DNA of 37,148 nt, taken from assembly GCA_017616735.1 (NCBI GenBank), contig JAFZXP010000049.1, positions 1 to 37,148 on the forward strand, in the 5' to 3' direction. Below the pieces are notes generated by a model that saw nothing but the letters and a program-made list of their open reading frames with translations, did no database searches and was not told the DNA's origin. The position numbers were made by a program, and so were the translations under genes. Shown here piece by piece: positions 1 through 37,148 of the stretch (position 1 is its first letter; each line of letters opens with the position of its first letter). Source of the stretch: Bacteroidales bacterium. GTDB lineage: Bacteria > Bacteroidota > Bacteroidia > Bacteroidales > F082.

Positions 1-288
1 ATGGTTGACATCATGGAGGCAGATCCTAAGAAGCTCGTGCACCGTAACTCATTCAACGTCACAGCAATGAGCTTCGACCCAGAGATCATCTACAACGCCA
101 TCAAGAAGTATTATCCTAAATTCGAGATGGAGTACAAATTCGACCCGATCCGTCAGGCTATCGCTGACAGCTGGCCGAACAAGATGGATGACAGCTGCGC
201 TCGCGCCGAGTGGGGCTGGAACCCGAAGTACGACCTCGACAAGATGACAGTCGATATGATTGACACACTGAAGAAGAAACTTCTGTAA
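1..288 (+). CDS. tdh: L-threonine 3-dehydrogenase, C-terminal part (gene enters from the left edge)
   Basis: Only the last ~95 codons lie in the window; the ATG at base 1 is an internal Met, since a complete enzyme of this family has about 315 residues and an N-terminal Rossmann GxxGxxG motif that is not present here. The visible part matches the C-terminal domain of the epimerase-like (extended short-chain) threonine dehydrogenases of Bacteroidota: an N-x-T-A-M-S-F block, then R-Q-A-I-A-D-S-W-P, D-D-S-x-A-R and W-G-W-x-P-K-Y-D-L. The enzyme oxidises L-threonine to 2-amino-3-ketobutyrate with NAD+ in the cytosol. A hairpin terminator follows 20 bases after the stop. The main alternative is another NAD-dependent epimerase/dehydratase; the R-Q-A-I-A-D-S-W-P block favours Tdh. 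Confidence 0.82.
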   Translation: MVDIMEADPKKLVHRNSFNVTAMSFDPEIIYNAIKKYYPKFEMEYKFDPIRQAIADSWPNKMDDSCARAEWGWNPKYDLDKMTVDMIDTLKKKLL

Positions 289-307
289 TATCAGTTAACC
301 TTACGAT

Positions 308-336
308 AAAGGAGAATCTTCATCAGGTTCTCCTTT
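308..336 (+). terminator. Rho-independent terminator of tdh
   Basis: A perfect 9-bp stem, AAAGGAGAA (308-316) with TTCTCCTTT (328-336), closes an 11-base loop and is followed by ATTTTT. It separates tdh from the exchanger gene that starts at 355. Confidence 0.8.
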
Positions 337-354
337 ATTTTTCAAATCTTGAAT

Positions 355-1332
355 ATGTCCGCATTACTTCCATTATTTCTGCTGATTGTTGGCTTTGTGG
401 CGCTGATTTTAGGCGCCAACTGGTTGGTGAACGGGGCGACGAGCATAGGCGTGAAAGCCAAGTTGTCGCCGCTGATTATCGGATTGACGATTGTGGCGTT
501 CGGCACTTCGTTGCCTGAGATGGTCGTCAATATCTTTTCCTGCATCAAAGGGAGCCCGGGACTGGCAATCGGAAACATCATCGGAAGCAACACCATGAAC
601 ATTCTGCTCATTCTGGGTGTGAGCGCAATGATTTTCCCAATTGACGTGAGCCGTATCTCGATAAGAAGAGATATTCCGGCAGGTTTCATCGCCACATTCG
701 CGATAACGCTGATGGCTAACGACTTCTTCAGAGGAACCTCAGGAACAATCAACTGGGTGGAAGGAATTGTGCTGCTGATAATGGGATTCGGATATCTTTG
801 GCTAACTTTTAAAAAGAACTCGGGAACCGCCGAGTTACCAGAGACTTCAGAAGACTCGGAGACACTACAAGCTTTGCCTTGGGGCAAGACCATATTTCAA
901 CTCGTTTTCGGAATCATCGGATTGTATATCGGAGGCGAGCTGGTTTCAAAAAACGCCCAGTTTTTGGCTATCGACTGGGGCATGAGCGAGAGCACAGTGG
1001 GTCTCACCGTGGTTGCCACAGCCACTTCCCTACCCGAGCTCATAACTTCTATCGTGGCGGCATTAAAAAAGAACTCAGCCATCGCGATAGGCAACGTGCT
1101 GGGTTCAAATATCTTAAATATCTTTATGGTGCTTGGTGTCAGCTCGCTGATAATCCCGTTGCCGTTCGACACTAAGATGAACCAACAGTTGCTGATACTC
1201 TTTGCCGCAAACGCCATCATGCTGACGACGGTTTTCACCGGTAAAGGCCGCAAAATCTCACGTTTCGAAGGCTTTATCCTGACTCTCGGATATGTAGGCT
1301 TTATGCTGTTCTCACTTTATCCAAGTCTGTGA
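355..1332 (+). CDS. Calcium/sodium antiporter, CaCA family (YrbG-like)
   Basis: A 325-residue polytopic inner-membrane protein with the two inverted repeats of Ca2+/cation antiporters. The alpha-1 repeat reads G-x-T-I-V-A-F-G-T-S-L-P-E and then G-N-I-I-G-S-N near residues 45-80. The alpha-2 repeat reads G-L-T-V-V-A-T-A-T-S-L-P-E and then G-N-V-L-G-S-N near residues 215-250. The acidic residue in each S-L-P-E is the ion-binding position known for the family. A hydrophilic loop near residues 155-180 separates the halves. I chose the ATG at 355; an in-frame TTG lies 6 bases upstream. The gene overlaps the convergent DUF2147 gene by 21 bases at its 3' end. The exact cation pair cannot be told from sequence. 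Confidence 0.88.
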   Translation: MSALLPLFLLIVGFVALILGANWLVNGATSIGVKAKLSPLIIGLTIVAFGTSLPEMVVNIFSCIKGSPGLAIGNIIGSNTMNILLILGVSAMIFPIDVSRISIRRDIPAGFIATFAITLMANDFFRGTSGTINWVEGIVLLIMGFGYLWLTFKKNSGTAELPETSEDSETLQALPWGKTIFQLVFGIIGLYIGGELVSKNAQFLAIDWGMSESTVGLTVVATATSLPELITSIVAALKKNSAIAIGNVLGSNILNIFMVLGVSSLIIPLPFDTKMNQQLLILFAANAIMLTTVFTGKGRKISRFEGFILTLGYVGFMLFSLYPSL

Positions 1333-1716
1333 CCTGCCAAGCCATCCGCGTCGGTCGAGCGAGCCTCTAACTGTCAGAGTATTGTCCTTGACATTATAGG
1401 AAATCTTGCCATAGTAAGTCTTATCCTCATGTGGCTCGTAAAGGGTGCCGCCCACCAGTTTGCCATCCTCCAGCTTGAAATCTTTCACCAGAATCATTCC
1501 AATGAATTTTTCATCGAAAAGTTCCTTGCCATTCTCGTAAACGTGAGTGGTTTTGCCATAATAAAGGCCGTTGTCACCCTTATAAAACAGTATGATGCCG
1601 GTCACCTCGCCTGTCTTGTCGTCGACCGATTTCCATTCGCCTAATATCTTATCTATCTGAGCATTTGAGGCCAATACCGAGGCGAAAAACAATATGGTCA
1701 AAAATATCTTTTTCAT
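1312..1716 (-). CDS. Secreted DUF2147 domain protein
   Basis: A 134-residue protein with an N-terminal signal peptide (M-K-K, hydrophobic core, cleavage after S-N-A-Q). The mature part has the DUF2147 pattern: I-L-G-E-W-K-S near the start, a V-T-G-I-I central strand, G-K-L-V-G-G-T-L-Y and a final L-T-V-R-G-S with R-x-G-W-L-G-R-S-Q-T-W. Members are small periplasmic or surface beta proteins, probably lipocalin-like, of unknown function. I chose the ATG at 1716, where the signal peptide begins, over an upstream in-frame start at 1743 that would overlap purN. A TATTTTTG -7 box (1731-1738, minus strand) lies between it and purN, so it may be transcribed on its own. Confidence 0.8.
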   Translation of the reverse strand: MKKIFLTILFFASVLASNAQIDKILGEWKSVDDKTGEVTGIILFYKGDNGLYYGKTTHVYENGKELFDEKFIGMILVKDFKLEDGKLVGGTLYEPHEDKTYYGKISYNVKDNTLTVRGSLDRRGWLGRSQTWIK

Positions 1717-1730
1717 CGTAAAAATTTTTG

Positions 1731-1738
1731 CAAAAATA
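1731..1738 (-). promoter_or_regulatory. Bacteroidota-type -7 box for the DUF2147 gene
   Basis: The minus strand reads TATTTTTG, matching the TAnnTTTG -7 consensus, 14 bases upstream of the chosen ATG. It sits just past the purN stop. No clear -33 TTTG was found at the usual spacing. Confidence 0.4.
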
Positions 1739-1739
1739 A

Positions 1740-2306
1740 TCATTTTTCAAATAACAGGTTCTCAATCACCACCGGAAAATTCATCTGCTCCAACACATGA
1801 ATCTTGTCGGCCACGTCGTCGGGACTGTCGTTTCTGGAAATTGCCACCTTAGCTTGGAAGATGATATCGCCGCTATCGTATTTTTCGTTCACATAATGAA
1901 TTGTGATGCCCGATTCCTTCTCGTGTGCCGCCACCACAGCTTCGTGCACATGATGCCCATAGAAGCCTTTTCCGCCGTATTTAGGCAGCAATGCCGGATG
2001 TATATTGATGATTTTGCCCGGGAAAGCCTCAATAAGACTTTGAGGAATAAGCCACAAAAAGCCTGCCAGCACAATCAAGTCGATGTCTAATGAAACCATG
2101 CGGGCGGTAAACTTCGAGCTGTTGAACGTCTCCTTATCGACCAAAAGCAATGGAATGCCCAGGTTTTTGGCGCGCTGGTTGGCGTAAGCGTCCTTATTGT
2201 TACTGACTACACAAACGATTTCCACTTCCCTATTTGAAGCGAAATAATCGGCTATACGCTGCAGATTGGTGCCGCCGCCTGAAACAAAAATGGCTATTCT
2301 TTTCAT
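1740..2306 (-). CDS. purN: Phosphoribosylglycinamide formyltransferase
   Basis: A complete 188-residue GAR transformylase, which transfers formyl from 10-formyl-tetrahydrofolate to GAR in purine synthesis. Visible motifs are the N-terminal G-G-G-T-N-L-Q phosphate loop, the catalytic block I-N-I-H-P-A-L-L-P (family Asn and His), the G-x-x-G-x-H-V-H-E-A-V segment and Y-D-S-G-D-I-I, which carries the family's essential Asp. Length is normal. It follows the deacetylase-like gene on the same strand across a 27-base gap holding a short 7-bp repeat, so it could be read through from the dcw operon. Confidence 0.93.
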   Translation of the reverse strand: MKRIAIFVSGGGTNLQRIADYFASNREVEIVCVVSNNKDAYANQRAKNLGIPLLLVDKETFNSSKFTARMVSLDIDLIVLAGFLWLIPQSLIEAFPGKIINIHPALLPKYGGKGFYGHHVHEAVVAAHEKESGITIHYVNEKYDSGDIIFQAKVAISRNDSPDDVADKIHVLEQMNFPVVIENLLFEK

Positions 2307-2310
2307 TTTT

Positions 2311-2331
2311 GAAGTTTAAAGTGTAAAGTGT
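2311..2331. repeat. Short degenerate 7-bp repeat
   Basis: About three 7-base units (GAAGTTT, AAAGTGT, AAAGTG-) fill the gap between purN and the upstream gene. It is the smallest of several similar arrays in this window and does not reach into a coding end. Confidence 0.5.
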
Positions 2332-2333
2332 AT

Positions 2334-4538
2334 TTATTGTTTGATGATTATTGTCTCTTTGGGGGCAAAGTCGAACCAGGTTATATGTTCTCCATTGGAT
2401 TCACGGGAATTTACCGGTAGAGACATGCCATAGCGCGTCTCTACAGTAACAGGCGCAGTCGAAATCAATGAGAAGCCGTGGATCGTATCGTTGTTATTGT
2501 TTATCAAAATAAGATTTTCGTTATCGTATTGATATTCAACATTTTGCAATTGCTCCTGATATTTCAGATATTTCTCGACCGTGGTTGGCAGCATCAAATG
2601 CCTGTCGCGGAGATTGGCAATGCGCTCAAGGGCTTTGTTGAGGCCGTTTTTAGCCACAATTTTGCCGTCTTCCATATCCCAAAAGCCACGTTCTGTGGTC
2701 ACCCAAGGTGAATAGACATGGGTGATGAACGCCTGTCGGCTTTCGACCACCACATCCAAATTGCTCTGACTCAGATAATAATCCCAAAGCTCACCCGGCT
2801 CGAGAGTATAGTCCGTCGACCAGAGGATGATATCTTTGTCGAAATGAGCCCGCATGACGCGCGGTTTGGGCATGGCGTCGGTCCAGAACGGATACGGACG
2901 CTGGAGCGAATTACCGAATTTCCAGTCGTCGAAAGGCTTTATTTCCTCGTAAGCGGCATTCCACAAATATCTGACTCCATTGGCTTTCCAAGCATCCAAC
3001 GCATAATATGCCGACTTGGAGTTTAAGCCGTCGCACACCAGGTCCTCGCGATTGTTGACGTAAGAATTGTTATATCCGTGGTCAATCCACGAAGGCGAGC
3101 CGAAATGTTCCTTCATGAAAGCCAAGGCTTCCCAAAGGTTGTCGCGGGTGGCAGTGTATTGCTCGGGAGTATGCAGGCATATCTCAAAGCCATTGTCTTT
3201 CAATTGCTTAAGAAAATCGAAAAAGGCCGTATCGGTTTTAATTGTGCAATGCGACTGTGGAAAATCACGATTTTTCAAAAGGTTGATCACACCGTCGGGA
3301 TTGCTGTAAAACACGCTTTTTGTGACGGGAACGCCGTAATGGACAAAGCCGCCCACAGCATCCTCCGCCCTGACCACGTCCTCACTGCCGAAGCACACAG
3401 CCCTGTGGGTGCGGATGTCGGTCCAGTCGGCATGCTCGGTGAAAATAATGGCCGACTCAAAGCCATCCCATACAGGCATAATACGCGGCAAATCAAGCAG
3501 TTGCGTCATACTGATATCGAAAGAGGCCGTCAGCGCCTCACCTGCTTTGACCATTCGTTTCGACAGGTCGAGATAATACTCCAAAGTGTCTGTTTGAGCA
3601 GGATAATGAATCAGCGGATGATCTTTTTCGTAGTCGATATTCAGGATGGCTGTGGCATTTTTCACATCCAACTGAATGGATGACAAGGCCTTTGGATGAT
3701 ACAGATTCAGCTGGCCTTCACCCCTTTTCAGCGAAAAGCCCTCGTGGTCGAGGTAATACTCATCCTGCAGATAGGCCGAGTCGACACGCATATTCTGACG
3801 ATAAACCACAAAATCGTTGTCGGTAAAAGGAATGATCAAAGCAAAGCGTGAAACCTCAGTATTTTCAAGGAATTCGGCTTTTAAGTCGAAATGAGCTCCA
3901 GCATTGTCGGGGTCGAAAACCACATCCAATCTGGTCTTGAACGAATGGTTTTCGTTGGCCAGCGACACCCGTTTTGAATCGGCATTGGCCAGATACCATT
4001 CAAAATACTGGTCGCCGTTCAAATACAATGAGATAGGCTTGGTTATGATGCCACTTTCATCGCCCAGCTCCAGATAATTGTCATCATCCGAATAGAAACA
4101 CATGGAATTGTCAATTCCGAAGCCCTCCGATTCAAAGACTTTAACCTGAAGATTATCAGGCAGATAGGATGGTACATCAATAGCCTGAATGCTGTAATCC
4201 AGGCTGTCGATCTTGATAATTTCCTTTTTAGGATTGAAGATGTAACACTTCAGCGGTGCCTCGTTGAGCAGATGGCTCGGAATCTTCTTTGAAATCGCAA
4301 AATCAGGTTCGAGCGCATACTTTTCCCACAGAAGCGTCGTTTTGCCGTTTTGCGCCGACAAAACCAATGCCGCTTGCGTATCATTCTGATACTCAGCGGC
4401 AAAGTTTATCTCAAGCAAAAGCGGCTTATCGCTGCACTGCTGTCGGTCTATTTGAAACAGATTGATATACAATTCCTGCCCTCTCAATGACAACACACTG
4501 AGAATCATCAAGATTGCAAGAATTGTCATTCGTCGCAT
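2334..4538 (-). CDS. Secreted protein with a polysaccharide-deacetylase-like central domain
   Basis: A 734-residue exported protein. The start at 4538 gives a good signal peptide (M-R-R-M-T-I-L-A-I-L, cleavage near S-L-R-G-Q) and lies one base after the ftsZ stop; longer in-frame starts would run into ftsZ. Residues ~25-350 look like beta-sandwich material. From about residue 360 there are features of a NodB/deacetylase-type barrel: I-I-F-T-E-H-A-D-W-T-D (~364), E-I-C-L-H-T-P-E (~451) and W-I-D-H-G-Y-N-N-S (~485), with His and Asp residues that could bind metal. I cannot assign a substrate. Tight coupling to ftsZ suggests co-expression with division genes and perhaps an envelope role; that is inference. 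A glycoside hydrolase is the alternative. Confidence 0.55.
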   Translation of the reverse strand: MRRMTILAILMILSVLSLRGQELYINLFQIDRQQCSDKPLLLEINFAAEYQNDTQAALVLSAQNGKTTLLWEKYALEPDFAISKKIPSHLLNEAPLKCYIFNPKKEIIKIDSLDYSIQAIDVPSYLPDNLQVKVFESEGFGIDNSMCFYSDDDNYLELGDESGIITKPISLYLNGDQYFEWYLANADSKRVSLANENHSFKTRLDVVFDPDNAGAHFDLKAEFLENTEVSRFALIIPFTDNDFVVYRQNMRVDSAYLQDEYYLDHEGFSLKRGEGQLNLYHPKALSSIQLDVKNATAILNIDYEKDHPLIHYPAQTDTLEYYLDLSKRMVKAGEALTASFDISMTQLLDLPRIMPVWDGFESAIIFTEHADWTDIRTHRAVCFGSEDVVRAEDAVGGFVHYGVPVTKSVFYSNPDGVINLLKNRDFPQSHCTIKTDTAFFDFLKQLKDNGFEICLHTPEQYTATRDNLWEALAFMKEHFGSPSWIDHGYNNSYVNNREDLVCDGLNSKSAYYALDAWKANGVRYLWNAAYEEIKPFDDWKFGNSLQRPYPFWTDAMPKPRVMRAHFDKDIILWSTDYTLEPGELWDYYLSQSNLDVVVESRQAFITHVYSPWVTTERGFWDMEDGKIVAKNGLNKALERIANLRDRHLMLPTTVEKYLKYQEQLQNVEYQYDNENLILINNNNDTIHGFSLISTAPVTVETRYGMSLPVNSRESNGEHITWFDFAPKETIIIKQ

Positions 4539-4539
4539 A

Positions 4540-6150
4540 TCAATCCACGTTGTCGTACAGGAAAGAGTTATCCTCACGCAATCCGGTTTCCTTGTTGACC
4601 GAGTAGTTGGATATCTCTTTGTCGTCAACATTCAGGTTGACACCCATGCGGGCGTATGCCGGAACATTCTCGAGGTTCTCCAAAGCGGTCTGCGACCTGA
4701 AGTCCATGTTGAACGACATGAAACGCTGGCGACGCATCATCTCCTTCTGGTCGAGCTGCTTGGTCTGAGCCGGTTTGGCATCCACCTTGACAGCTGTAAT
4801 CGTCTGATTGTCAGACATATCGCGCACTGTCGGCACATCCACGTCATCATCGTCGTCAAAACGGAACGGATTGTCGTGCTTGAACGGCGACTGTGTCGGC
4901 TCAGGTGCCGTGGCATCGTCTGATGTGATTCGTCTGGCGGTAATTCCGCTGTTATAGTCATTCGTCTGATTATCATCTTCATCCTCAACGTCATCATCGT
5001 AGAGGGTGTGACGTGTCACCTTCGGAGTGTCGTCGACTGGTTTCTCAGCTGGAATTTCAGGCTTCACCTCTTCCTTAGGCTGCTCTTCGGGTGCGTCGAA
5101 AGTCATCAGACGTGCGGCTTCCTTGGCCGGATCCTTGATCTTGTTGTCCTCGAAAGTGTGCTTTTTCACCTCAGGCTCCTGCTTAGGCCCGTTGTCGAAT
5201 CCTGTGGCGATAAGTGTCACGCGCAGTCCGTCTTCAAGGCCTATATCCTCGCCGTTACCCCAAATCACCTCCGACACCATGCCGGTGGCACTTTGGACGT
5301 ATTCGTTGATTTCACTCACCTCGTCAAGGGTCACTTCTGCGGTTCCTGACGTGATATACACCAGTATATTCTTCGCTCCGGTGATGTCTGAATCGTCGAG
5401 CAATGGCGAGTTGACCGCCTCTTCAACGGCACGCAGAGCTCTGTCTTCGCCTTTGGCGTAGCCCGAACCCATGATTGCCTTGCCGCTGTCGCGCATCACA
5501 TTGTTGACATCTTCAAAGTCGACATTGACATAGCCTGTCACTGTAATGATTTCGGCTATACCCTTGGCGGCTATCTTCAACACATCGTCGGCCTTTTTGA
5601 AAGCGTCGGTGAGTTTCATATCGCCATATTCGTCGCGCAGCTTGTCGTTGCTGATAACCAGCAAAGCGTCGACATATTTACGCAATTCGGCTATGCCCTC
5701 GGCTGCCTGTTGCTGGCGTCGTTTGCCTTCGAAACTAAACGGCAGGGTCACAATACCCACCGTGAGGATTCCCATTTCCTTCGATATACGTGCCACCACA
5801 GGTGCGGCTCCTGTGCCTGTGCCGCCGCCCATACCGGCCGTAATGAAGAGCATCTTGGTGTCACCACCGAGCATCTCACGGATCTTTTCCTCGGTATCCT
5901 CGGCGGCTTTACGGCCTACCGCCGGGACGTTACCGGCTCCAAGAGCGTGGTCGCCAATGTGCAGCTTGTTCTCAACGGGGCTTCTCTGCAAAGCCTGGTC
6001 GTCGGTGTTGCAAAGCACAAAGTCGACACCTATGATACCATCGGAGAACATGTGCGTCACAGCATTGCTGCCGCCGCCACCAACGCCCATAACCTTAATG
6101 ATGTTGGGCTTTTCCTCCGGATCGTCAAATCTTACTATGTCTTCTGTCAT
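4540..6150 (-). CDS. ftsZ: Cell division protein FtsZ
   Basis: The tubulin-like GTPase that forms the division ring. The GTPase core (about residues 1-320) shows the G-G-G-G-S-N-A-V nucleotide motif near residue 25, the tubulin signature G-G-G-T-G-T-G near residue 110 and the T7-loop region with N-x-D-F-x-D-V near residue 210. An acidic, low-complexity linker of about 160 residues follows, rich in D, E and T. The C-terminal V-P-A-Y-A-R-M-G-V-N-L is likely the conserved partner-binding peptide, and a further tail ends F-L-Y-D-N-V-D, as is usual in Bacteroidota. At 536 residues it is longer than E. coli FtsZ because of the linker and tail. It starts 5 bases after ftsA. Confidence 0.97.
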   Translation of the reverse strand: MTEDIVRFDDPEEKPNIIKVMGVGGGGSNAVTHMFSDGIIGVDFVLCNTDDQALQRSPVENKLHIGDHALGAGNVPAVGRKAAEDTEEKIREMLGGDTKMLFITAGMGGGTGTGAAPVVARISKEMGILTVGIVTLPFSFEGKRRQQQAAEGIAELRKYVDALLVISNDKLRDEYGDMKLTDAFKKADDVLKIAAKGIAEIITVTGYVNVDFEDVNNVMRDSGKAIMGSGYAKGEDRALRAVEEAVNSPLLDDSDITGAKNILVYITSGTAEVTLDEVSEINEYVQSATGMVSEVIWGNGEDIGLEDGLRVTLIATGFDNGPKQEPEVKKHTFEDNKIKDPAKEAARLMTFDAPEEQPKEEVKPEIPAEKPVDDTPKVTRHTLYDDDVEDEDDNQTNDYNSGITARRITSDDATAPEPTQSPFKHDNPFRFDDDDDVDVPTVRDMSDNQTITAVKVDAKPAQTKQLDQKEMMRRQRFMSFNMDFRSQTALENLENVPAYARMGVNLNVDDKEISNYSVNKETGLREDNSFLYDNVD

Positions 6151-6155
6151 GGTTG

Positions 6156-7511
6156 TTAAATTTTTTCGTTATCTATTTCTTCGTCTTCTCCAAAGAATTT
6201 CTTACCCAGCGATGTGACAATTCTGTGGAAGAATTTATTGCCTTCTTTTTCAGGACTTTCATTGCTTTCGTGGCTTTCGAGGCTGATAGTCGGCTCTTCT
6301 TCCTCGATGACGATAGTTCCGTTGTTGGTCATCGCCTTGCCGTGTTTGGCAGCCTCTTCGTAACGTGCCAAGCCTTCGATTACAAGGCCGACACCTGTCG
6401 AGTACATCGGGCTTGCCAGCTCGTCGGCTGTATCGTTGGCGAGGTATTCGTTAGGATAACCGATGCGCACGTCCAAACCGGTCTTAAAAGCAGCCAGCTG
6501 CTGGATGTGTTTCATCATCGCGCCGCCGCCTGTGAGCACCATGCCAGCGATGAGCTTATGCTCGCTGTTGACCTTCTGAATCTCGTTGTTCACGATATCG
6601 AAAATCTCGCTCAGACGAGCCTGGATGATGTTGGCCAGATTCTTGAACGATATCTCTTTTGGAGCGCGTCCGCGAATGCCAGGTATCGACACCACTTCGT
6701 CTTCGCGGTTCTCGCTTGCCACTGCCGAACCGAACTTCACCTTGATTTCCTCGGCGTGCTTCTTGATGATCGAGCAACCTTGACGGATGTCTTCGGTGAT
6801 GACGTTGCCGCCGAACGGGATGACAGCGGTGTGATATATGATATTGTCGTAGAAAATGGCTATATCGGTGGTGCCGCCGCCTATATCGACCAGCGCCACG
6901 CCTGCCTCTTTCTCATCCTCGCCCAGCACTGCCTGTGCCGAAGCGATAGGCTCAAGAATCATGTGTTCCATCTCCAAACCGGCCTGATGTATGCAGGTGA
7001 TGATGTTGCGCGCGGCAGCCACCTGGCCGATGATGATATGGAAATTGGCTTCAAGCTTGCTGCCTAGCATTCCTTTCGGATGACGGATGCCGACCTCGTC
7101 ATCTACTATGTATTCCTGCGGAATGACATCGATAATCTCCTCTCCCGGAGGCATATTGAGCTTGAAAGCGTCCTGACGCAGTTTCTCGATCTCTTCGTCG
7201 GTGATCTCAATGTCAGGATTGTTACGCATAAGCACTCCGCGGTGCTGGCGGCTCTTGATGTGATGGCCGGCTATGCCCACGTTGACAGTCTTGATATCGA
7301 CGTTTGACTGCTCCGACGCCTGCTCCACAGCGCGTTTGATGGCATTGACAGTCTCCTCGATATTGAAGACCATGCCGCGTTTAACTCCAGTCGACTCCGT
7401 TTTGCCGTATCCACGGATGACTATTTTTCCATTCTCAACTTTCTCGCCAACGAAACAGGCGATTTTTGTAGTGCCGATGTCGAGGCCTACGATGTACACA
7501 GGATTACTCAT
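6156..7511 (-). CDS. ftsA: Cell division protein FtsA
   Basis: A 451-residue actin-like ATPase that anchors FtsZ to the membrane. Motifs are V-G-L-D-I-G-T-T-K-I-A (phosphate 1, residues ~9-19), A-L-V-D-I-G-G-G-T-T-D-I-A (phosphate 2, ~205) and V-L-T-G-G-G-A-M-M (adenosine, ~325), with an SHS2/1C domain between ~85 and 165. The C terminus has an acidic stretch and then an amphipathic F-F-H-R-I-V-T-S-L-G-K-K-F-F segment, the likely membrane-targeting helix. Its ATG overlaps the ftsQ stop by 4 bases (ATGA), so translation is probably coupled. Confidence 0.96.
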   Translation of the reverse strand: MSNPVYIVGLDIGTTKIACFVGEKVENGKIVIRGYGKTESTGVKRGMVFNIEETVNAIKRAVEQASEQSNVDIKTVNVGIAGHHIKSRQHRGVLMRNNPDIEITDEEIEKLRQDAFKLNMPPGEEIIDVIPQEYIVDDEVGIRHPKGMLGSKLEANFHIIIGQVAAARNIITCIHQAGLEMEHMILEPIASAQAVLGEDEKEAGVALVDIGGGTTDIAIFYDNIIYHTAVIPFGGNVITEDIRQGCSIIKKHAEEIKVKFGSAVASENREDEVVSIPGIRGRAPKEISFKNLANIIQARLSEIFDIVNNEIQKVNSEHKLIAGMVLTGGGAMMKHIQQLAAFKTGLDVRIGYPNEYLANDTADELASPMYSTGVGLVIEGLARYEEAAKHGKAMTNNGTIVIEEEEPTISLESHESNESPEKEGNKFFHRIVTSLGKKFFGEDEEIDNEKI

Positions 7512-8296
7512 TTTTTTCGTTTATTTTTCGTACAAACAACTTGATTGTCAAAATTGAAATTTATCATTCTGTATTCCTCGAGTTCGGGCGAGCCTTGCAT
7601 CTTCTCGAAGAAATATTGCAAATTCATCAGTCTTTCGTCCAGATTCTTGTCATTGCCCAAAATCACCTTGATGTCGACGTTGTTCAGTACCAGTTCGTAA
7701 TTCTTGTTGTCGTAATACACCTGTTTAACGCAACATCTGGTGTATGAATTGTTCAGAATACTCTTTATGACTCTGAAAATCTTAGGCAAATCGCTGTTGG
7801 CGTAATTTTTGTCGGATATCTTGGCCGAGCTGTTTTTCAAATCCTTGAAGTTGAGATTGCCACTGCCCACTATCAGATGCGGCACATAACCGGAATTTGT
7901 CGGGAATATACGCCCTTCATTGTCAAGATAAACCGAGCGCCCGTCCTTGTTATACACTCTCATAACAGGCTGGCACTCAACAATTTTCACCACCATTACC
8001 TCATCCATCGTGATATTGGCCTCGGTGTAAATAGCCCACGGAATCGTTGCCAGGTACATGCGCACCGAGTCGAGAGGGATCTTGGTGATATCAGAATTGC
8101 GAACCGTGTCGCAAATTGTCATAATCCGCTGATACACAGCATTTTTGTCGATAAAGCCGCGCTCCATCGGGCGTTCCACCGTCAGTTCGACAGCCTTCAG
8201 AGGATGCTCGACATGCTCCTTATGAATGAAGAACCACAGGCAGCCGATTGCTCCGACTGTCAGCACAAAAAACAATATCTTCAAAATCTTCTTCAT
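7508..8296 (-). CDS. ftsQ: Cell division protein FtsQ
   Basis: A 262-residue bitopic membrane protein: short cytoplasmic N terminus, one transmembrane helix (residues ~5-24) and a periplasmic part. A POTRA-like region with V-E-L-T-V-E-R-P lies just after the helix, followed by the beta domain. FtsQ bridges early and late divisome proteins. Primary similarity is weak, as usual for FtsQ, so the call rests on topology and on its position between murC and ftsA. It overlaps both neighbours by 4 bases. Confidence 0.85.
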   Translation of the reverse strand: MKKILKILFFVLTVGAIGCLWFFIHKEHVEHPLKAVELTVERPMERGFIDKNAVYQRIMTICDTVRNSDITKIPLDSVRMYLATIPWAIYTEANITMDEVMVVKIVECQPVMRVYNKDGRSVYLDNEGRIFPTNSGYVPHLIVGSGNLNFKDLKNSSAKISDKNYANSDLPKIFRVIKSILNNSYTRCCVKQVYYDNKNYELVLNNVDIKVILGNDKNLDERLMNLQYFFEKMQGSPELEEYRMINFNFDNQVVCTKNKRKK

Positions 8297-9618
8297 TCGT
8301 CAAACAATTGTTCTATCTGCGGTACAAAATCGTTGATATCGCCTGCGCCCATAGTTATAAGCAGCTCAGGATCAATATTTTTTATTACATTCACAAGTTC
8401 AGTTTTCAAGCAAAGCATCTTGTCGGCTGCCGTAATCCGCTTGAGCATTTCGGCCGATGTAACGCCTGCTATAGGCTTTTCGCGAGCCGGGTAAATGTCG
8501 AGCAAAATCACGCGGTCGGCAAGCGAGAGCACCTGGGCGAATTCATCCATGAAGTCGCGGGTGCGGGTGAACAGATGCGGCTGGAACACCACCGTCAGCT
8601 CCTTGCCCGAAAACGCCTTGCGGGCTGTCAGCAATGTGGCCCGCATCTCCTCGGGATGATGGGCATAGTCGTCAATATAAACGTGCTTGCCGTGATTCAC
8701 CCTGATGTCGAAGCGGCGCTGCACACCTTTAAATGTCAGCAAGGCCTCTTGTATATCTTTAACACTGATTCCCAGCGATTTACAAGCTATGATGGCAGCA
8801 AGGGCGTTCTGCACATTGTGGTCGCCATAAAGCGCCATCCTGATCGGGACAACCTCATCGTCCGACAAGACAGCGTCAAACTCGGTCATGCCGTCGACAA
8901 TTCTGATATTAGCGGCAACCACATCGGCATCGTTCAGGCCATAGGTGATATGCGGCTTGGAGGTTTGAACCGGCAATCCGGCATGGTAAACCACCAGACC
9001 ACGGTCGGATGTCTTTTCGACAAACTGGTTAAAACCTTCCACAACATGCTGATAGTCGCCATAAATGTCGAGATGGTCGGCATCGATTGATGTGACTATG
9101 CTGACGTCGGGCGACAGCTGCAGGAACGAGCGGTCAAACTCGTCGGCCTCCATCACCACAAACTCGTCACGTTCATCGCCTATCACCACATTGCTGTCGA
9201 TATTGCGGGCTATGCCGCCGATGAAAGCCGAGAAACGTCTGCGGGCTGTCATCAGAATATGTGATACAAGGGCTGTTGTAGTGGTCTTGCCGTGCGAACC
9301 CGCCACCGCCACGCTGGTGTGCTGACGCGAAATCATACCGAGCACCTCGGCACGTTTGACGATGCGGACACCACGTTCACGCAGGCAGTTCAACTCTTTG
9401 GAATCGGCAGGAATGGCTGGTGTGAGCACCACGAATTCGATATCCTGAGGTATCATCGCAGGATCGTCGACGTAATGTATGCTTATGCCTTCGGCCTCCA
9501 AACGACGGGTTAAAGGCGTAGCAGTGCGGTCGTAGCCGGCCACCTCGCTGCCCTTAGCCTTGAAATACCGGGCCAAGGCACTCATTCCTATGCCACCTAT
9601 TCCTAAAAAGTACAGCAT
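8293..9618 (-). CDS. murC: UDP-N-acetylmuramate--L-alanine ligase
   Basis: A complete 441-residue Mur ligase that adds L-Ala to UDP-MurNAc. The N-terminal UDP-binding domain begins F-L-G-I-G-G-I-G-M-S-A-L-A. The ATP P-loop is A-G-S-H-G-K-T-T-T-T near residue 105. The E-A-D-E-F-D-R-S segment follows near residue 155, and the C-terminal domain begins at R-R-F-D near residue 305 with the D-D-Y-A-H-H-P-E-E motif. All three domains are present, in contrast to the murD remnant upstream. It overlaps murG by 16 bases and ftsQ by 4. Confidence 0.96.
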   Translation of the reverse strand: MLYFLGIGGIGMSALARYFKAKGSEVAGYDRTATPLTRRLEAEGISIHYVDDPAMIPQDIEFVVLTPAIPADSKELNCLRERGVRIVKRAEVLGMISRQHTSVAVAGSHGKTTTTALVSHILMTARRRFSAFIGGIARNIDSNVVIGDERDEFVVMEADEFDRSFLQLSPDVSIVTSIDADHLDIYGDYQHVVEGFNQFVEKTSDRGLVVYHAGLPVQTSKPHITYGLNDADVVAANIRIVDGMTEFDAVLSDDEVVPIRMALYGDHNVQNALAAIIACKSLGISVKDIQEALLTFKGVQRRFDIRVNHGKHVYIDDYAHHPEEMRATLLTARKAFSGKELTVVFQPHLFTRTRDFMDEFAQVLSLADRVILLDIYPAREKPIAGVTSAEMLKRITAADKMLCLKTELVNVIKNIDPELLITMGAGDINDFVPQIEQLFDE

Positions 9619-10742
9619 AACACTTTATCCAATTCGTTGACTATGTCTTCAGCCGCGTTCGGACGGGCGAACTTGGCTATATTTTCTTGCATTCTCTGAA
9701 TTTTTTTCTTGTCGGCCAGCAGCTCGAACACCGTCGGGATGAGCTTCTCGCTTGTCTCATCGTTTCTGACGATGATGGCGGCGTCTTTTTCAACCAGACT
9801 CTGGGCATTCTTGGTCTGATGGTCTTCGGCGGCTGTCGGCAACGGCACAAACACCACCGCCTTGCCAACCAGCGACAGCTCCGATATCGACATGGCACCC
9901 GCACGTGAAATCACCACGTCGGCGCTGGCATAGGCCAGATCCATGCGGTCGATAAACACCACCGGCTTCACCCTGTCTTCAAGACCCAATTGCTTGATTT
10001 CCTGCTGAGCCTGCTCGATGTAATGCTTGCCTGTCTGCCAAATCATCTGGACATCTGTATCCTTGAACATAGCCAGTTTGGCCGAGATGCCCTTGTTGAT
10101 GCCCAGCGCGCCTTGGCTTCCGCCCACCAGCAGAATGATTGGCTTTTGCGGGTCGAGGCCGAAGAATCTCGCTCCTTCGTCGTGCTTGCCTTCAATTGAC
10201 ACCACGTTATTGCGCAACGGGTTGCCTGTCAGCACTATCCTCTCCTCGGGGAACCAGCGCTGCATGTTGTCGTAGGCCACACAGATGCGGCTTGCCTTAG
10301 GCGCCACGATTTTGTTGGTCACACCCGGATACGAGTTCTGTTCCTGTATCACCACAGGTATTCTGAGCGATGTGGCCTTGCGCATTATCGGGCCCGAGGC
10401 GAATCCGCCCACGCCCACCACCAGGTCGGGTTTGAAGCGTTTCAAAATCCGACGGGCCTTGACAAGGCTGCTGATCAGTTTGAACGGGAAACTGAGGTTG
10501 TCGAGTGACAGCTCGCGTTTAAAACCGCTAATCCACAGTCCTTCAATCGGATAGCCTGCCTTTGGCACACGATCCATTTCCATCTTGCCTTTGGCGCCCA
10601 CGAAAAGTATCTCGGCGTCGGGATGACGGCGTTTGAAGGCGTCGGCAATGGCGATGGCCGGAAAAATATGTCCTCCTGTGCCGCCGCCGCTAACTATCAG
10701 CCTCGGTGCTCTCTGCAACTTCGAATTCAGTGTCGTTTCCAT
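9603..10742 (-). CDS. murG: Lipid II synthase (UDP-GlcNAc transferase) MurG
   Basis: A 379-residue GT28 glycosyltransferase that makes lipid II from lipid I at the cytoplasmic face. Motifs are V-S-G-G-G-T-G-G-H-I-F-P-A near residue 20, G-V-G-G-F-A-S-G-P near residue 110, G-G-S-Q-G-A near residue 210 and the donor-binding S-R-A-G-A-M-S-I-S-E near residue 290. The only ATG upstream of the G-G-T-G-G-H loop is at 10742, giving a 53-base overlap with ftsW. That is long but possible, because no closer ATG exists. Confidence 0.95.
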   Translation of the reverse strand: METTLNSKLQRAPRLIVSGGGTGGHIFPAIAIADAFKRRHPDAEILFVGAKGKMEMDRVPKAGYPIEGLWISGFKRELSLDNLSFPFKLISSLVKARRILKRFKPDLVVGVGGFASGPIMRKATSLRIPVVIQEQNSYPGVTNKIVAPKASRICVAYDNMQRWFPEERIVLTGNPLRNNVVSIEGKHDEGARFFGLDPQKPIILLVGGSQGALGINKGISAKLAMFKDTDVQMIWQTGKHYIEQAQQEIKQLGLEDRVKPVVFIDRMDLAYASADVVISRAGAMSISELSLVGKAVVFVPLPTAAEDHQTKNAQSLVEKDAAIIVRNDETSEKLIPTVFELLADKKKIQRMQENIAKFARPNAAEDIVNELDKVLCCTF

Positions 10743-11910
10743 CGTTCTTTTGTATTTCTCGTGTAATACTAATAATAATTCCTATCGATATGCCTGTAAA
10801 CAGCAGCGATGTGCCGCCTCGGCTCACAAACGGCATCGGCTGTCCGGTCACCGGAAGCAGCCCGACAGCCACTCCCATGTTGACCATAGCCTGCATCACC
10901 AGGCTGAATGCCAGCCCCATGGCCAGCAGCGCGCCGAACGACTGCGGAGCCCGCAGCATGATTCGTACCGCGCGGAACATCAAAATCAAGTAAAGCAACA
11001 GCACGAACACCCCGCCCAACAGGCCGTACTCCTCAAGTATTATCGCGTAGATGAAGTCGGAATACGGATGGGGCAATATGGTGCGCTGGGTGCTCTTGCC
11101 CGGCATTTTTCCGACGACTCCGCCTCCGGCGATGGCAATCTTCGACTGCGTCAGCTGGAAGTCTTTCTCGTCGTTTTTACTCTCTTCGCCTTTGCCGACG
11201 AAACGCTCTATACGGTTCACCCACGTCTGGCTACGGTTGTTTTTCTGCGGATTGTCGCCGGTTACATGCAGCAATATCAAAATAGCCAAGCCGCCCACCA
11301 GTGCTATGGTGCCGACAAATCCGAACAAGTATTTCATTTTCACCTTGCCCAGGAACATCATCACTATGCAAGTGGCGAAAAGCATTGCAGCCGTTGAGAA
11401 GTTGGCCGGGAAGATAAGCCCCACCACCAGTAATATCGGCACAATCACCGAAAGTATCAGTTCTTTGACGTCGGCCAGCTGCTCGCGTTTCAGGGTGAGC
11501 ACCCTTGCCAGGAATCCCACCAAAGCCAGCTTGGCCAGATCGCTCGACTGGAAGGTGATGCCGGCTATGCCGATCACACGGCTTGCCTGATTGAGGTTCT
11601 TACCGAAGAACAGAGTATACAGCAAAAGCGGCACCGACACCCAGAACAGCAGCAGCAACAGTCGCGAATAGTAGCGATAGTTGATGTTGGCGGCAATCAC
11701 CAGAGCCACCAAGCCCAAGCCCAGCATCATCAGGTGCTTCATCAGAACCCGTCCGTTGTCGTCGTTGTACTCACGATATGCGAGAGTGTCAGACGAGGTA
11801 TAGACCACCAGCATCGAGATGAGGGTAAGGAACACCACTATCATCCAGATAACCTTGTCGCCTCTGAACAGATTCTTGATTTTTAAGTCTATAGCCTCTT
11901 TAGCTGTCAT
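10690..11910 (-). CDS. ftsW: Peptidoglycan glycosyltransferase FtsW (SEDS family)
   Basis: A 406-residue polytopic SEDS protein that polymerises lipid II at the septum together with FtsI. It has about ten hydrophobic segments, the extracytoplasmic loop with the R-x-x-R-I-E-R region (~210-220), the H-P-Y-S-D-F-I-Y-A-I block near residue 270 and the C-terminal P-F-V-S-R-G-G-T-S-L block near residue 360. The C-terminal tail is acidic. It begins 6 bases after the murD remnant and overlaps murG by 53 bases. Confidence 0.95.
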   Translation of the reverse strand: MTAKEAIDLKIKNLFRGDKVIWMIVVFLTLISMLVVYTSSDTLAYREYNDDNGRVLMKHLMMLGLGLVALVIAANINYRYYSRLLLLLFWVSVPLLLYTLFFGKNLNQASRVIGIAGITFQSSDLAKLALVGFLARVLTLKREQLADVKELILSVIVPILLVVGLIFPANFSTAAMLFATCIVMMFLGKVKMKYLFGFVGTIALVGGLAILILLHVTGDNPQKNNRSQTWVNRIERFVGKGEESKNDEKDFQLTQSKIAIAGGGVVGKMPGKSTQRTILPHPYSDFIYAIILEEYGLLGGVFVLLLYLILMFRAVRIMLRAPQSFGALLAMGLAFSLVMQAMVNMGVAVGLLPVTGQPMPFVSRGGTSLLFTGISIGIIISITREIQKNDGNDTEFEVAESTEADS

Positions 11911-11916
11911 ACAATG

Positions 11917-12453
11917 TTATTCCTTTACAATTTTCACAAAGGCCTTGGCCATCTTGTTTATGACTTCGTCATTGGCACCGCATCCGGGCGAGAAAATCAC
12001 GTTGTAGCCAGGCACCGACTTCTGAGCAGCCATGCGGACGGCCTCTTCCATGCTGTCGGCCGATGTGACGTCGTTGCGCACCAGATAACCCAGCGAGTCG
12101 CGCACCTGTCCGGCGTCGCCACCCACGCAGATTATAGCCTTGACATGTTCGCGCACCACCGGAATCATCTCTTCGTAGTCGGCATCGCCGGCTATGGTAA
12201 TCCACACTGTCGGGTTGGTGTTGTTTTCAAGCGAAAACCAAGTTGCCGAGAGGCTGTGGGCCGCGCTGTCGTTGATGTAACCCACGCCGTTGCGTGTAGC
12301 CACCAGCTCGTTGCGGTTTTTGATGTGCTCACAGTCCACAAAACTGCGTTTCAGATTCTCGTTTCGGGCACGGCATATGCTTTCGTTGATGGTGAAAGCC
12401 GTCGTGAGGATCTCTTTTCTCCTTCCCTGTTTTGCCAATTGTTCTAATGTCAT
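11917..12453 (-). pseudogene. murD: MurD remnant: C-terminal domain only (178 residues, intact reading frame)
   Basis: This fills the murD slot between mraY and ftsW but has only 178 codons; MurD usually has about 440. From residue ~17 it aligns with the end of the MurD central domain (N-E-N-L-K-R-S-F like K-E-N-I-R-K-A-L) and from ~47 with domain 3 (V-A-T-R-N-G-V-G-Y-I-N-D-S). The UDP-binding domain and the ATPase domain with its P-loop are absent. Domain 3 key residues also differ: the family D-S-K-A-T-N is D-S-A-A-H-S, the G-G-x-D-K-G lysine is gone (A-G-D-A-D-Y) and S-P-x-C-A-S-F-D is S-P-G-C-G-A-N-D. The frame is open and packed at 11 and 6 bases from its neighbours, so it may be an expressed protein with another role, not simple decay. 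It cannot be a ligase as written. Confidence 0.8.
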
Positions 12454-12464
12454 GATATCTTGTT

Positions 12465-13745
12465 TTATCTTATCTTCAAAGTTAAAATGGCGAATGCCAC
12501 CAAAAGCAGCGTCACGATCCAGAATCTCACTGTAATCTTCATCTCATGATAAAGATTTTTCGGGCCGTGGCAAATCACTGTCGAGCCCGGATCGGCGCTG
12601 AGCACCTGCTCCATCGAGGTGCGGTAATGGTCGTGTATAGGTGTGCGTTTCCAAACACGTTGACGCACGCCTTTCTTCTTGCCCTGCTTGTAATACGCTC
12701 TCTGCACTATCACCGACACGCTCTCCAGCAGGAATATGCCGCACATGATAGGCAGCAGCAGCTCCTTGTGGATGATGACAGCCGACACGGCTATGATGCC
12801 GCCTATGGTAAGGCTGCCTGTGTCGCCCATGAACACCTGTGCCGGGAACGAGTTGAACCACAGAAAGCCTATCAAAGCCCCGACATACGATGCCATGAAC
12901 ACCGTCACTTCTTCCGAGCCGGGTATGTACATAATGTCGAGATATCCCGACAGCACAGCATTACTCGACAGGTAGGCCAGCACCCCGAGGCCGAGTCCGA
13001 TGATGGCCGAGTTGCCCGCCGCCATGCCGTCCATGCCGTCGTTGAGGTTGGAGCCGTTGGAAACAGCCGCCACCACAAACACTGTCAGCACCACGAAGAA
13101 AATCCAGCCTGCCCAATATTTGTAAGGCTCGCCCATAAAGTTGAACATGTCGGCATAATTCAGGTTGTGATTCTTGAAGAACGGGATGGTGGTGCGTGTC
13201 GACTTCACATCGGGGCTCTTCACCACTATCTCCTTGTTGTCTTCAATTCTGGTCTCGACATTCTCGTTCATCACCGCCATAGGGCTGAAACGCAGGGTAA
13301 GACCCACAATCAGGCCCAAAGCAACCTGTCCGAATATCTTATACCAGCCCTTCAGGCCGTCTTTTCTCTTTTTGAATGTCTTTATATAATCGTCGGCAAA
13401 GCCGATGCCGCCGAGGATAAGCGTGGTCACCATCATCAGCACCATGTAGATGTTGTGAAGCTTGCCAAACAGCAGGCAAGGCACCAGAATAGACGAAATG
13501 ATGATTATGCCGCCCATGGTGGGGACGCCTTTTTTGTTGACGTTGAACGGGTCTACCTTGGCGTCGCGCTGCACCTCCGAGATATGATGCCTCTTCATGA
13601 AATCGATGAAGAAGTTGCCAAACCAAATCGAAATCACCAGCGACAAGATAATCGCGATGATGGCGCGCACTGTCACATATTCAAGCACTCCCGCTCCCGG
13701 CAGGCCGAATCTGACACTTAAAAACCTCCAAAGATAGTATAACAT
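12465..13745 (-). CDS. mraY: Phospho-MurNAc-pentapeptide transferase MraY
   Basis: A 426-residue polytopic enzyme that makes lipid I from UDP-MurNAc-pentapeptide and undecaprenyl phosphate. Motifs include K-K-G-V-P-T-M-G-G near residue 75, the G-F-A-D-D-Y-I-K aspartate pair near residue 120, N-L-N-D-G-M-D-G-M-A-A-G near residue 235, F-M-G-D-T-G-S-L near residue 305 and the C-terminal P-I-H-D-H-Y near residue 370. The last is H-H-H in many bacteria; the H-D-H form may be the Bacteroidota variant. It starts 12 bases after murE. Confidence 0.95.
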   Translation of the reverse strand: MLYYLWRFLSVRFGLPGAGVLEYVTVRAIIAIILSLVISIWFGNFFIDFMKRHHISEVQRDAKVDPFNVNKKGVPTMGGIIIISSILVPCLLFGKLHNIYMVLMMVTTLILGGIGFADDYIKTFKKRKDGLKGWYKIFGQVALGLIVGLTLRFSPMAVMNENVETRIEDNKEIVVKSPDVKSTRTTIPFFKNHNLNYADMFNFMGEPYKYWAGWIFFVVLTVFVVAAVSNGSNLNDGMDGMAAGNSAIIGLGLGVLAYLSSNAVLSGYLDIMYIPGSEEVTVFMASYVGALIGFLWFNSFPAQVFMGDTGSLTIGGIIAVSAVIIHKELLLPIMCGIFLLESVSVIVQRAYYKQGKKKGVRQRVWKRTPIHDHYRTSMEQVLSADPGSTVICHGPKNLYHEMKITVRFWIVTLLLVAFAILTLKIR

Positions 13746-13757
13746 CGTTAGTCTCTC

Positions 13758-15173
13758 CTATTTCTCGTTAAACGCTTTCTCAAGTTCCTCGCGGTCGTCG
13801 AAGTGATGTTTCACGCCCTTCACATCCTGATATGTCTCATGGCCTTTGCCCGCCACCAGGATAATGTCGCCCTTTTGGGCCAGTGCCACCGCTGTGCGGA
13901 TAGCCTCGCGGCGGTCGGTTATGCACAACACTTTGTTATAGCTTTCGCCCGGGACACCGGCTTTCATCTGTCGGATAATCTCGTCCGGTTCCTCGAAGCG
14001 AGGATTGTCGCTGGTTATGATCAGGCGGTCGGACAGCTTCACTGCAGCAGCCGCCATTTTAGGACGTTTGTCAGCATCACGGTTGCCTCCGGCGCCTGCC
14101 ACGGTGATCAAGGTCTCGTTGTGTGTGCGAATCTCGTTGATTGTCGAGAGCACGTTTTCCAATGCGTCGGGGGTGTGGGCGTAGTCGACAATGCCTACAA
14201 TGCCGTCTTTTGAGCTAACCATCTGGAAGCGTCCCGAGGCGCTGTGCAGCTTGCTCACCTCCTGCAGCACCTCATCCTCAGGCATGCCCAGCAATGTGGC
14301 AGCGCCGTAGATGGCCAGCAGATTGGAGGCGTTGAAACGTCCCACCAGATATGTCGAAACGGCTTTACCGTTGATTTTCAACTCCATGCCATCGAAGTAG
14401 CTCTCCATCACAAGGCCTTTGAAGTCGGCATCGTGCTTGAGCGAATAGGTCTTCTTGGCAGCCTTGGTGTTCTGCAGCATCACCATGCCGTTGCGGTCGT
14501 CCAAGTTGGTCAGGGCGAAAGCCGTCGACGGCAGATTGTCGAAGAATTTCTTCTTGGCGTCGCGGTAGTTGGCCAAGGTTTTATGATAGTCGAGATGATC
14601 CTGGGTGAGGTTGGTGAATATGCCACCGTCGAAATGCAGGCCGGCAATACGGTCTTGGTCGATGGCGTGCGAGCTCACCTCCATGAAGGCGTATTCGCAG
14701 CCGGCGTCAACCATCTGCTTGAGCAGGCTGTTGAGCTCCAGCTGGTCGCCTGTGGTGTGTGTTGACGGCACCACTTTCTTGCCGACGATATTCTCGATGG
14801 TTGAAAGCAGTCCGCAGACATAACCCGCGTCGGTGAAGAGACGGTAGAGCAAGGTGGCAATAGTGGTCTTGCCGTTGGTGCCGGTCACGCCCACCAGATG
14901 CAGCTTTTGTGAAGGATTGCCGTAAAACTCCGAGGCGGCAAGTCCCAGTGTCTGAGCGCTGTTGCCCACCACGCAATAGTTCACTCCGTCGGCCTGCTGT
15001 TCGGGCATCTGTTCGCACACAATAGTTTTGGCGCCGTTTTCTATAGCCTTGGCTATGTAGTCGTGGCCGTCCACCTGAGTGCCACGCACCGCGAAAAACA
15101 CGCTGCCCTCGCTGCATTTGCGCGAGTCGAACTGCAAATCTTTAACACCTTTCAAAATCTCTTCTATATTCAT
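13758..15173 (-). CDS. murE: UDP-MurNAc-tripeptide synthetase MurE, meso-DAP type
   Basis: A 471-residue Mur ligase that adds the third stem-peptide residue. It shows the N-terminal S-R-K-C-x-x-G-S-V-F-F-A-V-R-G region, the P-loop G-V-T-G-T-N-G-K-T-T near residue 100 and T-S-D-N-P-R near residue 390. The D-N-P-R motif is the accepted marker for meso-diaminopimelate, which fits the dapD gene in this window. I chose the ATG at 15173; the frame is open to a TTG at 15185. A 7-bp repeat array separates it from ftsI. Confidence 0.95.
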   Translation of the reverse strand: MNIEEILKGVKDLQFDSRKCSEGSVFFAVRGTQVDGHDYIAKAIENGAKTIVCEQMPEQQADGVNYCVVGNSAQTLGLAASEFYGNPSQKLHLVGVTGTNGKTTIATLLYRLFTDAGYVCGLLSTIENIVGKKVVPSTHTTGDQLELNSLLKQMVDAGCEYAFMEVSSHAIDQDRIAGLHFDGGIFTNLTQDHLDYHKTLANYRDAKKKFFDNLPSTAFALTNLDDRNGMVMLQNTKAAKKTYSLKHDADFKGLVMESYFDGMELKINGKAVSTYLVGRFNASNLLAIYGAATLLGMPEDEVLQEVSKLHSASGRFQMVSSKDGIVGIVDYAHTPDALENVLSTINEIRTHNETLITVAGAGGNRDADKRPKMAAAAVKLSDRLIITSDNPRFEEPDEIIRQMKAGVPGESYNKVLCITDRREAIRTAVALAQKGDIILVAGKGHETYQDVKGVKHHFDDREELEKAFNEK

Positions 15174-15182
15174 ATTCAATTC

Positions 15183-15244
15183 CAATAACTTCTAACTACT
15201 AACTTCTAACTTTCAACTTTCAACTTTCAACTTTCAACTTCAAC
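15183..15244. repeat. 7-bp repeat array that contains the ftsI stop codon
   Basis: About eight units of TNNYAAC (TTCTAAC, TACTAAC, then TTTCAAC four times and a 6-base TTCAAC) run from the murE side into ftsI. On the minus strand the units read GTTGAAA, and the ftsI stop TGA (15220-15222) plus its last seven sense codons lie inside them. The unit length is not a multiple of three, so gain or loss of one unit upstream of the stop would alter the FtsI C terminus. Confidence 0.85.
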
Positions 15245-17403
15245 ACAATGGCTTTGCCTTTCTCCAGCCGGGTTCCTGCCTTCACGCTCTGCTCCTCCAC
15301 CACTCCGCGGCCGCTGAATCCGGCCTTCCATCCCATCGTCTCAATCAGATACACGGCGTCGGTCACGTTCATGCCCTTCATGTCGGGCACTATCTCGTCT
15401 TCGATTTCGACATTCTCTATAGTCACGCCACCGTTGGTCGACGGGCTCACCTTCACCCACTGCGAACCCAGCTCGCCGTCCACCATACGCACTCCGGTCA
15501 TCTCGCAAAGGTCGGTCACATCGTCGTAGTAAGCCATCGAGGCCTTGGTGTATTTGTCGGCGTTAGCTTTGGCTGTCTTGGCAATATCTTCCACGCCCAG
15601 ACGTGTGGCATACACCTTTTCGGCCACGTCTTTCAGCACAGGAGCCGATACCGACGCTCCGTAGTATTTGCCGCCCATCGGGTTGATGACAATGACAGCG
15701 CACGAATATTTAGGCTCGTCGGCAGGGAAATAACCCACAAACGAGGCGGTGTAGTTCTTCTTGTTGTAGCCGCCCTTGCCCGAAATCTGTGCCGTACCGG
15801 TCTTACCCGCTATCGGGAACGGGCATTTGTTCAGTGCCTTGGCGGTGCCGTTCTCCACCACGCCGCGCAGCAGGCCCTGCAAAGTCTTGATGGTGCGCTC
15901 CGAGGCAATCCTCTCGTTGATGACTATAGGCTCGAATGTCTGCACCACCTCGTTGCCGCGGCGTATCTCCTTCACAAACTGAGGCTTCATCATACGGCCG
16001 TTGTTGGCTATGGCGTTGTAATAAGTCAGAATCACCATAGGCGTCACTGTCAGCTCGTAGCCCATGGCCATGCTCGGCAGCGAGGTGTACGACCACATCT
16101 TGCTGTCGGTGCTCTTGATTTTAGGGTTGCTCTCCTCGCCTTTCCACGCCACGCGCAGAGGCTCGTTAATCTTGGTTTTGTAAATCTGATCGATAAACTT
16201 CTGCGGATCTTTCTCGAAATATTCCACCACCAGCTTGGAGAACGCTATGTTCGACGACTCCCAGAACGCCTCTTCCACCGTAGGCTTGCCGCCTTTGACC
16301 ACGTGCGAGTCTCTCACATGATAATGATGCGCGCGTCCGTTTTTGCTGCGCCACTCGTACACCCATGTGCCCGACGAGCCGAGGTCGATGACACGTTTGA
16401 TATTGAAATTGGGGTCGTTCTCCATCAAGGCCGTCATGGTTATGGCCTTGAATGTTGAGCCGGGCTCCATGCTTTGACCCAGAGCCACGTTCCAGCGTTC
16501 CTCGTATTGCTTGGTGTTGTAGTTATACTCCAGATTGGCCATCACCTCCACAAAGCCCGTTTCCACGTCCATCATGATGACACAGCCCTTCTCGGCCTCG
16601 TTTTCCTTGAGGCAGCGCAGCAGCGCCTCTTCGGCCACATCCTGCAGCTCAACATCGATTGAGGTGTAGATGTCGCAGCCGTTCTTAGGCTCTTTGTTGA
16701 TTGACGAAGGCACCTGTATGCGGTTGCCGCCGCTCACTCGGCGCATCAGCTGATAGCCTATCTCGCCACGCAGACACGAGTCGTACTGTCCTTCCAAGCC
16801 CACCACGCCTTTCATCAGCGACGACTTGCTGCGGTTGTACAAGTCACTCTTCTCGACCAAGCCCACAGTACGCATCGCCAGCAGGCCGTAAGGATGCTCA
16901 CGCACCATACGCTTGGTTATGTTCAGGCCGTTACCCTTATTCTTCTTGAACAGCGGGAATGTTTTAAGCCTTTGATATTCATCAATCTTCAAACCTTTAA
17001 CCAGATACACACATCTGTTTTTGTGCGGGTCGTTGGTTCTATAGCCTTTCAACAGCAGTTTCTCGATCTCGATTTTCGGCTTATGGGTAAGCTTGGCCAA
17101 GCTGTCGGTGAGAGGCCCGATATATTTATTTAAGGTATCGCGCTTCACACCCATAAAGTCGAAGCCTATGTCGTATAGCGACACCGTCGATGCCAGCATA
17201 GTGCCGTTGGCCGAAAAGATATTGCCTCTGGCGCCTTGCACCGTGTCTATTTTGATGTCGACCTTACGCGCCTGCTCAAGCAACTGCTCGCGCTCAACCG
17301 TCTGGATATAGACAATTCTTCCGACTATGGCAACGCCAAAAGCCAGCATCGCCAGATAAACCAGCAACACACGCCAAGCATCGGAAAAATTCATCTTATC
17401 CAT
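15220..17403 (-). CDS. ftsI: Septal transpeptidase FtsI (class B PBP with a PASTA domain)
   Basis: A 727-residue division-specific transpeptidase. There is one N-terminal membrane helix (~12-32), then the PBP dimerisation domain, then the transpeptidase domain with S-x-x-K (E-P-G-S-T-F-K, ~320), S-S-N (E-S-S-N-I-A-F, ~390) and K-T-G-T (A-G-K-T-G-T-A-Q, ~540). A C-terminal PASTA domain (V-P-D-M-K-G-M ... V-L-K-L, ~670-725) follows, as in other Bacteroidota. The last residues L-K-L-K-V-E-S are encoded by the heptamer array. It lies 8 bases after ftsL and works with FtsW at the septum. Confidence 0.95.
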   Translation of the reverse strand: MDKMNFSDAWRVLLVYLAMLAFGVAIVGRIVYIQTVEREQLLEQARKVDIKIDTVQGARGNIFSANGTMLASTVSLYDIGFDFMGVKRDTLNKYIGPLTDSLAKLTHKPKIEIEKLLLKGYRTNDPHKNRCVYLVKGLKIDEYQRLKTFPLFKKNKGNGLNITKRMVREHPYGLLAMRTVGLVEKSDLYNRSKSSLMKGVVGLEGQYDSCLRGEIGYQLMRRVSGGNRIQVPSSINKEPKNGCDIYTSIDVELQDVAEEALLRCLKENEAEKGCVIMMDVETGFVEVMANLEYNYNTKQYEERWNVALGQSMEPGSTFKAITMTALMENDPNFNIKRVIDLGSSGTWVYEWRSKNGRAHHYHVRDSHVVKGGKPTVEEAFWESSNIAFSKLVVEYFEKDPQKFIDQIYKTKINEPLRVAWKGEESNPKIKSTDSKMWSYTSLPSMAMGYELTVTPMVILTYYNAIANNGRMMKPQFVKEIRRGNEVVQTFEPIVINERIASERTIKTLQGLLRGVVENGTAKALNKCPFPIAGKTGTAQISGKGGYNKKNYTASFVGYFPADEPKYSCAVIVINPMGGKYYGASVSAPVLKDVAEKVYATRLGVEDIAKTAKANADKYTKASMAYYDDVTDLCEMTGVRMVDGELGSQWVKVSPSTNGGVTIENVEIEDEIVPDMKGMNVTDAVYLIETMGWKAGFSGRGVVEEQSVKAGTRLEKGKAIVLKLKVES

Positions 17404-17411
17404 TTTATATA

Positions 17412-17735
17412 TTATTTGTCAACCACAATTCTTTTCACCGGCTCAATCGACTCTTTGATACCCTTGTACTGCAACGCCTTTACCAGCTCCGACTGACGCG
17501 ACAGCCTAGTGATTTCGGCATTCAGCGACACACTCTCCACTCTCATGTTCTCCAAGATCCTGTTCTTGTTTTTGATGTCGAGGCGCATATCTTCGGCCCA
17601 ATAAGTGTTGGATATGTACAGCATTACCAGCAGCACCACGTAAAGTATGAACGGCAGCTGACGCACCACCGCCCCTTTCGAGAAGACGTCGCCTCCCAAA
17701 TAATTCTTAAAAAACGATCCTTTTTTCTTTTTCAT
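17412..17735 (-). CDS. ftsL: Cell division protein FtsL-like
   Basis: A 107-residue bitopic protein: basic N terminus (M-K-K-K-K-G), one transmembrane helix (~28-46) and a heptad-patterned periplasmic helix (L-D-I-K-N-K-N-R-I-L-E-N, ~55-90). This is the FtsL plan; primary conservation is low, so position between rsmH and ftsI carries much of the call. FtsL forms a complex with FtsB and FtsQ. No ftsB is visible here. Confidence 0.8.
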   Translation of the reverse strand: MKKKKGSFFKNYLGGDVFSKGAVVRQLPFILYVVLLVMLYISNTYWAEDMRLDIKNKNRILENMRVESVSLNAEITRLSRQSELVKALQYKGIKESIEPVKRIVVDK

Positions 17736-17747
17736 GTCCTATTTTCC

Positions 17748-17777
17748 CGTCAACTCTCAACTATCAACTCTCAACTA
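17748..17777. repeat. 7-bp repeat array that contains the rsmH stop codon
   Basis: Four units (CGTCAAC, TCTCAAC, TATCAAC, TCTCAAC) sit between ftsL and rsmH. The rsmH stop TGA (17764-17766) is formed by one unit, giving the same A-G-T-T-G-A (Ser-stop) ending seen for ftsI. Confidence 0.8.
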
Positions 17778-18672
17778 CTTTAATCCTCTCTGCGATTCTC
17801 AATTTCGCGCTTCTGGCGCGGCTGTTTCTTGCTATTTCCTCGTCGCTAGGCACCACAGGCTTGTGCGTTATCAATCTGTATGGCGTAAGCTGGTTACCGA
17901 AAAAGTCCTTCTCCACCGTACCGTCGGCCTTGCCGCTGCGCATGAAATTCTTCACCAGGCGGTCTTCCAGCGAATGATACGACAGCACCACCAGGCGTCC
18001 GCCGGGTTTCAGCACATCGGGGCACTGCGACAAAAACTCCTCAAGCACCTCCATCTCTTTGTTCACCTCAATTCTGAGCGCTTGGAATATCTGAGCCAAT
18101 GTCTTGTTTTCAGCGCCTTTGGGCAGATGTGCCGCCACAGCAGCCTTAAGGTCGGTGGTTGTCTCGATGGCTTTCACGTCGCGCGCCATCTCGATATCGC
18201 GCGCTATTGCCATGGCATTTTTCAGTTCGCCATAACGCGACAGCACGCTTGCCAAAGCCTCCACCTCGTAGGTGTTCACCACCCCCGCGGCATCAACCGG
18301 AGCGTTCTGGTTCATTCGCATGTCGAGGCGACCCTCAAAACGAGTCGAGAAACCCTTTTCGGGAGTGTCAAACTGATACGACGACACCCCCAAGTCGGCC
18401 AAAATGCCGTCAACTTTTGTACCCGCGTAAAGCTGCACAAAGTTCTTCATATAGCGGAAGTTCTGCGGTATGAAGGTGAAACGCTCATCCTGAAAGGCGT
18501 TGCGCGCAGCGTCGGCGTCCTGGTCGAAAGCATAGAGATGACCGCCATTCAGATGCTCCAGAATGGCGCGCGAATGACCGCCACCACCAAAGGTAACGTC
18601 CACATAGACGCCCTCCGGATTGATGTTCAGACCATCGATACTCTCGCTCAACAACACAGGATCGTGATACAT
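17764..18672 (-). CDS. rsmH: 16S rRNA m4C1402 methyltransferase RsmH (MraW)
   Basis: A 302-residue SAM-dependent methyltransferase acting on C1402 of 16S rRNA. It begins Y-H-D-P-V-L-L-S-E-S, shows the SAM loop V-D-V-T-F-G-G-G-G-H-S near residue 25, F-D-Q-D near residue 52, D-G-I-L-A-D-L-G-V-S-S near residue 90 and the C-terminal S-Y-H-S-L-E-D-R-L-V-K near residue 230. Length is normal. The C-terminal K-V-V-E-S and stop come from the heptamer array. It starts 11 bases after mraZ. Confidence 0.96.
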   Translation of the reverse strand: MYHDPVLLSESIDGLNINPEGVYVDVTFGGGGHSRAILEHLNGGHLYAFDQDADAARNAFQDERFTFIPQNFRYMKNFVQLYAGTKVDGILADLGVSSYQFDTPEKGFSTRFEGRLDMRMNQNAPVDAAGVVNTYEVEALASVLSRYGELKNAMAIARDIEMARDVKAIETTTDLKAAVAAHLPKGAENKTLAQIFQALRIEVNKEMEVLEEFLSQCPDVLKPGGRLVVLSYHSLEDRLVKNFMRSGKADGTVEKDFFGNQLTPYRLITHKPVVPSDEEIARNSRARSAKLRIAERIKVVES

Positions 18673-18683
18673 GTCAAAACAAT

Positions 18684-19145
18684 TTATTCAAAATCAATAT
18701 TTCCCAGACGGTCTTCAAGCATCTGCGCGAACTCGCCGTCGGTCATCTGCGCGTTGCTCTGCTCCATCTGCTCCTTGCCCCAAATCTGCATGCGGTCGGG
18801 CAGCGATGTAATCACCACATCCTTCACCATGCCACATTTTTCGACTAGGTCTTTAGGTATCTGCAAGCGGCCGCTGCCGTCAATGTTCACCAGTCTGGCT
18901 CCGGCGTTGATACGGCGCATCATCACCAGATTTTCCTTCTTGAACGGGTTCAGCTTGGCCAATTTTTCCTGCAATTTACGCCAATCGTCCATTCCGTATA
19001 TGTCGAGACAGGTCTCGAACAAACCCGGACGGAGCACAAATCCCTTGGCAACCTCTTCCCCTAGCTGTTCCTTGAAACTACTAGGCAGAAGCAGTCGTCC
19101 CTTGGCGTCTAATTTGCAATAATATTCACCTATCGGATACTCCAT
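18684..19145 (-). CDS. mraZ: Transcriptional regulator MraZ
   Basis: A 153-residue protein with two SpoVT/AbrB-like halves, each with a family motif: L-D-A-K-G-R-L-L-L-P near residue 13 and I-D-G-S-G-R-L-Q-I-P near residue 88. In other bacteria MraZ binds TGGGN repeats upstream of its own gene and represses the dcw operon. Two such repeats lie 41-55 bases upstream here, which supports the call. It is the first gene of the operon. Confidence 0.95.
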   Translation of the reverse strand: MEYPIGEYYCKLDAKGRLLLPSSFKEQLGEEVAKGFVLRPGLFETCLDIYGMDDWRKLQEKLAKLNPFKKENLVMMRRINAGARLVNIDGSGRLQIPKDLVEKCGMVKDVVITSLPDRMQIWGKEQMEQSNAQMTDGEFAQMLEDRLGNIDFE

Positions 19146-19170
19146 TTCATTTCCTATTTTTCAGCTTGTA

Positions 19171-19200
19171 AAATTATACATTTTTTCCCACTTATTCCCA
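19171..19200 (-). promoter_or_regulatory. dcw promoter region with two MraZ boxes
   Basis: On the minus strand TGGGA, a 5-base spacer ATAAG and TGGGA again (19186-19200) give the 10-bp spacing known for MraZ operators. Next downstream is TATAATTTTA (about 19170-19179), a near match to the TAnnTTTG -7 box. A repressor on the boxes would cover the -7/-33 spacer. Only two boxes are visible, where E. coli has more. Confidence 0.65.
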
Positions 19201-19226
19201 CTTTGATGTAAAAATTTTTCAAAAAT

Positions 19227-19267
19227 TTATCAACATATTTATCAACAACGCGAAAAAGTTATCAACA
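19227..19267 (+). promoter_or_regulatory. Three TTATCAACA nonamers (DnaA-box-like cluster)
   Basis: TTATCAACA occurs at 19227-19235, 19239-19247 and 19259-19267, one base away from the DnaA consensus TTATCCACA, in AT-rich DNA between mraZ and engB. A role in DnaA binding is inference. Confidence 0.35.
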
Positions 19268-19270
19268 ATC

Positions 19271-19352
19271 ATTAGTTTTTAGTCGCTAGTTGCTAGTCTT
19301 TAGTCGTCTTCTCAGAAAAACTAAAGACTAAAGACTAAAAACTAAAGACTTT
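19271..19352. repeat. Inverted 7-bp repeat arrays able to form a long hairpin
   Basis: The left arm has five TAGT-centred heptamers (ATTAGTT, TTTAGTC, GCTAGTT, GCTAGTC, TTTAGTC), then a 15-base spacer, then a right arm of CTAAAGA, CTAAAGA, CTAAAAA, CTAAAGA. The arms are complementary over about 28 bases with mismatches. It lies between the divergent mraZ and engB genes. Confidence 0.7.
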
Positions 19353-19356
19353 TTAC

Positions 19357-19364
19357 TATTTTTG
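19357..19364 (+). promoter_or_regulatory. Candidate -7 box for engB
   Basis: TATTTTTG matches TAnnTTTG and ends 16 bases before the engB ATG. No TTTG is visible at the -33 position, where the repeat arm lies instead. Confidence 0.35.
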
Positions 19365-19380
19365 CAAAAAATAAATCATC

Positions 19381-19995
19381 ATGCTGATCAAAACCGCGCA
19401 ATATCTGCAGAGCAACATCAACGTCGACAAGCTGCCCAAAGCCGACAAGCCCGAGTACGCTTTCATCGGGCGTTCCAACGTGGGCAAATCGTCGCTCATC
19501 AACATGCTTACAGGCAACAGCAAGCTGGCCAAGGTGTCGTCAACTCCGGGCAAAACCATCACCATCAACCACTTCATTATCAACAACGAATGGTATTTGG
19601 TCGACCTTCCCGGATATGGCTTCGCCAAGCGCTCGCAAAAGGATCGCGAGATGTGGAAAAAGATGCTCGACGCCTACATCATGGGCCGGCAGAATCTGGT
19701 GACGACTTTCGTTTTGGTCGACAGCCGCATCGAGCCCCAGAAAATTGATTTGGAATTCATGGCCAACCTCGGCGAAAACGGAGTGCCTTTTGTCATCGTT
19801 TTCACCAAAGCCGACAAGCTTGGCAGCGGTCAGCTGGCCGCCAACATCGAGGCCTACAAAAAGCGCCTCCTCGAGGAATGGGAAGAGCTTCCGACCATGA
19901 TTGTCACCTCCTCCGAAAAGAAAACAGGACGCGACGAGGTGCTGGGTTTGATTGAGAAGTATAACAAAAGTTGCAATTTGTCAAGAACTTTTTGA
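19381..19995 (+). CDS. engB: Ribosome biogenesis GTPase EngB (YsxC/YihA)
   Basis: A 204-residue TRAFAC GTPase needed for 50S subunit assembly. G-motifs are clear: G1 G-R-S-N-V-G-K-S-S (~31), G3 D-L-P-G-Y-G (~78), G4 T-K-A-D (~146) and G5 T-S-S-E (~179), with the G2 Thr in S-S-T-P-G-K-T. Length is normal. The last residues L-S-R-T-F and the stop fall inside a 29-bp repeat whose second copy is 733 bases downstream. The reading frame overlaps the convergent ORF6N gene by 15 bases. Confidence 0.95.
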
Positions 19996-20001
19996 AAAAA
20001 A
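19973..20001 (+). repeat. Direct repeat copy 1 (left boundary of the ORF6N segment)
   Basis: A 29-bp sequence repeated at 20706-20734 with one mismatch (fifth base). Its core TCAAGAACTTTTTGA is a near-perfect palindrome. It encodes the engB C terminus on one strand and the ORF6N C terminus on the other. Confidence 0.85.
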
Positions 20002-20640
20002 GTTTACAGTAGTTTCTCCAGAAACTCCCCTTTCGGGATGCTCAATTTCACGAAAGTAGAGACTTTCTTTCCAAGGTCTTTTGATGAATGTATATGCGTC
20101 GAAAATCTGACCGTCGTAAAATATCCCCTGTGTAACTTCAGAATTGGTTTTCTCCATCAACGAAAACAATTGTTCTATCTTCTTGTCATTCTCTTTATGA
20201 TGGATATCTGATTTGAGTAATTGCTCTTTTATATAATTGATTTCCGTGAATATACGAGCATTATTTATCATAAAATGCCTCATCGCGACAAATGCCCTGA
20301 TAATTTTAACACTCGTTTTTGATGCAGTTTCGGTTTTCAAAACTGTTGCGAGCATAGCAACTCCTAATTCTGTAAAAGCGTATGGCGACTTGCGCAACCC
20401 CATTTTATCGGAATTGGATATCGCATTTTGCGATTTCCAATTTTCAAACTCCTCTTTGGTAAGCTGAAAGCAAAAATCTTCAGGAAACCGTTCCATATTA
20501 CGTTTGACCTGTTCATTCAAACGACCTGTTTTTATGCCGTAAATATCAGCTAAGTCTCTGTCTATCATCACCTGACGATTTCGGATTATGATAATTCTTC
20601 TTTCGATATCGTCTGGTTGTATTAAATCTAGATTATCCAT
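19981..20640 (-). CDS. ORF6N domain protein
   Basis: A 219-residue protein. Residues ~10-100 form an ORF6N domain: [22 protein letters not shown] at the start, [19 protein letters not shown] and [13 protein letters not shown]. Residues ~120-165 are a likely coiled coil. ORF6N proteins are phage-linked DNA-binding-like proteins common as lone genes in Bacteroidota; their job is unknown. I chose the ATG at 20640 over a TTG at 20649. The C-terminal F-F-S-K-S-S is encoded by a direct repeat, and the second copy lies upstream of the gene, so the segment looks inserted or duplicated. Confidence 0.85.
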
Positions 20641-20705
20641 TTTTGACAATTAAAAGATTCCCAAATCCAGTTTATATTTCTTGCTGCGAATTTACAACAT
20701 AATCA

Positions 20706-20734
20706 GCAAATTGTCAAGAACTTTTTGAAAAAAA
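20706..20734 (+). repeat. Direct repeat copy 2 (right boundary of the ORF6N segment)
   Basis: Matches 19973-20001 in 28 of 29 bases. It is non-coding here and lies about 65 bases upstream of the ORF6N start. Confidence 0.85.
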
Positions 20735-20750
20735 TAGCCATTAGCTATTA

Positions 20751-20777
20751 GGTTCCTCGCCTCTGAAGGAGGCTCGG
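20751..20777. other. Hairpin of unknown role
   Basis: TTCC, an internal TC/TC loop, then GCCTC-TGAAG-GAGGC and GGAA make a stem of 4+5 bp. A T-rich run follows near 20797. It could end a short plus-strand transcript, but no gene is visible for it. Confidence 0.35.
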
Positions 20778-20834
20778 AACAACAGAGTCCCGGGATCTTT
20801 TTTGGTTTAGAGTTTGGAGTGTTATTATATAAAC

Positions 20835-20870
20835 AAAACGTCATGGTTTCTGACGAAACCATGACGTTTT
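20835..20870 (-). terminator. Strong hairpin terminator, probably for the surface gene ending at 20912
   Basis: A perfect 16-bp stem (20835-20850 with 20855-20870) around a 4-base TGAC loop. On the minus strand the right-hand AAAACG becomes CGTTTT followed by GTTTAT. It lies 41 bases past the stop of the surface gene. Confidence 0.75.
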
Positions 20871-20911
20871 AAATTTATGTAGCATTGAAATCTGTTTGCT
20901 GACCGGAGAAA

Positions 20912-22864
20912 TCAATCAACATTGCGAATCAGTCGCACAGATTGGCCATTTCTACGTACCGAACAGTTAGAAGATGATTTTGTGACAGTTCCTGTATTAC
21001 TCCATTGTAAACAACAACCTCTATATTCGTTGTTAAAGTTTTTTGGATCTGTGGTGCTGGCCCAATAATGACCTTCATTTAAAGAATTCATTGAAGCACC
21101 ATTTCTAACATGTGCAGCTGGAAGGAACACGCATCCTAATTTTTCACACAATGCCCAAGTTTCAGCATCATCAAAAATTGTTACATTATATCCAGCATTC
21201 GAATCATTTCCATATTTAATTGATCTATTTAATGATCCTGTCCAGTTATCAGGGAAAATTATTAATCCTTTCACACCCAAAACAGTAGCAGAAGCAAACC
21301 TCTCTTTAGTCTCCATATAAGTTGGAGAGTCCGGTCTTGTATATACACGACCTTGCCTTGCTATCGCGTATGCCCATTCGTCACCTGTGAAAAGACGCCA
21401 TGCATAATCTCCGCCATTGGTTATCTTTTCAGATGAATTACCCGAAGCACTATGATAAACACCAAAATCATAGTCGGTATCAGTTATCGAACCGGCGTAA
21501 TAGCTATCACTATTATTAGATGTCATATACGGATATTTGTTATTATAACCGCTTGTACCCCAACAGAAAAGATCACGTGCGACATCCAAATCGGCAGATG
21601 CATTATACTTATCATATCCTGAAACAGTCACATTACCCTGATAGCTGGTGCCGCTGCTCGGGCCATCGCCCATAAAGTCGTATTGGTGGTCGGCAAAACG
21701 CCATGTGCCTGTGCCGTTGGCATTGCCAAGATATTGCAGATTACCCGGTGCGAAACAAACCTTTTGCGTAGCGCTCACGCTGATGAATGTATGCGTTAGG
21801 TTAAGATTGATGCCGTTCGGTTTGTAATCGTTAGCAACAATCTGAGGTATTGTCACAGGATCTTGTGTTGCGCAATATGTTGAGTAAGCATAAACATTAG
21901 AATTATAATTCTGCGGAAGCAAAATCGCCCACACATCACCGACATTCGAAGGAATTGTAATTTCGCCACCATTCACTTGGCTATAAGTAAAGCCTTCATC
22001 GGTATTTGCTGTTGTGTGGTCAAAGTTCACAGTCAAAAGATTGTTCATGCCTGTAATGCATGTGCCAGCCTGGTCGTAGCCTGTCGGCTTCTTCACATGT
22101 AACTTCACGATAGCGCATTTGTTAAGCAGTCTGGCTGAATAATTGCCTGTAGATGAAGGATAAACCTCAGCCGAATGTGCAAAATTGATAACAGGATATT
22201 TGCTGGTTTGATCCGATATATCCAGAGTAGCCACATTGCCTTCGATTGTTGGTGTAAAACCTTTCCCGCCAAGAAAATAGAAATACAGCGGCTCGTCAGT
22301 GACTGTCTGTGTGATATTTATATCGCCGTTAAAGTCTGTGCCGTCATAAGTAAGATATCCGACGTACGCCTTATTGTAACCCACGTACATAATATCGCCG
22401 CTTTCAAATGACACAGCAGCAAATCCGTTAGTTGCGGCATTAGTCGTATCAACAATAACCCTTGAATCATCATTTACCCTAAGTGTAATATGCACTTTGC
22501 CTGTATCGGCGCCCGACAAAACATCGAGGTTCTTTTTACATTGAGTAAAGCCTATCATCATGGCAAATGCCAACAAAACAGCCATACCCTTGCGGATTGA
22601 ACGTCTGCGACGGGTCGCTGCATAACCGGCACCGGCCAGTGATAAAACCAGCAGTCCGCTGCCAAGTGGAGCCGGCTCACCGATGCCTTGTGGCGAGAGG
22701 CCTCCGCCACCGATAACAAGATTTAAACTTCTTTGACTTGCCCAGTCTTCTTCTTTGAAAAAATCATCGCTATTACCCTGAGCGTTAGCATTCATAGGCA
22801 GCATCATTGCTGTCGCCAGTGCCGTTGAAAGCACCAAATACTTCAATTTTGCTTGCATATTCAT
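20912..22864 (-). CDS. Surface family protein A: signal peptide, tail motif, lipobox, fimbrillin-like and lectin-like domains
   Basis: A 650-residue exported protein. Order: signal peptide (1-29, ends A-N-A-Q); short linker; P-L-G-S-G-L-L plus a hydrophobic helix ending R-R-R-R (~65-88); a second hydrophobic stretch ending in the lipobox-like G-F-T-Q-C-K-K (~110); a beta-rich fimbrillin-like region with F-E-S-G-D-I-M-Y-V-G and W-A-I-L-L-P-Q (~125-340); and from ~380 a C-terminal domain with V-C-F-A-P-G-N-L-Q-Y, D-L-F-C-W-G-T-S-G, V-F-L-P-A-A and a final S-V-R-L-I-R. This last domain is widespread in Bacteroidales and resembles FISUMP and C-type-lectin-fold domains. The start at 22864 is where the signal peptide begins. 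Function is unknown; surface adhesion is inference. Its first 30 codons and upstream region are nearly identical to gene C. Confidence 0.75.
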   Translation of the reverse strand: MNMQAKLKYLVLSTALATAMMLPMNANAQGNSDDFFKEEDWASQRSLNLVIGGGGLSPQGIGEPAPLGSGLLVLSLAGAGYAATRRRRSIRKGMAVLLAFAMMIGFTQCKKNLDVLSGADTGKVHITLRVNDDSRVIVDTTNAATNGFAAVSFESGDIMYVGYNKAYVGYLTYDGTDFNGDINITQTVTDEPLYFYFLGGKGFTPTIEGNVATLDISDQTSKYPVINFAHSAEVYPSSTGNYSARLLNKCAIVKLHVKKPTGYDQAGTCITGMNNLLTVNFDHTTANTDEGFTYSQVNGGEITIPSNVGDVWAILLPQNYNSNVYAYSTYCATQDPVTIPQIVANDYKPNGINLNLTHTFISVSATQKVCFAPGNLQYLGNANGTGTWRFADHQYDFMGDGPSSGTSYQGNVTVSGYDKYNASADLDVARDLFCWGTSGYNNKYPYMTSNNSDSYYAGSITDTDYDFGVYHSASGNSSEKITNGGDYAWRLFTGDEWAYAIARQGRVYTRPDSPTYMETKERFASATVLGVKGLIIFPDNWTGSLNRSIKYGNDSNAGYNVTIFDDAETWALCEKLGCVFLPAAHVRNGASMNSLNEGHYWASTTDPKNFNNEYRGCCLQWSNTGTVTKSSSNCSVRRNGQSVRLIRNVD

Positions 22865-22886
22865 AAAAAATTTGTTTTTTAGATGT

Positions 22887-22940
22887 CCTCTTAAAATTGC
22901 GGGCGCAAAATTACAATTTTTTTCAATACAAATTGTGCGT
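22887..22940 (-). promoter_or_regulatory. Promoter region of surface gene A, shared with gene C
   Basis: The minus strand has TAATTTTG (22906-22913, a TAnnTTTG -7 box) followed by CGCCCGCAATTTTAAGAGG. The same block, with few differences, lies upstream of gene C at 27414-27466. The rest of the leader to the ATG is less alike. Confidence 0.55.
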
Positions 22941-22965
22941 CTTATAAAATAACGACCCAATTATC

Positions 22966-24870
22966 CTATTTTAATACAAGACGGACTGAGTGACCTTTAC
23001 CTCTCCCCTCAACAGATGTAACAGTTATACCATTACTGACGAATTTCAAAGCCTCAGCATTGCTGGTGCTGTTATTGTCACTTGACCAATAGAAACCATA
23101 ATCGCCTGGTTTTATCTGGATGCCGCCATACGTTTGATTCAAAGTTCCACCAGAACGCTGGCCGGCAGCAGGAAGAAACACTGCACCTGCAGGTTCCATG
23201 TAATGATTCCAGTTCTCCAAATTATAAACGTTGGCATCCCAGCCTGTTGTAGTTCCATCAAAAGCATCGTTTCCGCCATTCTTATACGGATCATCGAAAC
23301 TGTCAGGAAGAATAATTATACCGTGCATATCATTAACAGTGGCATAACCCCATTTCGATGCGGCATCATTTCTTGTCTGGAACAAATACACATATTCCGC
23401 CTTTTTCAATGTACGCCATTTATTCTCTTCATTCACACTATTCTTAATTATATTATATCCCCAGTCAGCTGTGCCGGTACTACTATATAATTTATTCCAT
23501 GAATTATTATATGCCTTATATCCGCTTCCGCTAGTACCAGTGTTACATGGTTTATAATTAGTCGCGCCATGAGCGTAGCCGCTTGTACCCCATCCCAAAA
23601 GTGTTACAATTGTTTTATCTGAATACTCTGTCGCAATATCAGAGTTCGTACGCTCGACAATGTCATACTGATTATCCATAAAATACCAGTTATATGTCGA
23701 CCAGCCGTCGGTGGTGACAGCTTTCAAATTTCCTTGCGAGAAATGCACTGCCTGATTGTCGGCGATGGTGAAAAGTCCACGCAAAGCGCCCTTGGTGTAT
23801 GCTTCAGGCGACACTTCCAGCGGTGTGCTTGTGTCTTCATTTTTACAATAAAAATTGCAAGCCGAAATGCCATCGGCAAATGTGCACGAGCCCTGAGTTC
23901 TCTTTGAAACAAAAGATATCTCGGTCTCCGAGCCGTCATTAGGAACCAGCATGACATATCTGCCACAGGTTGCACCGGCAGCCACGGCGCCCAAACTAAT
24001 GTAATTGTTGTTATGCTCGGTGTCTACTTTTGTATTAGTCACCGTATTGGTCGAAAAATCAATGGAAATTTTGTTGTTGACATTAGCGCCATACATATAC
24101 ACCTTCTCTCCTACCTCAGCCATTCCGGCGATATCGAAATAACCGATCGAAACCAGCGATGCCATTCCCGCTTGGGCGTGTATTTCATCACCTTCGGTAT
24201 ATGACATCTCCTGCGAACCGTGCCCAACATGGAAATTGCCAAGGTCAGCGCGGCTACCCGTCTGATTGCTGAAGTCCAACTCAAACGATGTGGCATCAGT
24301 GGCTATTTCCTTGTCACCGACGTAATAATAATGCAATGTATGAGTTCCTGATGTAACGCCGGTAACATATCCGGTAAACAATGCCAGGTCGGCCGAACTA
24401 TTCTGCACATATCCGACACATTTTCCATCGCACACAACATAAATCTTGTCGCCTGCGACCCAGCTTATAGCTCCTGATTCAGAAATTGATGTCTTTGCCC
24501 CGTTGTATGCCTCAAGAGTCATCGGTATGCCGTTGGCAACGCTACTGATGGTGTCAACATTTTTGCTGCATTGTGTAAAAGCCGACATCATCGCAACTGC
24601 AAGAAGCAATGTGCCGCCTTTTCTGACCAAATGTTTTCTTCGTGAGATAGCGTAGCCGACACCAGCCGCAGTCAAAACCAAGAGTCCGCTTCCCAGAGGT
24701 GCCACAGGGTCGTTAGGCGTAAAACCGCCTGTAATCCACGTCATTCCCACGCCATCTCTGGTGAAAGTGTCATCTTCATCCGAAATAAACCAATCACTGT
24801 GATTTTGTGCGCTCAACGGCATTGCAAAAAGCGCCATAATAACTGTAAATACAAACGACTTCATATTCAT
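22966..24870 (-). CDS. Surface family protein B: signal peptide, tail motif, lipobox, fimbrillin-like and lectin-like domains
   Basis: A 634-residue paralogue of gene A with the same order of parts: signal peptide (ends P-L-S-A-Q), P-L-G-S-G-L-L hydrophobic tail ending R-R-K, second hydrophobic stretch ending A-F-T-Q-C-S-K, a middle domain with V-A-G-D-K-I-Y-V-V and H-Y-Y-Y-V-G-D, and a C-terminal domain with V-H-F-S-Q-G-N-L, L-L-G-W-G-T-S-G, V-F-L-P-A-A-G and S-V-R-L-V. The middle domain is more diverged than in A, C and D, and lacks the W-A-I-L-L-P-Q ending (it has R-Y-V-M-L-V-P). The ATG at 24870 begins the signal peptide. A TACTTTTG box lies 35 bases upstream, so it has its own promoter. 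Confidence 0.72.
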   Translation of the reverse strand: MNMKSFVFTVIMALFAMPLSAQNHSDWFISDEDDTFTRDGVGMTWITGGFTPNDPVAPLGSGLLVLTAAGVGYAISRRKHLVRKGGTLLLAVAMMSAFTQCSKNVDTISSVANGIPMTLEAYNGAKTSISESGAISWVAGDKIYVVCDGKCVGYVQNSSADLALFTGYVTGVTSGTHTLHYYYVGDKEIATDATSFELDFSNQTGSRADLGNFHVGHGSQEMSYTEGDEIHAQAGMASLVSIGYFDIAGMAEVGEKVYMYGANVNNKISIDFSTNTVTNTKVDTEHNNNYISLGAVAAGATCGRYVMLVPNDGSETEISFVSKRTQGSCTFADGISACNFYCKNEDTSTPLEVSPEAYTKGALRGLFTIADNQAVHFSQGNLKAVTTDGWSTYNWYFMDNQYDIVERTNSDIATEYSDKTIVTLLGWGTSGYAHGATNYKPCNTGTSGSGYKAYNNSWNKLYSSTGTADWGYNIIKNSVNEENKWRTLKKAEYVYLFQTRNDAASKWGYATVNDMHGIIILPDSFDDPYKNGGNDAFDGTTTGWDANVYNLENWNHYMEPAGAVFLPAAGQRSGGTLNQTYGGIQIKPGDYGFYWSSDNNSTSNAEALKFVSNGITVTSVEGRGKGHSVRLVLK

Positions 24871-24904
24871 TAGATTATTCCTGTATTTTGCTTTTTTCGG
24901 GCGG

Positions 24905-24912
24905 CAAAAGTA
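24905..24912 (-). promoter_or_regulatory. -7 box of surface gene B
   Basis: The minus strand reads TACTTTTG, matching TAnnTTTG, followed by CCGCCC as in the neighbouring promoters. Confidence 0.5.
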
Positions 24913-25015
24913 CACAATATTTTAATATGATTTACAACAGATTTGCGATAATTTTCAACAGGAAAAATTCATTGATTTACATGGAGTGGCAAGTTCAAAA
25001 TGTTTCGAGAAAAGA

Positions 25016-25050
25016 CAATTGCCGCAGTTCCGCAGAAACCGCGGCAATTG
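25016..25050 (-). terminator. Hairpin terminator after surface gene C
   Basis: A perfect 10-bp stem, CAATTGCCGC (25016-25025) with GCGGCAATTG (25041-25050), 56 bases past the gene C stop. It is followed on the minus strand by TCTTTTCTCG. Confidence 0.65.
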
Positions 25051-25105
25051 GTGTAAATGGCAGAGCCAATACTAAGTACTGCTGATAAGATGTCTGAATA
25101 AAGGT

Positions 25106-27391
25106 TTATTGCTGTGTCACATTTGCACCAGATTGGATAGTTACGGTGCCACAGGAAACTTGATTAGCATTATTATAATATCCTCCTGCTCCAATACTAT
25201 GCTTTCCTTGGTACCCCATTGTGGCTATAACTTCAGTAACGCCTGTGGTTATTGTGATTGTTCCACAGGTAGATACAAGGCCATAGGCTCCATATCCCGT
25301 ACCAATGCCTGCAGCTTTTTGCCCACCCGTGGCTTCGACGGTGCCGCCGTTTATTAAAATATTACCACAGGTGCTTCTTGATTTGCCAGAGCCAATACCA
25401 GGAGCATAGTAATCAGACATTTTTGCAGTTACAGTACCGCCACTGATTGTTATAGCACCAACTTGGGCACAATGTCCAGCGCCAATTGCAGCTCCAGCAT
25501 AAGCATTAGCAGCACTACTATTATTTGCTGTTGACCTAGCAGTCACATCAGCTGTTCCCTCAATGATTATACCTTCACAACGGGAATAGGCAGCATAGGT
25601 AGTATTATTCGTAAAACTCTCGCGTCCGGAGCCAATGGCAGCACCACCTTCCCAAGATTGGGCAGTCACTTTTCCACCGCTAATGGTAATGGTACCGCAG
25701 GTGGAATACCCTGAATCATTTTCGGATGTTCCGCTACCAATGCATGCTCCACCACTTTTGTGGGTATCAACTGTGACAGTTCCACCAGTAATTGTAATAT
25801 TGCCACAACGAGAGGTGCCACTATATGCACTGCCTGCACCAATAAGCGCTCCGTTAGAACATGCAGTACTATTGCCTATACTCTGTATATAAGGGTTTAT
25901 TTTGATTGTACCACCGGTAATTGTAATGTTGCCACAATCTCCGTTTTTGTCTGAGCCAATGAAAGCACCCGTATGGCTACCGTTAGAATTGTCCTTATTG
26001 TACATTGCCATGTCAAGTGTACCACTTCCACTGATTGTAAGTGTTGTTTTTGTTGGTTCGTAGGTGCCAGCCTTGATTATAGCTTTAGTATTATCTGCCG
26101 AGTTCGAACTTCTAACATAATTCGTTCCACACAATACAATCTCAGCATTACCTAAGCAGTTAATGGCATTGCCACTGGCCTGCATATTCACACCATGAAG
26201 GTAAACTTTCTGTCCATTAGCGATAGTAATAGTATTCGCAGTGGGTGTGCCAGCATTGCTCTGGTAAATGTGGGCAATTGTATTAGCTGTACCAGTATAA
26301 GATGCAGTTGCAAGGTCGAAACCTTGTCTATCCATGCTGAGACTTTTACCACTATTCAAATATTTATTCCTTTCAATCTCATCTAACGCAGGACGTGAAC
26401 CTTTATAGTATTCATCAGCGATATATACCGAGCCCGCAACACCAGCTTCAATAGCATTTTGCGGAAGCACGATAGCCCATCTGGTGCCGTCAGTACTTGT
26501 TGGCATCTTAATAAGGCCATCACTTCCAACTTTTATGCCGTAACTAAAGCTATTATCATTGAAATCAACAGTAACCGTGTTGTTCATACCTGTTATGCAC
26601 AACGCTTGTGAATTGATATCTGCAATATTATCTGTGGTGAATTTCATGAATGAGCAGTAATTGAATAAATTGGCAGTGTATTCACCCGCGCCCTCGTAAA
26701 CTTCATTTGAATGATTGTATGAAATTACCGGATATTTCGATGTCTGATCAATGATGTCAACGGTGTATTTAGTGCCATTGATATCTGGAGTCTTGTTTCC
26801 AAGAAAATAAAAATGCAAAGGCGAATCATCACCCACTGGCGTAACAAATGCGACATCACCGCCAAATTGTTGATTCTCTGCATTATAAGTCAACGATCCG
26901 AGGCAAACTTTGTTATAGCCGACGTAAATCACATCACCTTCTTCAAATGTTACCGTGGCAAATTCATCTTCAGGAACTACGTTAGCCCTTGAGCCACCAT
27001 CAACGTTGAGGGTAATTCGAACAGTATTTAACACTGGAGATATAGATTCAGCATTCTTTTTGCAGCCCGTTATTCCCAAAACAAGTGCGAAAGCTAAAAG
27101 TAATGTTGATCCTTTTTTGAAATTACGTCTACGACGCATTACGGCGTATCCTGCTCCTGCCGCAGTCAAAATCAGCAGGCCACTGCCAACCGGGGCTTCA
27201 CTCTGGCCAATGCCATTGTTTGAAATACCATTAGCAGCTGTCCAATATGTAACAGTACGAGTTCCACCGAACTCGTCATTTACACGGAAAAAATCATCGC
27301 TACGCTGAGCGTTAGCATTCATAGGCAGCATCATTGCTGTCGCCAGTGCCATCGAAAGCACCAAAAACTTAAATTTTGCTTGCATATTCAT
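25106..27391 (-). CDS. Surface family protein C: same N-terminal parts, Gly/Cys repeat solenoid at the C terminus
   Basis: A 761-residue protein. The signal peptide (M-N-M-Q-A-K, ends A-N-A-Q), P-V-G-S-G-L-L tail ending R-R-R-R and second hydrophobic stretch ending G-I-T-G-C-K-K match gene A closely. The middle domain has F-E-E-G-D-V-I-Y-V-G and W-A-I-V-L-P-Q. The C-terminal third differs: from residue ~410 (G-N-A-E-I-V-L-C-G-T) it has about eight repeats of I-G-(S/A/T)-G, a variable loop, then C-G-x-I-T-I-x-G-G (~480-755), running to the stop. It is probably a parallel beta-helix; similar repeats occur in proteins called carbohydrate-binding. So the shared N-terminal part carries a different output domain. 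Confidence 0.72.
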   Translation of the reverse strand: MNMQAKFKFLVLSMALATAMMLPMNANAQRSDDFFRVNDEFGGTRTVTYWTAANGISNNGIGQSEAPVGSGLLILTAAGAGYAVMRRRRNFKKGSTLLLAFALVLGITGCKKNAESISPVLNTVRITLNVDGGSRANVVPEDEFATVTFEEGDVIYVGYNKVCLGSLTYNAENQQFGGDVAFVTPVGDDSPLHFYFLGNKTPDINGTKYTVDIIDQTSKYPVISYNHSNEVYEGAGEYTANLFNYCSFMKFTTDNIADINSQALCITGMNNTVTVDFNDNSFSYGIKVGSDGLIKMPTSTDGTRWAIVLPQNAIEAGVAGSVYIADEYYKGSRPALDEIERNKYLNSGKSLSMDRQGFDLATASYTGTANTIAHIYQSNAGTPTANTITIANGQKVYLHGVNMQASGNAINCLGNAEIVLCGTNYVRSSNSADNTKAIIKAGTYEPTKTTLTISGSGTLDMAMYNKDNSNGSHTGAFIGSDKNGDCGNITITGGTIKINPYIQSIGNSTACSNGALIGAGSAYSGTSRCGNITITGGTVTVDTHKSGGACIGSGTSENDSGYSTCGTITISGGKVTAQSWEGGAAIGSGRESFTNNTTYAAYSRCEGIIIEGTADVTARSTANNSSAANAYAGAAIGAGHCAQVGAITISGGTVTAKMSDYYAPGIGSGKSRSTCGNILINGGTVEATGGQKAAGIGTGYGAYGLVSTCGTITITTGVTEVIATMGYQGKHSIGAGGYYNNANQVSCGTVTIQSGANVTQQ

Positions 27392-27413
27392 ATAATTTTT
27401 ATTGTTTTTATTC

Positions 27414-27480
27414 CCTCTTAAATTTGCGGGCGCAAAATTACAAAATTTTTTAATACAAAATGTGCGAAAAAACGCACATT
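27414..27480 (-). promoter_or_regulatory. Promoter region of surface gene C, shared with gene A
   Basis: The minus strand carries TAATTTTG (27433-27440) and the same CGCCCGCAA block as gene A. Just upstream AATGTGCG-TTTTTT-CGCACATT (about 27460-27481) can form an 8-bp hairpin that gene A keeps only in part. Confidence 0.55.
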
Positions 27481-27506
27481 TCTCCATCAAAAATTAACAA
27501 AAAAAC

Positions 27507-27539
27507 TTGTCTTTCATTCAAAAATTTGTTATAATTTTG
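27507..27539 (+). promoter_or_regulatory. Promoter of the DUF5618 gene
   Basis: TAATTTTG (27532-27539) matches the -7 box, with TTG at 27507-27509, 22 bases upstream, as a weak -33 element. The ATG follows at 27574. Confidence 0.5.
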
Positions 27540-27573
27540 CAGCGTAAGAATTTAAGAAGCAAAAAGAAACATA

Positions 27574-27966
27574 ATGAAAAAGACCGACCCCATTTCGGAA
27601 GCAAGGCGTTATGTGGAGAATGCCAAAGTTACTTTGAAGGAAAAAGGCGAGTTGAACGTCGAAACCAAGCGTTACGAGGATGACAAATATGTCAGAGCTG
27701 CGGGCAACTATCTGTGGCTTGGCGTTTTGTTGGCTTTGGATGCCGTATTTCACGTGCGTTCCGACCGTCGCAAAAGAGTTAACATCAACGAATATTTCGA
27801 GGCAGTCGGCAAACGCGACCGGAAGCTTCTCGATTATGTTAATGATGGTTACAACGTGATACACATATACATGAATTATGACGGAGGGCATTCGAAAGCG
27901 ATAAGCGACGAAGGTTTCCGTTTAGCAAACGCTATCATCGATCGCTGCGAAGGAATGATGGCGTAA
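27574..27966 (+). CDS. DUF5618 family protein
   Basis: A 130-residue, mostly helical cytosolic protein. It begins with D-P-I-S-E-A-R-R-Y-V-E-N-A-K, continues with D-K-Y-V-R-A-A-G-N-Y-L-W-L-G-V-L-L-A-L-D-A-V and ends with N-D-G-Y-N-V-I-H-I-Y-M-N-Y-D-G-G and A-N-A-I-I-D-R-C. This fits DUF5618, a Bacteroidota family that looks HEPN-like in helix pattern. Function is unknown. It is the only intact plus-strand gene inside the surface-gene block, and sits next to an antitoxin fragment, so it may belong to a small mobile or toxin-antitoxin-like island. Confidence 0.65.
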   Translation: MKKTDPISEARRYVENAKVTLKEKGELNVETKRYEDDKYVRAAGNYLWLGVLLALDAVFHVRSDRRKRVNINEYFEAVGKRDRKLLDYVNDGYNVIHIYMNYDGGHSKAISDEGFRLANAIIDRCEGMMA

Positions 27967-28034
27967 TATAAGCTGGATACACCAAGTCACGTCATCTCAC
28001 CACAATAATAACCTCTCCTAATGCCACAATAATT

Positions 28035-28069
28035 TTTGCATAGGAATGTCGGAATATTTGTTATCTTTG
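28035..28069 (+). promoter_or_regulatory. Promoter upstream of the antitoxin fragment
   Basis: TATCTTTG (28062-28069) is a good -7 box; TTTG (28035-28038) lies 23 bases upstream, slightly far for -33. The fragment's ATG follows at 28108. Confidence 0.45.
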
Positions 28070-28107
28070 CAACAAGATTCTAAAAAGTAAAATACAAATC
28101 ACATTTT

Positions 28108-28287
28108 ATGTTAAGAAGAACAAAACAGCAATACGATTTTGCAATTCAGCGCATTAAAGAGTTGTTGCCTTTGGTTGACGACAACACCCCGGCCAACGAC
28201 CGCAACGCCATTGAGCTTACTTTGATGTCGGATACTGTCATCGAATATGAAAAAGAGCATTTTCCTATTGGACATCACTCCAGCTGA
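28108..28287 (+). pseudogene. N-terminal fragment of a HigA-like antitoxin/regulator
   Basis: A 59-codon ORF. Its sequence Y-D-F-A-I-Q-R-I-K-E-L-L-P-L-V, D-D-N-T-P-A-N-D-R-N-A-I-E-L and Y-E-K-E-H-F-P-I matches, as far as I can recognise, the N-terminal arm that precedes the helix-turn-helix domain in Bacteroidota HigA-type antitoxins, where H-Y-P-I usually leads into the DNA-binding part. Here the frame stops six codons later, so the DNA-binding domain is missing and no toxin gene is next to it. It keeps a promoter. It could be a remnant or a small expressed protein. Confidence 0.5.
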
Positions 28288-28322
28288 AATAATAGGATGC
28301 TAAGTTGTAGCCAACAAAAACA

Positions 28323-28353
28323 AATCGCCATGATTATGGGAACCACGGCGATT
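28323..28353 (-). terminator. Hairpin terminator after surface gene D
   Basis: AATCGCCATGATT (28323-28335) pairs with AACCACGGCGATT (28341-28353) over 13 positions, two of them G-U in the minus-strand RNA, around a 5-base loop. TGTTTTTG follows on the minus strand. It lies 24 bases past the gene D stop. Confidence 0.7.
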
Positions 28354-28376
28354 CTACATATATGCAAGATTATTGA

Positions 28377-30275
28377 TTATTCAACGTCTCGGACGAGGCG
28401 GACGGAATGTCCATAGTAACGACTTTCTGTACTTATACCACAGTCATCATCACCAAATTTGAAATAATACGAGTCATTCCAACTATCAAGAGAACTTGAC
28501 GAATAGTAGCCCTCTCCCCAAGTTGGATCATATGCAACATCTGTGACATCATTTCCATCACGATATCCAGCAGCTGGTAAAAATACACAACCGGCAGTTT
28601 CCATTTTGTCCCAATCATCAAATGAATACTGGTTCTGCCCCCAATAGTCTTCATTATCGCTATTATTGATGCCAACTGGATATTCTACTCCATCTGGATG
28701 AGTGTATAAATCAGGGAATAATATTACACCAAGAATTCTATTACCAAGATATGCTTTTACGAAACGAGCATTAGTTACTTCATTTATCGTTGACGATTCT
28801 CGACACGTCTCTCCAGGTATAGGATTATAATAAACATTATCTGAAGTACCCGTCAACCAAACCCATTCATCACGCGTTAATGTACGCCAGTTAAACTCTC
28901 CTCCTCTGTTAATAATCACTTCACTGTTCTTTTTACCCCACTCATAATCAGTACCAGCAATATCACTACTTACATAATCATTGTCATCGTCACTTGTCAT
29001 ATTGGGTAATTTATTATCATAACCGCTGGTTCCATAGCCAAAATGACTAACAACACTTCTTTTTGCATAATTCTCTCTTACATTAGCCTCATCGTCATAA
29101 TCATATTGATGTGCCTTAAAACTCCATATACAACTATTCCAATTATCTATCGAAACAGCTTGTAAATTACCACTTGAAAACTTTACTTTCTTTGTACTAC
29201 TGACTGAGAATTCACCGTCCAAGGATCCTCCATTCGTAGATAAAGAAATCGGGATGCCAGCCGCTTCCCAACTATTGATAGATATTGCAGGTATGGTAAA
29301 AGGTGTTGTAGTAATGTATCCAGACGCTGCCGCCGTAGTTGTCACTTCGTCTTGTGGTAAAAGAATCGCCCATCTTTCTGTGTTTGATTCAGCATGAAGT
29401 GTTATTTTTCCATCACCAAGTGTAACAAAAGTGTATGGTTCCCCAGTTGTTTCTCCATTATTTGCGTCAAAATGTATAATCACACAGTTTTTCATACCAT
29501 TAATGGTTACTGGGTTGGCCATAGGAATATCTGTAGTTGTAAACTTTACTATAGAGCATTTATTCTTGAGTCGTGCACTATATGAATATAAACCGGCTTT
29601 ATATTTCTCAGTAGACGGTGCATACGATATAACCGGATATTCTAACGCTTGATCTTGAATATCAACATAGTATTCAATGTCTTCTGTTATTTCTACGCGC
29701 TGCTTATTACCAACGAAATAAAAATGCAAATAGTCATCTGTGCTAGTTGGGGTTATATCACCACTAAAAGTCTCACCATCATAATCAAGATACCCGCAAT
29801 AAACACCATTATTTCCAACATAAATTCTATCTCCATTCTGAAATGAAACAGTTGCGAATGTACCACCTCCTGTAGGATTTACATTAACTTTAGACCCATT
29901 TCCGACATTCAATTTGATATGAACCACGCTTGGTGTATTTTCTGATATATCATCTACTCTTTTACGGCATTGGGTCAAACACAGCAACATAGCACTAATA
30001 ACAATTAATGTGATATTCTTTTTCATTATCCTTCTATTGTTAATAGCTATATATCCAACTCCCAACAACACCATAAGAAGTAATCCTGAACCAATTGGAG
30101 ATTCACCTATACCTTCATTACTTATTACCCATGCATATAATGGATCCCTGGTTTCATTAAACTCATCATCCACTCTGAAAAAATCGTCGCTCTTCTGAGC
30201 GCTCACCGGCAACGCACAAATCATTGCCAAAACAAATGAAAGCACAAGAGCTTTCAAATCAAAAAAGTTCTTCAT
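28377..30275 (-). CDS. Surface family protein D, with an internal lipoprotein signal that keeps its Met
   Basis: A 632-residue paralogue of A and B. It has a signal peptide (M-K-N-F-F, ends P-V-S-A-Q), P-I-G-S-G-L-L plus a hydrophobic helix ending N-N-R-R, then I-M-K-K-N-I-T-L-I-V and a stretch ending C-L-T-Q-C-R-K (~105). That second part is a complete lipoprotein signal peptide including M-K-K, so an internal start could make a separate lipoprotein. The middle domain has F-Q-N-G-D-R-I-Y-V-G and W-A-I-L-L-P-Q, and the C-terminal domain V-K-F-S-S-G-N-L-Q, G-Y-G-T-S-G-Y, V-F-L-P-A-A-G-Y and S-V-R-L-V-R. Base composition is more A+T-rich than in A-C. The leader holds a run of nine C residues (minus strand). 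Confidence 0.75.
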   Translation of the reverse strand: MKNFFDLKALVLSFVLAMICALPVSAQKSDDFFRVDDEFNETRDPLYAWVISNEGIGESPIGSGLLLMVLLGVGYIAINNRRIMKKNITLIVISAMLLCLTQCRKRVDDISENTPSVVHIKLNVGNGSKVNVNPTGGGTFATVSFQNGDRIYVGNNGVYCGYLDYDGETFSGDITPTSTDDYLHFYFVGNKQRVEITEDIEYYVDIQDQALEYPVISYAPSTEKYKAGLYSYSARLKNKCSIVKFTTTDIPMANPVTINGMKNCVIIHFDANNGETTGEPYTFVTLGDGKITLHAESNTERWAILLPQDEVTTTAAASGYITTTPFTIPAISINSWEAAGIPISLSTNGGSLDGEFSVSSTKKVKFSSGNLQAVSIDNWNSCIWSFKAHQYDYDDEANVRENYAKRSVVSHFGYGTSGYDNKLPNMTSDDDNDYVSSDIAGTDYEWGKKNSEVIINRGGEFNWRTLTRDEWVWLTGTSDNVYYNPIPGETCRESSTINEVTNARFVKAYLGNRILGVILFPDLYTHPDGVEYPVGINNSDNEDYWGQNQYSFDDWDKMETAGCVFLPAAGYRDGNDVTDVAYDPTWGEGYYSSSSLDSWNDSYYFKFGDDDCGISTESRYYGHSVRLVRDVE

Positions 30276-30294
30276 ATTTTATTTTTTTAATAAA

Positions 30295-30420
30295 TTATCC
30301 TGTAAATAATTGATATTCAGCAAGTTGCCAACGGGGGGGGGTATTAACTAAAAACCTATTGTCTGTAGCTGGGTGCAGATTGAGGATGTTTCTTTTGTTT
30401 TCAGTTAATATGCTCTTCAT
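30295..30420 (-). other. Possible small upstream ORF (41 codons) spanning the poly-C run
   Basis: The gene D leader has an ATG at 30420 and a frame that reads through the C9 run to a TAA at 30295-30297, 19 bases before the gene D ATG. A change of one C would shift its end. No family is recognised, and it may be chance. Confidence 0.2.
30333..30341. repeat. Homopolymer run of nine G (C on the gene D strand)
   Basis: Nine G in a row, about 60 bases upstream of the gene D ATG and downstream of its -7 box, so within the predicted 5' leader. Runs of this type are prone to slippage. Confidence 0.85.
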
Positions 30421-30430
30421 AATTGGGCCG

Positions 30431-30438
30431 CAAAGATA
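30431..30438 (-). promoter_or_regulatory. -7 box of surface gene D
   Basis: The minus strand reads TATCTTTG followed by CGGCCC, the same pattern as the other surface-gene promoters. It gives a leader of about 150 bases. Confidence 0.55.
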
Positions 30439-30459
30439 CACTTTTTTTCGACATGAAAT

Positions 30460-30489
30460 GCCGCCTCTGAAATTTTTTTCAGAGGCGGC
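30460..30489 (-). terminator. Hairpin terminator after the truncated surface gene
   Basis: GCCGCCTCTGAAA (30460-30472) pairs with TTTCAGAGGCGGC (30477-30489), a perfect 13-bp stem with a four-base loop, 47 bases past the stop at 30537. Confidence 0.75.
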
Positions 30490-30536
30490 AAACTCAAACT
30501 TCGCTAAAGTCGTTCAAATTGATAAAAACAATCAAC

Positions 30537-31601
30537 CTATCGCACCAGGCGCACCGACAGGCCATAGAAACAACCGACAGAGGCGCAAGGACTCACGGCC
30601 GTACCAATCCATCCGTCATCGAATCTCAATTGATATACTTGATAGTCGGCGTAAGGATTATCAATACAACGAGTAGAGGTCCAGTAGTGTCCAGTCCCAT
30701 CATCGCTCATCACATGGTCCCCACTGCGATCGCTGGCAGCAGGCAAGAACACAGCGCCGGCCGCCTCTATCGAAGACCAGTCACCGGCTGACACTGAAGC
30801 AACATTCCGATAATTATTATATACATAACTACCTACACCTCCATCATATCCATCAGGATATACGATTATTCCATAATAACTCTTACCGCCTACAGCGATT
30901 CTAGCGTGCAGGAAACGATTTCCTTCTCTGCAGGTGACTCCTGGCTCAGCTTCAGCCCTAATACCTATAAGCCATACCCACTCGTCCTCCGAAAGGGTAA
31001 ACCAATGATATGAATTACCCGTCGGATCACCACAATAATCGCCCCAGTCTTTAAAAACCTCATAATCAAGGGTATCCTCCGATGTCATAGTCGGGTCGTC
31101 GCCAGTTCCCCAACCAAAGAGACCCACTATGTCCTGCCTTGAATAGTTGGTGCCGACATTTAGATTTTCTGTTTCAACCACGTCGTATTGATGTTCCATG
31201 AAACTGTATTCACCGGTTCTTTTGTCGTATTGAAGGTTACCGGGACTAAAACGGACCACATTGCCATTCTTGCTCACAGTAAACACCTTATCTGTCGAAG
31301 GTATTGTGTTGTCAATAGTATTGGTCGTTATATAACTGTTATTTTCAACTGCCGCAATATCGCAATTATATGCTTTTCCATCTATCATAGCCAACCCTTT
31401 GGAAACAGCTTCCTGCGGAAGAAGGATAGCCCATTTCTCGGTCGCACTCTCCGATTTCAATGTAATGGCGTCTTTTGTGCCGTTGGCAACGATAGGGTTA
31501 CTTGGGTCGGCAAAGTTGGTGGTGACACCTGTCTTCATGCCAGCCACCTTAACAGCTTCCGAAGTGCCTTCAGCAAGAGTGAACTTCACCAAGCCGCATG
31601 A
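30537..31601 (-). pseudogene. Surface family gene E, 5'-truncated
   Basis: The frame matches the second half of A and D: C-G-L-V-K-F at its upstream limit (compare N-K-C-G-L-A-K-F in gene F), then W-A-I-L-L-P-Q, V-R-F-S-P-G-N-L-Q-Y, L-F-G-W-G-T, V-F-L-P-A-A-S and S-V-R-L-V-R at the end. The signal peptide, tail motif, lipobox and half of the fimbrillin-like domain are missing. Similarity stops at about 31601 and the next gene's stop is at 31622, so the break lies in 31602-31621. Without a signal peptide it cannot be exported as written. It may be a silent cassette for recombination. Confidence 0.75.
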
Positions 31602-31621
31602 ACAACAAAAAAAATATATTT

Positions 31622-32116
31622 TTATTGATTCTCAAACTTCTTCACCAGCTCTTCGGGGGTTAAACCCAAATTTGCGATTGATGCACGGCATGCTTCGGCA
31701 AACTCACCGTCGGGATATAGGGCCAGATACTGCTCGTAAAGCTGTCGGGCCATGTCGAGATTCTCATAGTAGGTCTCAAAAATAAAGCCTTTCACAAACA
31801 GTGCGGCTTGAGTGCGAGGATAGTCGGGATAATCTTTAATCATCCTGTCGATGATGGCTATGGTGCGCTGCGCATTGTCGATATTCATCGACACATTCAC
31901 CGCCTTGAAAAGAATTTCAGGAGTTTTCTCGTCGTTGGGATACTTGATGGCATAGTCGCAATAGGCCGTAACCAACTCGTCGGCCAACGCCGGGTCGACA
32001 GCCTGCTCGGTAGCAAACAGCTGCTGCTCCAATTTCTCAATCCTTTTCGCTGGATCGTTGCTGTTACAACCCATTAACAAAACCGAAAAAAGTAATATTA
32101 CAAAATATCTTTTCAT
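31622..32116 (-). CDS. TPR-type lipoprotein
   Basis: A 164-residue lipoprotein: M-K-R-Y-F signal with lipobox L-L-M-G-C (Cys 17), then helical repeats with TPR spacing, for example A-Y-C-D-Y-A-I-K-Y-P-N-D-E-K-T-P and A-R-Q-L-Y-E-Q-Y-L-A-L-Y-P-D-G-E-F-A. The pattern recalls BamD/YbgF-type tetratricopeptide proteins but is short. It is probably periplasmic. It follows def on the same strand, and its 3' end is the junction with the truncated surface gene. Confidence 0.72.
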   Translation of the reverse strand: MKRYFVILLFSVLLMGCNSNDPAKRIEKLEQQLFATEQAVDPALADELVTAYCDYAIKYPNDEKTPEILFKAVNVSMNIDNAQRTIAIIDRMIKDYPDYPRTQAALFVKGFIFETYYENLDMARQLYEQYLALYPDGEFAEACRASIANLGLTPEELVKKFENQ

Positions 32117-32176
32117 CTGTTATCTATTATCTGTTATCTTGAGATTTCTCCGCTCGCTTCGCTCGGTCGAAATGAC
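32117..32176. repeat. Short 7-bp repeat plus a REP-like interspersed element
   Basis: CTGTTAT, CTATTAT, CTGTTAT make three heptamers next to the TPR gene start. The adjoining 32142-32176 (GATTTCTCCGCTCGCTTCGC, then TCGGTCGAAATGACG) is of a type I recall as a frequent interspersed intergenic repeat in Bacteroidota; its GCGAAGCGAGC core can fold. Confidence 0.5.
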
Positions 32177-32182
32177 GGGAAG

Positions 32183-32752
32183 TTATCGACGGTGTTTCTT
32201 ATTCGGGAAAATCATCTTGTAATCGACATCGACATTGCCTTCCGATATGTTGCGCAACTTGTTCTTGAGCAACATCTTACGCATCGGGCTGATTCTGTCG
32301 ACATAGCATTTACCTTCAAGATGGTCGTATTCGTGCTGAATCACTCGCGCCACTATGCCGTCAAACTCTTCTTCGTGCTCCACAAAATTCTCATCCATGT
32401 AGTACAGTTTCACCTTGCTCGGGCGCTCCACATCCTCGCCCATGTCGGGCAGGCTCAGGCAGCCTTCCCTAAACATCCACGGCTCGCCGCCAAGCTCAAG
32501 AATCTCGGCGTTGATAAACACCTTCTTCACGCCGGCGCCCTCCGGATACTTGTCCTTAAACGGGTCGCAGTCAATCACAAACAGTCTGATCGACTTGTTG
32601 ATTTGAGGCGCTGCCAAACCGACGCCTTCGGTATAATACATAGTCTCGAACATATCGGCAATAAGCTGCTTCAGTTCGGGTGTGTTCTCTTCAATATCTT
32701 CGGCCACGTGCTTCAGCACCGGATGACCGTATGCCACAACTGGTAAAACCAT
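32183..32752 (-). CDS. def: Peptide deformylase
   Basis: A 189-residue metalloenzyme that removes formyl from nascent proteins. All three motifs are present: G-V-G-L-A-A-P-Q-I near residue 45, E-G-C-L-S-L-P near residue 105 and Q-H-E-Y-D-H-L-E-G near residue 150, which supply the metal-binding Cys and two His. Length is usual. It lies downstream of ruvX across a 66-base gap filled by a heptamer array. Confidence 0.96.
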   Translation of the reverse strand: MVLPVVAYGHPVLKHVAEDIEENTPELKQLIADMFETMYYTEGVGLAAPQINKSIRLFVIDCDPFKDKYPEGAGVKKVFINAEILELGGEPWMFREGCLSLPDMGEDVERPSKVKLYYMDENFVEHEEEFDGIVARVIQHEYDHLEGKCYVDRISPMRKMLLKNKLRNISEGNVDVDYKMIFPNKKHRR

Positions 32753-32753
32753 C

Positions 32754-32823
32754 TTTTATCTTTTATCTTATAACTTTCAACTTTTAACTGTCAACTGCTA
32801 ACTGCTAACTGACAACTGTCAAC
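32754..32823. repeat. 7-bp repeat array that contains the ruvX stop codon
   Basis: Ten consecutive 7-base units, from TTTTATC twice through TTATAAC, TTTCAAC, TTTTAAC, TGTCAAC, TGCTAAC twice, TGACAAC and TGTCAAC. It fills the gap between def and ruvX; the ruvX stop TGA is at 32819-32821. Confidence 0.85.
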
Positions 32824-33232
32824 TAATTGACGCCATATACGATTGCAGGATGATCGTCGCGCTAATCGTATCCACGAGTTCCTTGTTCTGCCTTGCCTTT
32901 TTGCCCAAACCGGCGTCAATCATGGTTTGATGCGCCATCACCGAGGTAAATCGCTCATCAAAACGCTTCACCGTCATGTCGGGCAATGCTTTGCGCAACT
33001 GTTTCAAAAACGGTTCGATATACTGCGCCGACTCCGACGGATTGTTGTGCATGTCTTTCGGCTCGCCCACCACAATCTCGTCAACTTGCTCATTTTTCAC
33101 GTAATCCTGGATAAAAGCAACCAAATCGCAAGCCCTAACTGTTGTCAAACCGTTGGCTATAATGCGCAGCGGATCGGTCACGGCCACGCCGCAACGCTTT
33201 CTGCCATAATCGATTGCCATTATCCTACCCAT
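32819..33232 (-). CDS. ruvX: Putative pre-16S rRNA nuclease / Holliday junction resolvase-like protein YqgF
   Basis: A 137-residue RNase H-fold protein: G-R-I-M-A-I-D-Y-G-R-K-R-C-G-V-A at the start with the catalytic Asp, E-I-V-V-G-E-P near residue 58, V-K-R-F-D-E-R-F-T-S near residue 90 and a final V-D-T-I-S-A-T-I-I-L. YqgF acts in 16S rRNA 5' maturation in E. coli. I chose the ATG at 33232 over one at 33253. A TAATTTTG box (33251-33258, minus strand) lies upstream, divergent from the tRNA promoter. Confidence 0.92.
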   Translation of the reverse strand: MGRIMAIDYGRKRCGVAVTDPLRIIANGLTTVRACDLVAFIQDYVKNEQVDEIVVGEPKDMHNNPSESAQYIEPFLKQLRKALPDMTVKRFDERFTSVMAHQTMIDAGLGKKARQNKELVDTISATIILQSYMASIS

Positions 33233-33250
33233 CTTTGAAAATAATTTTTG

Positions 33251-33258
33251 CAAAATTA
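33251..33258 (-). promoter_or_regulatory. -7 box of ruvX
   Basis: The minus strand reads TAATTTTG, 18 bases upstream of the ATG, in the 83-base gap shared with the divergent tRNA promoter. Confidence 0.5.
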
Positions 33259-33265
33259 TAAAAAA

Positions 33266-33298
33266 TTTGCGGACGTATTAAAAAAATTCGTACCTTTG
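33266..33298 (+). promoter_or_regulatory. Promoter of tRNA-His
   Basis: TTTG (33266-33269) and TACCTTTG (33291-33298) with 21 bases between them match the Bacteroidota -33/-7 consensus. The tRNA starts 18 bases after the -7 box. Confidence 0.75.
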
Positions 33299-33315
33299 CA
33301 GCCGCAAACCCAGAT

Positions 33316-33390
33316 GGTAGATGTAGCTCAGCTGGTTAGAGTACCGGATTGTGGTTCCGTGGGTCGTGGGTTCGAATCCCACCTTCTACC
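33316..33390 (+). tRNA. tRNA-His (anticodon GTG)
   Basis: A cloverleaf folds with D arm GCTC/GAGT, anticodon loop TTGTGGT (anticodon GTG) and T arm GTGGG-TTCGAAT-CCCAC. The extra 5' G (33316) facing C73 is the identity mark of tRNA-His. CCA is not encoded. Two stem mismatches are visible: T-T at the sixth acceptor pair and C-T at the first anticodon-stem pair. The dapD gene ends 2 bases away on the other strand. Confidence 0.95.
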
Positions 33391-33391
33391 C

Positions 33392-34201
33392 TCAAACTTG
33401 AACATCTCTTAACGCTTCGTTGAGAGATGTTTTTTTATCGGTCGAATCGTTTCTCTTCTTGATTATCAACGCACAAGCCACCTGGAAGTCGCCTGCCGGG
33501 AAGTGCTTTGTATACGATCCTGGCACCACCACCGAACGCGCCGGCACCACACCTTTGTATTCCTTAATCTCTGGCCCTGTCACATCCAAAATCTTCGTCG
33601 ATTGCGTGATGACGGTGTTCGCGCCAAGCACAGCTTCTTCTTCAATTCTCACACCTTCCACCACAATGCAACGCGACCCGATGAAACAGTTATCCTCTAT
33701 GATAACAGGTGCTGCCTGCACAGGTTCCAAAACTCCGCCAATGCCGACGCCGCCGCTCAGATGCACGTTTTTGCCAATCTGCGCGCACGATCCCACCGTA
33801 GCCCATGTATCGACCATGGTGCCGCTGTCGACGTAAGCACCTATATTAATATATGAAGGCATAAGCACAGCGCCACGGTTGATGAAAGCGCCGTAACGCA
33901 CTGTCGCCGGAGGCACCACACGCACTCCAGCCTGCTCAAAACCACCCTTCAACGGAATCTTGTCGTAATACTCGAAGATGCCGCTTTTGGACACCTCCAT
34001 ATCGTTGATCGGGAAAAACATTATGACGGCTTTCTTCAGCCATTCATTTACAACCCATTGGTTATCAATCTTTTCAGCGATTCTTATTTCTCCTTTATCA
34101 AGAAGCCTAACCACCTCGCGGATAGCCTCACGAATCTCGTTTTTGGCCAGCAGCGTGCGGTCGTCCCATGCTTTTTCGATGATATTTTGCAAATTATTCA
34201 T
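33392..34201 (-). CDS. dapD: Tetrahydrodipicolinate N-succinyltransferase
   Basis: A 269-residue left-handed beta-helix enzyme of the lysine/meso-DAP pathway, which supplies MurE. Hexapeptide repeats run through the middle (A-F-I-N-R-G-A-V-L-M-P-S-Y-I-N-I-G-A-Y-V), with G-T-M-V-D-T-W-A-T-V-G-S, G-G-V-G-I-G-G-V-L-E-P and E-D-N-C-F-I-G-S. The start at 34201 (M-N-N-L-Q-N-I-I-E) follows a TATCTTTG box; an in-frame Met at 34219 would overlap the box. Its last codons overlap, on the other strand, the terminator of tRNA-His. Confidence 0.95.
   Translation of the reverse strand: MNNLQNIIEKAWDDRTLLAKNEIREAIREVVRLLDKGEIRIAEKIDNQWVVNEWLKKAVIMFFPINDMEVSKSGIFEYYDKIPLKGGFEQAGVRVVPPATVRYGAFINRGAVLMPSYINIGAYVDSGTMVDTWATVGSCAQIGKNVHLSGGVGIGGVLEPVQAAPVIIEDNCFIGSRCIVVEGVRIEEEAVLGANTVITQSTKILDVTGPEIKEYKGVVPARSVVVPGSYTKHFPAGDFQVACALIIKKRNDSTDKKTSLNEALRDVQV
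33401..33436 (+). terminator. Rho-independent terminator of tRNA-His inside the dapD coding end
   Basis: AACATCTCTTAACG (33401-33414) pairs with CGTTGAGAGATGTT (33418-33431) over 14 positions (one G-U) with a CTT loop, followed by seven T (33430-33436). The same bases encode the last dapD residues on the minus strand. Confidence 0.85.
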
Positions 34202-34216
34202 ATCTGAAATTTTTTG

Positions 34217-34224
34217 CAAAGATA
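34217..34224 (-). promoter_or_regulatory. -7 box of dapD
   Basis: The minus strand reads TATCTTTG, 15 bases before the dapD ATG and 4 bases after the stop of surface gene F. Confidence 0.55.
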
Positions 34225-34228
34225 CAAA

Positions 34229-35899
34229 TTATTTATCATCCCCAGCACGCACCGCTCTCACAGGCCGTCCTTGGTTGCGAATGAATTCAACTACAGACAC
34301 ATGAGGATTTCCGAGAGTATCATAGGCTATATACTCCTTCTCGCTTGCCAATTCGAGGTGGTCCATCGATCCTCCATTACCTGAATAGTCTGGGTCATCG
34401 AAAAATAGTATATACGCTCGGTACGGGTAGTCTGAGTCGATTTCGTTCGACCAGTATTCACCATGGGGCAAATTTCCACAACCGAAATAAAACGAGTGCA
34501 TAGGGCCGCCGTAAACTCCGGCAAAAGGCAGGAAGATGCTTTTATCTGTGTAGCCTTCCGCTTTCCCAGTAAATCGCACGCCTCCTATGCCGTTCACCAC
34601 ATCCCTCGTTTGGGTAGTTTCATTGATAAGAGTCCTCCATTCTTCTCTTGTAGGTATGTGCCAACCATTGCCCCATTTGGCCACAGCCACGTCATCATTA
34701 TTAAATTCGGTATCCAGCATGGTAACTCCGTCTGGTCCCCCTACCACTTCTCCGTTTGGCCCAGTCACATCTCCTCCCTCATAGGCGAAATAGGCGGCTT
34801 TGTTGTTATACTTGAAAAACCCCAGATTGGGCTTACCATTAGAACCAAGTTCGTGGTGAAGCGTATCATCAGAACTATATCCAGACCCTTCTGCAGTGAT
34901 CCATGCAGAAGAAGGATTCTTTGGATAAAACTTAGGGTTGAAGGCATATTTATAGGAATGCCAGCAGTATGTAGTCTTGGGTTCGGTTTCTGCCCAAGCG
35001 AAGAAGGTGCCGAAGCCCTCATGCGTGCATGAGCCTATGTTGCAGGCAGCCCACAAGCGCTTGCTCGAAAGTCCGAGATCAACCCATTCAATCCCCACCG
35101 ATATGCCATGGTATCCTCCATAGAAGGAATTGGCTTCTATGGCAGGCAGGGTGATGGTCTGGTCAATAGGATTACCAGTGGCGCCGTTGATGTAAGAAAC
35201 CGTAGCATCCGTCTCATCCTGCGGCAGCAGTATGGCCCACCTCTCGGCTGGATCAGAGTTTTTACGCTTATGGAGCGTTATCGCTCCAGTTGCATCGGTT
35301 GGTGTGATACCAGGGTTTACAGCGTCAAAGCTGATGGTTGCCGTGGTCTTCATCCCCGAAATCGTGACGGCAGTATTAGTTGTAGATGGCGTTGGCCAAG
35401 CCATGAATTTAGCCAAGCCGCACTTGTTCTCGAGCATACAGACATAGGCCGAGATGCCGTTATTGTACAATGTGGTCGAGTGGCCATAAGATACGATAGG
35501 GAGTGTGACCGACTGATCGGCGATACTAACGGTGAATTCTGTAGTTTCGTTTATCGCAGGTGTTGTGCTCGGCGTTAATTTACCCAGATAGTAGAAATGC
35601 AGGTAGTCGGTTTCCACCGGGTCGGCTACCAAACCGCTGAACGAACCGTTATGGTACTCCAGCTTGCCTCTGTATTTGCCGGTGTTGCCCACGTAGATGA
35701 TGTCGCCTTCTTCATAAATAACAGCACCCGTGCCAGGATACACGGTATCCATATCACGGCCTCCTCCTACTCTCATGGTGATGCGAACCCATTTGCTGAC
35801 GACAGGCGTGTCGTGCGTGGCTGGTGATTCCTGTTTTTTGCACTGGTTCATGCCGAGAACCACTGCTATAGTTACAAAAAATATAATGAGTTTTTTCAT
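34229..35899 (-). CDS. Surface family protein F: stand-alone lipoprotein with fimbrillin-like and FISUMP-like domains
   Basis: A 556-residue lipoprotein. Its own signal peptide (M-K-K-L-I-I-F-F-V-T) ends in lipobox G-M-N-Q-C-K-K (Cys 20). The middle domain has Y-E-E-G-D-I-I-Y-V-G, H-F-Y-Y-L-G, N-K-C-G-L-A-K-F and W-A-I-L-L-P-Q, as in A, C and D. From residue ~265 it has a FISUMP-type domain: V-D-L-G-L, L-W-A-A-C-N-I-G, F-F-A-W-A-E-T, G-N-G-W-H-I-P-T-R-E-E-W, F-L-P-F-A-G and a final G-R-P-V-R-A-V-R. The parts fused onto its N terminus in A-D are here a separate gene 40 bases upstream. Confidence 0.78.
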   Translation of the reverse strand: MKKLIIFFVTIAVVLGMNQCKKQESPATHDTPVVSKWVRITMRVGGGRDMDTVYPGTGAVIYEEGDIIYVGNTGKYRGKLEYHNGSFSGLVADPVETDYLHFYYLGKLTPSTTPAINETTEFTVSIADQSVTLPIVSYGHSTTLYNNGISAYVCMLENKCGLAKFMAWPTPSTTNTAVTISGMKTTATISFDAVNPGITPTDATGAITLHKRKNSDPAERWAILLPQDETDATVSYINGATGNPIDQTITLPAIEANSFYGGYHGISVGIEWVDLGLSSKRLWAACNIGSCTHEGFGTFFAWAETEPKTTYCWHSYKYAFNPKFYPKNPSSAWITAEGSGYSSDDTLHHELGSNGKPNLGFFKYNNKAAYFAYEGGDVTGPNGEVVGGPDGVTMLDTEFNNDDVAVAKWGNGWHIPTREEWRTLINETTQTRDVVNGIGGVRFTGKAEGYTDKSIFLPFAGVYGGPMHSFYFGCGNLPHGEYWSNEIDSDYPYRAYILFFDDPDYSGNGGSMDHLELASEKEYIAYDTLGNPHVSVVEFIRNQGRPVRAVRAGDDK

Positions 35900-35939
35900 G
35901 GTTTTATTTTTTGAGACGCGATGAATAACATCTTTACAG

Positions 35940-36248
35940 TTAATAATCTAAGGTCTTTTTACGTTTCCGCACAACATAGCAAACTCCCGCGCCTATCATT
36001 ATCAACAGCCCTTCTCCAAGCGGAACCGTCTGTCCAAAATGTTGGTTATAAAGGTGGTAGGTAACGTTGTCTTCGTCACCAAAATGTTGGTTCGTCAGGT
36101 TGTAATACAGGCAGTCCTCCGTACGGAGTCCATATTCCGCGTCAGGATAGAAAAAAAAGTCGATATTCTGTGCGTTAGCCGGCAATCCAAGACCTATGAC
36201 AAACAATGCTGAAATCAGCAAAGCCCTAATATTTACAAGCTTTTTCAT
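35940..36248 (-). CDS. Small exported protein with P-L-G-E-G-L-L tail motif (stand-alone form of the A-D N terminus)
   Basis: A 102-residue protein: signal peptide (M-K-K-L-V-N, ends A-N-A-Q), a short variable region with N-I-D-F-F-F, a twice-seen N-Q-H-F-G, then V-P-L-G-E-G-L-L and a hydrophobic helix ending R-K-R-K-K (~75-98) four residues before the stop. The motif-helix-basic layout resembles C-terminal sorting signals of the PEP-CTERM kind, but the motif is not one I can name. I chose the ATG at 36248. It lies between two lipoprotein genes on the same strand, probably one operon. No sorting protease is visible in the window. Confidence 0.65.
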   Translation of the reverse strand: MKKLVNIRALLISALFVIGLGLPANAQNIDFFFYPDAEYGLRTEDCLYYNLTNQHFGDEDNVTYHLYNQHFGQTVPLGEGLLIMIGAGVCYVVRKRKKTLDY

Positions 36249-36279
36249 TATAATTTTCAAAATGATTAAATACTCGCTT

Positions 36280-37148
36280 TCAAGGCCGCAAAGGCGCCGT
36301 CTCACGCACAGCCCTCACAGGGCGGCCTTCGTTGCGAATGAATCCTACATCATCTGAACCAGAATCATCCGCGCTCTTCACACCAAGATGCTCCATATCT
36401 CCTCCGCCACCTTCAAAGTCTGGGTCATCGAAATATAGTGAATACGCTTGGTATGGTTTTTCTGAGTCGATTTCGTTCGACCAGTATTCACCCACGGGCA
36501 GATTTCCCGAACCGTAATAAGACGAGTGTTGAGGACCGCTATAAAAACCGGCAAAGGGCAGAAAGATGCTGTTGCCGTTCTCTTTAGAGATGAACCGTAT
36601 GCCTCCTATGCCGTTCACCACTTCCCTTGTTTGGGTTGTTCCTGTTTTCAGTTCATTCCATTCATCTACTGTAGGCATGCGCCAACCATTGCCCATAATG
36701 GCCAAAGCCGCGTCGTCACCGAGTTCCAGGGTGGTTTTACCGTCGGGAGTATCGAATGATTCCGGGAGCCAGTCGTCTTGGGTGTTATACTTAGTGAGCC
36801 ACAGATTTGGTCCATTATCACCATCTTCCCAGTGAATTGTATCACCATCGGTTGGATCAGGGTCTTGGGCAAACGCGTAGTGACTCCAGCAGTATGCTTT
36901 CTTTGATGCGGTTTCGCCCCAAGCGAAGAATTTGCCGTAACCCTCGTGCGTGCATGAGCCTACGTTGCAGGTAGCCCATAGCACTGAAAGACCAAGGTCA
37001 ACATATTCGAGTCCCACCGATATGCCGTTGTATCCACCATAGTAAGTGTTGGCTTTTATGGTAGGCATGTAGATGGTCTGGGCAACATCATGGTTTTCTG
37101 CGTCTTTGTATGAGACTGTGGCTTCTTCCACCGAACTCTGCGGCAGCA
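36280..37148 (-). CDS. Surface family protein H, C-terminal part (gene leaves at the right edge)
   Basis: The frame is open to the right edge, where it begins L-P-Q, the end of the W-A-I-L-L-P-Q motif of the middle domain. The rest is a FISUMP-type domain close to gene F: Y-V-D-L-G-L, L-W-A-T-C-N-V-G, F-F-A-W-G-E-T, G-N-G-W-R-M-P-T-V-D-E-W, F-L-P-F-A-G and G-R-P-V-R-A-V-R. The N terminus is outside the window, so whether it is fused or split cannot be told. It stops 31 bases before the small protein gene. Confidence 0.78.
   Translation of the reverse strand, partial: LPQSSVEEATVSYKDAENHDVAQTIYMPTIKANTYYGGYNGISVGLEYVDLGLSVLWATCNVGSCTHEGYGKFFAWGETASKKAYCWSHYAFAQDPDPTDGDTIHWEDGDNGPNLWLTKYNTQDDWLPESFDTPDGKTTLELGDDAALAIMGNGWRMPTVDEWNELKTGTTQTREVVNGIGGIRFISKENGNSIFLPFAGFYSGPQHSSYYGSGNLPVGEYWSNEIDSEKPYQAYSLYFDDPDFEGGGGDMEHLGVKSADDSGSDDVGFIRNEGRPVRAVRETAPLRP

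Follow-up and report, generated by a model that had tools for sequence, protein, structure and literature searches.

A sorting-tail peptide and a pilin-like adhesin lipoprotein of uncultured gut Bacteroidales, fused in some copies and encoded by adjacent genes in others, suggest a chain cut into two surface products

The question raised by this locus is whether a protein that carries a C-terminal-type sorting signal in mid-chain, with a lipoprotein signal directly after it, gives rise to one surface protein or to two. In the window (the whole stretch of 37,148 nucleotides analysed), the first-pass annotation had described four ORFs with a signal peptide, a P-[LVI]-GSGLL helix with a basic end, a second hydrophobic segment leading to a lipobox Cys and a fimbrillin-like domain, and every one of these elements was confirmed, on the minus strand and with a linker before the helix (Table 1). 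It had passed over a neighbouring pair of genes that are the two halves of the fused proteins, encoded separately and side by side, the lipoprotein gene beginning 40 nt past the stop codon of the small gene.

Table 1. Members of the gene family in the window.
Feature	Position	Strand	Tail to Cys+3	Description
Fused gene 1	20912..22864	-	22529-22672	Signal peptide, linker, PLGSGLL tail, lipobox, fimbrillin-like lipoprotein
Fused gene 2	22966..24870	-	24559-24702	Architecture as fused gene 1
Fused gene 3	25106..27391	-	27053-27196	Architecture as fused gene 1
Fused gene 4	28377..30275	-	29958-30101	Architecture as fused gene 1; protein model matches fimbrillin folds
Paralogue remnant	30537..31592	-		Truncated; without signal peptide, tail or lipobox
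Split second gene	34229..35899	-		Lipoprotein, fimbrillin-like, with a separate lipobox at its N terminus (MKKLIIFF...NQCKK)
Split first gene	35940..36248	-		Small protein, signal peptide and PLGEGLL tail at the true C terminus
C-terminal part of another paralogue	36280..37146	-		Cut by the contig end

Tail and lipobox within one frame

An HMM built from five tail-plus-lipobox stretches (A2) gave 32 matches at E up to 0.1 in the genome that the window comes from; 11 of these were full-length (fused), 16 tail-only and five lipobox-only. The tail-only places lie in frames of 85-139 aa with the tail at the C terminus, and four of these 16 short genes are directly followed by a lipoprotein gene at a spacing of 2-40 nt. 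Over all loci, 134 tail ORFs were reduced to 125 by the removal of near-duplicates, the tail being internal in 75 and C-terminal in 50 (among the latter is L072, a gene of the fused type that has a stop codon within the tail); loci L082, L108 and L126 have no classed tail ORF. A lipobox Cys in a [TSN]xCxK context follows the tail Pro at a distance of 30-59 residues in 74 of the 75 fused ORFs, which come from 20 genomes, a conservation of tail and lipobox that is partly circular as most fused loci were retrieved because they matched A2 over its full length and the selection was thus biased to the lipobox. A less biased count was given by a tail-only model (A3), for which all 22 internal tails listed in frames over 500 aa (G000, G039 and G052) were also full-length tail-lipobox matches. 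Shuffling of the downstream residues produced the same context in 48 of 14,800 cases and, taken with the A2 matches in the own genome, this rejects a chance motif. A stop codon lost through sequencing or assembly error is likewise rejected by the spread of the fused ORFs over so many genomes.

The fused tails have the tripartite form of exosortase substrates (motif, helix and basic cluster, with P-x-G-S-G kept) and depart from such substrates in their internal position. An N-terminal signal peptide was recognized by a simple rule (Met, Lys/Arg, hydrophobic run) in 72 of 74 fused ORFs, and the mature small peptide would be 30-46 residues long in 45 of the 53 ORFs for which a simple rule found a cut (74 examined). 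The loop between the tail and the lipobox helix carries a net charge of +3 to +9 in 74/74. Textbook lipoboxes have Gly, Ala or Ser at position -1; here the residue is Gln in 49 of 74 fused ORFs and in 30 of the 31 split lipoproteins, where the hydrophobic signal and lipobox Cys are N-terminal instead of internal. The one fused ORF that departs from this lipobox (L078/L189), like the additional case L188, carries a type-I-like signal in its place (NAVAQ, AWAQ), which indicates that the second helix behaves as the export signal of the next protein.

Fused and split copies

Across all loci, a lipoprotein starts 2-40 nt after the stop codon in 31 of the 50 distinct short tail ORFs, many of which were fetched because the search saw tail and lipoprotein in phase. 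On a quick tree of the lipoproteins (support being weak for 44 of the 101 inner branches; one fused row left out as too short), fused (73) and split (31) copies interleave with 11 changes, at least four of them forced by the starred branches, and a single clade of split copies is rejected (p 4.3e-5); the two forms have therefore replaced each other repeatedly. Copies of one kind also tend to group together on this tree (11 changes versus 26.8 in shuffles, none of 500 being as low), so these switches have not been frequent. Among the classified genomes both forms occur together in G000 only, which is partly due to the way loci were picked. The fused form was found in a single genus: of the 173 family genomes, 72 have a match at E up to 1e-6, and every one of these belongs to the same genus out of 16. 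Among the matches listed for the 344 genomes of the order, where for some genomes only part of the first-look candidates was scored, none outside that genus is fused, the 65 tail places there being in frames of 63-211 aa. In uncultured gut Bacteroidales the sorting-tail peptide and the pilin-like adhesin lipoprotein are often one fused protein and in other copies the products of adjacent genes.

Exosortase and the sorting tail

It had been suggested from the motif that the tail might co-occur with an exosortase or a rhombosortase, and for the exosortase this was borne out. Among the 344 order genomes, an exosortase is present in 46 of 50 with the tail versus 92 of 294 others (Fisher p 1.5e-16, by a test that ignores shared ancestry), and in 41 of 45 tail genomes versus the same 92 of 294 when the own genus is left out; within the genus it was found in 59 of 60 genomes. 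The four tail genomes in which none was detected (G122, G128, G254 and G255) all have weak tail matches, a fused gene was found with no exosortase detected in G001 (genome 89% complete), and 92 of the 138 exosortase genomes had no tail at the sensitivity used. A small tail gene lies directly before the exosortase gene in G217, G291, G348, G395, G274 and G070. Rhombosortase (TIGR03902) was matched at 36.6 and 26.3 bits versus a cut-off of 84, and with sub-cut-off matches in all 14 controls too it is rejected as the enzyme.

The own genome encodes one XrtX-like exosortase, for which XrtX (NF046081) is the closest family at 78 bits, below the cut-off of 170; none of the 344 order genomes has an exosortase above that cut-off. 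The exosortase/archaeosortase signature TIGR04178 was matched in the same protein (57.6 over 23). The motifs APEC, TNVxR and AHD are retained in three aligned exosortase members, and presumably supply the conserved Cys, the Arg and the third active-site residue. For ArtA, a Cys and two Arg are given as active-site residues in the part of the report cited here (PMC9263693).

The tail aligns to PID_CTERM (NF046080), mostly below curated cut-offs. At E up to 1e-3 the model lists two tails of the own genome (C50, 34.8 bits, and C3, 23.8, for a cut-off of 26 bits), the small split protein of the window reaches 11.4 bits (E 0.22), and the four fused window proteins gave no match at E up to 1, three of them matching other C-terminal anchor models (GVDTG_CTERM, CoaP_CTERM) at E 0.33-0.87. 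As the XrtX scores and most PID_CTERM scores fall below cut-off, these family names are approximate. PID-CTERM is also a model of a C-terminal domain, whereas the fused ORFs have the tail internally, before the lipobox. The name was absent from the literature searched, and papers on exosortases with Bacteroidales, judged by title and the start of the abstract, included none on sorting tails, subscription papers being mostly outside the coverage in both cases; a literature search for bacterial signal-peptidase polyproteins gave no lead. In Bacteroidota the substrates of exosortases, and what is made from them, are as far as we know largely unproven. A 2024 study of Flavobacterium leaves exosortase substrates to future work in the part cited (PMC10936215).

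Processing of the fused chain and the adhesin half

We consider it fairly probable that the fused ORFs encode polyproteins from which an exosortase-processed peptide and a lipidated adhesin would be made. That the mid-chain segment is a C-terminal-type sorting signal with a lipoprotein signal directly after it, as first annotated, has strong support from the split paralogues, from the link between tail and exosortase and from the intermingling of the two forms on the tree, and the adjacent-gene copies suggest, at the level of sequence, a fused chain that is cut into two surface products. In the mechanism that we propose, the N-terminal signal peptide would export a short mature peptide ending in an exosortase-type tail (P-x-G-S-G, helix, basic cluster). 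The ancestral protein probably ended at this tail, with the fimbrillin-like lipoprotein encoded by the next gene a few bases on; loss of the stop codon would fuse the halves, and the basic end of the tail would then provide the lipoprotein signal with its positive n-region as well. With the tail running out-to-in and the lipobox helix in-to-out, the XrtX-like exosortase may cut at P-x-G-S-G and anchor the small peptide, and lipoprotein transferase and signal peptidase II would lipidate the adhesin and free it at the Cys. We lean, if only slightly, towards the broader view of a recurring natural bacterial polyprotein surface system, in which a peptide anchored by the exosortase and a lipidated pilin-like adhesin come from the same ORF in one-to-one amounts, one basic loop is both the end of the sorting tail and the start of the lipoprotein signal, and operon and polyprotein are interchanged by gain or loss of a stop codon. 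If this is true, it illustrates how a sorting tail can be nested with a lipoprotein signal and means that a single bacterial chain can give two surface proteins.

One alternative explanation is that the chain is cut at the lipobox only and the tail is a leftover membrane span, the small peptide remaining attached, in the inner membrane, to a hairpin of two helices. The machinery that processes lipoproteins is general, and exosortase cleavage is inferred; yet constraint is strongest on the tail (dN/dS about 0.07, versus 0.29 for the loop and 0.19 for the lipobox helix, pooled from 68 overlapping pairs), P-x-G-S-G is kept, and elsewhere the identical tail type is C-terminal and exosortase-linked, all of which makes this explanation rather unlikely. 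Another possibility, which we regard as improbable, is that the halves are translated separately through internal initiation at the junction, the frame being open with no polyprotein made. An ATG, GTG or TTG occurs in 39 of 74 junctions (ATG in 16) and a start-like Met-Lys-Lys stretch is kept in L118 and window gene 4, but the other 35 junctions have none of these codons, which rejects such initiation as a general rule and limits it to a possible role in the 39, and the frame is open through the junction in all 75 ORFs. It is very improbable that the chain stays uncut and displays the adhesin domain as a membrane protein with several spans: a pair of helices joined by a positive loop would suit a simple hairpin, but the split paralogues with separate stop and start, the repeated switching and the near-universal lipobox Cys argue against it.

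For cleavage of a protein at an internal tail there is precedent. HVO_0405 of Haloferax volcanii, an archaeosortase A substrate with a central tripartite tail derived from gene fusion, is cleaved at that tail in an enzyme-dependent manner, and its uncleaved form did not build up without the enzyme, according to the part of the report cited (PMC7157517). A motif-helix-basic tail was put in mid-chain by gene fusion there and probably here too, and the internal tail of the fused ORFs may therefore work like a C-terminal one. HVO_0405 differs in being one strain-specific archaeal protein with a PGF motif and, in the cited part, no mention of a lipobox, whereas the fused ORFs are associated with an exosortase, occur as numerous paralogues, have the lipoprotein signal immediately behind the tail and possess split relatives. 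MXAN_5598 has an internal MYXO-CTERM, and in the cited part of its report a fusion of two genes is proposed (overlapping traA/traB being compared), as is processing of the N-terminal part, with myxosortase (PMC11980579). An internal sorting tag and a proposed processing of the N-terminal part are common to this protein and the fused ORFs; it differs in the protease class (CPBP), in being a single protein and in having an outer-membrane barrel as its second part, with no lipobox mentioned there. The first-pass annotation had thought the two-product system undescribed. This is weakened by the resemblance of the tail to NCBIfam PID-CTERM and by internal fused tails that, as far as the cited parts of these reports go, are processed (HVO_0405) or proposed to be so (MXAN_5598); the second signal and the many paralogues are unusual. 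As cleavage would separate two products of good size, such a substrate would lend itself to an easy assay of exosortase activity, a use to which fused HVO_0405 has already been put for archaeosortase A.

The lipoprotein half was compared with the PDB by Foldseek, where the model of fused gene 4 (mean pLDDT 67) gave 15 matches at E up to 1e-3 (best E 3.3e-7), all to Bacteroidales proteins, 13 of which have names that refer to adhesion or fimbriae, with TM normalised by target of 0.24-0.50; the Mfa_like_1 match was weak (16.5 bits versus a cut-off of 27). This is a moderate match to a fimbrillin or type V pilin fold, and the predicted fold is common to the type V pilus fimbrillins (FimA and the Mfa proteins) and the Bacteroidales fimbrillin-like adhesins. 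Known fimbrillins begin with their own lipoprotein signal, and we know of none fused behind a sorting tail. The many paralogues vary in their C-terminal parts, which suggests that gut Bacteroidales have a diversified repertoire of adhesins; these would be displayed at the surface and may serve in adhesion. The C-terminal part of fused gene 3 carries beta-helix repeats (PF18889, 1.2e-10). Two further paralogues had been overlooked in the window, one truncated and one cut by the contig end (Table 1).

Fused and split genes in the array

ORF inspection of the window placed a paralogue array on the minus strand (20912-37148) with four complete fused genes, and the architecture described by the first-pass annotation was borne out in all four: a signal peptide, a short linker, a P-[LVI]-GSGLL helix and a basic cluster, followed by a second hydrophobic helix with a lipobox Cys after it and then a long extracytoplasmic region. 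A split pair and incomplete copies are also present (see table); a small lipoprotein gene (31622-32116) lies immediately upstream of the remnant.

Split and incomplete members of the paralogue array
Feature	Position	Strand	Description
Split first gene	35940-36248	minus	signal peptide, linker and PLGEGLL tail; ends KKRKKTLDY and stop
Split second gene	34229-35899	minus	begins MKKLIIFFVTIAVVLGMNQCKK; ordinary-looking lipoprotein start, 40 nt after the small gene
Fimbrillin-like remnant	30537-31592	minus	truncated copy without signal peptide, tail or lipobox
Contig-end paralogue	36280-37146	minus	cut by contig end

Among 125 distinct tail ORFs from fetched loci, the tail was internal in 75 (20 genomes) and terminal in 50. 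A Cys in [TSN]xCxK context lay 38-54 residues past the Pro in 74/75 internal-tail ORFs, a count that is biased because the model used to fetch most loci itself contains the lipobox. A model of the tail alone listed 22 internal tails in the window's genome and two others (G000, G039 and G052; frames >500 aa), and every one was a full tail-lipobox match too. The loop between the helices of fused ORFs carried a net charge of +3 to +9. In the sole exception, L189 (G461:C144), a type-I-like signal peptide (NAVAQ) replaces the lipobox, with a large secreted protein beyond; a separately found locus, L188 (G041:C27), has the tail fused to a type-I-like signal (AWAQ) and a large secreted protein (frame 2976 aa). 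A lipoprotein start followed 2-40 nt past the stop in 31 of the 50 short tail ORFs; the search model picks up in-phase pairs, and these are therefore over-represented.

On a quick-method tree of the lipoprotein portion, with 73 fused and 31 split rows, the two states interleaved. There were 11 changes, of which starred branches force at least 4, and a single clade of split rows was rejected (p 4.3e-5). The fused and split arrangements have taken each other's place several times, and this is difficult to square with a requirement that both halves stay in one chain. The label was clustered (11 changes against a shuffled mean of 26.8; 0/500 shuffles as low), and switching was therefore repeated rather than frequent. 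In one sister genome the tail of a fused-type gene is interrupted by a stop codon (L072, G479:C8).

Association of the tail with an exosortase

In the window's genome (80.5% complete) one exosortase-family protein, of 204 aa, was found, on another contig. By NCBIfam it is nearest XrtX but below cut-off (78 bits versus 170), and it passes the threshold set for TIGR04178, the general signature; the catalytic-type motifs APEC, TNVxR and AHD are conserved in two sister genomes. Of 60 genomes of the genus, all 60 matched the tail or the lipobox and 59 carried an exosortase. The order sample comprised 344 genomes (337 of them with completeness of 90% or more and contamination of 5% or less), with tails in 50 and an exosortase in 138. 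Co-occurrence with an exosortase, suggested by the first-pass annotation as a check, was found there in 46/50 tail genomes versus 92/294 others (Fisher p 1.5e-16), and in 41/45 versus 92/294 when the own genus was excluded; such p values are inflated by shared ancestry. The 92 are exosortase genomes without a visible tail. Rhombosortase, the other enzyme type that the first-pass annotation had named, was unsupported.

A small tail gene lies directly 5' of the exosortase gene in six other genomes (L182-L187). Tail and exosortase domain matches are 99-118 bp apart in G217, G291, G348 and G395, and 645 and 738 bp apart in G274 and G070, where both exosortases are longer. On a PID_CTERM rescan the tail genes of the first four scored 18-23 bits, below cut-off, and those of the other two gave no match at E up to 0.01. 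In four order relatives (L182-L185) a long ORF lies just upstream of the gene pair and another converges from downstream.

Proposed processing of the fused chain

We propose that the peptide would be exported by its signal peptide, that the tail helix would halt transfer with its basic end inside, and that the second helix would recross the membrane as a lipoprotein signal, the basic loop being common to both. Cleavage by the exosortase at P-x-G-S-G and by signal peptidase II before the Cys is inferred from family knowledge. Separate initiation at the junction is excluded as the general route since 35/74 fused junctions lack ATG, GTG and TTG. Pooled dN/dS was ~0.07 in the tail, against 0.29 in the loop and 0.19 in the lipobox helix (68 non-independent pairs, synonymous sites near saturation).

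According to PMC11980579, which cites Navarre 1994 and Abdul Halim 2017 for this, C-terminal tags work in the middle of a protein; the paper also proposes a gene fusion with internal cleavage for MXAN_5598, a protein with an internal MYXO-CTERM. A precedent for the fused genes is the archaeosortase A (ArtA) substrate HVO_0405 of Haloferax volcanii, described in PMC7157517 as a two-gene fusion with a central ArtA cleavage site, cleaved in the parent strain and uncleaved in the two lipid-synthesis mutants tested. The literature considered also comprised PMC3237569, PMC9263693, PMC10936215 and PMC7468200. Comparison gives good support, short of proof, to the earlier idea that one gene could yield two products, and the putative fused substrates make exosortase action in Bacteroidota directly testable.

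Distribution and the two halves

At E up to 1e-6 the tail-lipobox model matched 72/173 family genomes, all within one of 16 genera, and no fused form was seen outside the genus in scans of the family (173) and order (344) genomes. The relatives that carry names are MAGs of uncultured Bacteroidales or Bacteroidia, and several of the names refer to yak, buffalo, goat, deer or horse samples. In the own genome an HMM built from five tail-lipobox stretches matched 32 places at E up to 0.1, of which 11 are fused, 16 have the tail alone, in short frames, and 5 the lipobox alone; a lipoprotein gene follows 2-40 nt on in 4/16 short tail proteins and does not in the other 12. There PID_CTERM placed one tail over cut-off (34.8 bits) and scored another at 23.8, and listed no further tail at E up to 1e-3.

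The modelled structure of the 28377-30275 protein (mean pLDDT 67) gave 15 PDB matches at E up to 1e-3, 13 of them named adhesion or fimbrial; the matches are Bacteroidales adhesins and fimbrial proteins, including Mfa2 and Mfa3. C-terminal parts differ between paralogues, one gene having beta-helix repeats, and the split lipoprotein and contig-cut paralogue have weak FISUMP matches below cut-off. The mature small peptide starts Q-x(0-8)-D-x-F-[FIVLY] in 68/74 fused and 16/18 stand-alone proteins and in only 5/30 lipoprotein-paired short proteins. One or more N-Q-x-F-G or E-Q-F-G type repeats often precede its tail, as in L076, L048, L127, L050, other split pairs and the split first gene of the window.
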